Below, in pieces: positions 1 through 64,000 of a stretch of 64,000 bases of DNA. The stretch covers positions 773,501 to 837,500 of the forward strand of contig NZ_CP023317.1 in NCBI RefSeq assembly GCF_009497655.1, in the 5' to 3' direction. Below the pieces are notes generated by a model. It saw only the letters and a list, made by a program, of their open reading frames with translations. It was not told the DNA's origin and searched no databases. Source of the DNA: Priestia megaterium. Its GTDB lineage: Bacteria; Bacillota; Bacilli; Bacillales; Bacillaceae_H. The translations under genes and the position numbers were made by a program. The first letter of the stretch is position 1. Every line of letters begins with the position of its first letter.

Positions 1-2
1 AA

Positions 3-914
3 ATGGCTCCTTATCAATTTCAAGAATTGTATAAAGCAACAAAAAATGAACATATCCCTTCAGCAGTCTCTTACTCGTTGAACGAAGTTCCAGGTAGCAT
101 GCCTAACAGCCGCGGTCGCGTGTGGATTAACGCTTTAATAAATGATGAGGAAGCAGATTTTGAAATTCCTTCCGTTCTTTATAAAGACGCACTGCTAGGA
201 AGAGAAAAGGTCCGATATATATCGGTTGTACCTAATCCTTATAATCGTTTCTTACGTGCACGAAAAGGGGAAGTAGGACTAGATGAAGGATGGGCAATTG
301 CTAAGCACGTTCGTGAAGTAATAAAAGAAGATCGAAATCAATCTCCGCGCCCTATAATTGCCATTGTGGACGTACCGAGTCAAGCGTATGGCTATCATGA
401 AGAACTTCTAGGTATTCACTATGCTTGCGGTGCTGCAGCTGATGCTTATGCAGCAGCGCGCTTAGCAGGTCATCCGGTTATTACGTTAATTGTCGGAAAA
501 GCAATTTCAGGAGCATTTTTGGCTCATGGATACCAATCGAATCGAATTTTGGCTTTAAAAGACGAAGGAGTAAATGTTCACGCCATGTCCAAACAGTCGG
601 CAGCGCGCATTACTAAAAGAAGTATAAAAGAACTTGAGGAAGCTTCAAAGAAAGTCCCGTCCATGGCTTATGATATTAAATCATTTGCTTCACTTGGCGC
701 TTTATATGAGCTGGTTAGCGGTATTCAAGCAGAGCAGCCCACAGAGCGCGACGTTCAAATGATTCAAGATATTTTAATTGGAGCAGTAGAAGATGTTCGC
801 TGTGAAGGTGTATACGATTTAAGCAGCCGGCTGCACAGTGAGCAAGCAAGAAAGGAAGGGCGAAAAGCTTCTTTATGGGTAAGAGGTGAGTTGGAAAAAC
901 AATGGAATATATAG
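3..914 (+). CDS. mdcE: Malonate decarboxylase gamma subunit (MdcE), possibly 5'-truncated
   Basis: This is the gamma subunit of biotin-independent malonate decarboxylase. With the beta subunit it decarboxylates malonyl-S-ACP to acetyl-S-ACP in the cytoplasm. The sequence has the carboxyltransferase (crotonase-like) fold of this subunit, with an Ala-rich helix (GAAADAYAAARLAGHP) followed by a glycine-rich oxyanion region (VGKAISGAFLAHG). The next gene, overlapping by 13 bases, is mdcG, which supports the assignment. The open frame starts with ATG at base 3, so the true start and its ribosome site cannot be seen. At 303 residues it is somewhat longer than the stand-alone gamma subunits I recall, so part of the N-terminus may be a linker, or the gene may begin before the window. 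The other mdc genes (mdcA, mdcC, mdcD) would lie to the left. Confidence 0.82.
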   Translation: MAPYQFQELYKATKNEHIPSAVSYSLNEVPGSMPNSRGRVWINALINDEEADFEIPSVLYKDALLGREKVRYISVVPNPYNRFLRARKGEVGLDEGWAIAKHVREVIKEDRNQSPRPIIAIVDVPSQAYGYHEELLGIHYACGAAADAYAAARLAGHPVITLIVGKAISGAFLAHGYQSNRILALKDEGVNVHAMSKQSAARITKRSIKELEEASKKVPSMAYDIKSFASLGALYELVSGIQAEQPTERDVQMIQDILIGAVEDVRCEGVYDLSSRLHSEQARKEGRKASLWVRGELEKQWNI

Positions 915-1510
915 CTCATGATTTGCTTCAGTTAAAAGAGGAAGCAAAGCTTATCAGTTATACACCTATCCCCGAGTGGGTGGAATATTCATTAGCCAAG
1001 GCTCCATTTGTAGTGGTAAGGCGTGCTGTTCACCGAGATAAACTGATACCTATTGGAGTAAGAGGAGAACGAAGGAATCAGCGTTTTGGTGCTTTTTTAT
1101 CTGAGGAGGCCATTAAACAAACAATTAGGCCGGAAAATCTCGTTTCATTTTTTCAAAACGCCCAGTCTAGAAACATGCCAGCTATACGCGCTTTGGAAGA
1201 GGTGGCTATTATTTTTGAAAAATTTGCGTGGGGACCAACCGGCAGTGTAGGGTTCGAGCTTGCAAGCGGTGAAGAAGTTGTCACGACAACCAGTGATTTA
1301 GATGTACTTATTCGCCTTTCTTCTTATTTGTCGGTGAAACAAGCGGAAATGATAGTCAGTAAGCTAAAGAGATGCCCAGTTTCTGTAGATGTACAGGTAG
1401 AAACAGAAAAAGGAGCCTTTTCTCTAGCGGAATACGCAAAAGGCGAAGAGACGCTGCTTCTGCGTACTGTATATGGTCCTGCCTTAGTAAAACTGAATCA
1501 ATTAGCATAA
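902..1510 (+). CDS. mdcG: Malonate decarboxylase holo-ACP synthase (MdcG)
   Basis: MdcG transfers the 2'-(5''-triphosphoribosyl)-3'-dephospho-CoA prosthetic group onto the acyl carrier subunit of malonate decarboxylase. It is a nucleotidyltransferase-type enzyme. The motif GSVGFELASG at about residue 110, followed by TTSDLDVLI with paired aspartates, matches the family's metal/nucleotide site. A second acidic stretch (VDVQVETEKGAFSLAEYA) follows. The protein is 202 residues, normal for the family. The start lies inside the end of mdcE (13 base overlap), so translation is probably coupled. It is the last gene of the operon: a hairpin follows directly and the next gene is convergent. Confidence 0.85.
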   Translation: MEYIAHDLLQLKEEAKLISYTPIPEWVEYSLAKAPFVVVRRAVHRDKLIPIGVRGERRNQRFGAFLSEEAIKQTIRPENLVSFFQNAQSRNMPAIRALEEVAIIFEKFAWGPTGSVGFELASGEEVVTTTSDLDVLIRLSSYLSVKQAEMIVSKLKRCPVSVDVQVETEKGAFSLAEYAKGEETLLLRTVYGPALVKLNQLA

Positions 1511-1546
1511 AAGACGGATGAGGGATTTGCACCTTTTCCGTCTTTT
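1509..1546 (+). terminator. Rho-independent terminator after mdcG, probably bidirectional
   Basis: The arms AAAAGACGGA (1509-1518) and TCCGTCTTTT (1537-1546) pair perfectly, leaving an 18 base loop. It lies between the convergent genes mdcG and glnL, four bases from the glnL stop codon. A- and T-runs lie on both sides, but they are short. Confidence 0.65.
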
Positions 1547-1549
1547 CTG

Positions 1550-2488
1550 TCAATACCAGCTTTTTTCTTGGCTTAACAAACGCTTGGCTTCAAGAAAAAA
1601 TATTTGAATAAACTTTTTGGTGTTAATGCGAATCGGCAAAATTTTAGAATCTCCCTGCAGTTCTTTCATTTTTTTACGAACGGCTGTAAAGTCAAAAAAC
1701 TTAGAAGCATAATTTTCAAACTTTGGATTTGAAAAATCTGTTAATCCAATAGAAGCAAAGTGATTCAGTGAGTGAGTAACTGCTCGTCTTATTCGCTGTT
1801 CACAAGCCTTGGTTTCACGATTAATTTCAATAGAAGACGCGTGAGCTCCCAATTTTTTCTCAGCGACATTCACAAAAATATTTTTTAGAGAAGGGAAATG
1901 TTTTTCCACACTTTCTCTTTGGTCATAAGTGTACAGAAACTGTAAAATATCCAGTAAATCTTTTGCACCATTTTCTCCCACAATACCTAATTCGGCTAAT
2001 AAGAATTTCCCTACATCGTATAGATGGGCTTGTTTCGTTATCGGCTGGCTTGAAGGGGGAGCGTGATGGGCTGTCGCTAAACTATTCAAGGAGGTTTTAA
2101 TATCATCGATTGATTTCTCAAGAGAGATTCGTTCAATTACTTTTCGAATAACCGTTAAAATTTCAATTCGATTAATTGGTTTTGTAATATAGTATTCAAT
2201 TCCTAATGAATAGGCTTCTCCTATTAATTCTTTGGACTCTACCTGTGAAATCATAATCATTTTTCCTTTAAATGAATCTTTTAAATGACGGATCGTTTCG
2301 ATTCCATCTCGTCCTGGCATAAGTAAATCAATAAATAAAATATCAATTTGCTTTAAATTTAACGTAGAGGCATCTAAAAAGCTTCCGTCTACGACTTCTT
2401 CTACAACTTCTCCTAAATCCTCATCTTCAATCAGCTGACTGAGCGTTGAACGAATGGCTGAATCATCATCTGTAATACAAAATCGCAT
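1550..2488 (-). CDS. glnL: Response regulator GlnL (YcbB family), glutamine utilisation
   Basis: This is the cytoplasmic response regulator partner of GlnK. In B. subtilis GlnK-GlnL senses glutamine and activates glsA-glnT. The N-terminal 120 residues are a receiver domain: acidic pair near residue 7-9 (ITDDDSA), phosphoacceptor Asp in the LFIDLLMPGRDG segment near residue 54, and Lys in YYITKPINR. The C-terminal half is the YcbB-type DNA-binding region rather than a common OmpR or NarL domain. Length (312 residues) agrees with B. subtilis GlnL. It lies four bases downstream of glnK on the same strand, so the two form one transcription unit. Confidence 0.88.
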   Translation of the reverse strand: MRFCITDDDSAIRSTLSQLIEDEDLGEVVEEVVDGSFLDASTLNLKQIDILFIDLLMPGRDGIETIRHLKDSFKGKMIMISQVESKELIGEAYSLGIEYYITKPINRIEILTVIRKVIERISLEKSIDDIKTSLNSLATAHHAPPSSQPITKQAHLYDVGKFLLAELGIVGENGAKDLLDILQFLYTYDQRESVEKHFPSLKNIFVNVAEKKLGAHASSIEINRETKACEQRIRRAVTHSLNHFASIGLTDFSNPKFENYASKFFDFTAVRKKMKELQGDSKILPIRINTKKFIQIFFLEAKRLLSQEKSWY

Positions 2489-2492
2489 AAAC

Positions 2493-3791
2493 TCATCCTT
2501 TCTGAATTAGACTACAAAGAGGTATTTGAATGATAAAAATCATCCCGTTATCTCCTTGTTTAGCTTCAATCGTACCTCCAAGTTCTTGAACAATATCTCT
2601 TACGTAAGAAAGGCCAATTCCAGTAGAGGGATTTCCAAATTGATCGTATTTTGAGGTGAAACCAGGTTCAAAAATAGCTTTTTCGTACTTCAAAGGCACG
2701 CCAGGACCATCATCTTGTACATGAAATTCTACAAATTCAGCTTGTCTATGTACGGATAAAACAATCATTCCCTCATCTTTAATCGCCTCCACTGCGTTTG
2801 CTACCAAGTTATTAATGATCGATAAAATTGTGTAAACGTGGTAGCTGAAATGTTCCCCGGTGACAGAGGAAAAAAAGCTAATTTGTTTGTGAAGAGAATC
2901 GGCATATTTTTTGTTGATGCGTACGATCAGCTCGATTAATTCCTCTGCTTTCATATAATTTTGGAAACTTTCATTTGAAATTGTTTTAGATAAGCCCGCA
3001 AAAATACGCTGGTTGTCTTTTTTTACTTCGTGAATATCTCCGGCAATCCGAAGCGCTTTTTTACTGAGCGATTGATTAAGCACAGAATGATCTTTTTCCT
3101 GCTGATGTAATACACGGTATAAATCGTACGAGGCTTTTGTAATCACTTCTGTATTATGAAGGGTCTTTTTTAAATGAACGGTTTCTTCATAAAGGCTTGT
3201 AATAAGCATTAGCATGTGCTCATTTTGTTTGCGAATTTGACGTTCTCGTGACTGTGATTCATAAATTGTCATCATATTAAAAAAGCTAAGTACAATGAAG
3301 CTGTGAGCAAAAGCAATAACGGCCATGTCGGATAATGAATCGATATGAATGGTTGTGTGCAAAACGATATACTGCGCAGTTAGTTCGACTATATCAGCAG
3401 CTATTTCAATGATGAGTCCAATTAATCCAATCACAATAGCACTATAGTTCATGCGGCTTACTTTAAAAATAAAAAATAAAAGTGCATACGTAAAGTAAAA
3501 GAAAAACGTAGGGTAATGCGTATGTGCAGAAGCCGCAAATTGAAAATGATCGAGCGTGATATAATCGAGCATGATGCGAAAGAGAACGACGCTTAAAGCG
3601 GTTAACAAGCCGCCAGATAAAACGGTTTTCCGTTTTAAAAGCAATAGGAAAAAGAAAAATGTTGGAGCTCCAAATGTAATTCGAAATGTTTCATTTAACG
3701 GATAAAATTTTAGCTCTCCCGCCAGCGGAACAGTAATGAGCATGAGCAATAAAATGTACGGATCTTTTCGAATGAAAGATTTAAAATTCAG
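2493..3791 (-). CDS. glnK: Sensor histidine kinase GlnK (YcbA family), likely CTG start
   Basis: This is the membrane sensor kinase that phosphorylates GlnL. The N-terminal about 170 residues contain five or six hydrophobic segments. A coiled linker follows, then a HATPase domain with N box (NNLVANAVEAI), G1 box (DDGPGVP) and G2 box (TGIGLSYV). The internal TTG at 3749 has no Shine-Dalgarno site. Fourteen codons upstream in frame a CTG (3791-3789) sits seven bases after a perfect AGGAGGTG (3806-3799), and an in-frame TAA lies further upstream. I therefore place the start at CTG 3791, giving 432 residues that begin MNFKSFIRKDPYILL. The kinase lacks a classical H-box resembling HELRTPL, as in the other GlnK/CitA-like sensors. 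It is divergent from glsA-glnT. Confidence 0.82.
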   Translation of the reverse strand: MNFKSFIRKDPYILLLMLITVPLAGELKFYPLNETFRITFGAPTFFFFLLLLKRKTVLSGGLLTALSVVLFRIMLDYITLDHFQFAASAHTHYPTFFFYFTYALLFFIFKVSRMNYSAIVIGLIGLIIEIAADIVELTAQYIVLHTTIHIDSLSDMAVIAFAHSFIVLSFFNMMTIYESQSRERQIRKQNEHMLMLITSLYEETVHLKKTLHNTEVITKASYDLYRVLHQQEKDHSVLNQSLSKKALRIAGDIHEVKKDNQRIFAGLSKTISNESFQNYMKAEELIELIVRINKKYADSLHKQISFFSSVTGEHFSYHVYTILSIINNLVANAVEAIKDEGMIVLSVHRQAEFVEFHVQDDGPGVPLKYEKAIFEPGFTSKYDQFGNPSTGIGLSYVRDIVQELGGTIEAKQGDNGMIFIIQIPLCSLIQKG

Positions 3792-3892
3792 ATAATTACA
3801 CCTCCTGAAGTGATTCGTGAATTAGTATACATTGTGACAGCGTCCAGCACAATGGAGAAGAGTACCAAAGATAAAAATATAATTCCAAAAAG

Positions 3893-3908
3893 TTTTGTAG
3901 GTTTTTGT
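3893..3908 (+). promoter_or_regulatory. Candidate GlnL operator, tandem TTTTGT repeats
   Basis: TTTTGT at 3893-3898 is followed after three bases by TTTTTGT at 3902-3908, a direct repeat with 10-base period in the glnK/glsA intergenic region. From memory, the reported B. subtilis GlnL target upstream of glnT is a tandem TTTTGT/TTTTTGT repeat with a four-base gap. Here the gap is one base shorter. Function is inferred. Confidence 0.55.
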
Positions 3909-3960
3909 ATGCTCTCGTAGGTTGCATTGTACATTAAAAACGAAAATGAAATCCCGCTTT

Positions 3961-3975
3961 ATGAAAGCGCTTTAA
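3961..3975 (+). promoter_or_regulatory. Candidate cre site (CcpA) before glsA
   Basis: ATGAAAGCGCTTTAA fits the cre consensus WTGNAANCGNWNNCW at 14 of 15 positions (A instead of C at position 14). The core GAAAGCGCTTT is palindromic. It ends 34 bases before the glsA ATG, a position suited to repression by CcpA. Confidence 0.45.
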
Positions 3976-4009
3976 AATAAAAAGTTAATGAAGTGATGAG
4001 GTGATTTTA

Positions 4010-4999
4010 ATGAAACGAGAAATTGAACAGGAAATGTCTTACTTACAGGTCACTGCAAAAGAGCAGTTACACGAGTGGGTAGAGCAAATAAAAGAATTTT
4101 CGTCAGAAGGAAAAACGGCTGATTATATCCCCGCTCTGAAAGATATGGACTCGTCTCAATTAGGTATTTGTTTGATTGGTGCTGACGGAACGGTTATCCA
4201 GTCTGGGGATTATGAAGCGGTATTTACTCTTCAAAGTATTTCTAAAGTCATTAGCTTTATAGCAGCTTGCTTATGCTGCGGCATTCCCTACGTACTAGAG
4301 AGAGTAGATGTAGAGCCAACTGGAGATGCATTTAATTCTATTATAAGACTGGAAATGCATAAACCAGGAAAGCCGTTCAATCCTATGATTAATGCCGGTG
4401 CTTTAACGGTTTCATCTCTTTTATCTGGAGAGACGGCAAAAGAAAAACTAAGCTATTTGTTTGATGTAATAACAATGCTTACTGGGAAAACACCACTCAT
4501 TAATGAAACCGTCTTTGAATCAGAATGGCAAACGTCTCATCGAAATCGTGCGCTTGCCTACTATTTAAAAGAAACAAACTACTTACAAGGAGAAGTAGAA
4601 GAAGTTCTAGAGGTTTACTTAAAGCAGTGCTCAATTGAAGTAACGACTGAAGATATTGCGCTGATCGGATTAATTCTGTCATTAGACGGATATCATCCAG
4701 TGTTTCACAAACAAGTAATTCCAAAAGAAGTAGCTAAATTAACAAAAGCGCTTATGCTTACATGCGGTATGTATAATGCCTCAGGAAAGTTTGCGGCATT
4801 TGTTGGTATGCCAGCTAAAAGCGGTGTATCAGGAGGAATCATGTCATTGGTGCCACCTAATACGAAAAAGCAGTCTCCATTTCCAGACGGATGCGGTATC
4901 GGAATTTACAGTCCAGCTATTGATGAGTACGGGAATAGCGTAAAAGGCGTTACGCTGCTAAAAAAAATCGCAAAAGAATGGGATTTGAGTATTTTTTAG
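4010..4999 (+). CDS. glsA: Glutaminase GlsA (YbgJ family)
   Basis: Glutaminase converts L-glutamine to glutamate and ammonia in the cytoplasm. The protein has the beta-lactamase-like fold motifs of bacterial glutaminases: the catalytic Ser-x-x-Lys in QSISK (about residues 76-79), NPMINAGAL, ETNYLQGEVEEVLEVY, a GMYNASG segment and the C-terminal KSGVSGGIMSLVPP. I use ATG 4010 because a GATGAGGTGA ribosome site (3995-4004) lies just upstream; the GTG at 4001 falls inside that site. The product is then 329 residues, normal for the family. The gene is followed by glnT and is divergent from glnK-glnL, so it is likely induced by glutamine through GlnL. A cre-like sequence also precedes it. Confidence 0.92.
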   Translation: MKREIEQEMSYLQVTAKEQLHEWVEQIKEFSSEGKTADYIPALKDMDSSQLGICLIGADGTVIQSGDYEAVFTLQSISKVISFIAACLCCGIPYVLERVDVEPTGDAFNSIIRLEMHKPGKPFNPMINAGALTVSSLLSGETAKEKLSYLFDVITMLTGKTPLINETVFESEWQTSHRNRALAYYLKETNYLQGEVEEVLEVYLKQCSIEVTTEDIALIGLILSLDGYHPVFHKQVIPKEVAKLTKALMLTCGMYNASGKFAAFVGMPAKSGVSGGIMSLVPPNTKKQSPFPDGCGIGIYSPAIDEYGNSVKGVTLLKKIAKEWDLSIF

Positions 5000-5102
5000 T
5001 CTATTTACGTACTATTCATTCGCTTCAATAATATAAACACCAAGAGAAAAAACTTTCATGTTTTGCATTTGTTCTACCAAATTTTCTAATGAGGTGATAG
5101 GC

Positions 5103-6533
5103 GTGCAACAAGCAATCGAAAGTGTAATTAGTGTCATCAATGATTTTTTTTGGTCGAATTTATTAATTATTTTACTTGTATCAATCGGTATTTATTTTAC
5201 GATCCGCTCTCGTTTTTTGCAGTTTCGCATGTTGAAAGAAATGGTACTTGTTTTGAAAGAAGGACGAGCGGCTAAAGATGGGGGAGTCTCCCCGTTTCAA
5301 GCTTTCTGCATAAGCATGGCAGCTCGAGTAGGAACAGGAAATATTACCGGTATAGCGATTGCTATTGCTCTTGGTGGCCCGGGTGCTGTATTTTGGATGT
5401 GGATTATTGCCATTATCGGTTCAGTATCAAGTTTTGTAGAAAGTACACTCGCTCAAATCTATAAGGTAAAAGGGTCAAACGGATTTCGAGGAGGACCCGC
5501 TTACTATATGGAAAAAGGGTTAAATAAAAGATGGATGGGCGGGCTATTTGCTGTACTCATTACACTGTCATTTGGCCTGGTGTTTAACGCTGTGCAGTCT
5601 AATACGATTACGCTGGCATTTGAGAACTCTTTCGGAACGAGCCGCTTATTGATTGGGATTATTATGACAGTTATATTTGCGATAATTATTTTTGGCGGGA
5701 TCAAACGCATCGCCAAGATATCGGAATACATCGTTGTCGTATTAGCCGTTTTATACATTGGAATGGCTCTGTTCATCATCTTTAAAAATATTGATCAAAT
5801 GCCTGCCGTTCTATCTCTAATTGTGAAAAATGCATTTGGATTTGAACAGGCGCTTGGGGGATCAATTGGTGCAACGTTAATCAACGGAGTAAAGCGCGGA
5901 CTGTTTTCCAATGAAGCAGGGATGGGAAGTGCTCCCAACGCGGCGGCAACTGCAGTGACGAGTCACCCAGTTAAACAAGGTCTTATCCAAGCATTTGGTG
6001 TCTTGACGGACACGCTCGTGATTTGTACAAGCACAGCATTTATCGTTCTCTTATCTCCCGCCTATAAGCAGGGACTAAGCGGCATTGAATTAACGCAAGC
6101 TTCTCTTAGTACACATATCGGTTCTTGGGCATCAGGATTTTTAGCTATCATGGTATTTCTATTTGCTTTTAGTACGTTAATTGGCAATTATTATTATGGA
6201 GAAACGAATATTGAATTTTTAAATTCAAATAAGATGTGGCTTTGGTCTTATCGTGTAGGCGTTTTAGCGATGGTTATTTTTGGGTCGGTTGCTCAGCTTC
6301 AGCTTGTATGGAATCTGGCAGACTTATTTATGGGGATGATGGTAGTGGTGAACTTAATTGCTATTTTTCTATTATCGAAAGTGGCTTTTTCTGCCTTGCA
6401 TGACTATACTCAGCAGAAAAAGGAAGGGAAAAATCCAGTCTTTTATAAAGATGCATTAGAAAACAATCAGAATATTGAATGTTGGGAAAGAGAATCGACT
6501 TCATCCCCTTCTGAAAAAGAGAATATTATCTAA
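5103..6533 (+). CDS. glnT: Sodium:glutamine symporter GlnT (AGCS family)
   Basis: This is a sodium/alanine-glycine-glutamine symporter family membrane protein that brings glutamine into the cell for GlsA. About ten to eleven membrane segments are visible. Family signatures are AARVGTGNITGIAIAIALGGPGA near residues 75-100, FRGGPAYYMEKGL, and GLFSNEAGMGSAPNAAATA near residue 270. GTG at 5103 follows GAGGTGATA at a suitable distance, giving 476 residues; the upstream ATG at 5058 has no ribosome site and would add a Cys-rich extension. It lies about 100 bases after glsA with no terminator between, so glsA-glnT is probably one operon under GlnL. Alanine transport (AlsT type) is an alternative substrate. 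Confidence 0.85.
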   Translation: MQQAIESVISVINDFFWSNLLIILLVSIGIYFTIRSRFLQFRMLKEMVLVLKEGRAAKDGGVSPFQAFCISMAARVGTGNITGIAIAIALGGPGAVFWMWIIAIIGSVSSFVESTLAQIYKVKGSNGFRGGPAYYMEKGLNKRWMGGLFAVLITLSFGLVFNAVQSNTITLAFENSFGTSRLLIGIIMTVIFAIIIFGGIKRIAKISEYIVVVLAVLYIGMALFIIFKNIDQMPAVLSLIVKNAFGFEQALGGSIGATLINGVKRGLFSNEAGMGSAPNAAATAVTSHPVKQGLIQAFGVLTDTLVICTSTAFIVLLSPAYKQGLSGIELTQASLSTHIGSWASGFLAIMVFLFAFSTLIGNYYYGETNIEFLNSNKMWLWSYRVGVLAMVIFGSVAQLQLVWNLADLFMGMMVVVNLIAIFLLSKVAFSALHDYTQQKKEGKNPVFYKDALENNQNIECWERESTSSPSEKENII

Positions 6534-6566
6534 AAAAAGTTCAGCCAGTTGGCTGAACTTTTTTTT
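6534..6566 (+). terminator. Bidirectional terminator between glnT and the yhjB-like gene
   Basis: AGTTCAGCCA (6538-6547) pairs with TGGCTGAACT (6550-6559), flanked by an A-run before and a T-run after. It works in both directions and overlaps the stop codon of the minus-strand symporter gene. Confidence 0.88.
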
Positions 6567-8064
6567 ATGCGTTTTTCTTTAATTCAGTTTGCGTAGTGCC
6601 TTTAGAAAATAATGTTTCTTTCACGCCATTTGTTGCTGCTTTGGTTTTTGCAGCAAAGATTGGATTTAAAATAAAAACTACGAGTAGGTTAGATAATAAT
6701 CCCCAGAACCCTTCATAAAGGCCAAATGAATTTCCTGTGGCATGAACGGTAAACGTTACAACCAGCCCTACTACTAATCCAGCAATCGTACTTTCTTTCG
6801 ATTGATTTCTCCAAAACAGGCTGATAACAATAGCCGGGAAGATTTGTACCATGCCGGATACCCCTAGTAACTGTAGGGAAACAAGTGCTTGTGGGAATAA
6901 TAAACCGAATAAAAGTGCCAGTCCAATAACAACAAAAACCATAGAACGAGTAACCATTGTTAATGTTTTACCCTGTACATTTGGATTAATTAAATCTCTA
7001 AATATATTATTTGCAAATAAGTTAGACGCTCCGATAGCCATGATAGAACATGGAATTAATGAAGCAAGAGCAATCGTTGCATAAGCTAACCCTTGGCCAA
7101 TGCCACCATATGAATATTGAATCAAGGTTAATAATGCTAATCTAGGATCCGTTGTATCTTGAGGTAATACTTGATAAGCAATAAACCCTAAGAAGATGAC
7201 TAGAATTAAAACAATATTGTAAAGAGGTAAGAAGACAGCATTTTTACGAAGCGAATCTGCACTTTTAGCAGTGAAAACACCTGTAGCAGCGTGGGCCCAC
7301 ATGAATAAAGCTAAAGCAGATACGAGTGATGCTGTAATAAACCATGGAATGCCCTTAGGTCCTTGTGTTGGGATCGTTAATAGCTGAGGTGCATCCTTTG
7401 CAACATTGTCAATCATGTTGCCCCAGCTTCCAAAATGCATAATTGGCAGAGAAACAACCATAAATAACATAATCGCCCATACCAAAATATCTTTAATAAT
7501 TGCCGTATAAGTGGGACCTTTAATTCCGCTGAAAAAAGTATAAAGAGCCACAAGAAAGAATGAAAGAATAACGACAGCTTTTACATTAATGTAGCCAGTT
7601 CCTGCAACGCGAAGAGTATCTTGAATACCGCTAAGCTGAAGATCGATATATGGAATAAGCATCAATACACCTACTATGGCAATTAAAGAGGAGAGAAATT
7701 TACTGCTAAAACGTTCTCTAGCATAATCAGCAAGTGTAGTAAGTTTGTGCTTTTTAGCAACAGTCCAAAGTTTTGGAAGAAAAAAGTATGAAATTAAAAA
7801 GGCTAAAACAGAGTAAGGAATGGCAAAAAATGCGATGCTTCCTCCTTGATAAGCTGTACTTGTAAGACCTAGGAATGTATAAGCAGTATATAAATCTGCT
7901 CCTACTAAAAGCCAGACGAGCAGGCTTCCAAAACGTCTTCCTCCTACAGCCCACTCTTCAACGGAGCTTCTAGATGATTTGTCACGTCCTGCTATAAAGC
8001 CAATGGCGATAACGACAAGAACAATTGCTGATGTGATTAAAAGTGCGGTTAAATTTCCTTGCAT
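6565..8064 (-). CDS. yhjB: Sodium:solute symporter, YhjB/MctP-like
   Basis: This is a 499 residue SSS-family membrane symporter with about 13 hydrophobic segments. Typical features are the N-terminal EEWAVGGRRFGSLLVWLLVGADLYTAYTF region, SGIKGPTYTAIIKDILVW in the middle, and a short charged C-terminus. The closest relatives I recall are monocarboxylate/metabolite permeases such as MctP and B. subtilis YhjB; the substrate cannot be read from sequence. Its start overlaps the stop of the small upstream gene (TAATG), the same arrangement as B. subtilis yhjC-yhjB, so the pair is co-translated and probably works together. Confidence 0.75.
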   Translation of the reverse strand: MQGNLTALLITSAIVLVVIAIGFIAGRDKSSRSSVEEWAVGGRRFGSLLVWLLVGADLYTAYTFLGLTSTAYQGGSIAFFAIPYSVLAFLISYFFLPKLWTVAKKHKLTTLADYARERFSSKFLSSLIAIVGVLMLIPYIDLQLSGIQDTLRVAGTGYINVKAVVILSFFLVALYTFFSGIKGPTYTAIIKDILVWAIMLFMVVSLPIMHFGSWGNMIDNVAKDAPQLLTIPTQGPKGIPWFITASLVSALALFMWAHAATGVFTAKSADSLRKNAVFLPLYNIVLILVIFLGFIAYQVLPQDTTDPRLALLTLIQYSYGGIGQGLAYATIALASLIPCSIMAIGASNLFANNIFRDLINPNVQGKTLTMVTRSMVFVVIGLALLFGLLFPQALVSLQLLGVSGMVQIFPAIVISLFWRNQSKESTIAGLVVGLVVTFTVHATGNSFGLYEGFWGLLSNLLVVFILNPIFAAKTKAATNGVKETLFSKGTTQTELKKNA

Positions 8065-8267
8065 TATTCAATGTCCCCCCAAGATTTTTGTAAACGATAA
8101 ATGATAAATGTACACACAGGCGTTAAGAAGACCCATAAAAATAACCATAAATGCAAAATAGGTAATCCAAAAATAATTGGATGAATGTTATTTACAAAAG
8201 GTAAAAAAGCGAATTGAGCAATAAACGGAATGATGAATAAAATAAATATTATGAATTTTCTGTTCAA
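8064..8267 (-). CDS. yhjC: Small membrane protein, DUF3311/YhjC-like symporter partner
   Basis: This 67 residue protein has two hydrophobic segments (residues about 4-24 and 32-57) and a charged tail. It resembles the DUF3311 proteins encoded next to SSS-family symporters, which are thought to be accessory subunits. The start is TTG 8267, preceded at five bases by GGAGGAG. Its stop codon overlaps the symporter ATG. It is the first gene of a two-gene operon with a good upstream promoter. Confidence 0.7.
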   Translation of the reverse strand: MNRKFIIFILFIIPFIAQFAFLPFVNNIHPIIFGLPILHLWLFLWVFLTPVCTFIIYRLQKSWGDIE

Positions 8268-8307
8268 TTTTTACTCCTCCTCTAAAATTTATCTAACAAT
8301 GTTCACT

Positions 8308-8336
8308 ATGATAGCAAGTCTGACATAGTAAAGCAA
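8308..8336 (-). promoter_or_regulatory. Sigma-A promoter for the yhjC-yhjB operon
   Basis: On the minus strand TTGCTT (8336-8331) is followed after 17 bases by TATCAT (8313-8308). The start codon of the small gene lies about 40 bases downstream. Confidence 0.55.
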
Positions 8337-8347
8337 TAAGTTTTTTG

Positions 8348-8376
8348 AAAATTTCGTTATAAATTACGAAAATTTT
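8348..8376. promoter_or_regulatory. Inverted repeat upstream of yhjC promoter, candidate operator
   Basis: AAAATTTCGT (8348-8357) and ACGAAAATTTT (8366-8376) form an inverted repeat with an 8-base gap. It lies 11 bases upstream of the -35 box, where an activator could bind. The binding protein is unknown. From here to about 8600 I see no gene, hairpin or other recognisable element. Confidence 0.4.
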
Positions 8377-8596
8377 TTTAGAAAAACAAAAAAAGGGTAT
8401 GAGAAGAAGATATTTGAAATGATTAGGGAAGAAAAAGCAGGGGAGAACCTAAGCGCAGTTGCCTTTGAAACAAAAAAAGAACGGAAAAGAAGAAAGGTAG
8501 TTTTCTCGATGAGATAAAGTATATTGCTATTGCATTAAAGAAAAAGAATTTGTATGTTCAAATATAGATTTATGGAAGCTATAAAAACGAGCAAAT

Positions 8597-8627
8597 AAAA
8601 AAACTAGACAATAAGTGCTTGTCTAGT
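8597..8627 (-). terminator. Terminator of the cupin gene, overlapping its stop codon
   Basis: ACTAGACAA (8603-8611) pairs with TTGTCTAGT (8619-8627). Read on the minus strand the stem is followed by a T-run (A-run on plus, about 8597-8602). The stem includes the TAG stop of the cupin gene. Confidence 0.7.
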
Positions 8628-9123
8628 TCCACCACTCTGTCAATGGTCCTTTGTCGCCATAAACAGGATCTGTTGTAGGAATAGGTACTTGTGCAATTTC
8701 ATCAAATACGTGAGGGCGATCAGTTTGTTTTCCTGTTCGTAAGTTGTAATCCATGCCCTCTGGATAAGCTCCAACCACTTTAAAATCAGCAGTTGACTGC
8801 AGACGCATATGTCCTGTACCTGCAGGGAGTACGAGTACATCCCCAGCATGCACCACGATATTTTCTCCCATATGTCCACCTAGTTTTAAGCGTGCAGATC
8901 CGCTAATTACACCTAGTGCTTCATGAGAATTGCTGTGGTAATGGTGAAAATCATATATGCCACCTACCCAGCTGTTTTTCCAGTTGTGAGAATTAAAAAT
9001 GCTCTCTACTTTCTCTTTCTTACTAATAAATACGTGTTCATACAACAAAACTGGAAGACGAGGGTGATTTGGAATGGTTCCGTCGTCATCAAAATAAAGA
9101 ACTTTTACATTTGCATAATTCAT
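8623..9123 (-). CDS. yjlB: Cupin-domain protein, YjlB family
   Basis: This is a small cytoplasmic protein with a single cupin barrel. The first cupin motif is visible as HHYHSNSHEALGVISGSARLKLGG and the second as GDVLVLPAGTGHM, so a metal site with several histidines is likely. The reaction is unknown; YjlB proteins have no assigned function that I know of. ATG 9123 follows GAGGG at six bases and gives 166 residues. An upstream in-frame extension to 9222 exists but has no ribosome site and is Lys/Arg-rich, unlike the family. It appears to be monocistronic. Confidence 0.72.
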   Translation of the reverse strand: MNYANVKVLYFDDDGTIPNHPRLPVLLYEHVFISKKEKVESIFNSHNWKNSWVGGIYDFHHYHSNSHEALGVISGSARLKLGGHMGENIVVHAGDVLVLPAGTGHMRLQSTADFKVVGAYPEGMDYNLRTGKQTDRPHVFDEIAQVPIPTTDPVYGDKGPLTEWWN

Positions 9124-9251
9124 AAGCATCCCTCTAACAATCTTTTTTCGTAATTTTCCCTGTTTTTTGCTTGCGTAAACAGAGAAGTTTGCTCGAAGTA
9201 CTTCATTCGTTGCGAAGTGCATGATATGTAGGTGTTAACGTTTTCCAAAAA

Positions 9252-9294
9252 GAAGTCTCCCACTTCAAGCGTAGCTAAGTGGTGGGCAGTTTAC
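9252..9294 (+). mobile_element. Solo IS200/IS605-like right end, omega-RNA-like hairpin remnant
   Basis: The segment starts GAAGTCTCCCACTT and continues through CAAGCGTAGC to AAGTGGTGGGCAGTTTAC. CTCCCACTT (9257-9265) pairs with AAGTGG-T-GGG (9277-9286) with one bulged T. From memory this layout is the conserved 3' end of tnpB-associated elements, where it forms the end of the omega RNA. No tnpA or tnpB gene is present within the window, so this would be a decayed remnant. From 9300 to 9560 I see only AT-rich sequence. Confidence 0.5.
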
Positions 9295-9567
9295 TTTAGT
9301 ATCTTTTCTTCATATTGTATATAAGTAAAGGGGCTAGTGCAAGAATTCTATGGATATATAGATGTTAATTCGTATTTTGTAAATGAATAATATATATTAA
9401 TATAATTTTTAGAAGATGATATGCTCGTGAAGTAAAAGAAGCAAATAATAAGAAAGGTTAGAGTTTTAGTTGTTTTTTGTAATTAGGAAGAGATTTTAAA
9501 AAGATTTATTCGGAATTTTACGAATAATTCATTACTTTTGTAAAAGTAATGTAAACATTTTTGTGTA

Positions 9568-9596
9568 TTGAGTAATAGTAATGAATGTTATATACT
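9568..9596 (+). promoter_or_regulatory. Sigma-A promoter of the ZTP riboswitch-permease unit
   Basis: TTGAGT (9568-9573), a 17-base spacer and TATACT (9591-9596). Transcription would start at about 9603, right at the 5' edge of the riboswitch. Confidence 0.65.
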
Positions 9597-9602
9597 GATA
9601 AA

Positions 9603-9683
9603 AAATATATTCCTATATGTGACTGGCGCAACATGGATGACCATGGGGGAGCATATAGCGTATAAGCCGCGCGCCTGGGCAAA
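9603..9683 (+). ncRNA. ZTP (pfl-motif) riboswitch aptamer
   Basis: The conserved pfl-motif strings are present in order: GTGACTGGCG (9619-9628), a short P2-like hairpin (ATGG ATGA CCAT), GGGGAGCAT (9646-9654), a small hairpin, then CCGCGCGCCTGGGCA (9667-9681). GGCGC in the first string can pair with GCGCC in the last, the pseudoknot expected of this class. An intrinsic terminator follows at once. ZTP riboswitches bind ZMP/ZTP, which build up when 10-formyl-tetrahydrofolate is short, and usually switch expression on. The class assignment is by recall of the consensus. Confidence 0.85.
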
Positions 9684-9714
9684 CACTTGAGAAAATTTCG
9701 CAAGTGTTTTTTTT
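9682..9714 (+). terminator. Expression-platform terminator of the ZTP riboswitch
   Basis: AACACTTG (9682-9689) pairs with CAAGTGTT (9701-9708), followed by a run of T. The 5' arm starts immediately after the aptamer's CCTGGGCA, so ligand binding could compete with stem formation. The permease start is about 30 bases downstream. Confidence 0.85.
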
Positions 9715-9743
9715 ATTTTCCTAGGGAAGAGGAGTAGATTTGG

Positions 9744-11339
9744 ATGAGCAATATGCAAAGGAAGATGGGAACATTTGCTTTAACCATGACAGGCATAGGT
9801 TCGATTATCGGTTCAGGATGGCTGTTTGGAGCATGGAAAGCAGCTCAAATTGCAGGACCAGCGGCTATTTTTTCATGGGTTATTGGAATGGTAGTTATTT
9901 TGACCATTGCCCTATCGTACGCTGAACTGGGCGCGATGTTTCCGCAAGCAGGGGGGATGGTTAAATATCCTCAGTATTCACACGGATCATTTATTGGATT
10001 TTTGGCTGCTTGGGCTAACTGGATTTCAATCGCTTCAACGATAACAGTGGAGGCTATTGCATCTGTGCAATATATGAGTACTTGGCCGTGGAAATGGGCT
10101 CGCTGGACTCATGAATTAGTAGACAATGGCATTTTAACGTCCAAGGGGTTGGCAGTTGCGTCTCTGTTATTATTCATTTACTTTTTTGTGAACTATTGGA
10201 CGGTAAATCTCTTTGCTAAAGCAAACTCATTTATTACGATTGTTAAATTAATTATTCCTGGTTTAACGGCAGGGGCTTTATTTTTTGCTGGTTTTCATAG
10301 CGGGAACTTTTCAAGTGAGCATGGGGTAGCACCTTACGGATGGGCGAGTGTTTTAACGGCAGTGGCAACATCAGGTATCGTGTTTGCATTTAATGGGTTT
10401 CAAAGTCCTGTAAATATGGCAGGAGAAGCAAAGTCACCTAATAAATCGATTCCGGTAGCTGTAATTGGTTCAATTTTTATTGCTGGAATTGTATACATTA
10501 TATTACAAATTGTTTTTATCGGAGCAGTAAGTCCGTCATCAATTGCGGATGGATGGAATCATTTGAATTTTAATTCTCCTTTTGCTGATTTAGCGATTGC
10601 GCTTGGAATTAACTGGCTAACAATTGTGTTATACGCAGATGCATTTGTTTCTCCTTCCGGCACAGGTGCTACATATACGGCAACGACTTCTAGAATGTTA
10701 TACGGGATGCAGCAAAATGGATATTTGCCAAAGATATTTGGTACTCTTCATCCACTTTACAATGTCCCGCGCCCAGCTATGTGGCTAAATTTAGCAGCCT
10801 GCTTTTTGTTTCTCTTTTTATTTAGAGGATGGGGTGTCTTAGCAGAAGTGATCTCAGTAGCGACGCTTATCTCTTATATTATGGGCCCTGTAGCGCTTAT
10901 AACATTAAGAAAAACGGCTTCACACTTTTACCGTCCATTTTATTTAAAAGGGGCATCAGTTATTGCGCCATGCGGCTTCGTTTTTGCTTCTTTGACGCTT
11001 TACTGGGCAAGGTGGCCACTTACAGGTGAAGTGATTTTTATTATGGCAATTGGCCTGCCAGTTTATTTTTATTACCAAGCGAAAAATAAATGGGTGGGCT
11101 TTAAAAAAGAATTTTTAACCGGGGCTTGGATGCTTATCTATTTAGCGTGCATGATTTTTATTTCCTACATAGGAAGCGAAAAATTCGGAGGCAAAAATAT
11201 TTTACCTTTCGGATGGGATATGCTAGTGATTGCTTGCGTATCATTAGCCTTTTATTACTGGGGAATTAAAAGTGGCAAATCTAACCGATATATGAAAGAA
11301 GCTGAACAAATCAATCAAGAAAATTTTAAATCTAAATAA
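9744..11339 (+). CDS. APC-superfamily amino acid permease, YveA-like, ZTP-riboswitch controlled
   Basis: This is a 531 residue membrane transporter with about 12 to 14 hydrophobic segments. The N-terminus has the APC signature GIGSIIGSGWLFGAWKAAQ and a conserved GAMFPQAGGMVKYP segment. The most similar protein I recall is B. subtilis YveA (aspartate/glutamate transport), but the substrate is not certain. The ATG at 9744 follows a GAGGAG site at about nine bases. The gene stands alone behind a ZTP riboswitch, which is unusual for this family. That suggests the substrate feeds purine or one-carbon metabolism (glycine, serine, aspartate or a purine precursor); this is inference. It ends in a strong terminator. 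Confidence 0.75.
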   Translation: MSNMQRKMGTFALTMTGIGSIIGSGWLFGAWKAAQIAGPAAIFSWVIGMVVILTIALSYAELGAMFPQAGGMVKYPQYSHGSFIGFLAAWANWISIASTITVEAIASVQYMSTWPWKWARWTHELVDNGILTSKGLAVASLLLFIYFFVNYWTVNLFAKANSFITIVKLIIPGLTAGALFFAGFHSGNFSSEHGVAPYGWASVLTAVATSGIVFAFNGFQSPVNMAGEAKSPNKSIPVAVIGSIFIAGIVYIILQIVFIGAVSPSSIADGWNHLNFNSPFADLAIALGINWLTIVLYADAFVSPSGTGATYTATTSRMLYGMQQNGYLPKIFGTLHPLYNVPRPAMWLNLAACFLFLFLFRGWGVLAEVISVATLISYIMGPVALITLRKTASHFYRPFYLKGASVIAPCGFVFASLTLYWARWPLTGEVIFIMAIGLPVYFYYQAKNKWVGFKKEFLTGAWMLIYLACMIFISYIGSEKFGGKNILPFGWDMLVIACVSLAFYYWGIKSGKSNRYMKEAEQINQENFKSK

Positions 11340-11340
11340 A

Positions 11341-11367
11341 AAAACACGAGCCGGTGCTCGTGTTTTT
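11341..11367 (+). terminator. Terminator after the APC permease
   Basis: AAAACACGAGC (11341-11351) pairs with GCTCGTGTTTT (11356-11366), loop of four bases, followed by T residues. Confidence 0.88.
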
Positions 11368-11511
11368 ATTTAGATGAATGGAGAATTTAGACTTAGTTTT
11401 TATCAAAATATTGTAAAAAACATAGATTTTAAGGTTTAATGATTTACACAGAGGGAACCTTTATTTGGGATAAAGTTCTAAAAAAAACAAAATAAAGGGG
11501 ATTGGACAGCT

Positions 11512-12567
11512 GTGAAAAAAATGAATGTTTTGGCTTTGGTTTTTGTACTTATGCTAGTATTAGCGGCTTGTAACAGTTCTAAGGAAACGGGAGGATCCAC
11601 TTCGGCTAAAAATAAGGCGATTGAAGCATCTATTGACAGCGCTTCTTATATTTTAGTAGATAGTGATGAAGGAGCTACAAGTGAAGAAAAGGGGCTGTTG
11701 CAAGTTGATTTAAAAGTGAAAAATGTATCCAAAAATAGTATATCTTTATCGGATTACGACGGTGTGTATTTATATGAAGGAGATGAACAATTATCTCCAA
11801 AAACGGGAGTGAACAGTAGGGAACTTGGACTAGAAAGCAGTTCATCTGACAAGATTGGCGCTGGGAAGCAAAAAAAATTAATGTTCGTCTTTGAAGTCAA
11901 AAAAGATAAAAAGTACAAAATTGGGCTTCAGCCAAAATCATCTGATTATGATGAAGAAATTGACGAAGTAACATTAACACTGGATACGAAGAAATACGCG
12001 AAAAGCTATAATAAGCTGCAAGACCCAGAAAAAGCTCTGCAAGCTTACACGGAAGTTCTTTACTTAAACAAAGAAAATGTAGATTATGATAAATATGTAA
12101 CAGCGGACAAAACAGCTGTCATAGAAGAACAGAAAAAAGCGTTTAATGAGGAATTAAAAGGTGCGTTTTCTAATAGTTTAACCGATAAAGCAAAAAAAGA
12201 TTTTTTTAACATGTATAAAGATGTTTTGAAAGAAAAAGCAAGCGTAAAGACAAATGTGATTGCCAATGCAAATAATAAAGCTGTAGTAGAAGTGGAGTAC
12301 ACTACTGTTAATTTATCAGACTTATATTCATACGTATCGCAGCTTAAGAGAGCATATACAGATGAAACAAAAGATTACGATACAAAACACTCTGAAGAGT
12401 TTGCGGCTTCTAAATTCAAAGATATTGTAAATGAATTAGAAACGAAAGAAGGAAGTCGTCCGCTACGAATTTTTATGGTGAAAGAAGATGGGAAATGGAC
12501 TGTGAAGTCAAGTGACCTATACAGTGACTCTTTAGGTAAAACGTTTGGATCGAGCTACATTCGATAG
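11512..12567 (+). CDS. Secreted lipoprotein, DUF5105-like
   Basis: This is a 351 residue surface lipoprotein of unknown function. The N-terminus MKKMNVLALVFVLMLVLAACNSS is a signal peptide with lipobox LAAC, so Cys at about residue 20 should be lipidated. Residues about 35-155 look like an Ig-like beta domain of the DUF4352 type (LLQVDLKVKNVSKNSISLSD). The rest is helical and Lys-rich and resembles DUF5105 of Bacillus lipoproteins. The start is GTG 11512, with AAAGGGG about ten bases upstream; ATG 11521 is a less likely alternative because it would remove positive charges from the signal peptide. It is monocistronic, and its end runs directly into a dispersed repeat. Confidence 0.72.
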   Translation: MKKMNVLALVFVLMLVLAACNSSKETGGSTSAKNKAIEASIDSASYILVDSDEGATSEEKGLLQVDLKVKNVSKNSISLSDYDGVYLYEGDEQLSPKTGVNSRELGLESSSSDKIGAGKQKKLMFVFEVKKDKKYKIGLQPKSSDYDEEIDEVTLTLDTKKYAKSYNKLQDPEKALQAYTEVLYLNKENVDYDKYVTADKTAVIEEQKKAFNEELKGAFSNSLTDKAKKDFFNMYKDVLKEKASVKTNVIANANNKAVVEVEYTTVNLSDLYSYVSQLKRAYTDETKDYDTKHSEEFAASKFKDIVNELETKEGSRPLRIFMVKEDGKWTVKSSDLYSDSLGKTFGSSYIR

Positions 12568-12569
12568 AC

Positions 12570-12908
12570 AAAAAAGAGGCTAGGACAAAAATAGTTGAGC
12601 CCAAGTAAGAAACGAACCATTCATCAATCTGTTTGATGAGTGGTTCGTTTTTTTGCGATGATGCATATCGTTTTATTTGTTTCGTTCCTTCTAGCAGTTG
12701 ATTGGAGGGCAAGGCGAAGACTCCTGCGGGAAAAGCGGAACAGGTGAGACCCCGCAGGAGCGTAAGCGACGAGGAGGCTCAGCGCCCGCCCGCGGAAAGC
12801 GAAGCCTTGCACGGAAATCAATTGCGGTGTCATAAGCAGTCCAGCTCATGTATCTCATTTGTTCGTCTTTCAATTGGATTTATTTCGTTATGTCTCAACC
12901 TCTTTTTT
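12570..12908 (+). repeat. Dispersed structured intergenic repeat, copy 1 (full length)
   Basis: First of six related elements. It begins AAAAAAGAGGCTAGGACA and ends TATGTCTCAACCTCTTTTTT, so the ends are near-perfect inverted repeats. Near the head is a terminator-like hairpin (ACGAACCA...TGGTTCGT then T-run, about 12632-12654). The GC-rich middle has nested pairs: GTTGATT/AATCAA, and CTCCTGCGGG/CCCGCAGGAG. It starts three bases after the lipoprotein stop codon. Frames inside it are not genes. Confidence 0.85.
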
Positions 12909-13026
12909 GTTTTCTGTAAATAAATCAACGAGTTTTTTGTAAAGCTAAATTTATTGAAATATGCTAGTATAGGTTCATTCATTCTTTTATTCTTATTATG
13001 ATAGGCATCAATGGAGGTTCTTACTA

Positions 13027-13536
13027 ATGAAAGCAAATTATTGTAAAGATACAAAGGCCGTTCGAACGAGCCGCATTTTCCCTAATGATATTAATAATCA
13101 CAATACGTTATTTGGCGGAAAATTAATGAGTGATATTGATATGATTGCGTCCATTTCAGCTTATCGTCACAGTCGTACAGAGTGTGTGACGGCTTCAGCA
13201 GACTCTATTCACTTTCTGCACCCTATTACGCCTCAGGATTCTGTATGTTTGGAGTCATACGTATCATGGACAGGTCGTTCATCAATGGAAGTGTTTGTGA
13301 AAGTGATTAAAGAAAATTTAAAAACCGGGGAGCGTCAAATTGCAGCTACATCATTTTTAACTTTTGTGGCAATGGATGATGATGGAAAGCCCCGCGCAGT
13401 ACCGGAGCTTATTCCAGAAACAGAAGAAGAAAAATACCTGTTTCAAACGGGGGCAGATCGTGCTGCCACACGTAAACAAGTGCGTAAAAAAAGCAATGAA
13501 CTAGCCTCAGTGTTGGATTTAGGACAACCTTGGTAG
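13027..13536 (+). CDS. ykhA: Acyl-CoA thioesterase, hotdog fold, YkhA-like
   Basis: This is a cytoplasmic acyl-CoA hydrolase of 169 residues. It shows the hotdog-fold signature of the BFIT/YciA group: NDINNHNTLFGGKLMSDIDMIASISAYRHS near residues 20-50, followed by DSIHFLHPITPQDSV and SWTGRSSMEVFVKV. The acyl chain preference is not readable. ATG 13027 follows GGAGG at about ten bases. The gene lies between repeat copies 1 and 2 and is monocistronic. B. subtilis YkhA is the nearest homologue I recall. Confidence 0.8.
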   Translation: MKANYCKDTKAVRTSRIFPNDINNHNTLFGGKLMSDIDMIASISAYRHSRTECVTASADSIHFLHPITPQDSVCLESYVSWTGRSSMEVFVKVIKENLKTGERQIAATSFLTFVAMDDDGKPRAVPELIPETEEEKYLFQTGADRAATRKQVRKKSNELASVLDLGQPW

Positions 13537-13538
13537 CA

Positions 13539-13788
13539 TAAAAGAGAGGCTGAAAAGTATTTTAGCTCAAGTGAAAAACGAACCACTGATCAACACGTTT
13601 GATTAGTGGTTCGTTTTTTTTTTGTTATGGTGAACGTAGGTTTCAGCTGTTTCGTTCTTTCTAGCAGTCGATTGGAAGGAGAGGTGAAGTATTCCAATCA
13701 ACTGCGGTGTCACAAGCGGTTCAGCTTATGTATCCCATTTGTTCGTCTTAGGGTTGGATTCATTTCGTTATGCTTCATCCTCTTTTTT
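13539..13788 (+). repeat. Dispersed repeat, copy 2 (lacks GC-rich core)
   Basis: It begins AAAAGAGAGGCTGAAAAG and ends TTATGCTTCATCCTCTTTTTT. The head hairpin ACGAACCACT...AGTGGTTCGT with a long T-run is intact (about 13578-13612). The GC-rich CTCCTGCGGG core has been lost cleanly, joining GATTGGAAGG to CAATCAACTGCGG. It starts two or three bases after the thioesterase stop. Confidence 0.8.
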
Positions 13789-13931
13789 ATATTTGATGAA
13801 TCTTTCCTCCTAATCGAGAGGAGGAAACAAAATTATATGAAATTTATTTTCGTTCATGGTAATATGAATTTAATATAATTTTCTAAAAAGTTTAAAAAGT
13901 ACAACATTTATAAAGGAAGGTGTCGTGTCTA

Positions 13932-16700
13932 ATGGTAACAGTAGAAGCAGCAGAAAGACAAAACAGCAGCACTGCCCTGCGCCGTGATGTAAAATTTCTC
14001 GGTCAATTGTTAGGGAAAGTTCTGGTTCATCAAGGTGGAGAAGAACTGCTCAACAAAGTAGAAAAAATACGCGAAGTGGCAAAATCACTTAGAGAAAACA
14101 AAGATGAAGCCATCTATAAAGAAATAAAAAATGAAATCGTTACTCTTGAACAGCCGATGCGCGCGCAGGTTATTCGGGCGTTTGCCGTTTATTTTCATTT
14201 AGTTAATATTGCAGAGCAAAATCATCGAATTCGTCGCAGACGGGAATATCAGCAGCAAGAAGATTCTATTATGCAGCCGGGTTCATTGGAAAGCGCCGTT
14301 GTTTCGCTTAAAAATAATGGCGTGGCGCCAGATGTAATTGCTAACTTGCTTCAAACTTTATCACTTGAGCTTATCATCACGGCACATCCAACAGAAGCCA
14401 CTAGACGAAGTGTCCTTGATATTCATAAACGAATGGCTGAGCTTCTGAAAAACTTGGATAATTCAACGTTAACAAAACGTGAACGTACAGAAATTGAAGA
14501 AAGACTGTTTAGCGAAGTGTTAATTTTATGGCAAACAAATGAACTGCGAGATCGCAAGCCAACCGTAATGGATGAAGTATCCAATGGATTATATTATTTT
14601 GATGAAACGTTATTTGAAGTGCTTCCTCAACTTCATCAGGAATTGGAAAATTCATTGCAGGAGAATTACCCCGAAGAAAATTGGAAAGTGCCTAATATTC
14701 TTCGATTTGGTTCATGGATTGGCGGAGACCGAGATGGAAATCCAAACGTAACTCCTAAAGTAACGTGGCAAACGCTTGTCAAACAAAGGAAGTTAGCTAT
14801 TCGTAAATATAAAGAGTCGCTTACTCAATTGAGACAAAGGTTAAGTCAGTCTACAAAAAGAGTCGCAGTTTCAGATAATCTTCTTGATTCTATTAATCAA
14901 GAAATATCGCTGCTGCCTGAGAAAAAGCGATGGAGAATCAAACACGAAGTATATCGCTGCAAGCTTACGATTATGCTTCATAAATTAAATTTAGTTGGAG
15001 AGTTGGAAGCAGGTTATCAAAGGTCGGAAGAACTTTTACAAGATTTGTTTCTCATCAAAGATAGCTTGCAAAAGCATCAGCCTCAAGATTATCAGCTGAA
15101 AAGCTTGTGTAAATTAATTCGCCAAGTTGAGCTGTTTGGATTTCATTTAGCAACGCTTGATATCCGTAATCACAGCGGAGAACACGAAGCGGCAATCAAA
15201 GAAATTTTCCATGCTGTTTCTTTAGCTGAAGATTATTCAGCGTTAACAGAAGAGAAAAAAGTTGAGCTGCTAGGGAAAGTTCTTCAAGACCCAAGACCTG
15301 TGCTATCATTTGTAGAGAATTACTCTAAAGAAACGCAGCAAGTAATTGAAGTATTTAACATGATACATCGAGCACATAAAGAATTTGGAGAAAGATCCAT
15401 TGAAGTCTACTTAATCAGTATGACGCAGTCTGCAAGTGATTTGTTAGAAGTCATGGTACTTGCCAAAGAAGCGGGTATTTACCGCCTTCATGCAGATGGC
15501 CGCATTGAAAGCAAGTTAAATATAGCTCCGCTGCTTGAAACGATCGATGATCTCACAGCAGGTCCTAAGATTATGGAACAGCTATTTCAATTAGATTTTT
15601 ATCGAGAGCACTTAAGAAAACAGAAGGATTTGCAGGAAATCATGCTTGGCTACTCAGATGGAAGCAAAGATGGAGGAACGCTTACCGCTAATTGGAAGCT
15701 CTACAAAGCGCAGCAGGAAATTCACGATATGGCGAGGAAGTATCAAGTTCGTCTGAAGTTTTTCCATGGCCGAGGCGGCTCACTAGGCCGAGGAGGAGGC
15801 CCGTTAAACCGAAGCATTTTATCTCAGCCTGTTGAGACGCTAGGAGACGGTGTTAAAATTACAGAGCAAGGAGAAGTTCTTTCTTCTAGATACTCTTTAT
15901 ATGACATTGCTTACCGAAGCCTTGAACAAGCGGTCTCAGCTCTTCTTACAGCGGCAGCAAATGTTTCTCAAGAAGCTGAACAATGTGATATTCGTACACA
16001 TGAATGGGAAGAAACAATGGACGAGATTTCAACTGCTTCGTTACGTAAGTATCAAGAGCTTGTTTTCAACGATCCAGACTTTTTAACCTACTTTAAACAA
16101 GCTACACCTCTTCCTGAGCTCGGGGCTTTAAATATTGGGTCACGTCCAATGAGTCGAAAAGGAAGTGATCGCTTTGAAGACTTGCGAGCAATTCCATGGG
16201 TATTTGCATGGACGCAAAGCAGACAGCTGCTTCCAGCCTGGTACGCTGCAGGTACGGGCTTACAGCATTTAGTAGAGAAATCCGGAGATATACAGCTTCT
16301 TCAGCAAATGTATAAAGAATGGCCATTTTTCCGCTCGACCGTCGATAACCTGCAAATGGCTTTAACAAAAGCAGATTTAATGGCAGCAAAAGAATACACA
16401 GAAATGGTACAAGATCCGGTTATTTCAGAGAGGATTTTTACCGCTATTAAAAAAGAGTATAATGTTACGAAAGAAATGATTCTTCAAATCACGGGGCAAA
16501 AAGAATTAATGGATCATCTTCCTACGATTAAAGAATCTATTAAATTACGAAATCCGTATGTGGACCCTCTAACCTTCTTGCAAGTTAAGGTTATTTCCAA
16601 GCTGCGTGAAGATGAGGCTGAAACGTTAAATGAAGAACTTTTAAAAGAAGCATTATTAACGATTAACGGCATTGCAGCAGGATTGCGTAACACAGGCTGA
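13932..16700 (+). CDS. ppc: Phosphoenolpyruvate carboxylase
   Basis: PEP carboxylase adds bicarbonate to phosphoenolpyruvate to give oxaloacetate, an anaplerotic step in the cytoplasm. The key motifs are present: catalytic His in ITAHPTEATRRSV (about residue 150), WIGGDRDGNPNVTP (about 260), LGYSDGSKDGGTLTANW (about 575), the mobile loop FHGRGGSLGRGGGP (about 620) and the C-terminal RNPYVDPLTFLQVK. I start at ATG 13932, about 11 bases after AGGAAGG; GTG 13920 would overlap that site. The protein is then 922 residues, normal for bacterial PEPC. The gene stands alone with a terminator after it. Just upstream, about 13804-13827, is a hairpin with arms TTTCCTCC and GGAGGAAA but no T-run. Confidence 0.95.
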   Translation: MVTVEAAERQNSSTALRRDVKFLGQLLGKVLVHQGGEELLNKVEKIREVAKSLRENKDEAIYKEIKNEIVTLEQPMRAQVIRAFAVYFHLVNIAEQNHRIRRRREYQQQEDSIMQPGSLESAVVSLKNNGVAPDVIANLLQTLSLELIITAHPTEATRRSVLDIHKRMAELLKNLDNSTLTKRERTEIEERLFSEVLILWQTNELRDRKPTVMDEVSNGLYYFDETLFEVLPQLHQELENSLQENYPEENWKVPNILRFGSWIGGDRDGNPNVTPKVTWQTLVKQRKLAIRKYKESLTQLRQRLSQSTKRVAVSDNLLDSINQEISLLPEKKRWRIKHEVYRCKLTIMLHKLNLVGELEAGYQRSEELLQDLFLIKDSLQKHQPQDYQLKSLCKLIRQVELFGFHLATLDIRNHSGEHEAAIKEIFHAVSLAEDYSALTEEKKVELLGKVLQDPRPVLSFVENYSKETQQVIEVFNMIHRAHKEFGERSIEVYLISMTQSASDLLEVMVLAKEAGIYRLHADGRIESKLNIAPLLETIDDLTAGPKIMEQLFQLDFYREHLRKQKDLQEIMLGYSDGSKDGGTLTANWKLYKAQQEIHDMARKYQVRLKFFHGRGGSLGRGGGPLNRSILSQPVETLGDGVKITEQGEVLSSRYSLYDIAYRSLEQAVSALLTAAANVSQEAEQCDIRTHEWEETMDEISTASLRKYQELVFNDPDFLTYFKQATPLPELGALNIGSRPMSRKGSDRFEDLRAIPWVFAWTQSRQLLPAWYAAGTGLQHLVEKSGDIQLLQQMYKEWPFFRSTVDNLQMALTKADLMAAKEYTEMVQDPVISERIFTAIKKEYNVTKEMILQITGQKELMDHLPTIKESIKLRNPYVDPLTFLQVKVISKLREDEAETLNEELLKEALLTINGIAAGLRNTG

Positions 16701-16706
16701 TGATAC

Positions 16707-16745
16707 CAAAAGACACCTCAATAAAACAAAAGAGGTGTCTTTTGT
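16707..16745 (+). terminator. Terminator after ppc
   Basis: CAAAAGACACCTC (16707-16719) pairs with GAGGTGTCTTTTG (16732-16744); the 3' arm ends in a T-rich run. Confidence 0.8.
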
Positions 16746-16917
16746 TCATTCTTCTCACATAAAGAACTGCCTGTCAGTTCCTTCTCTTTTAAAGAGAACT
16801 TCCGTCTGTTAAATAGGCACTGAGAAAAATCAGTGATAAAATAGAGAAGAACTGGTAATATTCTACAAACAAGTGCTAGTGGTGGGGTAACTAGATTGAA
16901 TATGGAGGACGAGGACA

Positions 16918-17361
16918 ATGGTAAAAAATTCGCAAATCTTCATTGAAGCTGACTCCGAGAATTCTGTATTTATTGGACTGGAATTTTGTGAGTATACACA
17001 AAAAATGAATCCTACTTGTTTGTCCAAACAGCATATAAATGTGTTTATTCATCCGGAAGAACTCACTGTGGAATTTAAGAAAACAAAAAGTGATAGAACT
17101 ATTGATGATTTCCATCTGATGCATATCGTTCCGGTTCATTGCTTTAATTATTTATTATGTTCGATTTCGCAAGGTATTGTTACAGATGTTCAGCTAAAAG
17201 CGGTCGGTCATCAAGGAGAAACGTTGTTTGAAGAAAATCTTACATTGAAGTTTCATGAAAAAGCGACGGATTATGAAGAAACGCTCTCATTTTTCAAACA
17301 TTTAAATCAAGAAATACAAAAACAGACGAAAAAATATACAGCCAGTTATATGAGCTCATGA
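16918..17361 (+). CDS. Unknown protein, 147 residues
   Basis: I do not recognise this protein. It is 147 residues, soluble, without signal peptide or membrane segment, and looks like a mixed beta fold (alternating hydrophobic strands such as INVFIHPEELTVEF and VTDVQLKAV). Four cysteines occur without a CxxC pattern. The gene starts at ATG 16918 after GAGGACGAGGAC, a moderate ribosome site, and ends in its own strong terminator, so it is monocistronic between ppc and the Rieske gene. Codon use matches the neighbours, so I take it as a real gene. Confidence 0.65.
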   Translation: MVKNSQIFIEADSENSVFIGLEFCEYTQKMNPTCLSKQHINVFIHPEELTVEFKKTKSDRTIDDFHLMHIVPVHCFNYLLCSISQGIVTDVQLKAVGHQGETLFEENLTLKFHEKATDYEETLSFFKHLNQEIQKQTKKYTASYMSS

Positions 17362-17366
17362 TAAAG

Positions 17367-17397
17367 AAAGCTGCGGTTTTAAAAACCGCAGCTTTTA
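17367..17397 (+). terminator. Terminator after the unknown gene
   Basis: AAGCTGCGGTTTT pairs with AAAACCGCAGCTT in an almost perfect palindrome (17368-17394), then TTT. It starts six bases after the stop codon. Confidence 0.9.
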
Positions 17398-17502
17398 TTC
17401 GTTTAACCGAAAAAATTATGTGAGAGATGCTTACAAAGCAAGAGATTTTTCAGTGGGAAATTGATAAAGTAAAAATAAGAGAAATCAGTGGACAGAAAAG
17501 CT

Positions 17503-17523
17503 TTTAGCGGCTGGCCGCTTTTT
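17503..17523 (+). terminator. Terminator-like hairpin in the 17.4-17.75 kb intergenic region
   Basis: AGCGG (17506-17510) pairs with CCGCT (17515-17519), tetraloop CTGG, followed by five T residues. No gene ends here on the plus strand, so it may close a short transcript. Confidence 0.45.
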
Positions 17524-17667
17524 ATTCAATATGCAAGGGTTAGGTAGTGAGATTAAAAAAATAGCGATGAATACGTATTGTTATTGTAGATGAAGTGCTA
17601 AGGTCGCTCTATCTGCAATTATGTAGAATCTTCGCGCGCTTATAGTCTGTTTTACGGAACGAAAAAG

Positions 17668-17711
17668 CTGCGGAATTAGAAGAACTCCTTCTATTTCTGC
17701 GGTTTTTTTTA
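17668..17711 (+). terminator. Strong terminator 43 bases before the Rieske gene
   Basis: CTGCGGAATTAGAAG (17668-17682) pairs with CTTCTATTTCTGCGG (17688-17702) with two G-U pairs and one mismatch, followed by eight T. No coding sequence ends just before it. It is either the end of a small RNA transcribed from about 17530 onwards or an attenuator in the leader of the next gene. I recognise no aptamer in the leader. Confidence 0.6.
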
Positions 17712-17753
17712 TAAACAAGAAATAAATTCACTTATTGTACGGAGGCGATGCAG

Positions 17754-18761
17754 ATGATTAAAGATTTAGTATTGGCTAAGGAATGGCTGCCTGCAGCTTA
17801 TTCACATGATTTAACAGATCAGCCCTTGCAAGTAACGATTTTAGAAGAGCGAGTTGCGCTGTTTCGCACAACTAATGCCATTAAAGCATTTAAAGATTTG
17901 TGCATCCATCGCGGTGCAGCGTTATCTCTTGGGAAAGTAGTAGATGATTGCATTGTGTGCCCTTATCACGGATGGAAATACGATGGTGCCGGGGCTTGTG
18001 TGAAAATTCCTCAACAGCCGCCGGGAAGAGCGATTCCTTCAAAAGCAAAAGCACAGGTATATGATTGCGTTGAAAAGTATGGAATTATATGGGTGAAGAT
18101 GAACAGCGAGGCAAGTGATATTCCTCTTCCTCAGTATGACGAATACCTTAACTCCGGATTTAAAACGGTTTGCGCCAACCCTCATACTCTGCAGGCAGCA
18201 GCTCCTCGTGTCGTAGAAAACTTTCTAGATGTAAGCCATTTGGCTTTTGTTCACGAAGGAAGCCTTGGACACTCGGATTACGCCGAAATTCCTGATTATA
18301 AGGTACATTGGAAAGATAACCGATACATTTCTGACGAAATCGCTGTGTACGCAGATGCAGATGGTACGGGTAACTTTGCGACTATTTATTATACTTTTGA
18401 AATTCTTCGTCCTGCCGTTGCAAGGTTGAAAAAAGTGAACTATGAAACGGGTGAAATCTTTTCGATGCTGTTTGCGGTTTTACCTGAAGAGGAAAGAAAG
18501 TCGACTGTGTTTGCATTGGTTTCTAGAAACTATTCGTTTGATGCACCTGATCAATATTTCCGTGATTTTCAACAGCTTATTATTGAACAAGATACGAGCA
18601 TTGTAGAAAGTCAAAAACCCGAAGAGCTGCCGCTTGACTTACAAGCAGAGCTTCATTTGAATCCGGACCGACTGAGTATTGCCTATAGAAGATGGCTCGG
18701 TGATTTAGGAGTGACCTTTGGAAGTGACGTAGGAACAAGATTAAAAAAAGCTGCTCAATAA
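17754..18761 (+). CDS. Rieske-type ring-hydroxylating oxygenase alpha subunit
   Basis: This is a Rieske non-heme iron oxygenase of the vanillate demethylase/phthalate dioxygenase type, acting in the cytoplasm on an unknown, probably aromatic substrate. The [2Fe-2S] ligands are C-x-H in DLCIHRGA (about residue 47) and C-x2-H in CPYHGWKY (about 66). The catalytic iron site is NFLDVSHLAFVHEG (about 155), with Asp bridging and two His ligands. Its 335 residues are normal for the group. I start at ATG 17754, eight bases after GGAGGCG; ATG 17748 is too close to it. No reductase or ferredoxin gene is adjacent, so electrons must come from elsewhere. It is monocistronic. Confidence 0.85.
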   Translation: MIKDLVLAKEWLPAAYSHDLTDQPLQVTILEERVALFRTTNAIKAFKDLCIHRGAALSLGKVVDDCIVCPYHGWKYDGAGACVKIPQQPPGRAIPSKAKAQVYDCVEKYGIIWVKMNSEASDIPLPQYDEYLNSGFKTVCANPHTLQAAAPRVVENFLDVSHLAFVHEGSLGHSDYAEIPDYKVHWKDNRYISDEIAVYADADGTGNFATIYYTFEILRPAVARLKKVNYETGEIFSMLFAVLPEEERKSTVFALVSRNYSFDAPDQYFRDFQQLIIEQDTSIVESQKPEELPLDLQAELHLNPDRLSIAYRRWLGDLGVTFGSDVGTRLKKAAQ

Positions 18762-18797
18762 AAAAGAAGAAAGGAGTCTCCTTTCTTCTTTTTTATG
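18761..18797. terminator. Bidirectional terminator between the Rieske gene and fetB
   Basis: A long purine/pyrimidine palindrome: AAAAAGAAGAAAGGA (18761-18775) pairs with TCCTTTCTTCTTTTT (18779-18793), with A- and T-runs outside. It serves both convergent genes and overlaps the fetB stop. Confidence 0.85.
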
Positions 18798-19548
18798 TAT
18801 GTTCACGGATAAGCTGATGATAGCTATTAAAAAGGGTAGGATATGTTAAGCGGCTTAAGATGACGCAGGAAAGCGTAGCAGAGGCTAGGATAGTAAAAAC
18901 GATGAGCAGCTGGAATTTGACTGCTTGTATCGGATCTGCCCCTCCAATAATCTGGCCTGTCATCATGCCGGGAAGCTGAACGAGTCCAATTGTTTTTTGG
19001 CTTTCTACAGTAGGAATCATGCTAGCTTTGATTGCGGCATTTAAAATACTATGAATAGCTTGTTTAGGAGTTCCGCCAAGCGCCAGAATCAATTGAATTT
19101 CGTCTCGCCTTCTATTTACTTCAGCGTCTAACCGATTTAAAAATAAATTGGCCAAAATCATCGAATTTCCAATAATCATACCGCTGACAGGAATGACATA
19201 TCGCGGAGTAGCAGGGATAATATGTAGGCCGAGCATAACGCTTTGGGTCAGGATTTCTACAATAAAAAGAGTGACAAATACACGAAAGAAAGCTTTAAAC
19301 CCCTGCTTTTTTTTCTTTACAACATTTTGGGAAGCGACCGTCAGCATAAGGAATAAAATGAGAATCATAAAAGCAGGGTGATTCGCGTCAAAAATAAAAG
19401 ATAAAACATATCCTATCACTAACAGCTGAACGGCTGCTCGAATACTCGCAATGATAATATCTTTTTCGAGTCCTATACGAAAAGATTTTGATAAAAAAAG
19501 AGCAATAAAAACAAAAACAATGGTGAAAATCAGTGAAAGTGAACTCAT
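18793..19548 (-). CDS. fetB: ABC exporter permease FetB (UPF0014/YbbM family)
   Basis: This is a 251 residue membrane protein with about seven hydrophobic segments. It matches the UPF0014 family, whose E. coli members FetA-FetB (YbbL-YbbM) export iron and ease oxidative stress. Family features are the central PRYVIPVSGMIIGNSMILANLFLNRL and the LPGMMTGQIIGGADPIQAVKFQL segment. The start ATG overlaps the end of the ATP-binding gene by four bases (ATGA), so the two are co-translated. Iron as substrate is by homology only; no metal-regulator box was identified upstream. Confidence 0.82.
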   Translation of the reverse strand: MSSLSLIFTIVFVFIALFLSKSFRIGLEKDIIIASIRAAVQLLVIGYVLSFIFDANHPAFMILILFLMLTVASQNVVKKKKQGFKAFFRVFVTLFIVEILTQSVMLGLHIIPATPRYVIPVSGMIIGNSMILANLFLNRLDAEVNRRRDEIQLILALGGTPKQAIHSILNAAIKASMIPTVESQKTIGLVQLPGMMTGQIIGGADPIQAVKFQLLIVFTILASATLSCVILSRLTYPTLFNSYHQLIREHT

Positions 19549-20282
19549 AGAAAGGCTCCTTCAATAAATTGTTTTGTTTCAGCTTTTACAGGAGCATGAA
19601 AAAAGGTCTCCGTCTTCGCTTTTTCTACAATCACTCCGTTCATTAAAAGCCAGACTTCCTCTCCTAAACGTTTGGCTTGATCTAAGTTATGAGTAACCCA
19701 AATAATCGTTTTATTCTGTTCTTTATGTAAATGAGAAATAAGCTGTTCAATTTCATGAGCAGAAGTGGCATCCAAAGCGGAAGTGATTTCGTCTAAAAGT
19801 AAAAGGTCCGATCCGTTCGACAGCGTACGGGCTAATGATAACCTCTGTCTTTGACCACCGGATAAATCTCTTGCATCCTGCTCTAACAAGTCAGGGGAAA
19901 GGCCGGTTAAGGCACAGAGTTCGTCAGGCATAATATCCTGTTTGCCATGCAGTTTTTGAACAAGCATCATATTCTCTCGTACTGTTCCATCAATAACAGG
20001 AGCCGATTGAAAAGCGATGCCCACTTTTTTTCGTAAATCAGAGATATTCCATTTGCTAATGTCTTTACCATATACTTCAATACTTCCTTCATCAGGTGCA
20101 GAAAGTAGATTGCACATGGAAAGAAGGGTGCTTTTTCCGGATCCTGATGGTCCTACCATCATGACGAGCGAGCCTTGCATCACTGTACCCGATATGCCTT
20201 TTAAAACACTATGTTCTTTATCTTTAAATGTTTTATGAACGTCTGTAAATGTAATAGCAGGTATTGAATTGAACGTGTTCAT
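19545..20282 (-). CDS. fetA: ABC exporter ATP-binding protein FetA (YbbL family)
   Basis: This is the cytoplasmic ATPase of the FetAB transporter, 245 residues. It has Walker [10 protein letters not shown] (about residue 43), Q-loop AFQSAPVIDG, ABC signature LSGGQRQRLSLA, Walker B LLLLDEITSALD and the H-loop WVTHN. It is the first gene of the two-gene operon and overlaps fetB by four bases. The ATG at 20282 is preceded by AAAGGAG. Confidence 0.82.
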   Translation of the reverse strand: MNTFNSIPAITFTDVHKTFKDKEHSVLKGISGTVMQGSLVMMVGPSGSGKSTLLSMCNLLSAPDEGSIEVYGKDISKWNISDLRKKVGIAFQSAPVIDGTVRENMMLVQKLHGKQDIMPDELCALTGLSPDLLEQDARDLSGGQRQRLSLARTLSNGSDLLLLDEITSALDATSAHEIEQLISHLHKEQNKTIIWVTHNLDQAKRLGEEVWLLMNGVIVEKAKTETFFHAPVKAETKQFIEGAFL

Positions 20283-20351
20283 AGTAGCTCCTTTTTCATT
20301 CGTTTTGTTTATTGTAGCATAAGCGAAAGTATAAAAAGTTATTGGGCGATA

Positions 20352-20379
20352 TAAAAAAAACTGTGAAAAATCACAGCTT

Positions 20380-20380
<1 letters not shown>
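20352..20380 (-). terminator. Terminator of metY
   Basis: On the minus strand CTGTGA (20376-20371) pairs with TCACAG (20366-20361) and is followed by a run of eight T (20360-20353). It starts four bases after the metY stop. Confidence 0.75.
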
Positions 20381-21699
<1,319 letters not shown>

Positions 21700-21748
21700 T
21701 TAGATATAAAAACGTATAAAAAACATAGGAATAATAAACTTTAATCAT

Positions 21749-21777
21749 AATATACGAATTCTACTGAATGATGTCAA
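21749..21777 (-). promoter_or_regulatory. Sigma-A promoter of metY
   Basis: On the minus strand a perfect TTGACA (21777-21772), 17 bases, then TATATT (21754-21749). The start codon is about 60 bases downstream. Confidence 0.75.
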
Positions 21778-22032
21778 ATAATAATTAGAATATTTAGAAA
21801 ATATAAATAAGATCAATACTATAATTCAGTGTCGATGTATCTCTTTAATTGTTAAAAATACCATAAAAAATATAAAATGTAAGAAAAATGTCAATATATT
21901 TGTATAATTATGTTAGAATATTAGGTGTTTGAGAGTTTTTTAGACAGAGTCGATTTTGCTAGAAGCCTTGAAAAAGTAGTGAAAGACGGGTCTTAAGAGC
22001 TACTAACAAAACAAAATAAAAGGAGTTTGATT

Positions 22033-22719
22033 ATGAGTACAGAAGTTAACGTATCTTCCGAAGTCCAAGAGAAAGGAAAGCCTTCTATTTTTGGTTTTAT
22101 TACGAGTCCGGTTGTACAGTTTGAGAAAATGAAAAGTAATCCGATCATCTGGGGACCTCTTTTACTTATCCTCATCTTAACAGCTGCAACAACGATTCTA
22201 GCCGTCTATACCCCTCAGGCACAAGAGGCGCTGCAACAGCAAAAAGAAGCTGGCATTGAAGTGAATTCAACATTTAGTATGATTGGCGGAGCAATTGGCG
22301 GAGTTATTGCAGTAGTTGCTACACTGGCATTCACAAGTTTGATTCTGTTTTTAATTGCAAAGTTAGGAACTGGAAAAACAACGTACCGCCAAATGTTTAG
22401 TTTGAATTTGTTTGTTACGTTCATCACAACAATCGGTCAGCTAATTAATACGGGAGTCGCTGCACTAGCACATACTTCAGCGAATGTGACTTCGTTAAAT
22501 GGAATGGTTGGGGCTAAAGGTGCTATGGGAGGAGTATTTAATTCCATTGAAATCTTTTCTATTTGGGGACTTATTCTGACAGCAGTAGGACTACAAAAAG
22601 TGGCGAATGTATCAAAAGCTGCTTCTATTATTACAGTGATTATTTTATTCATCTTAGGAGCGGCTATTTCAGGAGTTGGAGGAGCTGCTTCAGAAGCGCT
22701 TAAAGGAGCAGGGTTGTAA
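22033..22719 (+). CDS. yknW: Yip1-domain membrane protein YknW
   Basis: This is a 228 residue integral membrane protein with about five hydrophobic segments and the Yip1-like layout. In B. subtilis YknW works with the YknXYZ exporter and helps protect cells from the SdpC killing factor. The N-terminal 35 residues are polar and contain SIFGFITSPVVQFEKMKSNPIIWG, the conserved family entry segment. I use ATG 22033, eight bases after AGGAG; the TTG at 22027 is too close to it. The stop codon abuts the yknX ATG, so the four genes form an operon. I did not find a convincing sigma-W promoter upstream. Confidence 0.8.
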   Translation: MSTEVNVSSEVQEKGKPSIFGFITSPVVQFEKMKSNPIIWGPLLLILILTAATTILAVYTPQAQEALQQQKEAGIEVNSTFSMIGGAIGGVIAVVATLAFTSLILFLIAKLGTGKTTYRQMFSLNLFVTFITTIGQLINTGVAALAHTSANVTSLNGMVGAKGAMGGVFNSIEIFSIWGLILTAVGLQKVANVSKAASIITVIILFILGAAISGVGGAASEALKGAGL

Positions 22720-23850
22720 ATGAAAAAAGGAATAATTATTACAGCTGTAGCAGTTGTTATTGTTGCGGTTATTGGGATTAACGTATATCGTGCACAAAGT
22801 GTAAGTGGGAAAGCAATCAATGTTCACGTAGCGAATATAAAGGAAAAAAAGTTAAGAAATACAGTTATGGTTCCGGGTACGCTAAAGCTTGCTGATGAGC
22901 AATATGTCTATTTTGATGCTGAAAAAGGCGAGGTTGAACGATTTCACGTAACAGAAGGTTCTCGTGTACAGCAGGGAACCTCTCTTGTAACGTACGAAAG
23001 CGATACGCTTGATTTAGAGCAAGAACAAAACAAGCTAGAAAAAAAATCGAGTCAGCTGCAAATTGACTCAGTAAGCAAACAGCTTTCTAATTTAAATAAA
23101 AAACAAAAAGAATTAGAAAAAGAAATGAGTAAGCAAGAAGCGAGAGATCAAATCGACACGGAGCGTACGCAGCTCAATCTCGATTTAGAAACGGCTAAAA
23201 TTGATTTAGAACGAAACAAACTAGAAGCCAAATCAATTGCTAAAAAAGAACGTAATTTAGATGTAGCGAGTGATATTAATGGGACGGTGCTAGAAGTAGA
23301 TAAAGAAGCGGTTAATAACACAAGTGACGTTCAAAAACCGCTTATACATATTGGTAATACCGATGAATACTTAGCTACTGGTGTGCTGTCTGAGTACGAT
23401 GCATTAAAAATTAAAACCGGTCAAGCTGTCAAAATTACATCAGATGTTTTGCCTGATAAAGAATGGGCAGGTAGCGTAAAACAAATTGACTATCTACCTC
23501 AGCAGCAGGCGTCAGCAGAAGCCGGCAATGATGCGGCTAATCAATATCCAGTTGAAGTAAAAGTAGATGACCAAGATATCACGATGATTAAGCCGGGATT
23601 TAAGCTGCTGCTCGAGATTGAAACAAGCAGTAAAAAAGCTTCATCACTGCCGATAAAAGCAGTTGTAAATGAAGACGGAGAAAAATATGTGTACGTAGTG
23701 AAAGATAAAAAGGCGGTTCGTAAGGAAGTAAAGATTGGAGAAACAACAAATAAATTTATTGAAATTAAAAGCGGCGTATCTTCTAAAGACAAAGTTATTA
23801 CAAATCCTTCAAAGGACTTAACTGAAGGTGCGGAAGTGACTGTTCAATGA
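22720..23850 (+). CDS. yknX: Membrane fusion protein YknX of a MacB-type exporter
   Basis: This is the extracytoplasmic adaptor of the exporter, 376 residues. It has one N-terminal membrane anchor (residues about 5-24), a split lipoyl/beta-barrel region (VMVPGTLKLADEQYVYFDAEKGEVERFHV), a central coiled coil rich in Gln, Glu and Lys (about 100-170), and a C-terminal barrel (KAVVNEDGEKYVYVVKDKKAVRKEV). It starts immediately after the yknW stop (TAAATG), with AAAGGAG within the end of yknW. It overlaps yknY by four bases. Confidence 0.85.
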   Translation: MKKGIIITAVAVVIVAVIGINVYRAQSVSGKAINVHVANIKEKKLRNTVMVPGTLKLADEQYVYFDAEKGEVERFHVTEGSRVQQGTSLVTYESDTLDLEQEQNKLEKKSSQLQIDSVSKQLSNLNKKQKELEKEMSKQEARDQIDTERTQLNLDLETAKIDLERNKLEAKSIAKKERNLDVASDINGTVLEVDKEAVNNTSDVQKPLIHIGNTDEYLATGVLSEYDALKIKTGQAVKITSDVLPDKEWAGSVKQIDYLPQQQASAEAGNDAANQYPVEVKVDDQDITMIKPGFKLLLEIETSSKKASSLPIKAVVNEDGEKYVYVVKDKKAVRKEVKIGETTNKFIEIKSGVSSKDKVITNPSKDLTEGAEVTVQ

Positions 23851-24536
23851 TTGAACTTGTAAATATTCATAAAAGTTATCATCTGGGCAAAGAGGAAGTG
23901 CCAATTTTAAAAGATATTAATTTGAAGATTTACGACGGTGAGTTTGTTGCGATTATGGGTCCTTCAGGCTCCGGTAAATCAACGCTAATGAACATTATCG
24001 GATGTTTAGACCGCGCTTCTTCAGGCTCCTATTTATTAAATGAACAAGAAATCTCCACTTATAGTGATGAGGAGCTGGCAAAAGTAAGAAATATTCATAT
24101 TGGTTTTGTTTTTCAGCAATTTCAGCTGTTGCCGCGTTTAACAGCGGTAGAAAACGTAGAGCTTCCAATGGTATACGCCGGCGTATCTCGTAAGGAAAGA
24201 CGCGCCAGAGCAGAAGCTGCGCTTGAAAAAGTAGGGCTGAGTGAGCGGATGAAACATTTACCGAGCGAGCTATCAGGAGGGCAAAAGCAGCGCGTTGCTA
24301 TTGCTCGCTCTATTGTTAACAATCCGACGCTTATTTTAGCCGATGAACCCACAGGAGCCTTAGATACAAAAACGAGTGCTGATATTATGGAGCAATTTTC
24401 TAAGCTAAATGCAGATGGGACAACAGTTGTAGTTATTACTCATGAACCTGAAGTGGCAGAGTACACATCGCGTACAGTTATCGTTCGTGACGGTAAGGTA
24501 TTAAGTCATAGCGACAAGGAGAACGATAGCTTATGA
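23847..24536 (+). CDS. yknY: ABC transporter ATP-binding protein YknY
   Basis: This is the LolD/MacB-type ATPase of the exporter, 229 residues. Walker A is GPSGSGKST (about residue 38), Q-loop [20 protein letters not shown], signature [14 protein letters not shown], Walker [13 protein letters not shown] and H-loop VITHE. It overlaps yknX and yknZ by four bases each (ATGA), showing tight translational coupling. Confidence 0.88.
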
Positions 24537-25729
24537 GTTTAATAGAAAATATTCGTATGGCTTTTTCCTCGGTTCTTGCTCATAAAATGCGCTCTATTTT
24601 GACAATGCTTGGTATTATCATTGGCGTAGGGGCGGTTATTATCGTTGTTGCTATCGGCCAAGGCGGAGAACAGATGATTAAGTCAGAAATAACAGGAGCA
24701 AGCAATACAGTTGATGTCTACTATCAGCCTCCTGAAGACGAGATGCAAGCTGATGACCTTTCCATGACGGGGGAGCCGATCTTTACAGAGGATGATATTA
24801 AAGCTCTTTCGACTATTCCCGGCGTGAAGAATGTGGTGGCTTCTAGCTCAATGGGAATGGGAATAAGATATAGAGACAAAGAATCAGATACAACTGTTAA
24901 CGCAATTAATGAAGGGTATATTGAGGTTAATCAGCTTGAAGTTTCAAAAGGAAGAATGTTAGACAGCTCTGACTTTTTATCAGGTAATCGAGTAGGTGTG
25001 ATCACAAGCGATATGAAAAAAGAGCTGTTTGATAAAAAGGAAGCCCTTGGACAAGTAGTATGGGTTCAAGGACAGCCTATCAAAATTATTGGTGTGACAA
25101 AAAAGCCAACGGGCTTTTTAGCATTTGAAATGCCAACTATTTATATTCCAGATAATACGTATAAATCAAGCTTCGGTAAGCTTGACTACACAAACCTTAG
25201 CGTTCAAGCAAAAAGCTCTGATCAACTGAAAAAAGTAGGCAATGACGCAACGGATTTGTTAAATAATTTGCATGATGCTGAAGATGCTTACCAAGTGCAG
25301 AACTTAGAAGAAATAGCAGATAGCATTGGAAATGTAACGCGAATTATGACAACGATTATTGGATCGATTGCAGGCATTTCCCTGCTTGTTGGCGGGATTG
25401 GCGTTATGAACATTATGCTGGTTTCTGTAACGGAACGTACAAGAGAAATTGGTATTCGTAAAGCATTAGGAGCCTCTAAAAGACAAATTTTAACTCAGTT
25501 TTTAATTGAATCTATTACGCTCACGCTTATTGGTGGTTTGCTTGGCATCGGCCTTGGCGCAGGCGGAGCGTCTCTTGTTTCGCTATTTGCCGGCTGGCCG
25601 TCATTAATTTCGTGGCAAGTAGTACTTGGAGGAGTGTTGTTTTCCATGACGATTGGCATTGTATTCGGCATGCTTCCTGCAAACAAAGCGGCGAAGCTAG
25701 ATCCAATCGAAGCATTAAGATATGAATAG
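24533..25729 (+). CDS. yknZ: MacB-type ABC exporter permease YknZ
   Basis: This 398 residue permease has the MacB/FtsX layout: one membrane segment at about 20-45 (RSILTMLGIIIGVGAVIIVVAIGQ), a large extracytoplasmic domain (about 50-270), and three C-terminal membrane segments. The conserved GGIGVMNIMLVSVTERTREIGIRKALGASKRQI sits at about 290-320. It ends the yknWXYZ operon and is followed by a terminator shared with the convergent protease gene. Confidence 0.87.
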   Translation: MSLIENIRMAFSSVLAHKMRSILTMLGIIIGVGAVIIVVAIGQGGEQMIKSEITGASNTVDVYYQPPEDEMQADDLSMTGEPIFTEDDIKALSTIPGVKNVVASSSMGMGIRYRDKESDTTVNAINEGYIEVNQLEVSKGRMLDSSDFLSGNRVGVITSDMKKELFDKKEALGQVVWVQGQPIKIIGVTKKPTGFLAFEMPTIYIPDNTYKSSFGKLDYTNLSVQAKSSDQLKKVGNDATDLLNNLHDAEDAYQVQNLEEIADSIGNVTRIMTTIIGSIAGISLLVGGIGVMNIMLVSVTERTREIGIRKALGASKRQILTQFLIESITLTLIGGLLGIGLGAGGASLVSLFAGWPSLISWQVVLGGVLFSMTIGIVFGMLPANKAAKLDPIEALRYE

Positions 25730-25787
25730 AGACATTCATTTGCATGTTTTTATTTCAAACTGACGAAAAGCTTTCCAATCATTTTTG

Positions 25788-25819
25788 AAAAAGCGGACCA
25801 TTATATGATCCGCTTTTTC
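25788..25819. terminator. Bidirectional terminator between yknZ and ispA
   Basis: AAAAAGCGGA (25788-25797) pairs with TCCGCTTTTT (25809-25818). It lies between convergent genes, eight bases from the ispA stop. Confidence 0.85.
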
Positions 25820-25826
25820 TTATTTG

Positions 25827-26813
25827 TCACTTACTAATATTGATGCGGGCTACGTTGATAATATCGTGTATTTTTTCCACTAGATTAAGCATGAGAAATC
25901 CATTTCCTTCGGAGCTTTTTCGATATCCAAGAGGAAGCGTCCTTCTTACAAGTTGAGCATAGATTTCAGCTTCAATTAAAGAACGTCCAAATTCTTTCTC
26001 ACATAAATTAATTAATAGTGCTACAGCTCCTGCAACGTGGGGAGTTGCCATAGAAGTTCCTGAAAGCGTAGCGTACTTACCTTCTAAATAAGTAGAGATA
26101 ATGTCAACACCAGGTGCGACCAAGTCTACTTCTTCATTAACATTGGTAAAAGGAGCTAAGTCTAGGTTGCTGTCTACGGCTCCTACTTGAATCACTTCGT
26201 TGTAACTTCCTGGGTACGAATATTCAAGTGTTTCTTCGCGGTCATCGCCTTCGTTTCCAGCTGCAACAACGACAGAAACATCTTTATTAACAGCATCTTG
26301 AACAGCTTTGTGCAGTTCTGGAACGTCTTGTGGTCCACCCAGTGACATGGAAATAACTCGCGCTCGCTCATTGTTAGGACCGCGCCATTCGACGGCGTAG
26401 TTAATAGCGTCAATAATCCATTCGTAATTTCCAGATCCTTCACCGGTAAGTACTTTTAAGCTTAAAATTTTTGCTTTGGGCGCCACCCCTACTACCCCTT
26501 CATTATTGAGCGCAGCAGCAATGGTACCCGATACGTGAGTACCATGCCCATTATTGTCTTCAAATATAGAAGAATCTCCATTATGATCGGAAGTGAAATT
26601 TCTTCCTCCGATAATACAATCTTTTAAGTCAGGATGATTTGTGTCAACACCAGTGTCGATAACTGCAATTACAATGCCTTCCCCTTGATTGCTTTGTTCC
26701 CAAATAGACGGCGCTTGAATTAAGCTTACTCCTTTAGGCGTTTCGTTTGTTGAGTCGATAATCGACTCAATTGTATAAGGAATTAATTTGACTTGTAACG
26801 GTTGTTGAGTCAT
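25827..26813 (-). CDS. ispA: Intracellular subtilisin-like serine protease
   Basis: This is a 328 residue subtilase without signal peptide, so it stays in the cytoplasm as the major intracellular protease. The catalytic triad is visible: Asp in [14 protein letters not shown], His in [13 protein letters not shown] and Ser in [14 protein letters not shown]. The short N-terminal propeptide contains [10 protein letters not shown]; the LIPY/F motif is the known inhibitory prosequence of intracellular subtilisins. I use ATG 26813, about six bases after AAGGAGG; ATG 26819 lies directly on it. Length and motifs match B. subtilis IspA. Confidence 0.88.
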
Positions 26814-27077
26814 AGTCATCCTCCTTAAAATGAATTCCATAAAAATGGAAGTTGCTTAATTATAAATTCCCAACTATTGCTATAAATTAAACGCTTTTTA
26901 TGCGATTCCTTTCTTTTTGAATAAAAAGACTCATAAAAGATGTGAGAAGAGGAAAAAAGACCCTAAAGACAAGCCCTACAAAGATTTTTAATGTTATCTG
27001 TGTATTCGCTTTTAATGTTTATCTCACACTATAGAAGAAAGAAACTCCAAGAAAAATAACATAGAACTGGTGACTTT

Positions 27078-27086
27078 TGATATAAT
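27078..27086 (+). promoter_or_regulatory. Possible extended -10 promoter of folP
   Basis: TGATATAAT is an extended -10 element (TG-N-TATAAT), about 80 bases before the folP start. No good -35 box is visible, as is usual for such promoters. The rest of 26820-27166 holds nothing else I recognise. Confidence 0.35.
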
Positions 27087-27166
27087 TACGAACGGTATGA
27101 CATTCTCAAAATACATGATATTTATAAATATACATCAATTTGCAAATTACGAAGGGGCTGAGTATA

Positions 27167-28015
27167 GTGTCAACTTTAACGTCTCAATCTGTCATTAAAT
27201 GCGGAAAGTATGAACTGAATTATGCGGACCGTACGCTTATTATGGGGATTTTAAACGTAAACCCGGATTCATTTTCAGATGGCGGAAAATACTACGATGT
27301 AGATAAAGCAGTTGCTCATGCTGAGGAAATGGTGAAGCACGGAGCAGACATCATTGATATCGGAGGAGAATCAACTCGTCCTGGTTATACAAGAATTAGC
27401 GATGAAGAAGAGATTAAACGGATTGTACCCGTTATTTCTGAAGTGGCTAAGCGCGTAGAGGTGCCGATTTCCGTAGATACATACAAGTCGGAAGTGGCCA
27501 AGCATGCGCTAGAAGCAGGAGCACATATTATTAACGATATATGGGGCGCAAAGGCTGATCCCAAAATGGCTCAAGTTGCAGCTGACTATAATGTTCCTAT
27601 TATTTTAATGCATAATCGCCATGAGTCCAATTATACAAATCTGATTACAGATATGATAAGTGATTTAAAAGAAAGCATCTCCATTGCAAAGACTGCAGGA
27701 GTTCGAGATGATCAAATTATTTTAGATCCAGGCGTTGGTTTTGGAAAAACGGCTGCCCATAATGTAGAAGCAATTCAGCATTTAGATCAGCTGACGAATA
27801 TGGGTTATCCGGTGCTGCTTGCTACTTCTCGTAAAGGATTTATTGGACAAATAGTCGATGCTCCTCCTACGGAAAGAATGGAAGGAACCGCAGCTACTGT
27901 ATATGCTGGGATTGCACAAGGCGTACAAATAGTTCGGGTTCATGACGTATTAGAAATTAAGCGCTTTGTAAAGATGGCAGATGTACTGGTAGGAAAACAT
28001 GTCTTTCAGTTTTAA
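27167..28015 (+). CDS. folP: Dihydropteroate synthase, stand-alone
   Basis: Dihydropteroate synthase joins 4-aminobenzoate to dihydropterin pyrophosphate in folate synthesis and is the sulfonamide target. All family motifs are present: MGILNVNPDSFSDGG (about 28), DIGGESTRPG, VPISVDTYKSEVA, IINDIWG, IILMHNR, DPGVGFGKT, ATSRKGFIG and the final RVHDV. I start at GTG 27167 after GAAGGGG; TTG 27140 is possible but has no site. In B. subtilis the gene (sul) sits in a pab-sul-folB-folK operon. Here it is alone, between ispA and a small membrane gene, so it may be a second copy. At 282 residues it is full length. Confidence 0.88.
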   Translation: MSTLTSQSVIKCGKYELNYADRTLIMGILNVNPDSFSDGGKYYDVDKAVAHAEEMVKHGADIIDIGGESTRPGYTRISDEEEIKRIVPVISEVAKRVEVPISVDTYKSEVAKHALEAGAHIINDIWGAKADPKMAQVAADYNVPIILMHNRHESNYTNLITDMISDLKESISIAKTAGVRDDQIILDPGVGFGKTAAHNVEAIQHLDQLTNMGYPVLLATSRKGFIGQIVDAPPTERMEGTAATVYAGIAQGVQIVRVHDVLEIKRFVKMADVLVGKHVFQF

Positions 28016-28080
28016 TAATCATCAAGATAACTGCATTAAAGTCATTTTAAAACCTTAAAATGTCATGTCTATTAGGTAAA

Positions 28081-28112
28081 GATTCCTGAGCAGTGAAGCT
28101 CGGGAATTTTTT
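28081..28112 (+). terminator. Terminator after folP
   Basis: ATTCCTGAGC (28082-28091) pairs with GCTCGGGAAT (28098-28107) with one G-U pair, followed by T residues. Confidence 0.7.
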
Positions 28113-28299
28113 ATGTATGTAAAGTGGCGGAGGAAAATAATGTACGATTGGATGGTTGATTTTACATAATTTAGCTTTATGATAGAAAGAGAAGATATAA
28201 CGCTTTCATATTCTGATTAAATCGTGCTGCTTAAAATGAAATAAATAATATCTTGGTATTCAATCTTATTCAATCACCGAAATATGGAGGAGAGAATGA

Positions 28300-28494
28300 A
28301 TGAAATTAGCATTGCTTCTTGTCATTATTATCGGCGTTGCTGCCCTTGCAGGTACGATCAGTGCTGCAAAGAAAGTAGATGAAGATTACGGGAAATCTAA
28401 AAAGAAAAGTATAGTGAATTTATCTATTATTTACGGAGTCGTATTCATAGGATCAATTGTAGGAGTAGCATGGTATATTGCAGTGAGACCATAA
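28300..28494 (+). CDS. Small two-span membrane protein, 64 residues
   Basis: This protein has two hydrophobic segments (about 3-22 and 42-61) joined by a short Lys-rich cytoplasmic or external loop (KKVDEDYGKSKKKS). The ribosome site GGAGGAGAG before ATG 28300 is strong and the gene has its own terminator, so it is expressed alone. It resembles small proteins that Bacillus annotations place near bacillithiol genes, but no such gene is nearby and I do not assign a function. Confidence 0.6.
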   Translation: MKLALLLVIIIGVAALAGTISAAKKVDEDYGKSKKKSIVNLSIIYGVVFIGSIVGVAWYIAVRP

Positions 28495-28527
28495 ATAAAA
28501 CGAACACTTCCGTGTTCGTTTTATTTT
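28493..28527. terminator. Bidirectional terminator, small membrane gene / DUF4097 gene
   Basis: AATAAAACGAACAC (28494-28507) pairs perfectly with GTGTTCGTTTTATT (28512-28525), loop TTCC. It overlaps the stop codons of both convergent genes. Confidence 0.88.
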
Positions 28528-29390
28528 GATTTTAACGTTAACTCTCCGCTTGAAACAGCTGCATCAATAGGATATTTTCCATTTCCATGCTTTCCTTTTA
28601 ATACATCTTCTGTTACGGTTGCATTGCTTAACTTAAAGTCATTGTTTATATCACCGCTGCTTACTTTTCCATTCACTTTAAAACCAGCGCTTTTCGGAAG
28701 AACCAGCACGGCATCTCCAGATCCTACATCTACAGACACGGCTTCTTCTAGCTTTTTAAAATCCATATAGAGATCACCAGATCCAATGCGCGCCTGAAGT
28801 TTTCCTTGATAGTTTGTTCCTTTAATTTCCCCAGAGCCTACAGCAAATTTAGCCGTTTGGCTTTCAACATTACTCAGCTGTAAATCTCCAGAATTAACAT
28901 CCGTACGAAGAGAGGTGCTCATCAAGTTTGAAATGCTTGCATTTCCAGAACCTACTTTAATCGAAACATCTTTCAGCTGAAGCGCTTGTTCAGGATGTGT
29001 AGCAATTTGAAGGTCCCCCGAACCTACGTTAAGCGCAAGGTTATGGTGATAATCTTTAGGAATGTAGATTGTTACTTTTGTGTTTGAAAAAATAGAAAGC
29101 CATTGAAAGGGACTTTTTTGATACGCGACAACTAGGGTGTCTCCATTTTGCTTTACATCTACTTTTCCTTTACCTTCTACTTTTGTTTTAATATCTTGAC
29201 GATCTTGCGGAACAACAGTTGTACTAATGCTTGGAGAGTCGATTTGAATACGCTGAATATCACTTGATAATGCCGCTTCAGACTTGGACGTCTTGAATGA
29301 ACTTAACGACCAGGAGGAAGGCGCAAACGCAGTAGAAAAGAGGACTGCCGTACCACCTATCACTAAAATAAAAGCCAATATTTTTTTCAC
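28521..29390 (-). CDS. DUF4097-family beta-repeat protein, membrane anchored
   Basis: This 289 residue protein has an uncleaved signal or anchor at residues about 3-22, then an extracytoplasmic right-handed beta-solenoid. The repeat is a 15-25 residue unit with Gly-Ser-Gly-Asp or Ser-Gly-Asp turns (NVGSGDLQI, KVGSGNASI, NSGDLQL, GSGEI, GSGDLYM, GSGDAVL, SSGDIN, SSGEL), at least eight copies. This is the DUF4097 pattern seen in B. subtilis LiaG and YvlB, linked to cell-envelope stress. No lia genes are adjacent. Function unknown. Confidence 0.75.
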   Translation of the reverse strand: MKKILAFILVIGGTAVLFSTAFAPSSWSLSSFKTSKSEAALSSDIQRIQIDSPSISTTVVPQDRQDIKTKVEGKGKVDVKQNGDTLVVAYQKSPFQWLSIFSNTKVTIYIPKDYHHNLALNVGSGDLQIATHPEQALQLKDVSIKVGSGNASISNLMSTSLRTDVNSGDLQLSNVESQTAKFAVGSGEIKGTNYQGKLQARIGSGDLYMDFKKLEEAVSVDVGSGDAVLVLPKSAGFKVNGKVSSGDINNDFKLSNATVTEDVLKGKHGNGKYPIDAAVSSGELTLKSK

Positions 29391-29733
29391 GTTATAACCC
29401 GCTTTCTATCTATAATTAAATTTGTTTTCTTCTACCATAAAGTGTAAAATGAAAACCGGTTAATTTCAACGAACAGCAGGATTATTTTTTTCTACGTCTC
29501 AAGTCGTAAAAATGAAATGTTTTTTGTGAGGAGTTAAATGAAAAGCGAAGTAGAGATTTAAACATACTCATCAAAGAATTAATTTCTTTATTTCAAAAAC
29601 AGGAAAATAATTGAGTTAAAAGAATGATTAAATTCACTTTTTTTGTGTGATTTTCCGATGAGTAGTTCAAAAGAAGTAATAAATAAATAGAATTTTCATA
29701 CCAATTTTATTATTCCGAAAAACTTTTAAAGTG

Positions 29734-29762
29734 TTGATTATTAAAAAAATAAAGGGTAGAAT
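29734..29762 (+). promoter_or_regulatory. Sigma-A promoter of the nupG transcription unit
   Basis: TTGATT (29734-29739), 17-base spacer, TAGAAT (29757-29762). The riboswitch begins about 30 bases after the expected start. The remaining 29391-29733 is AT-rich with nothing else recognised. Confidence 0.6.
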
Positions 29763-29798
29763 TTGTTCATATCAATTGAATACAGCTAAGATTACGAT

Positions 29799-29865
29799 CT
29801 TGTATATTATCAGTAATATGGTCTGATAGTCTCTACCTAGTAACCGTAAAAAACTAGACTACAAG
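29799..29865 (+). ncRNA. Purine (guanine-class) riboswitch aptamer
   Basis: P1 is CTTGTA (29799-29804) with TACAAG (29860-29865). The conserved AATATGGTCTGATAG and CTCTACC strings and the P3 hairpin CTAGTAACCGTAAAAAACTAG follow in order. After P3 the junction reads GACTAC; the C at 29859 corresponds to C74 of the xpt aptamer, which selects guanine or hypoxanthine rather than adenine. A terminator lies downstream, so purine binding should turn nupG off. Confidence 0.92.
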
Positions 29866-29924
29866 AAAGTTTGGATATAAGCAGCAAAAAGAAGGGCGTA
29901 TTATCATAGATACAGCCTTCTTTC

Positions 29925-29990
29925 AAAGCTCTTACTTTTCATACTTTCTGTTATTGTCAGAATTTATGAAAAGTAAGAGCTTTTTTTGTT
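29925..29990 (+). terminator. Riboswitch-controlled terminator before nupG
   Basis: A 19 bp stem: AAAGCTCTTACTTTTCATA (29925-29943) pairs with its complement at 29965-29983, followed by seven T. A second hairpin just upstream (AAAGAAGG...CCTTCTTT, about 29889-29923) sits between aptamer and terminator and may take part in the switch. Confidence 0.88.
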
Positions 29991-30019
29991 TTTCAAATAC
30001 ACACCTGGGAGTGGCTTGC

Positions 30020-31213
30020 ATGTACTTTTTATTAAATTTATTAGGCGTTTTTGTAGTAATGGGCGTCGTCTTCTTATGTTCTCCTAAAAAGAAAGAAATA
30101 AAGTGGCGTCCGATTGCTTCACTATTAGTCGTTGAAGTCCTCATTACTTGGTTTATGTTAGGAACTTCAATCGGAACATGGATCATTAATAAGATTGCTT
30201 CGTTCTTTACTTGGCTGATTTCCTGTGCCAACGATGGAATTGCCTTTGCGTTTCCATCCGTAATGGGAAATCAAACGGTTGACTTTTTCTTCAGTGCATT
30301 ACTGCCTATCATCTTTGTCGTGACGTTCTTTGATATTTTATCTTACTTTGGTATTTTAACGTGGATTATTGATAAAGTAGGCTGGGTCATTTCGAAAGTT
30401 TCTCGCTTGCCTAAATTAGAAAGCTTTTTCGCTATCCAAATGATGTTCTTAGGAAATACGGAAGCATTAGCAGTTATTCGTAATCAGCTTTCTGTGTTAA
30501 AGGACAACCGTTTGCTTACGTTTGGAATTATGAGTATGAGCAGTATTAGCGGATCTATTATCGGTGCTTATTTAACGATGGTTCCCGCTACGTACGTGTT
30601 TACAGCAATTCCACTGAACTGTTTAAACGCGCTTATTTTAGTGAGCTTATTGAATCCAGTTCATGTTACAAAAGAAGAAGATATGATTTACGTACCGCCA
30701 AAGTCAGAGAAAAAAGACTTTTTCTCTACCATTTCAAACAGTATGTTAGTCGGAATGAACATGGTAATTGTTATTTTAGCGATGGTTATTGGATATGTAG
30801 CTCTTACATCTGCGCTTAACGGTATTTTAGGCGTTATTGTAGACGGCTTGACTGTACAAAAGATTTTCTCTTACATCTTTAGTCCATTTGCATTCTTACT
30901 AGGGCTAACGGGACATGATGCCATGTACGTAGCTCAGCTGATGGGTATCAAGCTAGCAACAAATGAATTCGTGGCGATGATGGATTTGAAGAAAAATCTA
31001 GATACACTTCCACCGCATACGATTGCAGTTGCTACAACATTCTTAACATCTTTTGCTAACTTCAGTACGGTGGGTATGATTTATGGTACGTATAATTCTA
31101 CGTTATCAGAAGGTAAATCAACGATTATTGGAAAAAACGTATGGAAACTGCTTGTGAGCGGTATCGCTGTTTCTTTATTAAGTGCTATGATTGTTGGATT
31201 GTTTGTTTGGTAA
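30020..31213 (+). CDS. nupG: Purine nucleoside transporter NupG (CNT family)
   Basis: This is a 397 residue concentrative nucleoside transporter with about ten membrane segments. CNT features are QMMFLGNTEALAVIRNQL near residue 150 and TSFANFSTVGMIYGTY near residue 350. The guanine riboswitch in front points to purine nucleosides (guanosine, inosine) as substrate, as for B. subtilis NupG/YxjA. I use ATG 30020 with GGGAGTGG upstream; the longer frame beginning at 29954 would run through the riboswitch terminator and is not real. Confidence 0.9.
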   Translation: MYFLLNLLGVFVVMGVVFLCSPKKKEIKWRPIASLLVVEVLITWFMLGTSIGTWIINKIASFFTWLISCANDGIAFAFPSVMGNQTVDFFFSALLPIIFVVTFFDILSYFGILTWIIDKVGWVISKVSRLPKLESFFAIQMMFLGNTEALAVIRNQLSVLKDNRLLTFGIMSMSSISGSIIGAYLTMVPATYVFTAIPLNCLNALILVSLLNPVHVTKEEDMIYVPPKSEKKDFFSTISNSMLVGMNMVIVILAMVIGYVALTSALNGILGVIVDGLTVQKIFSYIFSPFAFLLGLTGHDAMYVAQLMGIKLATNEFVAMMDLKKNLDTLPPHTIAVATTFLTSFANFSTVGMIYGTYNSTLSEGKSTIIGKNVWKLLVSGIAVSLLSAMIVGLFVW

Positions 31214-31219
31214 AAAGTG

Positions 31220-31258
31220 AAAAAGCTGTGCTTTCGTCTTCGAAAGCACAGCTTTTTT
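31220..31258 (+). terminator. Terminator after nupG
   Basis: AAAAAGCTGTGCTTTCG (31220-31236) pairs with CGAAAGCACAGCTTTTT (31241-31257), loop TCTT. Confidence 0.9.
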
Positions 31259-31526
31259 CTTGTTGTATCATCTATTCATTTGAAGAAAAACGCTTATGAA
31301 TATCAACAGTAAAAGGAAATCACACTATTCAAGAAAAATTCATTTTACTTTTGCAGAAAAACATTTTAAATCTAGTGAGCATTATGTTAAGATTACAAAA
31401 GGTTGTTTCATTTAAATTGAGAACACCGCATAAATATGTAAGTAAATATGCATAGAAAACAAAGGTTTATTAATTTTTTCTAGGTAATATCTCGTAATAA
31501 ATAGGTTGAAAGGAAATGTCGTTAAT

Positions 31527-32963
31527 ATGATAGAAGGACAACAGCAAACAAATGAATTAAAAAAGACGATGAAAAGCAGACATTTGTTTATGATTTCGCT
31601 CGGCGGGGTTATCGGTACAGGTTTCTTTTTAGGAACAGGATACACGATTAGCCAAGCAGGGGCGATTGGAGCTATCCTTTCGTTTATCGTAGGTGGCTTC
31701 ATTATGTACTTAACAATGCTTTGCTTAGGGGAACTTGCAGTAGCAATGCCAGTTTCTGGTTCGTTTCAGACATATACAACAAAATTTATTGGCCCTGGCG
31801 TTGGTTTTGCTTTTGGATGGTTATATTGGTTGGGCTGGGCTGTAACGGTTGCATTAGAATTTTTGTCAGCAGGTCAGCTTATGCAAAGATGGTTTCCTGA
31901 TTCTCCTGTATGGATCTGGTGTGCTATATTTGCGCTTTTATTATTTTCATTAAATGCACTGTCAGCTAAAGCATTTGGTGAAGCGGAGTTTTGGTTCGCC
32001 AGCATTAAAGTGTTAGCTATTATTTTATTTATCGTACTTGGTGGAGCTGCTATGTTTGGTTTTCTTCCATTAAGCAATGGAGACAGCGCGCCGCTTTTCT
32101 CTAACTATACGGCTCACGGCGTGTTCCCTCACGGAATTAGTGCCGTGCTGATTACGATGATTACAGTTAACTTCTCATTTCAAGGTACGGAGCTTATCGG
32201 TGTAGCTGCTGGGGAAAGTGAAAACCCAGACAAGACTGTACCAAGAGCCATTAAACAAACGGTATGGAGAACGCTTGTATTTTTTGTACTAGCTGTAGCT
32301 GTCTTAGCGGGGATGATTCCGCTTGAAAAAGCAGGCGTAGTTGAAAGTCCATTTGTTGTTGTATTTGACCAAATTGGTATCCCATACGCAGCGGACATTA
32401 TGAACTTTGTTATCCTAACGGCACTGTTATCTGTAGCTAACTCAGGTCTTTATGCAGCAACGCGTATGCTGTATTCATTGTCAAAAGATAACATGGCAAG
32501 TTCAGCTTTCATGAAAGTAAACAAACGCGGTGTGCCGATGAACGCCTTGCTTTTAACATTAGGCATTGCACTTTTATCTTTGCTTTCAGGATTCTTTGCT
32601 CAAGAAACAGTATTTGTATGGCTTATTTCTGCAGCGGGTTTAGGTGCACAAATTGGCTGGATTACAATCGCTGCATCACTGCTTGCATTTAGAAAAAGAT
32701 ATATAAATCAAGGAGGGCAAATCGAGGATTTAAAATTCAAAGTCCCTCTTTACCCGGTATTACCTTTAATCGCATTAGTATTAAATACGATTGTACTTGG
32801 AAGCATGGCATTTGATGCAGAGCAGCGAATGGCACTGTATGTCGGTATTCCACTAGCGCTGCTGTTTTATGCTTATTATCATGCACGTGTAAAAAAGAAA
32901 GTTGATTTATCTATCAGCCGTCAAGAAGTGCAGCTTAAAGACGACAAAAAGGTAATTTTATAA
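31527..32963 (+). CDS. Amino acid permease, AAP family (LysP/RocE-like)
   Basis: This 478 residue protein has 12 membrane segments and is a proton-coupled amino acid permease. The N-terminal RHLFMISLGGVIGTGFFLGTGYTISQAG and the MPVSGSFQTYTTKFIGPG segment are standard for the amino acid transporter family. The stretch FPDSPVWIWCAIFALLLFSLNALSAKAFGEAEFW resembles lysine permease LysP, so a cationic amino acid is my first guess. I use ATG 31527, about 11 bases after AAAGGAA; TTG 31506 is possible. It has its own terminator. No T-box or lysine riboswitch is visible in the 250 bases upstream. Confidence 0.75.
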   Translation: MIEGQQQTNELKKTMKSRHLFMISLGGVIGTGFFLGTGYTISQAGAIGAILSFIVGGFIMYLTMLCLGELAVAMPVSGSFQTYTTKFIGPGVGFAFGWLYWLGWAVTVALEFLSAGQLMQRWFPDSPVWIWCAIFALLLFSLNALSAKAFGEAEFWFASIKVLAIILFIVLGGAAMFGFLPLSNGDSAPLFSNYTAHGVFPHGISAVLITMITVNFSFQGTELIGVAAGESENPDKTVPRAIKQTVWRTLVFFVLAVAVLAGMIPLEKAGVVESPFVVVFDQIGIPYAADIMNFVILTALLSVANSGLYAATRMLYSLSKDNMASSAFMKVNKRGVPMNALLLTLGIALLSLLSGFFAQETVFVWLISAAGLGAQIGWITIAASLLAFRKRYINQGGQIEDLKFKVPLYPVLPLIALVLNTIVLGSMAFDAEQRMALYVGIPLALLFYAYYHARVKKKVDLSISRQEVQLKDDKKVIL

Positions 32964-32968
32964 AAATC

Positions 32969-33006
32969 AAAAAGACGCAAAAGCCCAGGTTTTTGCGTCT
33001 TTTTTT
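32969..33006 (+). terminator. Terminator after the AAP permease
   Basis: AAAAAGACGCAAAA (32969-32982) pairs with TTTTGCGTCTTTTT (32991-33004), followed by T residues. Confidence 0.88.
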
Positions 33007-33015
33007 ATATCTTAT

Positions 33016-33046
33016 TTGTAAACTTAAATTAAAATTAAGTTGACAA
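33016..33046 (+). promoter_or_regulatory. BirA operator (biotin box) of bioYDA
   Basis: TTGTAAAC (33016-33023) and GTTGACAA (33039-33046) are inverted half-sites with a 15-base spacer. The dyad extends into the spacer (CTTAA...TTAAG). This matches the BirA box of Bacilli (TTGTTAAC-N14-16-GTTAACAA), so biotinyl-AMP-bound BirA should repress the operon. Confidence 0.85.
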
Positions 33047-33100
33047 ATAAAAAGAGATTATTGCAAACTTAAAGCAGCGAACAGAGAAAGGAGGGTGAAC

Positions 33101-33664
33101 ATGAAAACGAGAACAATGGCGTATGTTTCTTTATTTGCTGCTTTAACGGCGATTGGTGCATTTATAAAAATTCCTATTCCCTACATACCGTTTACTCTTC
33201 AAATTGTTCCTGTCTATTTAGCCGGGGCGCTGTTAGGACCGCGTTTAGGTTTGTATAGTCAGCTATGCTACATAGGTATCGGGTTAATCGGTGTTCCGGT
33301 TTTTGCAGAAGGAGGAGGTTTAGGGTATATCTTCAAACCAACGTTTGGCTATTTAATTGGCTATGCTGCAGGGTCATTTATGAACGGCTACCTTATTCAA
33401 AAATATGACTTAAAGAAACCTTTTTCTATCTTTTTAGCCAACTTATCTACATTGGTTATTGTGTACGTATTCGGGTGCGTTTGGCTTTACGGAGCAATGA
33501 AATGGATAATTGAAAAGCCACTTTCACTGAGTGATACACTTCTTTTTGGAGCTGTTTTGCCAATGCCTGGAGATCTTTTATTGTGCATTTTATGTTCAGT
33601 GCTGATTCACCGAATGAAGCCTCAATTTAGCCGTTTATCATCAAAGCGGGCTAAAGCGGGGTAA
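33101..33664 (+). CDS. bioY: Biotin transporter substrate-binding subunit BioY
   Basis: BioY is the biotin-binding S component of an ECF transporter, 187 residues with six membrane segments. Family signatures are YIPFTLQIVPVYLAGALLGPRLG near residue 30-52 and the GLIGVPVFAEGGGLGYIFKPTFGYLIGY stretch. I start at ATG 33101 after AAAGGAGGGTG; the GTG at 33095 is part of that site's spacing. It is the first gene after the BirA box. The shared ECF energizing genes are not in the window. Confidence 0.92.
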   Translation: MKTRTMAYVSLFAALTAIGAFIKIPIPYIPFTLQIVPVYLAGALLGPRLGLYSQLCYIGIGLIGVPVFAEGGGLGYIFKPTFGYLIGYAAGSFMNGYLIQKYDLKKPFSIFLANLSTLVIVYVFGCVWLYGAMKWIIEKPLSLSDTLLFGAVLPMPGDLLLCILCSVLIHRMKPQFSRLSSKRAKAG

Positions 33665-33695
33665 TGAAGACATAGAAAAAAGAGGAGGAAAGAAA

Positions 33696-34418
33696 GTGGG
33701 CAAAGCGTATTTTATTACGGGAACTGGAACAGATATTGGTAAAACGCTGGTGACAAGCATTTTGTATAAAGTACTTAGCCGTCTAGGAATAAAAACGACA
33801 ATTTGCAAACCGTTTCAAACCGGCTACCAAGATGAAATCGGAGGTTATCCAGATATTCACTGGTTTGAAACAAGGCTCGGAGTAGCAAATACAGGTATTT
33901 ATCAGTTAAAGCCAGAGACGTCTCCTCACTTGGCTATTAAACTGAGCAATAGGCAAGTAGAGCCTTCAATCGTCTTAAAGCGCATTAATGAATTAAAAAA
34001 GGCATTTGACGTAGTACTCGTGGAAGGAGCGGGAGGACTTGCCGTACCTTTAATTGAAGAGGAAACAACGTTTTATATGACAAAAGATTTGATCCTAGAT
34101 GCACAAATGCCGGTTATTGCTGTTGGAACAACGGAATTAGGAGCTATTCACGATGCGCTTTCTACCTTTTCATATGCAAGTGAGCATCATCTTAAAATCA
34201 ACGGACTCATTTTTAATCGTTTTAATCACAGCAGTATCATTCATAAAGACAATGTTCGAACGATTGAAAAGCTGCTTCAAGTCTCTTCTTTAATGACTGT
34301 ACCTGTATTTACTCATATCGATGAAGAGTTAGAAGCATATATTGAGAAATTGGTGAGGCAAAAAAGTGTGATTCAACATATTGAGGAGGTGTTTGACTGT
34401 GTCGTATCAAAAAGCTGA
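33696..34418 (+). CDS. bioD: Dethiobiotin synthetase BioD
   Basis: BioD closes the ureido ring of dethiobiotin from 7,8-diaminononanoate, CO2 and ATP. The P-loop GTGTDIGKT at residues about 8-16 and VEGAGGLAVPL at about 110 are the family motifs. The start is GTG 33696, seven bases after GAGGAGGAAA. The protein is 240 residues. Its last 20 bases overlap bioA, so translation is coupled. It lies 31 bases after bioY. Confidence 0.92.
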   Translation: MGKAYFITGTGTDIGKTLVTSILYKVLSRLGIKTTICKPFQTGYQDEIGGYPDIHWFETRLGVANTGIYQLKPETSPHLAIKLSNRQVEPSIVLKRINELKKAFDVVLVEGAGGLAVPLIEEETTFYMTKDLILDAQMPVIAVGTTELGAIHDALSTFSYASEHHLKINGLIFNRFNHSSIIHKDNVRTIEKLLQVSSLMTVPVFTHIDEELEAYIEKLVRQKSVIQHIEEVFDCVVSKS

Positions 34419-35772
34419 GCTGGAAAAATGGGATAAAGAATATGTATGGCATCCCTTTACACAAATGAAAGCTTACCGTGAATCGAATCCCCTTATCATT
34501 GAAAGAGGAGAGGGAAGCTATTTGTATGACGTAGCGGGAAACAAATATTTAGATGGATACGCTTCTCTATGGGTGAACGTGCATGGACATAATGATCCGG
34601 AATTAAATACAGCTTTACATATACAAGTGGAGAAATTAGCGCATTCTACACTGCTTGGATCGGCAAACGTTCCATCCATTTTGTTAGCTAAAAAGCTAGC
34701 GGAAATTACTCCTGGCAGCTTATCGAAAGTATTCTATTCTGATACAGGCTCTGCCGCTGTTGAAATTGCGTTGAAAATTGCCTATCAATATTGGCAAAAT
34801 CTCGACTCTGCAAAGTACAAAAACAAAAGTAAATTTATCTCATTGAATGAGGCATATCACGGAGATACAATCGGGGCAGTCAGTGTAGGAGGCATGGATT
34901 TATTTCATCGCATCTTTAAGCCTTTACTGTTTGAACGCATTCCCACACCTTCTCCTTACATCTACCGTATGGACGGGTTCGAAACCGAAGAGCAAGCTTC
35001 AGCTTACTGTATTCACCAGCTGGAGAAGCTCTTGCAGAACAACGGAGAAGAAGTAGCCGGCTTGATTATTGAACCGCTTGTGCAAGGAGCAGCGGGTATT
35101 ATTACTCATCCTCCCGGTTTTTTAAAACAAGTAGAGCGTCTGTGCAAAGCGTACGGGGTATTGCTCATTTGTGATGAAGTAGCTGTCGGATTCGGGCGAA
35201 CAGGAACGATGTTTGCATGTGAACAAGAAGACGTAGTACCAGACATTATGTGTGTAGGAAAAGGGATCACAGGAGGATATATGCCGCTTGCTGCTACGTT
35301 AACAAGCGAACAGATATTTAATGCTTTTTTAGCTCATCCAGATGAAAATAAAACGTTCTTTCATGGACATACGTATACGGGAAATCAATTGGCCTGTACA
35401 GTAGCGCTTAGAAATATTGAACTGATAGAAGAAAGAGAGTTAATCCGTAGTGTAAAAGAAAGGTCGAAAGTTTTTAAACGTTATCTATTAAAGCTTTATG
35501 AACTGCCTAACGTGGGAGACATTAGACAAAGAGGATTAATGGCAGGAATCGAGGTTGTCAAAGACCGCCAAACAAAGTCTATTTTTGAAGATAAAAAAGT
35601 GATGGGAGATATTATTTTAGCGGCTCGCCAAAAAGGTTTAATTATCAGAGAGCTAGGTCCTGTAATTACGATGATGCCTATTCTTTCAATGACGGACGAA
35701 GAATTAAAAACAATGGTTGAAATTGTATATGAATCAATTAAAGAAGTAATCGCACGCTATACAGTGAGTTAA
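34399..35772 (+). CDS. bioA: 7,8-diaminononanoate synthase BioA
   Basis: This PLP aminotransferase converts 7-keto-8-aminononanoate to 7,8-diaminononanoate. Motifs are WHPFTQM at the N-terminus, the class III pattern LLICDEVAVGFGRTG, and the PLP lysine in CVGKGITGGYMPLAA (about residue 295). B. subtilis BioA uses lysine as amino donor; which donor is used here cannot be read. I choose GTG 34399, seven bases after GAGGAGGTG (34383-34391), giving 457 residues. It ends the bioYDA operon; bioF and bioB are not present here. Confidence 0.92.
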   Translation: MSYQKAELEKWDKEYVWHPFTQMKAYRESNPLIIERGEGSYLYDVAGNKYLDGYASLWVNVHGHNDPELNTALHIQVEKLAHSTLLGSANVPSILLAKKLAEITPGSLSKVFYSDTGSAAVEIALKIAYQYWQNLDSAKYKNKSKFISLNEAYHGDTIGAVSVGGMDLFHRIFKPLLFERIPTPSPYIYRMDGFETEEQASAYCIHQLEKLLQNNGEEVAGLIIEPLVQGAAGIITHPPGFLKQVERLCKAYGVLLICDEVAVGFGRTGTMFACEQEDVVPDIMCVGKGITGGYMPLAATLTSEQIFNAFLAHPDENKTFFHGHTYTGNQLACTVALRNIELIEERELIRSVKERSKVFKRYLLKLYELPNVGDIRQRGLMAGIEVVKDRQTKSIFEDKKVMGDIILAARQKGLIIRELGPVITMMPILSMTDEELKTMVEIVYESIKEVIARYTVS

Positions 35773-35774
35773 AT

Positions 35775-35850
35775 AAAAAGAGACTAAGACAAAAATATTT
35801 TATTTAATTGAAAAAAGATCCGAACGATTTATCGTTCGGATCTTTTTTCA
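35775..35850 (+). terminator. Terminator after bioA built like the repeat head module
   Basis: The region starts AAAAAGAGACTAAGACAAAA, like the first 20 bases of the six long repeats, then a perfect hairpin GAAAAAAGATCCGAACGAT (35810-35828) with its complement at 35831-35849. It lacks the GC-rich core and the tail. Either it is a solo head module of the repeat or the long repeats grew from such terminators. Confidence 0.75.
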
Positions 35851-35851
35851 A

Positions 35852-36034
35852 TCAATAAATGTTTTTAATACTTGATAGTCGCAGTGATCGCACATGCTGA
35901 TTTTCATCTTTTAATAGAAGAGTTTGTTCGAGCAAGTTTAAGTTTTGAATATAACCTTTGACCGTTTGAACAAAACCGTTGTTTTGATAGTTAATAGTTA
36001 GTAATTTATTCGTTTTTAATGCTTTTAAAATCAT
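35852..36034 (-). CDS. 60-residue YolD-like small protein, paralogue 1
   Basis: This is one of three 60 residue paralogues in the window (also 47101-47283 and 49682-49864). All begin MILKAL(K/R) and share the plan: a basic segment, a strand ending YxNG, QTxKGxIQxLxLxxQTLxLxDE, then R-S-x-R-L-S-x-I-K-x-I-Y. This reads as a small beta-barrel. It resembles the beta-barrel part of YolD-type proteins, but the match is weak and I assign no function. This copy is the most divergent. GAAGGGAG precedes the ATG. It lies alone between plus-strand genes. Confidence 0.7.
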   Translation of the reverse strand: MILKALKTNKLLTINYQNNGFVQTVKGYIQNLNLLEQTLLLKDENQHVRSLRLSSIKNIY

Positions 36035-36410
36035 ACCTGTTTTCTCCCTTCTTATATCGCAGTTGACGAAAAACTACAAAATAATGAAGAAGCATTGGAG
36101 GCTTGTATTATTTATAAAAATTACTCTATTTTTTATAAATGCTCTCCTGCTACTAATAGTAGAGAATGATGGTGAAAAACAGATGAAAGATAAAGAATAA
36201 GGTTTGATTTATTGTAATGAACTGACTTTTCCTTTACAAATACCTATTTCAAATTTCTTTTTAGTGATAAAATACTGTTAGTGAAATAACTACTTCTTTT
36301 CATTAAAGGGTAAGAACGGGTTATATTGATAGAGTTTTAGTTCTCTATTTCTAGTAATGAAATAAGAGATAGAGAAATAGACTAATAAAAATCAATCAAG
36401 GAGTTTTTGT
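36035..36410. other. 376-base intergenic region before terC
   Basis: This region is AT-rich. I looked for the yybP-ykoY manganese riboswitch often found before TerC-family genes and did not find its conserved strings. A weak hairpin (CTATTTCT at about 36346, AGAAATAG at about 36373) lies near the 3' end without a T-run. No promoter is convincing. Confidence 0.4.
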
Positions 36411-37076
36411 ATGGATCAGAGTTTTATTTTAAATCTTTTAGAAATTTTACTCATTAACATTGTACTAAGTGGCGATAACGCAGTCGTGATTGCTTTAGCT
36501 TGTCGGAATCTTCCGGACGAGCATCGAAACAAAGCGGTTGTTTTCGGTACATTAGGAGCGGTTGTATTACGTGTAGGGCTAACGTTTGTCGCTGTATATT
36601 TATTAACAATCCCATTTTTAAATTTCATCGGAGGCCTGCTGCTTCTATGGATTGCGATTAGTCTTTTAAAAGGGGAAGATGACGGAGATATTAAAGCGAA
36701 TTCAACTCTAGCAGGTGCTATTAAAACAATTATTATAGCGGATCTTGTTATGAGTTTAGATAACGTAGTAGCGGTTGCGGGTGCGGCCAACGGCAGTATT
36801 CTACTCATTATCCTTGGTCTTGTTATCAGCATTCCGTTAATCATTTGGGGAAGTCAGCTTTTAATGAAAATCATGGAAAAATTCCCGATTATCATCATTG
36901 CCGGAGCAGCGCTTCTTGGCTATACTGCTGGTGAAATGATCTTTAAAGACAAAGCGGTAGGACATGTATTAGAAGGGTTAAATCCGCATTTGCATACAAT
37001 TGTTCCTATTTTGTTAGCTATTTTAGTTGTTGTTGTTGGGAAACTTAGCGGACGTTCTAAAAAAGAAACTCATTAA
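36411..37076 (+). CDS. TerC-family membrane protein (YjbE-like), probable metal exporter
   Basis: This is a 221 residue membrane protein with about seven hydrophobic segments. It carries the two TerC signature motifs: LSGDNAVVIALACRNLP near residue 20 and LVMSLDNVVAVAGAA near residue 115, whose acidic and polar residues lie in the membrane and are thought to bind metal. TerC proteins of Bacilli have been linked to manganese export, in part at the time of protein secretion. The ATG follows AAGGAG. It is monocistronic and ends two bases before a dispersed repeat starts. Confidence 0.8.
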   Translation: MDQSFILNLLEILLINIVLSGDNAVVIALACRNLPDEHRNKAVVFGTLGAVVLRVGLTFVAVYLLTIPFLNFIGGLLLLWIAISLLKGEDDGDIKANSTLAGAIKTIIIADLVMSLDNVVAVAGAANGSILLIILGLVISIPLIIWGSQLLMKIMEKFPIIIIAGAALLGYTAGEMIFKDKAVGHVLEGLNPHLHTIVPILLAILVVVVGKLSGRSKKETH

Positions 37077-37080
37077 TCCT

Positions 37081-37418
37081 AAAAAAGAGGCTGGGACAAA
37101 AGTATTTAAGATGAAATGAAAAACGAACCACTAATCAATTTTGATTGGTGGTTCGTTTTTTTGTTGTGGTGAACGTAGGCTTCATTTGTTTAGATCCTTC
37201 TAGCAGTTGATTGGAGGACAAGGCGAAGACTCCTGCGGGAAAAGCGGAACAGATGAGACCCCGCAGGAGCGTACGCGACGAGGAAGCTCATCGGCCGCCC
37301 GCGGAAAGCGAAGTCTTGTACGGAAATCAACTGCGGTGTCATAAGCGGTTCAGCTCATGTATCCCATTTATTCGTCTTTAGATTGGATTCATTTGGCTAT
37401 GTCTCAACTTCTTTTTTA
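37081..37418 (+). repeat. Dispersed repeat, copy 3 (full length)
   Basis: It begins AAAAAAGAGGCTGGGACA and ends TATGTCTCAACTTCTTTTTT. The head hairpin is ACGAACCACTAATCA / TGATTGGTGGTTCGT with T-run. The core CTCCTGCGGG/CCCGCAGGAG and GTTGATT/AATCAAC pairs are intact. It fills the whole gap between terC and the convergent dctP, touching the dctP stop codon. Confidence 0.85.
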
Positions 37419-38687
37419 TTATTTAGCTAATGGAGGTGCGGAATTAACGTCTTGTATCGTCTCTACAGGAGGATGAAATTCATTTTCCATTTTCGATACA
37501 ACTACAGTTGCTACACCATTTCCAATTAAGTTTGTAATGGCACGAGCTTCCGACATGAAGCGGTCTACCCCGATTAACAGCGCGATTCCTTCAACTGGAA
37601 TCATTGGGAATGCAGCAAGCGTAGCTGCTAGTGTAATAAATCCAGAGCCAGTAACTCCGGCCGCTCCTTTAGACGTTAGCATTAAAATACCAAGTAGCGT
37701 AATCTCTTGCATTAACGACAAGTCGACTCCATACGCTTGAGCGATAAAGATAGCAGCCATGGATAAGTAGATTGCTGTTCCATCTAGGTTAAATGAGTAA
37801 CCAGTTGGAATGACAAGTCCTACTACAGATTTTGAACATCCGTACTTCTCCATTTTGTCCATCATTTTTGGCAGTGCAGATTCCGAAGAAGACGTACCTA
37901 ATACAAGTAGAATTTCTTCTTTAATAAAAGCAATGAATTTAAAAATATTAAATCCATAAATCTTAGCGATGGTTCCAAGTACAAATACAATAAATAAGAA
38001 CATAGTAATGTAAACAGATCCCATTAAGAAACCGAGTTTTTGAAGAGAGCCTATTCCAAAGTTACCGATCGTATAAGCCATCGCTCCGAACGCCGCAATA
38101 GGTGAAAGTTTCATAATCATATTAACAATGCCAAAGAAAATATCTGTACAGCGTTCAAAGAATGTAATGACAGGAGCCGCTTTTTCGCCGAGTGTAGCTG
38201 TAGCCATTCCAAATAGTACGGCAAAGAATAAGATTGGCAATAATTCACCATTTGCCATTGCGCCAAATACGCTGTCTGGAATAATTCCCATGATAAACTC
38301 CATAAAGCCATGCTCCGCTTCAGCTGCTTGCTGCGTATATTGAGTAACATCAGCTCCGCTTGCGCCATTGATATTAAAGCCAGCCCCAGGCTTGATAAAG
38401 TTTACAACGATAATTCCAATTGCTAAGGCAAAAGTAGTGACAATCTCAAAGTATAAAAGAGCTTTACCTCCAATTCGTCCCACTTTCTTTAAATCTCCCA
38501 TGCTTCCGATACCGATGACCACTGTTAAGAAAATAATTGGGGCAATCACCATCTTAATTAATTTAATGAAGATATCAGCCAATACTTTTAATTTAGCTCC
38601 AAATTCAGGAAACATAAAGCCAATTGCAATACCAAGAAGGATACCAATGACAACTTGAACGGTTAGGTTTTTAAAACTTAATTTCAT
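37419..38687 (-). CDS. dctP: C4-dicarboxylate:cation symporter DctP (DAACS family)
   Basis: This 422 residue protein is a dicarboxylate/amino acid:cation symporter with eight membrane helices and two re-entrant loops. Signatures are [17 protein letters not shown] (serine-rich HP1 loop), [19 protein letters not shown] and the [16 protein letters not shown]2 region. With dctB and dctS-dctR next to it, it corresponds to B. subtilis DctP (YdbH), which takes up succinate, fumarate and malate. It has its own promoter region with a perfect cre site and a tandem repeat that may bind DctR; a terminator separates it from dctB. Confidence 0.88.
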
Positions 38688-38714
38688 ATGTAATGCTCCT
38701 TTCGAGAATGTTTT

Positions 38715-38729
38715 TGTTAACGCTTACAT
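38715..38729 (-). promoter_or_regulatory. cre site (CcpA) before dctP
   Basis: Read on the minus strand, ATGTAAGCGTTAACA matches WTGNAANCGNWNNCW at all 15 positions. It lies about 28 bases upstream of the dctP start, so CcpA would block transcription in glucose. A weak promoter (TTATCA, 17 bases, AATAAT) ends directly upstream of it. Confidence 0.75.
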
Positions 38730-38790
38730 TATTCTTATCCTTATATTAACTGATAATTTTAACTATTTATATTTCTGGTGATAATGTTCT

Positions 38791-38808
38791 TTTTGGTCAT
38801 TTTGGTCA
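38791..38808 (-). promoter_or_regulatory. Tandem 9-base repeat, candidate DctR operator
   Basis: TTTTGGTCA occurs twice without a gap (38791-38799, 38800-38808); on the transcribed direction this reads TGACCAAAA twice. It lies about 35 bases upstream of the likely -35 box of dctP, the place for an activator. DctR binding is inferred from position. Confidence 0.45.
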
Positions 38809-38842
38809 AAAAAAGTGATGAACATATAGTCATCACTTTTTG
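38808..38842 (-). terminator. Terminator between dctB and dctP
   Basis: AAAAAGTGATGA (38810-38821) pairs with TCATCACTTTTT (38830-38841). It overlaps the dctB stop codon and separates dctB from dctP, which lie on the same strand. Confidence 0.78.
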
Positions 38843-39900
38843 CTTTCGATATTTTTTATTTGCTGAATGATATCAAGCGTTTGTTTTGTTGCATTGGCTT
38901 CAAACGATTGATAAAGAGAGTTAAACTGCTTTTTCCATTCGGCTTTCTGTGTATCATTTAAGTAATAAACGCGCATGCCAGATTTATTTTTTATTTGCTG
39001 CAGCTGTTCATCGTTCATCATTTTTGATTGAGTCCAAATCCAGTTCGTTGTTTCTACCATGGCATCACTTAATAGTTGTTTTACATCTTCAGGGAGGCTG
39101 TCCCAATATTTTTGATCCATTAAAACAGCATAGCCCAAGTATCCATGGTTGCTGATGGTCATATATTTTTGCAGCTCGTACAAACGTTTTGAATAAATAT
39201 TAGAAATCGTATTTTCCTGTCCATCAAATTCCTGTCGTTCAAGGGATTGATATACTTTATTAAACGAGACAGCCTGAGGCTTAGCGCCAAGAAGTTCGAA
39301 TTGTTTTTTGATTACTTCACTTGGCATAATGCGAAATGTTTGACCTTGAAAATCTGCTGGATGGAGCAAAGGTTTTGTATTGCTGGTCATTTGTTTAAAG
39401 CCGTTGCTCCATAAAGCAAGCCCTTTAATGTTTTTCTCTTGCAGCGTACTCAACAAATCCTGTCCGATTTTCCCGGTAAACACTTGTTTTGCCTCGCTGT
39501 AATCATCGAAAATGAAGGGGAGATCAAAAAGTTGCCACGTAGGGGAAAGGTCGGTTAGCTTTGAAATAGAAGGCGCAATCATTTGTACATCGTTTCGGCG
39601 CAGAGCGGCAAGTTCTTCGTCGTCTGAATACAACACACCGTTTGAATATACTTCAATTTTAACTTTACCATCCGATTTTTGATTAACGATTTCAGCGAAT
39701 TTTTGAGCGGCTAAGCCTTTTGGAGTGTTCTCAGCTACAACGTGGCTAAAATTAATCACAATTTGCTTATTTAATCCTTTTTGCTCATCGTCATGATACA
39801 CATTATCCTGATTTATAACCGTATACTGCAAAAAAACATAGATCATCAAGAAAACGCTAACAATGATACTTGCCCCTATAAACATCTTCAAAATGTCCAA
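38833..39900 (-). CDS. dctB: DctB, TRAP-type dicarboxylate-binding protein (sensor auxiliary)
   Basis: This is an extracytoplasmic solute-binding protein of the DctP/TRAP family, 355 residues, with a membrane anchor or signal segment at about residues 5-28. Family marks are INFSHVVAENTPKGLAAQKFAE, FDLPFIFDDYSEAKQVF and GQTFRIMPSEVIKKQFELLGA (with the Arg that binds the substrate carboxylate). No TRAP membrane subunits are nearby. As for B. subtilis DctB it probably serves the DctS sensor and DctP symporter rather than a TRAP transporter. The start is TTG 39900 or the internal TTG 39891; both follow GCGGGG. It is divergent from dctS. Confidence 0.82.
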   Translation of the reverse strand: MDILKMFIGASIIVSVFLMIYVFLQYTVINQDNVYHDDEQKGLNKQIVINFSHVVAENTPKGLAAQKFAEIVNQKSDGKVKIEVYSNGVLYSDDEELAALRRNDVQMIAPSISKLTDLSPTWQLFDLPFIFDDYSEAKQVFTGKIGQDLLSTLQEKNIKGLALWSNGFKQMTSNTKPLLHPADFQGQTFRIMPSEVIKKQFELLGAKPQAVSFNKVYQSLERQEFDGQENTISNIYSKRLYELQKYMTISNHGYLGYAVLMDQKYWDSLPEDVKQLLSDAMVETTNWIWTQSKMMNDEQLQQIKNKSGMRVYYLNDTQKAEWKKQFNSLYQSFEANATKQTLDIIQQIKNIESKK

Positions 39901-39999
39901 CCCCGCGATTCAATAATTTTTCTCTACAAATATTCTAACACGCAATTTCTCAACGTGGTAAAATTAAAATAAACTTCAATCAGCAGTAGGTGTTCCGCT

Positions 40000-41568
40000 A
40001 TGATGCGCTTATCGATGCAAACGAAAATGACGGGGCTAATCTTTTTTATCGTGGTCTTTTCGTTGTTTTTAGCAAGTATTGTCGTGATTAATAATTTTGT
40101 GCAGTCAAAAGAAAATGATTTAGAGCAAAGGGCTTTGATCACTTCGAGAACAGTTGCTGAAATGCCTGAAATTCGAGAAAAAATTGAAAAAGATAGCAAG
40201 AACATTAATCAAATTGTAGAGCCGATTCGCATTATTCACGGTGCTTATTATGTAGTGGTGATGAATATGAATCACGAACGTTTGTCTCATCCTTTGCAAA
40301 GCATGATTGGGAAAATTTCTAAAGGAGAGGACGAGGGCCAGGCGTTTGCAGAACATACTTATACTGATAAAGCAAAAGGAGAAGGCGGGATGGTCATTCG
40401 TTCTTTTGTTCCCGTTGTAAACGATCAGCATGAACAAGTAGGAGTCGTTGTCTCAGGCTACCTTCTTCCGAAATTTACAGAGGTTATTTTAAGTTTGAAA
40501 AAAGAAATTTTTCTCATCTCAGGTCTCGCTCTTTTTTTTGGAGGATGGGGAGCGTGGGCGCTTGCATCTCGTATTAAAAAAGAGATGTTTGAGCTTGAGC
40601 CTCATGAAATTGCTCGTTTGTTTGTAGAACGAACGGAGACTTTTAATGCCATGCATGAAGGAGTCATTGCCATTGATAAAGAGGAGAACATCACTATTTT
40701 TAATCATAAAGCGAAAATTATGATGGATGTACCCGATGAGGTAATTGGGAAAAAGATCTATGATGTGATTCCAGATACAAGACTGCCAGAAATTCTGCAG
40801 CTTAATCAGCCTGTTTATAATCGAGAGCTTCAAGTTCGCAATTTAAATATTTTAAGCAATCGTGTGCCGATTAAGGTTAATAATCACACAGTCGGTGCGG
40901 TCGCTATTTTTCAAGACAGAACAGAAGTTAAAAAATTAGCTGAAGAGTTAACAGGGGTTAAATCATTTGTAAGCGCTCTTAGAGTTCAAAACCATGAATA
41001 CATGAATAAACTTCATACCATTGCAGGGCTTATCCAACTTGGAAATAAAGACAAGGCTCTTCAGTACGTTTTTCAAGTGTCTGAACAGCAAGAAGAGCTC
41101 ACCCAGTTTCTTCATAAACATATTAAAGATGAAAGTATATCGGGATTGCTGTTAAGCAAAGTCAGCCGTGCCAAAGAACTTGGAATTGAGTTAGCTATCG
41201 ATCGCCACAGCGAGCTTCACTCATTTCCTCCTTACTTAGATCATCATGATTTTGTGATTATTATTGGTAACTTAATTGAGAACGCTTTTGATTCGTATCA
41301 TCATATGGAGCGTCGTGAACGGAAGGTCTATATAAGTATGGAACAAAATGACGGCATTCTTTCTATATTAGTTGAAGATAACGGATGTGGCATGAATGAG
41401 GATCAAGCAGAGAGAATCTTTGATGAAGGTTTTTCAACCAAAGCAAAGGAAACTAGAGGAATTGGTTTGCATTTAGTAAAACAAATTGTTGAAAAAGGAA
41501 ACGGTCAGATCGAAGTAGAGTCAGAATTAGATGTTGGCACGACTTTTATCATTACATTCTTTTTATAG
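40000..41568 (+). CDS. dctS: Sensor histidine kinase DctS (CitA/DcuS family)
   Basis: This 522 residue membrane kinase senses C4-dicarboxylates. It has membrane segment 1 (about 10-30), an extracytoplasmic PAS-like domain (about 31-165), membrane segment 2 (about 170-190), the LEPHEIARLF segment typical of CitA/DcuS kinases, a cytoplasmic PAS (about 215-310), the H-box NHEYMNKLHTIAGLIQLG and a HATPase domain with GNLIENAFDS and DNGCGM, RGIGLHLVKQ. It is 12 bases from dctR. It is a paralogue of citS at 57622-59211. Confidence 0.88.
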   Translation: MMRLSMQTKMTGLIFFIVVFSLFLASIVVINNFVQSKENDLEQRALITSRTVAEMPEIREKIEKDSKNINQIVEPIRIIHGAYYVVVMNMNHERLSHPLQSMIGKISKGEDEGQAFAEHTYTDKAKGEGGMVIRSFVPVVNDQHEQVGVVVSGYLLPKFTEVILSLKKEIFLISGLALFFGGWGAWALASRIKKEMFELEPHEIARLFVERTETFNAMHEGVIAIDKEENITIFNHKAKIMMDVPDEVIGKKIYDVIPDTRLPEILQLNQPVYNRELQVRNLNILSNRVPIKVNNHTVGAVAIFQDRTEVKKLAEELTGVKSFVSALRVQNHEYMNKLHTIAGLIQLGNKDKALQYVFQVSEQQEELTQFLHKHIKDESISGLLLSKVSRAKELGIELAIDRHSELHSFPPYLDHHDFVIIIGNLIENAFDSYHHMERRERKVYISMEQNDGILSILVEDNGCGMNEDQAERIFDEGFSTKAKETRGIGLHLVKQIVEKGNGQIEVESELDVGTTFIITFFL

Positions 41569-41580
41569 GGGGAGTGGGAA

Positions 41581-42267
41581 ATGAATAAAAAAGAATGGAC
41601 GGTGCTTCTCATAGAAGACGATCCTATGGTACAAGAAGTGAACCGCCAATTTATTGAACAAGTTGAAGGATTCATCGTTATCGCGGCAGCTTCGAATGGT
41701 TTAGAAGGTATACAGCTCATTAAACAGCATCAGCCTGATTTAACGATTATTGATATGTATATGCCTAGTCAAGATGGCCTAACCACCTTACAGCAAATTC
41801 GAGCAAATGGCTATAAAACAGACGTGATAGCAGTTACGGCTGCAAGTGATATTGAAACCGTACGAAAAGTTCTTCAGTACGGCGCGGTGGATTATATTAT
41901 GAAACCGTTCAAGTTTGAACGAATGAAGCAAGCGCTTGAGCAGTATCGTTCGTTTCAAGTTAAAATAAGTCAAAAAGAATATATTACTCAGTCTGAATTA
42001 GATTCTATGCTGTTTCAGCAATTCGAAGAAAAAGCCGATTTTCTTCCAAAAGGGCTAAATGCGGTTACGTTAAGGAGGATACAACAATATCTTTCCGAAC
42101 AGAAGCATCCGATTTCTGCTGAAGAAGTGGCGGACGGCGTAGGAATTGCGCGTGTTACGGCAAGAAGGTATTTAGAGTTTTTAGAACAGGAAAACGAGCT
42201 GAAATTATCAGTTGAATACGGCAGAGTGGGGAGACCTATTAATCGCTATATGTTAAAAATAAATTAA
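41581..42267 (+). CDS. dctR: Response regulator DctR (CitB family)
   Basis: This 228 residue regulator has an N-terminal receiver domain: acidic pair in LLIEDDPMVQ, phosphoacceptor Asp in LTIIDMYMPSQDG (about residue 59) and Lys in YIMKPFKFER. The C-terminus has the CitB/DcuR-type helix-turn-helix (ISAEEVADGVGIARVTARRYLEFL). It should activate dctP. It is the last gene of dctS-dctR; GGGGGAGTGGGAA precedes the ATG. Confidence 0.88.
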   Translation: MNKKEWTVLLIEDDPMVQEVNRQFIEQVEGFIVIAAASNGLEGIQLIKQHQPDLTIIDMYMPSQDGLTTLQQIRANGYKTDVIAVTAASDIETVRKVLQYGAVDYIMKPFKFERMKQALEQYRSFQVKISQKEYITQSELDSMLFQQFEEKADFLPKGLNAVTLRRIQQYLSEQKHPISAEEVADGVGIARVTARRYLEFLEQENELKLSVEYGRVGRPINRYMLKIN

Positions 42268-42276
42268 ATCATACAG

Positions 42277-42309
42277 AACAGCTTTTATTTGGAAAAGCTG
42301 TTTTTTTGC
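42277..42309 (+). terminator. Terminator after dctR
   Basis: AACAGCTTTT (42277-42286) pairs with AAAAGCTGTT (42293-42302), followed by T residues to 42307. Confidence 0.85.
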
Positions 42310-42486
42310 GTTAGAAAGTATATCTTTTTCTCTCCTAGAACAAATTAAGGTATACAGTTTTCGCTATCCAAAGAATACTTCGTGCGGTCATTAATTCATA
42401 AAATGTCCCTGAAAAAGGATTAATGGCGGAAAAATTGGGGAATATGCATTTTGACATTTAATTTTAGCACAGGAAGGTTTTGAAAC

Positions 42487-44150
<1,664 letters not shown>

Positions 44151-44151
44151 G

Positions 44152-44186
44152 AAAAAACGCACTCTATGATAGAGTGCGTTTTTTTA
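44152..44186. terminator. Bidirectional terminator after gdh
   Basis: AAAAAACGCACTCTA (44152-44166) pairs with TAGAGTGCGTTTTTT (44170-44184). It touches the stop codon of the convergent ferric-reductase-like gene. Confidence 0.9.
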
Positions 44187-44762
44187 GTTTTCCTGAGCTT
44201 TTTTTTGGTTCTTAGGAGCTGACTGGTGTTGAATTCGCAAAAAAAGCAAAATTAAAACGATGCAGCCAGTGATGCTGTACATCCCGAGAATAAGCGGCTG
44301 CTGTGTATCTGTTCCAGAAGTAATGCCGTGATACAGTGCTAGCAAATAGCCTGGAAAAGCAAGAAAATGAATGGCTTTCCATGTTTTTCTCCCAAGCTGT
44401 TTTATAAAGTCGGATGTACTAATTAGTACGAATAAAATGTAGAGTGAAATAGTACCAAGACCTGTGCTAATTGGTTTGTAATCGGAAGTGAACGGAATTA
44501 AAATGTCAGAAAGTGAAAAATGAATAGATTGATCAAATGATAAAACAAGTCCGTGAATCATTCCAAATAATAACCCGAACCACCCTGATGATTGATGAAC
44601 CAGCAAAAGCTGTTTTTTTCGTTTTGGTTTAAAAAACGAAAAGCTGTGAGAAATGCCAGCGGCAACCGATACAAACATTAGTAAATAAGAAGTTAAGCCG
44701 GCTGCCCGAATGGTGTTCCATACGGGAAAATGAGCACTAAATTGCGCGAGGAGAGTAGCCAT
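44184..44762 (-). CDS. Ferric-reductase-like heme membrane protein
   Basis: This 192 residue membrane protein has about six hydrophobic segments and matches the ferric-reductase-like transmembrane domain. Histidines that could bind heme lie within membrane segments: LLVHQSSGW and FGMIHGLV (14 residues apart), then AIHFLAF and YHGITSG. It has no cytoplasmic FAD/NAD domain, so it must pass electrons to or from another protein. Its start overlaps the ApbE gene by 26 bases, so it is the third gene of a three-gene operon with ApbE and an acidic repeat protein. Confidence 0.75.
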   Translation of the reverse strand: MATLLAQFSAHFPVWNTIRAAGLTSYLLMFVSVAAGISHSFSFFKPKRKKQLLLVHQSSGWFGLLFGMIHGLVLSFDQSIHFSLSDILIPFTSDYKPISTGLGTISLYILFVLISTSDFIKQLGRKTWKAIHFLAFPGYLLALYHGITSGTDTQQPLILGMYSITGCIVLILLFLRIQHQSAPKNQKKAQEN

Positions 44763-45660
44763 AATGGTATACCTGACCTTTCACATGTTTTTCGATTAGT
44801 ACGTTGCCTTCTTTTGTAACCGCAATTACTTCTAAAGAAGGGTGATGCATTTTAGCTAACCTTAATCCAGCGTCCCAGCCGAGAATAAGTATGCACTTTG
44901 CATAGACTTCAGAAATGGTCAAGTCTTCTGAAACGACCGTTACTTGCAGAAGCTCTGATGAACTAGGCTTGCTATTTCTGCCGTCAATAATATGATGGTG
45001 AGTGTGTCCGTTCACTTTCCACGAACGCTTGCCTACACTGCTTGTGGCAATACCGCTGTTGCTTTTTACTTTAATGGTCGTGAGATTTTTTGATGCATCA
45101 AATGGATGAGAGAGAGAAATGGACCAGTGCTTGCTAGCGGGCCCCCACGTTACAATATCTCCGCCTCCATCGATTGCTCCAAGTGAAGTTCCTTTTTTCT
45201 TTAATTGATTCGCCATTTGCTGAATGCTCCAACCTTTTGCGATTCCTCCTAAATCCAGACCGATATTAGAAGCAAGCTGAATACTTCTCATTCCTTTATG
45301 AATCATAATAGGGTTAACAGCATCAAAAGCTGCTACTTCTTGAGGTAGCTGATTGTTAGGCAGTTGTTCAAAGCTTTGGTCATATCCTAGAGTTTGAATA
45401 GAATGATACAGAAATGGGTTGAAAATTCCGTTTGTCTCATTGTAATAGTAATAGGCTGCTTTTACAGCTTCATACAGCATTTTTGACGGTAGAAATAATC
45501 TTCCGTTCAGCGAATTAAGCTGTGAAAGCTCGCTTGTTGGAAGAAAGCGGCTTAGGGTTTCTTCTACAAGATAACACCAGCTCTCTACTTTTTGGCTGAC
45601 AGGTGTTTCAAGCTGATATACATTAAATGTGGTATTCATCGCTTTAAATGAATAGCTCAT
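44737..45660 (-). CDS. FAD:protein FMN transferase (ApbE family)
   Basis: ApbE attaches FMN from FAD to a Ser/Thr of a target flavoprotein. The 307 residue protein shows the family motifs: MNTTFNVY at the N-terminus, GLDLGGIAKGWSIQ (about 140), AIDGGGDIVTWG (about 165) and HHIIDGRNSKPS (about 225). No signal peptide or lipobox is visible, so this ApbE probably acts inside the cell. No recognisable FMN-binding target domain is encoded next to it. It lies 12 bases after the acidic repeat gene and overlaps the ferric-reductase-like gene. Confidence 0.85.
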   Translation of the reverse strand: MSYSFKAMNTTFNVYQLETPVSQKVESWCYLVEETLSRFLPTSELSQLNSLNGRLFLPSKMLYEAVKAAYYYYNETNGIFNPFLYHSIQTLGYDQSFEQLPNNQLPQEVAAFDAVNPIMIHKGMRSIQLASNIGLDLGGIAKGWSIQQMANQLKKKGTSLGAIDGGGDIVTWGPASKHWSISLSHPFDASKNLTTIKVKSNSGIATSSVGKRSWKVNGHTHHHIIDGRNSKPSSSELLQVTVVSEDLTISEVYAKCILILGWDAGLRLAKMHHPSLEVIAVTKEGNVLIEKHVKGQVYHYGYSPRAI

Positions 45661-45672
45661 TTCATCACATCC

Positions 45673-46059
45673 TTAAGAAGGTCTTGTTTGCATAGAAGAA
45701 TCATTATTGTTGCCCCAATTATCCTGACCATTTGTGGAATCATCATTTGACCACTGATCATCTTCACTGCTTGAATTATCGTCTGACCATTGATCACTTT
45801 GTTTGCTAGAACTGTCATTTGACCATTGATCTTGCCCGTTAGTTCCATTGTCCGTATTGGAGTCAGATCCTGAATCTGGAAATAGATCCGTCTCATCTTC
45901 CGTTTGAGTTTGCGATGAATTATTGGCGGATGTATCGTTATTTAGTGCTGTAGATGTTGAATTTGTTTGATCATATTTTTGAGAAAGCCCTACAAATGTT
46001 GTAAATGCAGCAACGCTCGATAAACCAACCATCCATTTTGTCCATTTATTAGCTGCCAT
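45673..46059 (-). CDS. Membrane-anchored acidic repeat protein (DQWS repeats)
   Basis: I do not recognise this 128 residue protein. ATG 46059 follows AAAGGAGC and gives a short basic N-terminus (MAANKWTK), one hydrophobic segment (about 9-27), and a long disordered external or internal tail made mostly of Asp, Ser, Asn, Gln and Thr. The second half holds four imperfect 11-13 residue repeats around DQWSNDSSS, DQWSDDNSS, DQWSNDDST and DNWGNNNDSS. It is the first gene of an operon with ApbE and the ferric-reductase-like protein, so a role as acidic, metal- or electron-carrier-related partner is possible but unproven. No ApbE target motif is evident. Confidence 0.65.
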   Translation of the reverse strand: MAANKWTKWMVGLSSVAAFTTFVGLSQKYDQTNSTSTALNNDTSANNSSQTQTEDETDLFPDSGSDSNTDNGTNGQDQWSNDSSSKQSDQWSDDNSSSEDDQWSNDDSTNGQDNWGNNNDSSMQTRPS

Positions 46060-46235
46060 TGATATGCTCCTTTTATCTTTCCTATTTTGCAACTGAACAC
46101 TGAAGAAAAACTGAAGTGGAAGGTAACATACATCGTTCAATTGTTATAGTTCAATATAGACAGAAAAAATGAAAAAATAGTGAAATAGATGTAGGTTGGA
46201 TTATTCTCGTAGGGAATTCAGCGAATTATTAGATT

Positions 46236-46271
46236 AAAAAAAGGTTGTTCTTTTTAGAACAACCCTTTTTT
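46236..46271 (-). terminator. Terminator of the membrane-protein/XRE operon
   Basis: AAAGGTTGTTCT (46240-46251) pairs with AGAACAACCCTTT (46256-46268) with one bulge; A-run and T-run flank both sides. It lies just after the stop at 46274 (minus strand). Confidence 0.75.
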
Positions 46272-46273
46272 AA

Positions 46274-46744
46274 TCAGCGATAAATCTTACTAATCGATAC
46301 GTAATAAACCGTTAACTGTACAAGAGAAAGAAGCAAAAGAACGGCAATGGGATAGAAGCTAAAAGAATTAGGTAACAGCGGATAAAAAGCGATTAAGATA
46401 GCGCCTATAGGAATAGAAAATAGGAGAAAAACAAAGGCTTTTTTACAAGCTTCTGCTGTTATCATCTTTTCACGTTCATCTTCCTCTGCAAATTCAAAAG
46501 GAAATAATAAAGGCGAAACGTTCTTCGTCTTTTTACGCGCTCGGTAGTAAAAAAAGGACACGATTAAAAGCACAATTAAAGAAGCGAAAGAGCCTATAGA
46601 CATGGTAATTTCCCACGGGGGTTCAGGGTGGTTCATAACTTCACTAAATTGAATATTTAGGCTTAAAAAATCATATAAAAACCAACCTACGCATAGCAGA
46701 GACACTACATTCAACAAATAAGATTTAATAACATTACTCAACAT
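46274..46744 (-). CDS. Four-span membrane protein paired with an XRE regulator
   Basis: This 156 residue protein has four hydrophobic segments in two hairpins, separated by a charged stretch (RKKTKNVSPLLFPFEFAEEDEREKM). I recognise no family with certainty; small XRE-regulator/membrane-protein pairs of this layout (DUF3169- or DUF2178-like) are common in Bacilli. ATG 46744 follows AGGAGGAG at four bases. The gene overlaps the regulator gene by 11 bases, so the two are co-translated. Confidence 0.65.
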   Translation of the reverse strand: MLSNVIKSYLLNVVSLLCVGWFLYDFLSLNIQFSEVMNHPEPPWEITMSIGSFASLIVLLIVSFFYYRARKKTKNVSPLLFPFEFAEEDEREKMITAEACKKAFVFLLFSIPIGAILIAFYPLLPNSFSFYPIAVLLLLSLVQLTVYYVSISKIYR

Positions 46745-46961
46745 TTTTCTCCTCCTTTTGAAGTGTAAAAACATCTTCCATTTTTAATTGAAAGACATCA
46801 CAAATTGTTAAACCAAGTAGTAGGGAAGGAACGTAATTTCCCTTTTCAATAGCTGCAATGGTTTGGCGAGTGGCTCCAACTTTTTCAGCTAAATCTCCTT
46901 GCGTATATCCATGTTTAGCTCTAAGCTCTTTTACGTGATTAATAAGAGTCAATATGATCAC
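46734..46961 (-). CDS. XRE-family helix-turn-helix regulator
   Basis: This 75 residue DNA-binding protein is a stand-alone HTH_3 domain: VKELRAKHGYTQGDLAEKVGATRQTIAAIEKGNYVPSLLLGLTICDVF. It is of the YvaO/YozG type that often represses its own operon. The start could be GTG 46961 (six bases after AAAAAGG) or TTG 46952. Two 15-base direct repeats lie just upstream and are candidate operator sites. The downstream gene encodes a membrane protein. Confidence 0.85.
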   Translation of the reverse strand: MIILTLINHVKELRAKHGYTQGDLAEKVGATRQTIAAIEKGNYVPSLLLGLTICDVFQLKMEDVFTLQKEEKNVE

Positions 46962-46988
46962 CCGCTGCCTTTTTAATAAATTTGTTAA

Positions 46989-47024
46989 GTTGATTTAACA
47001 TTATGTAAAGTTAATTTAACATCA
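46989..47024. promoter_or_regulatory. Two 15-base direct repeats, candidate XRE operator
   Basis: GTTGATTTAACATTA (46989-47003) and GTTAATTTAACATCA (47010-47024) differ at two positions and start 21 bases apart, two helical turns. Each contains a partial dyad (GTTAATTTAAC). They cover the expected promoter of the XRE gene. Confidence 0.6.
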
Positions 47025-47062
47025 ATTGGATGATTTTTCAATATATAATGGATAAAAAATAC

Positions 47063-47099
47063 AAAAAAGATCCTAGAAGAATTCTTCAGGATCTTTTTT
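47063..47099. terminator. Terminator of small paralogue 2
   Basis: AAAAAAGATCCT (47063-47074) pairs with AGGATCTTTTTT (47088-47099), and the loop GAAGAATTCTTC is itself a palindrome. It abuts the stop codon of the minus-strand gene. Confidence 0.85.
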
Positions 47100-47100
47100 G

Positions 47101-47283
47101 TTAATAAATTTCTTTAATGCCAGACAAACGAATGGAAAAAATGTTTTGTTTTTCATCTCGTAGGGAGAGGGTTTGGTCGGTTAGGTTTAAATTTTGGATT
47201 TTTCCTTTGAAGGTTTGAAGCAGGCCATTTTCGTAATAATTCACGGTTACATGTTTGTTTTTCTTTAACGCTTTTAAAATCAT
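47101..47283 (-). CDS. 60-residue YolD-like small protein, paralogue 2
   Basis: This 60 residue protein begins MILKALKKNKHVTVNYYENG and ends SIRLSGIKEIY. It is about 75% identical by eye to paralogue 3 at 49682 and less so to paralogue 1 at 35852. It is predicted to be a small, basic, all-beta protein. AAAGGAGATGA precedes the ATG. It is monocistronic, with its own terminator, and flanks the LtaS gene on the left as paralogue 3 does on the right. Confidence 0.75.
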   Translation of the reverse strand: MILKALKKNKHVTVNYYENGLLQTFKGKIQNLNLTDQTLSLRDEKQNIFSIRLSGIKEIY

Positions 47284-47482
47284 TTATTCATCTCCTTTCA
47301 TGTGTGCATCTGTTATGAAAAGAAAGCTGTGGCTTAAGCATAAGAATTTGGAGAATGCTCAAGGCAGAATTATTATTATACAGCAAGATGAGAATAGTTT
47401 GTAGATAAATTGTGAAAAAATGCACAAGTTTGCAGTGCGGGTGTTGCAACAGAATACAGTATATGAGGAGAGGAGGGGTTTT

Positions 47483-47530
47483 ATGATAAAAAAGGTGATT
47501 TTAGTTTATTTATTTGTGGGTATTAGGTAA
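47483..47530 (+). CDS. Possible 15-residue peptide ORF with strong ribosome site
   Basis: ATG 47483 follows GAGGAGAGGAGGGG and encodes MIKKVILVYLFVGIR before TAA. The peptide is hydrophobic with a basic start. It lies in the otherwise empty region 47284-47676, about 150 bases before the LtaS gene. It could be a real micro-peptide, a leader, or the remains of a gene. I see no hairpin that would make it an attenuator. Confidence 0.25.
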   Translation: MIKKVILVYLFVGIR

Positions 47531-47676
47531 ACTAGTAGATGAATTTAAAGAATCTATCTATAGTTGTGAAGGCTAGGATTTCATTTAATTTTCATTTTCT
47601 ATGAGTATAATGATAAAGGTTTTCTATATGTTCTTTGTGAATCTACTCATAAACTAATCGAGAAAGGAAAATCAAA

Positions 47677-49605
47677 ATGAAGCGAATCGTTTCTAAGCCG
47701 CTGCACTATTTCATATTAGCCGCTGTTTTAATGTGGATAAAGTCGTATGTGGCTTATAAAACTGAATTTAACTTAGGCGTAAGTGGCGTAATGCAGCAAA
47801 TGCTGCTGTTTATAAACCCTGTAAGTTCAGTGCTGATCTTTTTAGGAATCGGCTTATTTTTTAAAGGAAAGAAATCAGGAGCTTGGATTCTTGCAGGCAG
47901 TTTCATTATGACGCTGCTGTTGTACAGCAACATTCTCTATTATCGTTTTTTTAACGATTTTGTAACTCTTCCCACACTGTTGCAGACAAGTAATGCAGGA
48001 AGTATGGGTGGAAGCATTATGGATTTATTAAAAGCACATGATGTTTTTTATTTTGTTGATTTTATTATTTATCTTTTCTTCTTTTTTAGTAAAAAAATTG
48101 ACTGGCATAATGAAAAAGTATCGGTTAAGAATGCTGTAACCATTCTTTCTTTAGGATTCATGGTTTTTTCTGTCAACTTAACATTAGCAGAAATTGATCG
48201 CCCGCAGCTTCTATCTCGAACTTTTGACCGCAATTATCTAGTAAAGTATTTAGGCGCCTATAATTATACGATGTATGACGGTGTTCAGACTGCTCAAAAC
48301 TCTAAACAGCGAGCTTTTGCAAGCAGCAATGACTTAACGAACGTCGTTAATTTTAAAAACAGTCACTATGCGGAGCCTAATTCCGTTTACTTCGGAAAAG
48401 CTAAAGGGAAAAATATTATTAAAATTCATTTGGAATCATTTCAGTCTTTTTTAATTGATTACAAATTAAATGGCCAGGAAGTGACACCGTTTTTAAATTC
48501 GTTGGCCCATGGAAATGACTTTACGTATTTTGATAACTTCTTTCATCAAACAGGACAAGGAAAAACATCAGATGCTGAGCTGATGATGGACAACTCTCTA
48601 TACGGCCTTCCTCAAGGTTCTGCCTTTGTACTAAAAGGAAGCAATACGTATCAGGCAGCACCAGCTATTTTAGATCAAAAAGCTGGCTATACGAGCGCTG
48701 TACTGCACGGAGACTATAAGACTTTTTGGAACCGTAACGAAATTTACAAGCAGTTCGGTGTGGATAAGTTTTTTGATGCAAGTTATTACAATATGACGGG
48801 TGAAAATAAAATTAATTATGGCTTAAAAGACAAACCGTTCTTTAAAGAATCTGTTCCAATGCTGCAGTCTTTACCACAGCCGTTTTATGCGCATTTAATT
48901 ACGTTAACAAACCATTTTCCATTTTTACTTGGAAACAATGAGGCAAGCATACAGCCAGCTAACACGGGCGATGCGACAGTTGACCGCTATTTCCAAACGG
49001 CTCGTTATTTAGACGAATCATTGCAATCTTTCTTCCAAGAACTGAAAGCTTCTGGGCTTTATGATAATTCTGTGATTATGATTTATGGAGATCACTACGG
49101 TATTTCTGAAAATCATAATGCGGCAATGGAAAAAGTAATGGGAAAAGAAATTACACCTTATGAAAATGCTCAGCTGCAGCGTGTACCTCTATTCATTCAC
49201 GTTCCTGGAGTAAAAGGCGGAGTTAATCATACGTACGGTGGAGAAATTGATGTTGTGCCAACTCTTCTTCATTTAGTAGGGATTGACAGCAAAGAGTTTA
49301 TCCAATTTGGTACAGATTTATTTTCTAAAGGTCATGATGATGTAGTAGCGTTCCGCAATGGCAACTACGTATCTCCGAAATATACACTAGTGGATGGAAC
49401 GTATTATGATTCTAAGACAGGCCAAGCGCTTAAAGAAAATAATCAAATGAAAGCTTATAAACAGAAGGTAGCGAAAGAACTGGAGTTATCTGATCAAGTG
49501 CTTTATGGAGACTTACTTCGTTTCCACAAGCTGAAGGATTTCCAAACAGTCGACCCTTCGAAATATATGTACGGGAAAGAAGAAACAGAAACATCAGCTA
49601 AATAA
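47677..49605 (+). CDS. Lipoteichoic acid synthase family protein (LtaS-like)
   Basis: This 642 residue protein polymerises or primes glycerol phosphate units of lipoteichoic acid at the outer face of the membrane. It has five N-terminal membrane segments (about 10-185) and an extracellular sulfatase-like domain. The catalytic threonine is Thr297 in QGKTSDAELMMDNSLYG. Metal and substrate residues are visible in IKIHLESFQSF, HGDYKTFWNR and YGDHYGIS. B. subtilis has four paralogues (LtaS, YfnI, YqgS, YvgJ); I cannot tell which one this matches. AGAAAGGAAA precedes the ATG. It is monocistronic. Confidence 0.88.
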   Translation: MKRIVSKPLHYFILAAVLMWIKSYVAYKTEFNLGVSGVMQQMLLFINPVSSVLIFLGIGLFFKGKKSGAWILAGSFIMTLLLYSNILYYRFFNDFVTLPTLLQTSNAGSMGGSIMDLLKAHDVFYFVDFIIYLFFFFSKKIDWHNEKVSVKNAVTILSLGFMVFSVNLTLAEIDRPQLLSRTFDRNYLVKYLGAYNYTMYDGVQTAQNSKQRAFASSNDLTNVVNFKNSHYAEPNSVYFGKAKGKNIIKIHLESFQSFLIDYKLNGQEVTPFLNSLAHGNDFTYFDNFFHQTGQGKTSDAELMMDNSLYGLPQGSAFVLKGSNTYQAAPAILDQKAGYTSAVLHGDYKTFWNRNEIYKQFGVDKFFDASYYNMTGENKINYGLKDKPFFKESVPMLQSLPQPFYAHLITLTNHFPFLLGNNEASIQPANTGDATVDRYFQTARYLDESLQSFFQELKASGLYDNSVIMIYGDHYGISENHNAAMEKVMGKEITPYENAQLQRVPLFIHVPGVKGGVNHTYGGEIDVVPTLLHLVGIDSKEFIQFGTDLFSKGHDDVVAFRNGNYVSPKYTLVDGTYYDSKTGQALKENNQMKAYKQKVAKELELSDQVLYGDLLRFHKLKDFQTVDPSKYMYGKEETETSAK

Positions 49606-49615
49606 AGCTAAAATC

Positions 49616-49667
49616 AAAAGAACATGATGACTTCTGCAAAGCAGAATGAGCATCATGTTCTTTTTTA
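49616..49667 (+). terminator. Terminator after the LtaS-like gene
   Basis: AAAAGAACATGATG (49616-49629) pairs with CATCATGTTCTTTT (49651-49664), with an inner hairpin CTTCTGC/GCAGAA. A T-run follows. Confidence 0.82.
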
Positions 49668-49681
49668 CTGTAAACTATTCA

Positions 49682-49864
49682 TCAATAAATTTCTTTAATT
49701 CCCGATAAGCGAATAGAGAAAGTATTTTGCTGTTCATCTTTTAATGAAAGCGTTTGGTCTGTTAAATCTAGGCGCTGTACTTTTCCTTTAAACGTTTGAA
49801 GCAAACCGTTTTTATAATAGTTAATTGTAACGGCCCCGTTTTTTCTTAATGCTTTTAAAATCAT
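49682..49864 (-). CDS. 60-residue YolD-like small protein, paralogue 3
   Basis: This 60 residue protein begins MILKALRKNGAVTINYYKNG and ends SIRLSGIKEIY, close to paralogue 2. I use ATG 49864, which follows AAGGAGTTTTGAAA; the frame is open a further six codons to 49882 but those overlap the ribosome site. It is alone on its strand, downstream of and convergent with the LtaS gene. Function unknown. Confidence 0.75.
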   Translation of the reverse strand: MILKALRKNGAVTINYYKNGLLQTFKGKVQRLDLTDQTLSLKDEQQNTFSIRLSGIKEIY

Positions 49865-50111
49865 TTTCAAAACTCCTTCCATATTTAAAATGTGTATGAT
49901 TAACGAGCTGTAACATTCATTTTCATTTGCATATTTTTATTATACACAAAAATAGAAAGCGTTTTCACTAAAAGTTTGAACACTTTGTGAAAACTTTAAC
50001 AGAGAATGTGACAAATACATACAGAAACTGATTTATTTGTCGTATTCATCATAAAACACATTTATGAAAGGAGTGTTAAGAACGTGTTAAAACTTTATGG
50101 ATGGAAAAATA

Positions 50112-50582
50112 TTATAAGATGTCGTTTGAAATGTCGTAGTGAATCCATTCACCGTTCGTTACATTTCCTCCCATTTTTCTGTAAAGCGTTTGAGCTCTTA
50201 TATTATCATAAGCCGTTTCCCAAGACATGGCTGCATACTGATGTTCTTTTGTATACTGGTGACTAATCGAAAATAACTTTTCCCCAATTTTTTGACCTCT
50301 TGCTTTTTCAGTAACGTACAAGTCATTTAAAATCGCTACAGGCTTTACACGCGTGGTGCTAAATGTAAAATAAAGCGTTGAAAAACCTACTGCCTCGTCA
50401 TTTTGAGTCGCGATAAACTGAACGCCAGTATCGGGACGTTGAAACAAGTGATCAATTAAATTTCTCAGCTGTTTTTTGGCAGGCTGAGGGCGCTTGTAAA
50501 AATCAACAATGTATTCGTTCATTAATGAAATAAGTGCTTCCATGTCAGCAGCATTAGCTTGACGAATTGTAATAGTAGTCAT
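50112..50582 (-). CDS. GNAT-family N-acetyltransferase
   Basis: This 156 residue protein is a GCN5-type acetyltransferase. Motif A, which binds the acetyl-CoA pyrophosphate, is LYVTEKARGQKIGEKLF (about 88-104); motif B contains WETAYDNIRAQTLYRKMGG. The substrate is unknown. GGAGAAGA precedes ATG 50582. It is divergent from the MocR regulator gene, with about 110 bases between the starts, so the regulator may control it. Confidence 0.82.
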   Translation of the reverse strand: MTTITIRQANAADMEALISLMNEYIVDFYKRPQPAKKQLRNLIDHLFQRPDTGVQFIATQNDEAVGFSTLYFTFSTTRVKPVAILNDLYVTEKARGQKIGEKLFSISHQYTKEHQYAAMSWETAYDNIRAQTLYRKMGGNVTNGEWIHYDISNDIL

Positions 50583-50693
50583 TAAATCTTCTCCTTTTTA
50601 ATTAGATGATCTACACTTATAGTAAAAGAAATGTATCCCCTCTAAAAGAGCCAGATTTAAAAAATAAGATAGGGACAGATGAAAGGAGCTAGC

Positions 50694-52091
50694 GTGAAGT
50701 TCACACCTTTATTAAACCGAAGGAATGATATGCCTTTATATCACCAGCTATATGAATATATAAAAAAAGAAATTGTATCCGGCAGGGTGAAAGTAAATGA
50801 CAAACTGCCTTCTATCCGGTCTCTTGCTGATTACTTAAACGTAAGTCGAAATACTGTAGATATGGCCTATCAGCAGCTTTTAGCTGAAGGATATGTAGAA
50901 AGCAAGCCCAAAAGTGGACTGTACGTAACGAATACACAGTTTGATTTACTGCAAACAGATAGAAAGCCGACTGTATTTTTACAACCTCACTCAGAAACAA
51001 AGTCGTGTACCTATGATTTTCGGTATGGAAAAGTTGATAGCCGTTTGTTTCCCTTGAATGAGTGGAAAAAACGATACAATGAAAGTCTTCAAACTTATAA
51101 AGAAGCGCTGTTCACGTACCAAGAAACTCAAGGAGAAGAATCACTGCGAGAAGAAATTGCGACGTACCTTTATCAGTCAAGAGGAGTGGTTTGTTCGAAA
51201 CATCAAATTATTATCGGAACAGGTACTCAGCAATCGCTCAGTTTGCTAGCGCAGATGTTAAAGCCAAGCATCAGAGATATTGCCTTTGAAAATCCTTGCT
51301 ATGACGGGGCTAGCTTTGTATTTAAACAGCATGGATTCTCCTTAAAACCTGTGTCACTTAATAACAGAGGCATAAACATCCAAGAGCTTTATGATAGCCA
51401 AGCACGCGCTGTTTATGTCACACCATCTCATCAGTTTCCATACGGAATGATCATGCCTGTTTCAAGAAGAATAGAGCTTCTTACATGGGCGAATGACTGC
51501 AGTGGATTTGTTATTGAAGATGATTATGACGGAGAATTTCGTTATAAAGGAAGTCCCATTCCTTCATTGCAAAGCTTGGATACTAAAGGGCGCGTCATTT
51601 ATACAGGGACATTTTCAAAATCTTTTATGCCTTCTTTAAGAATCAGCTACCTTGTATTACCGGAAGTGCTTCTAAAGGAATATCATGAACGTTTCTCTTT
51701 ATACGAGCAAGCTGTTCCAGCCCTTCATCAGTGGACGCTCGGACTGATGATGAAAAACGGAGAGTGGAGTAAGCATTTAAGAAGAGTGAGAACTGCTTAT
51801 CAACTCAAACACGGTACTCTTTTAGCAGCTTTACAGAAGGAGTTTAACAAAAACATCACGGTGTCAGGAGAATATGCAGGTTTGCATATCCTTGTCCGCG
51901 TGCACAACGATATGAACGAACAGCAGTTAATTAACGCAGCTCAAAAGCAAGATGTCTCTGTCTACGGCACTTCTCGTTATTGGCTTACGGAATCACCTCA
52001 ACAAAAGACTCATCTATTATTAGGTTTTGGAAGTTTGGAGAGAGAAGAAATAGAAGAAGGAATAAGGAGGTTGAAAAATGCTTGGTTATAA
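50694..52091 (+). CDS. MocR/GabR-type regulator (GntR HTH plus aminotransferase domain)
   Basis: This 465 residue protein joins an N-terminal winged helix (PLYHQLYEYIKKEIVSGRVKVNDKLPSIRSLADYLNVSRNTVDMAYQQLLAEGYV) to a class I aminotransferase domain. The PLP lysine is in TGTFSKSFMPSLR (about residue 308). Such proteins act as PLP- or amino-compound-sensing regulators, usually of a divergent neighbour. Candidates here are the divergent GNAT gene and the downstream mmuM. GTG 50694 follows AAAGGAG at five bases; ATG 50679 would start within the site. The ligand is unknown. Confidence 0.85.
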   Translation: MKFTPLLNRRNDMPLYHQLYEYIKKEIVSGRVKVNDKLPSIRSLADYLNVSRNTVDMAYQQLLAEGYVESKPKSGLYVTNTQFDLLQTDRKPTVFLQPHSETKSCTYDFRYGKVDSRLFPLNEWKKRYNESLQTYKEALFTYQETQGEESLREEIATYLYQSRGVVCSKHQIIIGTGTQQSLSLLAQMLKPSIRDIAFENPCYDGASFVFKQHGFSLKPVSLNNRGINIQELYDSQARAVYVTPSHQFPYGMIMPVSRRIELLTWANDCSGFVIEDDYDGEFRYKGSPIPSLQSLDTKGRVIYTGTFSKSFMPSLRISYLVLPEVLLKEYHERFSLYEQAVPALHQWTLGLMMKNGEWSKHLRRVRTAYQLKHGTLLAALQKEFNKNITVSGEYAGLHILVRVHNDMNEQQLINAAQKQDVSVYGTSRYWLTESPQQKTHLLLGFGSLEREEIEEGIRRLKNAWL

Positions 52092-52115
52092 GCCTCTCCT
52101 CATTTCTTTGATTTC

Positions 52116-52144
52116 TTGACAAAAGCTGCCTAGTCCTTTAGACT
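52116..52144 (+). promoter_or_regulatory. Sigma-A promoter of mmuM
   Basis: TTGACA (52116-52121), 17-base spacer, TAGACT (52139-52144). The mmuM start is 82 bases beyond the -10 box, so the leader is about 75 bases. Confidence 0.55.
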
Positions 52145-52172
52145 TTTTTGCATATATTTTAAATTATCTGAA

Positions 52173-52225
52173 AGGAGGATAGGGTAATCGAAGCTAACTG
52201 CTAGTGGACAACCCTAGATCAAACA
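52173..52225 (+). promoter_or_regulatory. Distant Shine-Dalgarno site with bridging hairpin before mmuM
   Basis: The only good ribosome site, AGGAGG (52173-52178), ends 47 bases before ATG 52226. TAGGGT (52180-52185) can pair with ACCCTA (52211-52216), with an inner GCTA/TAGT stem (52193-52196, 52202-52205). Folding this hairpin leaves ten unpaired bases between the site and the ATG, a normal spacing. No start codon lies at normal distance from the site in the linear sequence. Confidence 0.5.
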
Positions 52226-53161
52226 ATGAATCCTATCCAACAAATTTTACATACATTTCCTGTGATTGTACTAGATGGTGCAATGGCAACTGAACTGGAG
52301 AGATATGGCTGTGATTTGAACGACAGCTTATGGTCTGCAAAAGTGCTTATGGAGCAGCCGGAATTGATTAAGAGAGTGCATCAAGATTACTTTGCAGCAG
52401 GAGCTGACTGTGCAATTACTGCAAGCTATCAAAGCACGTTTGAAGGTTTTGCAAAACGTGGTTTAAGTGAAGCAGAGGCGCGCGAGTTAATTCAAGCATC
52501 TGTAAAAATTGCGGCTGAAGCAAGAGATGAATTTTGGCAGAAAGAAGAGAATTGTCTTAATCGCCCAAAACCAATTGTCGCCGCTTCGGTAGGTCCTTAC
52601 GGAGCATTTTTAGCAAACGGGTCGGAATATACTGGACAGTATGACGTAACAGAAGAAGAGTTAATGGAATTTCATCGTCCTCGTATGAAAGCATTAATTG
52701 AAGCAGGAGCAGATGTGTTAGCTTGTGAAACCATTCCTAATCTAATGGAAGCAAGAGCCATTGCGAGGCTGCTAGAAGAATTTGAAGGAGCGTACGCATG
52801 GATTACGTTCAGCGCAAAAGATGACCTGCACATTAGCAGCGGAACATTAATCTCGGAGTGTGCACGCTATCTGGATTCCTATAAGCAAGTAGCAGCTATT
52901 GGAGTTAACTGTACGCCGCCTCAATATATTTCTTCACTTATTAAAGAAATTAAATCTCAAACGGATAAGCCAGTCATTGTGTATCCAAATTCAGGAGAGC
53001 ATTATGATGCTGAATCTAAAACATGGAACGGGACATCTGCAGGCGAAACGTATGGCTGCAGCGCTCACAGCTGGTATGAAGCAGGTGCTCAGTTAATCGG
53101 AGGGTGCTGTCGCACAACTCCAGATGATATCAAAGGCATTACAAAATGGGCTAGAAAATAA
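52226..53161 (+). CDS. mmuM: Homocysteine S-methyltransferase (MmuM/YbgG)
   Basis: This 311 residue enzyme methylates homocysteine to methionine, using S-methylmethionine or SAM. It is a zinc enzyme of the Hcy-binding barrel family: VLDGAMATELERYGCDLND at the N-terminus, the first Cys ligand in IGVNCTPP (about residue 230) and the Cys pair in LIGGCCRTTPDDI (about 297). Length and motifs match B. subtilis YbgG. The start has no linear ribosome site next to it; a hairpin may bridge a distant one. It lies downstream of the MocR gene. Its end is eight bases from a dispersed repeat. Confidence 0.88.
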   Translation: MNPIQQILHTFPVIVLDGAMATELERYGCDLNDSLWSAKVLMEQPELIKRVHQDYFAAGADCAITASYQSTFEGFAKRGLSEAEARELIQASVKIAAEARDEFWQKEENCLNRPKPIVAASVGPYGAFLANGSEYTGQYDVTEEELMEFHRPRMKALIEAGADVLACETIPNLMEARAIARLLEEFEGAYAWITFSAKDDLHISSGTLISECARYLDSYKQVAAIGVNCTPPQYISSLIKEIKSQTDKPVIVYPNSGEHYDAESKTWNGTSAGETYGCSAHSWYEAGAQLIGGCCRTTPDDIKGITKWARK

Positions 53162-53168
53162 CGGATTG

Positions 53169-53444
53169 AAAAAAAGAGAATGTGAGAAAAGCTGTTTCGC
53201 TAACCTTAAACACGAACGATCTATCAAAAATAGATAGTTCGTGTTTTTTTTATGGTCATGGTGAACGTAGGTTTCGTGTGCGCAGTTCCTTCTAGCTGTT
53301 GGCTGGAGGGCAAGGCGAAGACTCTCGCGGAAAGCGGAGCCTTGCACGGAAATCCACAGAGGTGTCATAAGCAGTCCAGCTCATTTATTCCCTTTTTCCA
53401 TCTTTGGATTGAATTCATTTTGTTATGTCTCAATTTCTTTTTTC
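53169..53444 (+). repeat. Dispersed repeat, copy 4 (shortened core)
   Basis: It begins AAAAAAGAGAATGTGAGAAA and ends TATGTCTCAATTTCTTTTTT. The head hairpin has changed sequence but kept pairing: CACGAACGATCTAT / ATAGATAGTTCGTG with T-run. The core is shortened to GAAGACTCTCGCGGAAAGCG, having lost the CTCCTGCGGG/CCCGCAGGAG pair. Confidence 0.75.
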
Positions 53445-53500
53445 TTGTAAAATAAAAGAATACAAGTTGAAAAATCTTTATTTGAACGAAAGAAGGGATG

Positions 53501-54133
53501 ATGAAAGTGAAAGATATTAAAAATATTTATTGTGTAGGCCGAAACTACGCACTGCATGCAAAAGAATTACATAATGATATTCCAACATCACCTTTTTTAT
53601 TTTCCAAACCTACTCACGCTCTCGTTGAAGCAGCTGGACAATCAATCACTCTTCCTAGCGACCAAGGAGAGGTGCACTTTGAAACCGAACTGATTCTTCA
53701 TATTGGACAATCTTATAAAGAAGGCATAGCAGTGGATGAACTTGTTGACGAGATGACGATTGGATTAGACTTGACGCTTCGAGATGTACAGAGCAAATTA
53801 AAACAAAAAAAGCACCCTTGGCTGCTTGCAAAAGGATTTAAACATTCAGCGGTCGTGGGAAATTTTCTGCCGTTTGAAGGAGTAGAAGCATCTAAGGAGA
53901 AAGACTTTTCGTTAGTGAAAAACAATAAACGCGTGCAGCTGGGAAATATCAAAGATTTGATTTTTGATTTACAAACGATTATTGATTTTACAGGAAAACA
54001 TTTTGGTCTTGATAAAGGAGATCTTATTTTTACAGGTACACCTGAAGGAGTAGGTCCGCTTTCACATCAGGATCATCTTTCACTTAAATGGGGAGAGCAA
54101 GAGCTTGGTTCTTGCATCATTTCCTTTCGTTAA
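53501..54133 (+). CDS. Fumarylacetoacetate hydrolase family protein (YcgM-like)
   Basis: This 210 residue cytoplasmic enzyme has the FAH fold, used by acylpyruvases, oxaloacetate decarboxylases and oxaloacetate tautomerases. Visible marks are [14 protein letters not shown], the metal-binding [13 protein letters not shown] (Glu pair), [10 protein letters not shown] (Asp), [11 protein letters not shown] and [14 protein letters not shown]. The exact substrate is not readable. ATG 53501 follows AAGGG at the better distance; ATG 53498 is the alternative. It sits between two dispersed repeats. Confidence 0.82.
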
Positions 54134-54493
54134 AAAAAGAGGCTGAGAAAAAGTAGTTTGTAGTTTTAATTGAAGGAAAATCCGAACGGTGAATCGAGAT
54201 TCTTGATAGAGAATCCAACCTGTTCGGATTTTTTATTGCGATGGTGAATGTAGGATTCACGTATTTCGTTGTTTCTAGAGGTTGATTGGAGGGCGAGACG
54301 AAGACTCCTGCGGGAAAAGCGGAACAGGTGAGACCCCGCAGGAGCGGAAGCGACGAGGAGGCTCACCGGCCGCCCGCGGAAAGCGAAGTCTTGCACGGAA
54401 ATCAACACAGGTGTAACAGGCGGTTCACCTTATTTATCTCATTTGTTCGTATTTAGATTGGCTTGACTTCGTTATGTCTCCATCTCTTTTTTT
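54132..54493 (+). repeat. Dispersed repeat, copy 5 (full length)
   Basis: It overlaps the stop codon of the FAH gene (TAAAAAAAGAGGCTGAG) and ends TATGTCTCCATCTCTTTTTT. The head hairpin differs from the others: TCCGAACGGT...ACCTGTTCGGA, with an inner stem (GATTCTTGATAGAGAATC). The core CTCCTGCGGG/CCCGCAGGAG, the AAGACT/AGTCTT and the GTTGATT/AATCAAC pairs are intact. Confidence 0.85.
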
Positions 54494-54537
54494 ATGAAGT
54501 CTTAATTTTTTAGCCTTCAGAATGAATTTAATATCCA

Positions 54538-55044
54538 ATGGGAAAGCTGTTTCTATCTCCTTTAGAAAACGAGGTCCTCAGCATGGTGCTCTTAATCTTT
54601 ACAACGGTGATTTCTATTTTGAGTGTACTAGTCATGCCAAAACGTATCAGCTGGATAGAAATGTACACAACTTCTTTGTTTGTTATGTTTTTAGGATCGG
54701 TAGCAGATATATATCTTGATGTTAAATATGATCTTTATGGATTTTTTACAAAAGGAGTAGATTTTGAATATCTTTTTATTTTTATTTTTATTTATCCTGC
54801 GACAAATAGTGTATTTTTGAATTTTTATCCACAAGGCAAGAGTCTGTTTAGAAAAGCTTTATATATTACAGTGTGGGTAATTCTTACGACATTGTTTGAG
54901 TACATTTCTACCCAAACGGAAGTGTTTTATTATAATGGATGGAAGATTCTATACTCGTTTTTTTGCTATCCGTTTCTTTATATAGCAATGGTCTTAAATT
55001 TAAAAATGATACGCAGGCTCCAGGTTATCGATAAGCAAAAATAG
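54538..55044 (+). CDS. Membrane protein, CBO0543-like
   Basis: This protein of up to 168 residues has about five hydrophobic segments and resembles small membrane proteins annotated as CBO0543 family in Bacilli and Clostridia, with the typical ADIYLDVKYDLYGFF and IFIYPATNSVFLNFYP segments. Function unknown. The ATG at 54538 has no ribosome site; ATG 54583 follows GAGGT at eight bases and would give 153 residues, so the start is uncertain. It lies between repeat copy 5 and the HELGH gene. Confidence 0.6.
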   Translation: MGKLFLSPLENEVLSMVLLIFTTVISILSVLVMPKRISWIEMYTTSLFVMFLGSVADIYLDVKYDLYGFFTKGVDFEYLFIFIFIYPATNSVFLNFYPQGKSLFRKALYITVWVILTTLFEYISTQTEVFYYNGWKILYSFFCYPFLYIAMVLNLKMIRRLQVIDKQK

Positions 55045-55272
55045 AAATAAAAAAAAGTAATGATAAATCATAAAAAAATGATATTTTATTAATGGCTACA
55101 TATGTAATATAGTAAAAATAGAAAATAAATGAAGCAGCATATAAGCAGGGTTAAAAAACATCAAAACGGGAATCTTGACATTAACTTCATGTTTTTAACC
55201 ATGTATTGTGAATGAATATACTTATTAATAAATAATATGTTGTAGAAGGAATTTAGTAAAGGAGGCAAGAAG

Positions 55273-55836
55273 ATGTTTAAGCGTAGTGAAAAAATCCAAA
55301 TTCATGGCGTAACGTTTCATGGAGTCATGAGTGCGAAGCAAAAAGCCGCCCTGCAGGAAATTGCTAATGTAACAGACGAAAAAGACTGGGATGGGCTAAA
55401 AGGTGTGTATTGCTTAGGCAGTGTAAAGGTGCAAGGAAAAGATGTGCTAGGCGTGTACTATGGCCAATTTAATGATAACCTTCCAAAAGAGAAGCGCAAA
55501 CTTCAGTTTGAAATTGACTATATTAAATATACAGTAACGGAATGCCCGATTATCTTTATCGATACAACAAAAAATAAAAAGCCTCATCAATTTGCTTTTA
55601 TCATTTTGCATGAATTAGGCCATCATGTGGATCGTATGACAAATGGAACGCTTTTAAAAGAAGGAAATAGAACGCAAGAAATGTTTGCTAATACGTATGC
55701 TTTGGAGAAATATTCAAAAATAGAAAAGTTCCAAACAAAGAAGTTGAAAAACATTCCATTTTTAGAGGAATCTCTTACTCAATGGAATAAAACTCCTCAC
55801 CCTGGAGCGTATTCTCTTAGAGTTCAAATTGAATAA
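55273..55836 (+). CDS. HELGH-motif metallopeptidase-like protein
   Basis: This 187 residue protein carries a zinc-binding HExxH motif (IILHELGHHVDRM, about residue 115) followed after about 24 residues by QEMFANTYALEKY, whose Glu could be the third zinc ligand. The layout is similar to ImmA/IrrE-type and related gluzincin-like domains, but there is no linked XRE gene or integrative element here. It has no signal peptide or membrane segment, so it is probably cytoplasmic. The N-terminal part (residues 1-100) is not recognised. AAAGGAGGC precedes the ATG. It is monocistronic. Confidence 0.65.
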   Translation: MFKRSEKIQIHGVTFHGVMSAKQKAALQEIANVTDEKDWDGLKGVYCLGSVKVQGKDVLGVYYGQFNDNLPKEKRKLQFEIDYIKYTVTECPIIFIDTTKNKKPHQFAFIILHELGHHVDRMTNGTLLKEGNRTQEMFANTYALEKYSKIEKFQTKKLKNIPFLEESLTQWNKTPHPGAYSLRVQIE

Positions 55837-56130
55837 TTCATGAGAATAGTTCCTTTCTCTCCGTTTTTTACTTTCCTGTCTTTTTCCTCTTTCTCTCTTT
55901 TATCCTTTCAATGAACAAAAAGGATTTAATTACTCATAAAGTTTTAAAAGTTTTTATAGTACGAATTATTTACACTATACCCTCCTGTAAATTATGATTA
56001 TTTTAAGAAAAAACAGAAAATTTTAAAGTTTTAAGGTACAACTTAATAGTGAACAAGCGATGTTGTAATCGTATAGACAAACTGGCATACATATGCGAGT
56101 CATACATACAAACGAATCGCTTCCACTGTT
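55837..56130 (+). promoter_or_regulatory. citM upstream region with repeated AAAGTTTTAA
   Basis: This 300-base region lies before citM. AAAGTTTTAA occurs at 55938-55947 and 56025-56034, in AT-rich surroundings where the response regulator CitT could bind. A possible promoter is TTTACA (about 55970) with TTATGA 17 bases later. All three are inferred from position. Confidence 0.3.
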
Positions 56131-56145
56131 ATGAAAGCGGATTCA
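56131..56145 (+). promoter_or_regulatory. cre site (CcpA) before citM
   Basis: ATGAAAGCGGATTCA matches WTGNAANCGNWNNCW at all 15 positions. It lies 18 bases before the citM ATG, directly upstream of the ribosome site AGGAGGGG, so CcpA would act as a roadblock. B. subtilis citM is also CcpA-repressed. Confidence 0.8.
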
Positions 56146-56163
56146 AAAATAGGAGGGGTAATA

Positions 56164-57468
56164 ATGTTAGCTATTCTTGGGTTTTTGATGGTTTGTACAT
56201 TTATGTTTCTGATTATGACAAAACGATTAACGCCGCTTATTGCTTTAATGGTTATTCCAGTATTGTTTGCAATCATAGGGGGATTCACAAGTGATATTGG
56301 AGAAATGGCTTTAAATGGTGTAAAAGAATTAGCGCCTACAGGCGTTATGTTAATGTTTGCTATTTTATATTTTGGAATTATGATTGATGCTGGTTTGTTT
56401 GATCCAGTTGTAGGAAGAATTTTGAAAATTGTAAAAGGTGATCCACTAAAGATCACAATTGGTACAGCTATTTTAGTTCTTATTATTTCATTAGACGGAG
56501 ACGGAACAACAACATATATGATCACGCTCTCAGCGATGCTTCCGCTTTATAAAAAGCTAAATATGAAGCCGATGATTTTAGCTTGTATCGCGATTATGGG
56601 TAGTGGGGTTATGAACTTAACACCTTGGGGAGGACCAACTGCTCGTGTGATGAGTGCATTGAAGTTAGATGCTTCACAGGTGTTTACACCACTGATTCCA
56701 GCCATGATTGGTGGAGCTGTTTGGTTATTATTCACGGCTTACTACTTTGGGAAAAAAGAGCGCCAGCGCCTAGGTGTTATTGATATTCAAGATGTTACAA
56801 ATGCTCAAGTAGCTTTTGCAGAAGCAGCAGCCGCTGAAGGAATCGAGTACAAGCGTCCGAAGCTTTTATGGGTAAACTTTGCTTTAACAGCTTTATTATT
56901 AGTAGGACTCATCACAGCAGTTATGCCGCTTCAAATTCTATTTATGATTGGATTTGCAATCGCTATCATGATTAACTATCCAAATCTAGAAGTTCAAAAA
57001 GAGCGTATCACAGCACATGCTGGTAATGTACTTGCTGTTGTGTCTCTTGTATTCGCAGCAGGCGTATTCACGGGTATTTTATCAGGTACCAAAATGGTAG
57101 ATGCAATGGGTAATAGCTTAGTAGGATTAATTCCAGATGCGTTAGGGCCTTACATGTCTGTGATTACTGCCATCACAAGTATGCCATTTACATTCTTTAT
57201 GTCAAATGATGCTTACTACTATGGGATTTTACCAATTATTGCTCAAGCAGCTTCAGCATACGGTATTGATGCTGCAGAAATTGGCCGTGCTTCATTGATT
57301 GGTCAACCTGTTCACTTACTAAGTCCTTTAGTTGCTTCTACGTATCTATTGGTCGGTATGGCAAAAGTCGAGCTTGGTGAATTTCAGCGCTTTACTTTAA
57401 AGTGGACGATTGGAACAGCTATGGTGATGCTTTTAGTAGCTATTATTACAGGAGTTATTACGCTGTAA
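56164..57468 (+). CDS. citM: Metal-citrate:proton symporter CitM (CitMHS family)
   Basis: This 434 residue membrane protein has about 12 hydrophobic segments and takes up citrate complexed with a divalent metal (Mg2+ or Ca2+). Family features are KELAPTGVMLMFAILYFGIMIDAGLFDP, SLDGDGTTTYMITLSAMLPLY and TPWGGPTARVMSAL, plus the C-terminal SNDAYYYGILP. The adjoining CitS-CitT pair and the TctC-like protein support the role. ATG 56164 follows AGGAGGGG; the longer frame from 56131 covers the cre site. A terminator follows. Confidence 0.92.
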   Translation: MLAILGFLMVCTFMFLIMTKRLTPLIALMVIPVLFAIIGGFTSDIGEMALNGVKELAPTGVMLMFAILYFGIMIDAGLFDPVVGRILKIVKGDPLKITIGTAILVLIISLDGDGTTTYMITLSAMLPLYKKLNMKPMILACIAIMGSGVMNLTPWGGPTARVMSALKLDASQVFTPLIPAMIGGAVWLLFTAYYFGKKERQRLGVIDIQDVTNAQVAFAEAAAAEGIEYKRPKLLWVNFALTALLLVGLITAVMPLQILFMIGFAIAIMINYPNLEVQKERITAHAGNVLAVVSLVFAAGVFTGILSGTKMVDAMGNSLVGLIPDALGPYMSVITAITSMPFTFFMSNDAYYYGILPIIAQAASAYGIDAAEIGRASLIGQPVHLLSPLVASTYLLVGMAKVELGEFQRFTLKWTIGTAMVMLLVAIITGVITL

Positions 57469-57481
57469 AGATCAGGAAACT

Positions 57482-57524
57482 AAAAACTTATCAATTCCGC
57501 TTTTGGGATTGATAAGTTTTTTTG
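57482..57524 (+). terminator. Terminator after citM
   Basis: AAACTTATCAATTCC (57484-57498) pairs with GGGATTGATAAGTTT (57505-57519), followed by T residues. Confidence 0.85.
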
Positions 57525-57621
57525 TCTAAAAAGCTTTTGGAATAAGGAGCGGATATACAAAAAATTTTGATAAAATAAAAGAAGAATAGAACTATAAGGT
57601 AAAGGCTAAAGGTGCGATGAA

Positions 57622-59211
57622 ATGAAAAAATGGTTTCAAGTATCGCTGCAAACAAAAATCGTAGGTTTATCCGCAGCATTAATCATAACTGTTATTGTTC
57701 TTTTAGCGAGTATTTTCTCTTACATGCAGTTTGTAGAATCTAAAAGGCAAGCCGAGCAGCTGGCTCTTCAAGCAGCCAAATCAATATCATTTATGCCGGA
57801 AGTCAAAACTGCTTTTCAAAAAAAACAGCCGAGTCGATATATTCAGCCGCTTGCCGAGCAAGTGAGGGAACAAATCGGAGCAGCAAGTATTGTGGTTCAA
57901 AACCGTGAGCAAATCATCTATTCTCATTCTAATCAAAAATGGATAGGAAAGAAAAACAAAGAGGCGGTTAACGATAGAGCACTATTATTCGGCGGATATT
58001 ATACGCTGGACGGAGAGGGAACCACAGGTCCTGCTATTATGGGGAAAGCGCCTATTGTCATCAGTCACGGAAAGTATACGGAAGTCGTGGGAGTGGTGAC
58101 GGTTGAGTTTTTAAAATCTCATGTTCATGCTCAGCTCATTACGCGTATTCAGCAAATTATCCTATTTTCACTAGCTGTTTTATTGCTTGGTATGATCGGG
58201 GGTATTTTTTTAGCTAAAAGTATTAAAAAAGATACTCTTGGTCTTGAACCCCATGAAATCGCTTCTTTGTACCGTGAACGAAATGCGATTTTACTTTCGA
58301 TAAAAGAAGGAATTATTGCTATTGATCATCAAGGCTTTATTACGATGATGAATACATCAGCTAAAAATATGCTGGGGTTACAGACGGAATATTTACATCA
58401 TCATATCATTGAAGTATTTCCTTATACGAATATGATTAAAGTGCTAGATACGGGAATAGCCCGAAGCGACCAAGAAATTTTTTTGAATGAAAAAACGTTT
58501 ATCTTAAACTTAACACCCATTATTGAACATCAGCGAATTGTAGGAGTGGTCGCTAGTTTTCGTGATAAGACAGAATTAAAAAGCTTAATCAATACGATTT
58601 CAGAAGTACGAAAGTATTCAGAGGATTTACGAGCTCAAACGCATGAGTTTACGAATAAGCTGTATGTTTTGTCGGGTTTGCTGCAGTTAGGGCAGTACAA
58701 AGATGCATTGGAGTTTATTCAAAAAGAATCAGCCGTACACCAAACGCAAAATCGTATTCTATTTGATCAGATATTAGATTCCAAAGTTCAAGCAATATTG
58801 CTTGGGAAGATTGGAAAAGCATCTGAAAAGAAAATTCATTTTTCGGTTGATTCGGAGAGTACACTCGATACGCTCCCAGAACATATTGAAATTTCTCATC
58901 TCATTATCATTATTGGGAACTTAATTGATAATGCATTTGAAGCCGTGAGTCAGCGTTCTAAAAAAGAAGTGTCGTTTTTTATTACCGATATTGGTCATGA
59001 TTTAATTATTGAAGTGATGGATAACGGACCCGGTATATCAGAAGAAGTACTAAATCAAATTTTCACAAAAGGGTTTTCAACCAAAGGTACAGACAGAGGG
59101 TACGGACTGGCAAATATAAAGAAAATGGTAGATGAACTTGGAGGATCTATTGAAGTGTATAATCAGCCAGAAGGAGGAGCCATTTTTTCAGTTTACCTTC
59201 CAAAAAACTGA
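57622..59211 (+). CDS. citS: Sensor histidine kinase CitS (CitA family)
   Basis: This 529 residue membrane kinase senses citrate. Membrane segments are at about 12-33 and 172-195, flanking an extracytoplasmic PAS-like domain (about 34-170). Then come LEPHEIASLYRERN, a cytoplasmic PAS (about 220-320), the H-box THEFTNKLYVLSGLLQLGQ and a HATPase domain (GNLIDNAFEAV, DNGPGIS, RGYGLANIKKM). It is paralogous to DctS. Gene order citM-citS-citT means it sits behind the transporter it controls. AAGGTG precedes the ATG. Confidence 0.88.
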   Translation: MKKWFQVSLQTKIVGLSAALIITVIVLLASIFSYMQFVESKRQAEQLALQAAKSISFMPEVKTAFQKKQPSRYIQPLAEQVREQIGAASIVVQNREQIIYSHSNQKWIGKKNKEAVNDRALLFGGYYTLDGEGTTGPAIMGKAPIVISHGKYTEVVGVVTVEFLKSHVHAQLITRIQQIILFSLAVLLLGMIGGIFLAKSIKKDTLGLEPHEIASLYRERNAILLSIKEGIIAIDHQGFITMMNTSAKNMLGLQTEYLHHHIIEVFPYTNMIKVLDTGIARSDQEIFLNEKTFILNLTPIIEHQRIVGVVASFRDKTELKSLINTISEVRKYSEDLRAQTHEFTNKLYVLSGLLQLGQYKDALEFIQKESAVHQTQNRILFDQILDSKVQAILLGKIGKASEKKIHFSVDSESTLDTLPEHIEISHLIIIIGNLIDNAFEAVSQRSKKEVSFFITDIGHDLIIEVMDNGPGISEEVLNQIFTKGFSTKGTDRGYGLANIKKMVDELGGSIEVYNQPEGGAIFSVYLPKN

Positions 59212-59238
59212 ATCATGAGAAGTAAGGGGAGAGTCGAA

Positions 59239-59910
59239 ATGTTACGAGTCGCAATTGCAGAAGACGATTTTCGAATTGCTCAAGTTCAAGAGCGATTTTT
59301 ATTAGAAGTAGATGGTGTAGAAGTCGTAGGCAAAGCGTTGAATGCAAAAGAGACGCTTGAAATGCTAAAGGAGAAGAAAGTTGATTTACTTCTTTTAGAC
59401 ATCTATATGCCAGATGAAATGGGAACAGATTTACTCCCAAAAATCAGAGCCCAGTTTCCACAAGTTGACGTTATCGTGGTAACGGCTGCAACAGAAAAAA
59501 ACATTGTAGAAATCTGTTTGAGAAACGGCGTCGTTAATTATTTGATTAAGCCGGTTATGATGGAATCCTTCATTAATGCTATTAAACAGTATCAAGAGAA
59601 AAAGGAACTGTTTAGTACGCATGAAGAAGTTGATCAATCATTTATTGATGCGTACTTTGGACATGTCAGAACAAAGCCAAAAGCGGATAAATCTCTTCCT
59701 TCAGGTATTGATGGTATCACATTACAAAAGTCAAAAGACATTTTGAAAAGCATCAAAGGAATTACGATCGAAGAGATGGGCCAACACATGGGAGTATCTA
59801 GAACGACAGCTAGACGATATTTAGAGTATCTAGTATCAGCCGGTGAATGTCACGTTGAATATGATTATGGGATTATTGGAAGACCGGAGCGCAAGTACTA
59901 TTTAGCGTAG
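59239..59910 (+). CDS. citT: Response regulator CitT (CitB family)
   Basis: This 223 residue regulator should activate citM. The receiver has IAEDDFRI at the N-terminus, phosphoacceptor Asp in LLLLDIYMPDEMG (about residue 54) and Lys in YLIKPVMM. The C-terminal helix-turn-helix is TIEEMGQHMGVSRTTARRYLEYL. I use ATG 59239 after AAGGGGAGA; ATG 59215 lacks a site. It overlaps no gene and follows citS by 27 bases. Confidence 0.88.
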   Translation: MLRVAIAEDDFRIAQVQERFLLEVDGVEVVGKALNAKETLEMLKEKKVDLLLLDIYMPDEMGTDLLPKIRAQFPQVDVIVVTAATEKNIVEICLRNGVVNYLIKPVMMESFINAIKQYQEKKELFSTHEEVDQSFIDAYFGHVRTKPKADKSLPSGIDGITLQKSKDILKSIKGITIEEMGQHMGVSRTTARRYLEYLVSAGECHVEYDYGIIGRPERKYYLA

Positions 59911-59934
59911 CATTAGCCTTGAAGGATGGTATAT

Positions 59935-60903
59935 ATGATCAAAAAGCTCATGATAGTGTTTATAAGTGCATTGCTTGTTAGCTGTTCTACTCCCTCTAAA
60001 AAAGACCGCATTAGTATGGAAAAAATTGAAATTGTGGCAGCCGGTGCAAAAGGCGGAGGAGCAGATGCAACAGTAAGAGCCATTCAACAAGTGCTAACGG
60101 AAAAGAAGATTGTGAAGGTACCCGTTTCTGTTAGTAATAAAATAGGTGGGCAAGGTGAAGAAGGATGGAAATATATTAAACAGAGAAAAGAAGGAAATAT
60201 TGTTTCCGGGAATTCCAGTTTGCTGATTACAAATAATTTGCTAGGGCAAAGTCAATTAACCTATAAAGACTTTACTCCGCTCGCTATTTTAACATCTGAA
60301 TGGGAGGTCATCGTAGTTCCTGTTAACTCTCCTATATACAATTTAAAACAGCTCATACGCACGTTAAATCAAAGTGAATCCAGTATGAAAGTGGGAATAT
60401 CACCTCGATTAGGAAACGACGATCATTTATCGTTCATGCAGCTAAATAAAAAAGCAGGCGTAGACTCTTCCAAGCTTGAGTTCTTCGTTTATAACAGCAG
60501 TCATAAAGTAATTGATGCGCTCGTTCATCATCAGCTAGATGTAGCACCCATGTCATTATCAGAAGTAAAAAAGCAGTATGAACAAGGGCAGGTAAGGATA
60601 CTCGCCGTTTCTTCTCCTAAAAGGCTAGAAGAGCTAAAAGAGATACCGACGTGGAAAGAAGCGGGAATTGACGTAACGTTTAGCCATTGGAGAGGTCTAA
60701 TGGGACCGCCTAATATGACCAAAGAACAGGTAGCATATTGGAATAAGGCCGTGTATGAAATGGTTCATACAAAAGAATGGGAACAGCTTCTTAAAGATAA
60801 TGATTTAACCTCTTTTTATAAAAATAGCAGCGGTGCTAAAGTCTTTCTTGAGCAGCAAAGCAAGCTGTATTCTGACTTAATGGGCGGAGCAAATGATGAA
60901 TAA
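59935..60903 (+). CDS. yflP: TctC-family tricarboxylate-binding lipoprotein (YflP-like)
   Basis: This 322 residue extracytoplasmic binding protein has a signal peptide with lipobox LVSC (Cys about 18), so it is a lipoprotein. It is of the Bug/TctC family: IEIVAAGAKGGGADATVRA, IGGQGEEGWKYIKQRKEGN and WRGLMGPPNMTKEQ are typical. No TctA/TctB membrane subunits are present, so it may serve as a citrate-sensing auxiliary for CitS, much as DctB serves DctS; that is inference. B. subtilis yflP lies beside citM. I use ATG 59935, after GAAGGATGG; ATG 59926 overlaps the site. Confidence 0.85.
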   Translation: MIKKLMIVFISALLVSCSTPSKKDRISMEKIEIVAAGAKGGGADATVRAIQQVLTEKKIVKVPVSVSNKIGGQGEEGWKYIKQRKEGNIVSGNSSLLITNNLLGQSQLTYKDFTPLAILTSEWEVIVVPVNSPIYNLKQLIRTLNQSESSMKVGISPRLGNDDHLSFMQLNKKAGVDSSKLEFFVYNSSHKVIDALVHHQLDVAPMSLSEVKKQYEQGQVRILAVSSPKRLEELKEIPTWKEAGIDVTFSHWRGLMGPPNMTKEQVAYWNKAVYEMVHTKEWEQLLKDNDLTSFYKNSSGAKVFLEQQSKLYSDLMGGANDE

Positions 60904-60911
60904 ATACAATA

Positions 60912-61246
60912 GAAAAAGGTTGGGACAAAAGGATTTTAGATGGAGTGAAAAACGAACCATTGATTAAAGTTTTTAATTCTTGGTTCGTTTTTTTGTTGTG
61001 GTAAGTGTAGTTTCATCTGTTTCGTTCCTTCTAGCAGTTGATTGGAGAGCAAGACGAAGACTCCTGCGGGAAAAGCGGAACAGGCGAGACCCCACAGGAG
61101 CGTGAGCGACGAGGAGGCTCACCGGCCGCCCGCGGAAAGCGAAGTCTTGCACGGAAATCAACTGCGGTGTCTTAAGCAGTTCCGCTCATATATCCCATTT
61201 GTTCGTCTTTAGAATTAGATTCATTTCGGTATGTCTCAACCTTTTT
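60912..61246 (+). repeat. Dispersed repeat, copy 6 (full length)
   Basis: It begins AGAAAAAGGTTGGGACAAAA and ends TATGTCTCAACCTTTTTCT; the end pairs match each other (AGAAAAAGGTTG / CAACCTTTTTCT) better than they match other copies. The head hairpin is ACGAACCA...TGGTTCGT with T-run. The core has one change (CCCACAGGAG). It lies between convergent tctC-type and lysR genes, four bases from the lysR stop. Confidence 0.85.
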
Positions 61247-61249
61247 CTG

Positions 61250-62122
61250 TCAGTGTACATCTTTTAAATCCAAGTTTTGAATGAACTCAATAAAAGCTTT
61301 TACAATGTTAATTTTTAAGGAGTCCTCATGATAAAACATCCATGTGCTGCGCGTTAAAGGTACTTGATCTTTAGTTTTTAACGTGTATCTGTAAATCTCT
61401 GCAGCATCGTCAAGCAGCATACTCGGCAAAATCGCATAGCCCAGTCCGTTTACAACCATCTTTTTACATGTTTCTGCTTTATCTACTTCAATGCTGACAA
61501 GGGGAGGCTGAGAGTAATTTTCAGCCCACCAGTTATCAACGGATGTTTTTAAAAAACGATCTTGATGATAATCAATTCGAGGTAAATTGGGAAGATTGTT
61601 TATGTCGACAGGCTGTGCAGACGCAATGCAAATTGTTTCTTTAAAAAGCAGCTCTTTTTGATCTTGCCAGTTATAATCACCTTTTACAAACGCAATATGA
61701 ACATCGTGCTTATAAAGCAGATGAGCCATGTCGCTGCTCCATCCGGTTGTGACTTTGAATTCAACATCAGGAAATCGCTCTTTAAATAAACGCAATAGCC
61801 CAGGGAGCTTGTAGTCAGTGAAAAAGTTAGACACGCCTAGACGTAAAGTTCCGGTTAATTGATCATCCATGTTTAACACATTTTCTTTTATTTTTTGAAC
61901 CGTAAGCAGCATTTCTTCTGCGCACTTCACTAAATATTCTCCCTGCGGTGTAAACTGAACTCCGCGGCGCCCTCTATTTACAATCTGAACATGAAATTCC
62001 TTCTCCATCTGCTGCAGTCTATGCGTAAGCGCAGGCTGAGATATAAATAGCTCCTTGGCTGCTTTTGTAATGTTTTTCTCACGGTACAATACTTGTAGAA
62101 TAAGCCAATCTCGATCGTCCAT
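61250..62122 (-). CDS. LysR-family transcriptional regulator
   Basis: This 290 residue protein has an N-terminal winged helix (VLYREKNITKAAKELFISQPALTHRLQQMEKEFHVQIVNRGRRGVQFT) and a C-terminal ligand-binding domain. It is divergent from an AbrB-family membrane protein gene, with 140 bases between, the common arrangement for LysR proteins and their targets. A palindrome in that region is a candidate operator. The inducer is unknown; the citrate genes next door make an organic acid possible. GGAGGGG precedes the ATG. Confidence 0.87.
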   Translation of the reverse strand: MDDRDWLILQVLYREKNITKAAKELFISQPALTHRLQQMEKEFHVQIVNRGRRGVQFTPQGEYLVKCAEEMLLTVQKIKENVLNMDDQLTGTLRLGVSNFFTDYKLPGLLRLFKERFPDVEFKVTTGWSSDMAHLLYKHDVHIAFVKGDYNWQDQKELLFKETICIASAQPVDINNLPNLPRIDYHQDRFLKTSVDNWWAENYSQPPLVSIEVDKAETCKKMVVNGLGYAILPSMLLDDAAEIYRYTLKTKDQVPLTRSTWMFYHEDSLKINIVKAFIEFIQNLDLKDVH

Positions 62123-62161
62123 ACTACCCCTCCAGGAATAAAAAAAATGAATGGTTTATAA

Positions 62162-62179
62162 TAAAATTTCGATATTTTA
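62162..62179. promoter_or_regulatory. Candidate LysR operator
   Basis: TAAAAT (62162-62167) and ATTTTA (62174-62179) form an inverted repeat with a six-base gap (TTCGAT), containing the T-N11-A pattern typical of LysR sites. It lies midway between the divergent starts. Confidence 0.5.
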
Positions 62180-62262
62180 ATTATTTCTAAAATTATACTA
62201 TAGTTAAGAAGAGAAATGTTCGGTGTAAGAAAGAAAAGCCTTGTAGAAGGAAGGAAGTAGGT

Positions 62263-63381
62263 ATGAACGCAAGAGTTGTTTTTTTACAATCTATATTTTT
62301 TATTCTATTAACAAGCGTGGGAGGATTTCTTTTATCGTTAACAGGCTTATCCATTGGCTGGATGCTTGGGACTCTCATTTTAGCTGCTATTCTAGCTTTT
62401 CGAAAGCCGCGTTTTTTATCTCAAACAAGCAAAAAAGGCATTCCAAAATATTGGCTGTACGCTGGACAGTGCATTTTAGGGATTGAATTAGGTCAAAAGA
62501 TTAACTTATCTGTGGTGACTACGTTTCAATCTCACTGGTCCACCATTACGATTATGCTTTTGCTGTCCGTTGTTTTTTCTCTTTTATCCGGTTATTTGCT
62601 ATGGAAGTTCAGTTCCACAGACTTATTAACAAGCTTTTTCGGTACGACTCCGGGTGGAATGAGCGCCATGCCAGGCATGGCTGAAGAAGTAGGAGCCAAT
62701 ACGGCAGTTGTAAGCATCATTCAAACGATGCGCGTGTTTTTAGTTGTGCTTGCTGTTCCTTTATTTGTAGTCTATTGGGGAAGTAATACAGGACGGCATG
62801 CAGTGTCCGTTACCCCGAGTGTTTTTGAGTGGGGATCACTGTTGTGGACAGGCGTTTTAATTGTTACAGCAGTAGTCGGCTATTATATAGGGAAAAAACT
62901 AAAATTTCCTGCTCCTTGGTTAGTAGGAGGAATGCTTACTGTTGCAATTGTTCAAACAGCTGCTTCATCGTACGTGGGGTATAATCTTCAATCATACTGG
63001 CCTCATTCTGTGATGATTTTATCGCAAATTTTTATTGCTTCAAGCATTGGTTCTCGCTTTCATAAGGAAATGTTCATTGGAGTAAAAAAAATTATGGTTG
63101 TGGCGCTTATTAATACAATTGGTTTAATCGCCGCCATGTTTGTATGTGCACTATTCGTTTCCAAAATAACTGGAATTGAGCTTATCACGTCTATTTTAGC
63201 GTTTGCTCCTGGAGGCATTGCAGAAATGGCGACTACATCCATTGTACTGCAGGCTGATTCGACGTTAGTAGTAGCGGTCCAAGTGCTTCGTATTTTAACA
63301 ATTTGGCTGCTTCTGCCTCCGCTGTTTCGCATGTTTCATCAGTGGGGAGAAAGAAAAAGAATACATTCACACGTTTCATAA
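62263..63381 (+). CDS. AbrB-family membrane protein (PF05145 type)
   Basis: This 372 residue integral membrane protein has about ten hydrophobic segments in two repeats, each with a proline/glycine-rich signature: FGTTPGGMSAMPGMAEEVGAN (about 125-145) and LAFAPGGIAEMATTSIVLQAD (about 310-330). This duplicated motif defines the AbrB family of putative transporters; it is not the DNA-binding AbrB. Such genes often lie near tricarboxylate transport genes. The divergent LysR gene probably regulates it. AAGGAAGG precedes ATG 62263. Confidence 0.82.
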   Translation: MNARVVFLQSIFFILLTSVGGFLLSLTGLSIGWMLGTLILAAILAFRKPRFLSQTSKKGIPKYWLYAGQCILGIELGQKINLSVVTTFQSHWSTITIMLLLSVVFSLLSGYLLWKFSSTDLLTSFFGTTPGGMSAMPGMAEEVGANTAVVSIIQTMRVFLVVLAVPLFVVYWGSNTGRHAVSVTPSVFEWGSLLWTGVLIVTAVVGYYIGKKLKFPAPWLVGGMLTVAIVQTAASSYVGYNLQSYWPHSVMILSQIFIASSIGSRFHKEMFIGVKKIMVVALINTIGLIAAMFVCALFVSKITGIELITSILAFAPGGIAEMATTSIVLQADSTLVVAVQVLRILTIWLLLPPLFRMFHQWGERKRIHSHVS

Positions 63382-63446
63382 TAAATATGTGAATGCACTA
63401 GGTAGAGTAAGAGAGAGTTTTAAAGAGGGAAATGGGGGGAGAATAG

Positions 63447-64000
63447 ATGAGTAATAAAGAAATGGTGGTCAGTCAGTTCGGGGGGAATGCCGGAAAGTAT
63501 GTCAAAAGTAAAGGTCATGCAAAAGGCAAAGATTTAGCGGTTTTAGCGGAAATTGCTGAAGAAAATAGAGGAGGAAAGCTGCTTGATGTAGCGACAGGAG
63601 GAGGACACGTGGCAAATAAGCTAGCACCTGTCTTTCAAGAAGTAACGGCTTTTGACTTAACTCCTCAAATGTTGCAAAGTGCTGAAGGCTTCATTAAAGA
63701 AAATGGTCATGAAAATGTATCGTTTGTTCAAGGAGATGCTGAGGATATGCCATTTCAAGATGACGAGTTTGATACGGTAACGTGCAGAATTGCACCGCAC
63801 CATTTTCCTAATATTAAACAGTTCATCAAAGAGGTATACCGAGTGTTAAAGCCAGGAGGACAGTTCTTGCTCATTGATAATGTAGCACCGGAAGTGAATG
63901 CTTATGACGAGTTTTATAATCGAGTTGAAAAGACAAGAGATCCAAGCCATTATCGTGCTTATAAAAAAACAGAGTGGCTTTCTATGCTTGAAATGCAAGG
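63447..64000 (+). CDS. SAM-dependent methyltransferase, cut off by the window end
   Basis: The gene starts at ATG 63447 after GGGGGGAGA and stays open to the end of the window (184 codons), so it is incomplete at the 3' end. It is a class I methyltransferase of the UbiE/YcgJ type: motif I LLDVATGGGHVANKL (about 46-60), VTAFDLTPQMLQSAEG with the acidic ribose-binding residue, GDAEDMPFQDDEFDTVTCRIAPHHF and YRVLKPGGQFLLID. The substrate is unknown. It lies 65 bases after the AbrB-family gene on the same strand. Confidence 0.82.
   Translation, partial: MSNKEMVVSQFGGNAGKYVKSKGHAKGKDLAVLAEIAEENRGGKLLDVATGGGHVANKLAPVFQEVTAFDLTPQMLQSAEGFIKENGHENVSFVQGDAEDMPFQDDEFDTVTCRIAPHHFPNIKQFIKEVYRVLKPGGQFLLIDNVAPEVNAYDEFYNRVEKTRDPSHYRAYKKTEWLSMLEMQ

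What the first reader, a model, noticed from the sequence alone, without database searches (positions are those of the whole stretch)
12570..61246. Six-copy family of structured intergenic repeats, all in one orientation and each just after a plus-strand gene
Copies lie at 12570-12908, 13539-13788, 37081-37418, 53169-53444, 54132-54493 and 60912-61246. Each begins 0-9 bases after the stop codon of a plus-strand gene. The ends are inverted repeats of each other (AAAAGAGGCTGAGACA against TGTCTCAACCTCTTTT), and the inside is nested pairs (GTTGATT/AATCAAC, AAGACT/AGTCTT, CTCCTGCGGG/CCCGCAGGAG). Two copies lost the GC core by internal deletion but kept the head and tail. This could be a non-autonomous mobile element that targets terminators, or a long structured 3' RNA. 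Similar GC-core strings are known to me from other Bacillaceae genomes, but I know no assigned function.
Basis: partly seen in the sequence, partly recalled or inferred. Interest (0 to 1): 0.7.

Follow-up and report, generated by a model that had tools for sequence, protein, structure and literature searches.

The report
Mini-transposons that replace gene terminators
The six repeats look like short, transposase-less relatives of a known bacterial transposon family (IS1182) that stand where sister species have the ordinary stop-transcription hairpin of a gene, and that bring a stop hairpin of their own.

Summary
Observation confirmed: six related elements (250-362 nt), each 0-9 nt after a plus-strand stop codon. 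The own genome holds at least 40 copies, on both strands.

Key result: at all six window sites, and at 16 (19 with three read by eye) of 29 element sites in four syntenic 400-kb stretches, a sister species has an ordinary terminator hairpin, different from site to site. The element takes that hairpin's place; where junctions are clear the A-tract and T-tract stay and nothing is duplicated. Among 127 plain terminators outside the elements I found one hairpin exchanged for an unrelated one, against eight exchanges with the element (G000 versus G008).

The ends match ~1.8-kb IS1182-family insertion sequences. A decayed IS1182 element in the same genus has the same tail and the GC core on both sides of its transposase gene. 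IS1272, of that family, is published to target hairpins, delete part of the stem-loop and make no duplication (PMC4923244). So these are hairpin-replacing IS1182-type MITEs, without an IS1182 match in the own genome today. A co-varying intrinsic terminator in their head probably restores termination. The mobile reading is supported, a separate 3'-RNA function unproven. The GC core occurs in 145 of 199 Bacillales genomes and looks like IS1182 baggage.

The parts
12570..12908 (+). copy 1, full length; gained in this lineage, of a recent subfamily
   Evidence: G008, G001 and G003 all have the plain hairpin AAAAAAGAGAAGAATTTTTCTTCTCTTTTTT here; 94-96% identical to three other own-genome copies
13539..13788 (+). 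copy 2, core lost by internal deletion
   Evidence: fuller copies (312-313 nt by profile) at the same site in G008 and G001, plain hairpin in G003
37081..37418 (+). copy 3, full length
   Evidence: orthologous copy in G001 (97% over 335 aligned nt), plain hairpin in G008 and G003
37118..37162 (+). intrinsic-terminator hairpin in the head of copy 3
   Evidence: stem with T-run; across 33 copies 7 of 13 stem pairs have both sides changed; the consensus scan tool did not report it
37198..37337 (+). GC-rich core of copy 3
   Evidence: query stretch 118-257 is what matches many other Bacillales; core found in 145 of 199 order genomes
53169..53444 (+). copy 4, most of the core lost
   Evidence: 335-nt copy at the same site in G008, 222-nt in G001, plain hairpin in G003
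54132..54493 (+). copy 5, full length, with a longer variant of the head hairpin
   Evidence: element in G008 (220 nt) and G001 (317 nt), plain hairpin in G003; here the bases after the T-tract differ too in G003
60912..61246 (+). copy 6, full length, between convergent genes
   Evidence: same site: + in G001, opposite orientation in G008, plain hairpin GAAAAAGCTCTC..GAGAGCTTTTTC in G003

Best explanation
The repeats are miniature, non-autonomous insertion sequences (MITEs) of the IS1182 family. SHOWN BY SEQUENCE: their ends match those of autonomous IS1182-type elements; they sit where sister species have an ordinary intrinsic terminator; that hairpin's stem and loop are missing beside them and no target duplication is seen; at six sites the hairpin is shared by two or more other genomes, so there the element is the newcomer; copies then lose the core by internal deletion. 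At the remaining sites the direction of change is taken from these. INFERRED: an IS1182-type transposase supplied in trans recognised the ends, cut a terminator hairpin near the base of its stem and joined the MITE there, losing the stem-loop (the mode published for IS1272/TnSha1). Because the MITE carries an intrinsic terminator just inside its head, the upstream gene keeps a terminator, which would make the insertion nearly neutral and would explain the high copy number and the head-first orientation between tandem genes. No transposase source was found in the own genome, so the family is probably orphaned there.
For: Replacement: 29 element sites in four syntenic 400-kb stretches; 16 have a plain hairpin in at least one other species by script, three more by eye; the six window sites are among the 16. 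Six sites have the hairpin in two or more genomes; three of these have the element in one genome only. Control: 127 plain terminators (131 less four with element signatures); orthologues at least 80% identical in 113 (G008), 113 (G001), 68 (G003); one exchange for an unrelated hairpin (199291 in G008 and G001); if any terminator could be donor, P for 8 of 9 G000/G008 exchanges involving the element is 1.8e-6. Family: pairs of AAAGAGGCTGGGACAAAA 1.81-1.84 kb apart in G250, G264, G201 enclose 534-608 aa ORFs; four transposases tested (L198, L202, L203, L208) hit NF033551 (IS1182) at 413-443 bits, cut-off 270. In G006, same genus, a decayed IS1182 transposase lies between two inverted core+tail stretches (E 2e-33 and 1e-20). 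Core inside 6 of 20 fetched IS1182 loci, 0.94 expected (P 1e-4), 0 of 8 loci of other mobile genes. Published mode: IS1272/TnSha1 (PMC4923244; abstract and passages).
Against: No IS1182 match in G000, G001, G003, G007; only a sub-threshold fragment in G008, so the mobiliser is not identified. The G006 element has stop codons and its left end differs from the MITE head. In 10 of the 29 sites no plain-hairpin comparison was available (short derivatives, unmapped flanks; at 139229 no hairpin in G003). Some junctions are not clean: at 320185 no A-tract, at copy 5 the bases after the T-tract differ, several breakpoints ambiguous. One ordinary terminator, 199291, also changed hairpin between species, so exchange is not wholly confined to the element. 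The passages on IS1272 suggest no orientation bias, whereas here tandem sites are nearly all head-first (49 of 49 orthologue-counted; 12 of 13), which needs selection or an extra rule. IS1272 makes partial deletions of the hairpin. Transposition and termination were not measured.
Confidence: 0.87

Rival explanations
1. Host-encoded 3' RNA: the elements are long structured 3' UTRs or sRNAs kept for a regulatory role, and the GC core is the functional part.
For: Strong folding on both strands; 18 of 53 predicted pairs have changes on both sides, 0 of 500 shuffles reach this; core sequence conserved over Bacillales.
Against: Presence differs site by site between species about 95-97% identical; the core is deleted in many copies; a terminator precedes the core; inverted-repeat ends and IS homology explain the pairing; no Rfam family reaches its gathering score at the repeats. 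The structure was derived from the same alignment.
Confidence: 0.05
2. Host recombination or replication template-switching between the A-tract/T-tract bases of hairpins copies the element into other terminators, with no transposase.
For: Exchange lies at shared A/T tracts; no IS1182 match in G000, G001, G003, G007 and no Y1 transposase in G000, G001, G003, G007, G008; one ordinary terminator (199291) also changed hairpin.
Against: Ordinary terminators share the same tracts, and targets do not differ from them in tract content, yet only one exchange was found among 127 plain ones, against eight with the element between G000 and G008; the ends match an IS family with this published target mode.
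Confidence: 0.06
3. Ordinary insertion next to the terminator, with the old hairpin lost later.
For: Short deleted derivatives show that deletions at these sites are common.
Against: In the printed element/hairpin alignments I saw no element beside the ancestral hairpin (both outputs were cut in the middle); of 48 comparisons by script 8 were flagged, all for 9-mers made of the A/T tracts or bases next to them; the three single-lineage gains also lack the hairpin.
Confidence: 0.02
4. Retro-mobilisation: the U-tract 3' end of element RNA is primed by the A-tract of the target and reverse transcribed.
For: Polarity of the tracts and the head-first orientation after transcribed genes fit.
Against: No RVT_1 match in G003, G007 or G018, which carry many elements; the ends belong to a DNA transposon family.
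Confidence: 0.01

Closest known systems
IS1272 / TnSha1 (IS1182 family, staphylococci; PMC4923244, abstract and passages seen)
   Same: targets hairpins, five of seven sequenced targets confirmed there as terminators; removes part of the stem-loop; no target duplication; repeated independent insertions into one terminator, also in both orientations
   Different: IS1272 encodes its transposase and TnSha1 carries a passenger gene; ours is about 340 nt, transposase-less, in high copy, and carries a terminator of its own
Autonomous IS1182-type elements with AAAGAGGCTGGGACAAAA ends (G250, G264, G201)
   Same: terminal inverted repeats; in 5 of 6 loci read they start 3-11 nt after a same-strand ORF (60 nt in L199)
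   Different: 1.8 kb with a 534-608 aa transposase; interior not compared in detail; the Bacillaceae copy in G006 has the GC core
ISMac2-type MITEs of Methanosarcina (IS1182 family; one table passage in PMC3852290)
   Same: MITEs attributed to the IS1182 family
   Different: 160-169 bp, 7-14 copies, archaeal; the passage says nothing on terminators
SPRITE of Streptococcus pneumoniae (PMC3049150, passages seen)
   Same: small mobile-looking repeats resembling terminators, close to gene 3' ends
   Different: 30 copies, termini only AAAA/TTTT, no similar IS end and no comparable empty site found by its authors
bcr1-bcr18 of Bacillus cereus (PMC6542083, passages seen)
   Same: interspersed, mobile-looking repeats of 100-400 bp in Bacillaceae
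   Different: mobility linked there to TTTAT motifs and a site-specific-recombination-like mechanism; the word terminator does not occur in that paper

Membership tests
IS1182-family MITE | terminal inverted repeats matching an IS of the family | tested here: met
   same 18-nt end bounds 1.8-kb IS1182 elements; one end ..ACAAAA, the other TTATGTC.., as in the IS of L201, L203, L221
IS1182-family MITE | no transposase gene; short; many copies | tested here: met
   250-362 nt in the window; at least 40 in the genome, 22 in 400 kb
IS1182-family MITE | interior or subterminal sequence shared with an autonomous partner | tested here: met
   core and tail flank a decayed IS1182 transposase in G006 (L225); core in 6 of 20 IS1182 loci. 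The partner is itself decayed
IS1182-family MITE | autonomous partner in the same genome | tested here: not met
   0 IS1182 matches in G000; not essential to the definition, but it leaves the mobiliser unidentified
IS1182-family MITE | transposition in trans demonstrated | not testable with these tools
   needs an experiment
IS1272-type hairpin replacement (mode of action) | target is a stem-loop | tested here: met
   hairpin in a sister genome at 16 (19 with by-eye) of 29 sites; ten sites had no usable comparison
IS1272-type hairpin replacement (mode of action) | stem-loop deleted, no target duplication | tested here: met
   junction alignments: mostly 9-34 nt of hairpin gone, tracts kept once on each side; several alignments ambiguous
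Y1 (HUH) mobilised REP/RAYT repeat | Y1 transposase in carrier genomes | tested here: not met
   PF01797 without a match in G000, G001, G003, G007, G008
Rfam RNA family | match at or above the gathering score | tested here: not met
   only two riboswitches in the window; below-threshold matches on copy 3 look like chance

The most novel reading that the evidence does not exclude
Terminator-for-terminator transposition is a general force in Bacilli: IS1182-type MITEs with the ends AAAGAGGCTGGGACAAAA have swapped out a sizeable share of intrinsic terminators (22 elements beside 127 plain hairpins in one 400-kb stretch) and brought portable terminators with them, so many 3' ends in this class are of transposon origin; the pan-Bacillales GC-rich repeat is IS1182 baggage spread along with such elements.
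Probability: 0.6. Interest if true: 0.66.

Novelty: new variant of a known kind. Interest (0 to 1): 0.55.

Why it matters
It explains a widespread unannotated repeat and shows a route by which a parasite can spread at low cost: remove a gene's terminator and hand back another. It turns the IS1272 observation, made on seven sequenced staphylococcal targets and twelve more from databases, into a genome-scale pattern with sister-species comparisons and a terminator control, and it makes the hairpin-removing step of IS1182 transposases testable with a 340-bp substrate. Annotators and users of 3'-end maps in Bacillaceae should expect transposon-derived terminators.

Tried and rejected
Rejected: RNA-family membership; HUH/RAYT mobilisation; RT-based copying; generic hairpin exchange as the main cause (one exchange found); special A/T-tract preference of targets (no difference, 14 target hairpins in G003 against 120 ordinary). 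Undecided: whether the reversed copy at the copy-6 site in G008 was flipped in place or inserted anew. It shares 1 rare variant with G000, but has only 5, and it is 90-91% identical to the orthologues, slightly above most other copies; I lean to a new insertion.

No use: the 1566-bp Planococcus plasmid with a core-like stretch; no phage record matches. A syntenic test in genus g31 failed: no shared synteny and no profile hit in the first 200 kb of G115 and G193; in 160 kb of G042, same genus, I saw core-only repeats without A/T-tract ends. In genus g7 the relatives of G018 were too distant to compare junctions. The upstream flank of L008 gave no match in the four sister genomes. Sequence-string searches in papers were useless. 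Scripts ended in errors; 31 had printed its results first, 61 and 90 were rerun. The outputs were cut in the middle. The scan tool missed the head terminator, perhaps because its stem absorbs the T-run. The arm-retention test partly tested flank or A/T bases instead of the GC arms, so the replacement claim rests mainly on the alignments.
Full report
Check of the observation. The six copies exist where stated, start 0-9 nt after a plus-strand stop codon and share ends and inner pairs. Thirty-three copies align at 76% mean column identity. The layout is: A-tract, GAGGCTGGGACAAAAGTA, an intrinsic-terminator hairpin (CGAACCA..TGGTTCG and a T-run), about 45 nt of linker, a GC core of about 140 nt, a tail, and TTATGTCTCAACCTC with a T-tract. 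The own genome (G000; probably Priestia, judging from about 86%-identical copies on P. megaterium plasmids and a P. aryabhattai copy) shows 40 places, with 40 of 165 first-look candidates scored. On the structure predicted from the same alignment, 96.1% of cells pair and 18 of 53 pairs change on both sides (shuffled mean 6.9, 0 of 500 reach it); the head stem is the best single helix (7 of 13).

What sits there in sister species. I took 400 kb from G000 and the syntenic stretches of G008, G001 and G003 (mean flank identity 94.9-96.9%). A profile finds 22, 19, 22 and 5 elements, full or deleted, at 29 distinct sites. At 16 sites a script finds an ordinary hairpin in at least one other genome; by eye there are three more (around G000:287301, 335136 and 340451 in stretch coordinates). 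The other ten have only short derivatives of the element, unmapped flanks or, at 139229, no hairpin in G003. The hairpins differ from site to site. Where junctions are clear the element lies between the same A-tract and T-tract and the GC stem and loop are gone; exceptions are 320185, which has no A-tract, and copy 5, where the bases after the T-tract differ too. All six window sites have the hairpin in G003, copy 3 also in G008, and copy 1 in G008, G001 and G003. Six sites have the hairpin in two or more genomes, which makes it ancestral there; three of these are single-lineage gains: copy 1, G000:16869 and G008:271386. Elsewhere the direction is taken by analogy. At a site outside the stretch G003 has a hairpin, G001, G008 and G007 divergent elements, and G000 a young one. 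At copy 6, G008 has an opposite-facing copy, probably a separate insertion but not proven. So the same terminator can be hit more than once.

Control. The same G000 stretch has 131 terminator-like hairpins outside profile hits; four carry element signatures, leaving 127 plain ones. Of these 127, orthologues are at least 80% identical in 113 (G008), 113 (G001) and 68 (G003); 65-80% in 1, 2 and 3; below 65% in 4, 5 and 3; an element is there in 1, 0 and 0; unmapped 8, 7 and 53. I read the low cases: most are shifted intervals, homologous hairpins or a missing stretch (201581 in G008 and G003), but at 199291 G008 and G001 have a hairpin unrelated to that of G000 and G003. So ordinary exchange happens, but rarely: one case, against eight hairpin/element differences between G000 and G008. 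If any terminator could serve as donor, P for at least 8 of 9 involving the element is 1.8e-6.

Orientation. 65 of 68 elements (orthologues counted apart) have the head against the 3' end of a gene read in the same direction: 49 tandem and 16 convergent; the other three are one orthologous site. In a sample of 30 that shares five copies with the first: 12 tandem head-first, 1 tandem reversed, 16 convergent, 1 divergent. The strand follows the gene also where the gene is on the minus strand. The passages on IS1272 suggest no orientation bias; selection for a terminator near the stop codon is my inferred reason for the difference.

Who moves it. Y1 transposases have no match in G000, G001, G003, G007 and G008, reverse transcriptases none in G003, G007 and G018. 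The end AAAGAGGCTGGGACAAAA (one mismatch allowed) occurs in 64 of 299 Bacilli genomes; the reversed control pattern in 3. In G250, G264 and G201 the ends form pairs 1.81-1.84 kb apart around a 534-608 aa ORF; in 5 of the 6 loci the element starts 3-11 nt after a same-strand ORF, in L199 60 nt. Four such proteins (L198, L202, L203, and L208 from G430) are IS1182-family by NCBIfam (413-443 bits, cut-off 270). The MITE keeps the asymmetry of the IS ends..ACAAAA at one and TTATGTC.. at the other. In G006, same genus, a decayed IS1182 transposase lies between two inverted stretches matching core plus tail. Of 20 IS1182 loci fetched, fragments included, 6 contain a core (0.94 expected from first-look counts, P 1e-4); 8 loci of other mobile genes contain none. 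G000, G001, G003 and G007 have no IS1182 match. IS1272, an IS1182-family member, is described as targeting hairpins (five of seven sequenced targets confirmed as terminators, one target in a coding region), with blunt, partial deletion of the stem-loop and no duplication (PMC4923244; abstract and passages). That is the same kind of behaviour.

Spread. The core occurs in 145 of 199 Bacillales genomes and 73 of 97 genera, in G042 as core-only repeats. G018, of another family, has its own expansion of the whole architecture. A 24-base left end finds 21 stretches, mostly of named Bacillaceae and relatives, among them Niallia, Evansella, Oceanobacillus, Metabacillus, Shouchella and Ureibacillus; none has an IS1182 ORF within 2.5 kb by tblastn with five queries, and 11 show a right-end-like motif within 0.7 kb.

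Verdict. Mobile, terminator-replacing, IS1182-type MITEs: what they work like (IS1272) is well supported; membership of the IS1182 family by ends and by the G006 partner is good but lacks a resident transposase and any mobility test. In the paper searches made I saw no description of this family or of a MITE that replaces terminators and supplies its own; most subscription papers and ISfinder could not be searched.

Noticed in passing
L217 (G026:C1), L218 (G002:C156), L223 (G025:C6): A second IS1182 subgroup with CAGACTGTAGACA-type ends is flanked by direct copies of a whole terminator hairpin (exact 20- and 28-base repeats at 1375/2950 in L217 and 1360/2947 in L218; diverged in L223), so it seems to duplicate the hairpin rather than delete it.
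   Followed up: partly
L220 (G011:C1): An IS1182 element whose outer bases GAGGTTGAAGGA / TCCTTCAACCTC look like the kept lower half of a target stem, in line with cutting within the stem.
   Followed up: no
G000:C1 near 799292 (position 199291 of the 400-kb stretch): An ordinary terminator whose hairpin differs in sequence between G000/G003 and G008/G001 although the flanks are conserved: a possible exchange not involving the element.
   Followed up: partly
genomes of f72/g127 and f49: Several small genomes (about 2-3 Mb) hold 10-34 copies of the end motif per strand; what lies between the ends there was hardly read.
   Followed up: no
L124-L130 (G025): 282 first-look core candidates; cores embedded in larger repeats with ..TGTAGACAAA-like ends, perhaps IS1182-type MITEs of the second subgroup.
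   Followed up: partly
window 9609-9687 and 29780-29881: ZMP/ZTP riboswitch and purine riboswitch, both above their gathering scores.
   Followed up: no
NZ_CP069405.1 14766-15105 (L033): On a P. megaterium plasmid a full copy (about 86%) lies right after a CoA-disulfide reductase gene, and part of it is annotated as a hypothetical protein.
   Followed up: no
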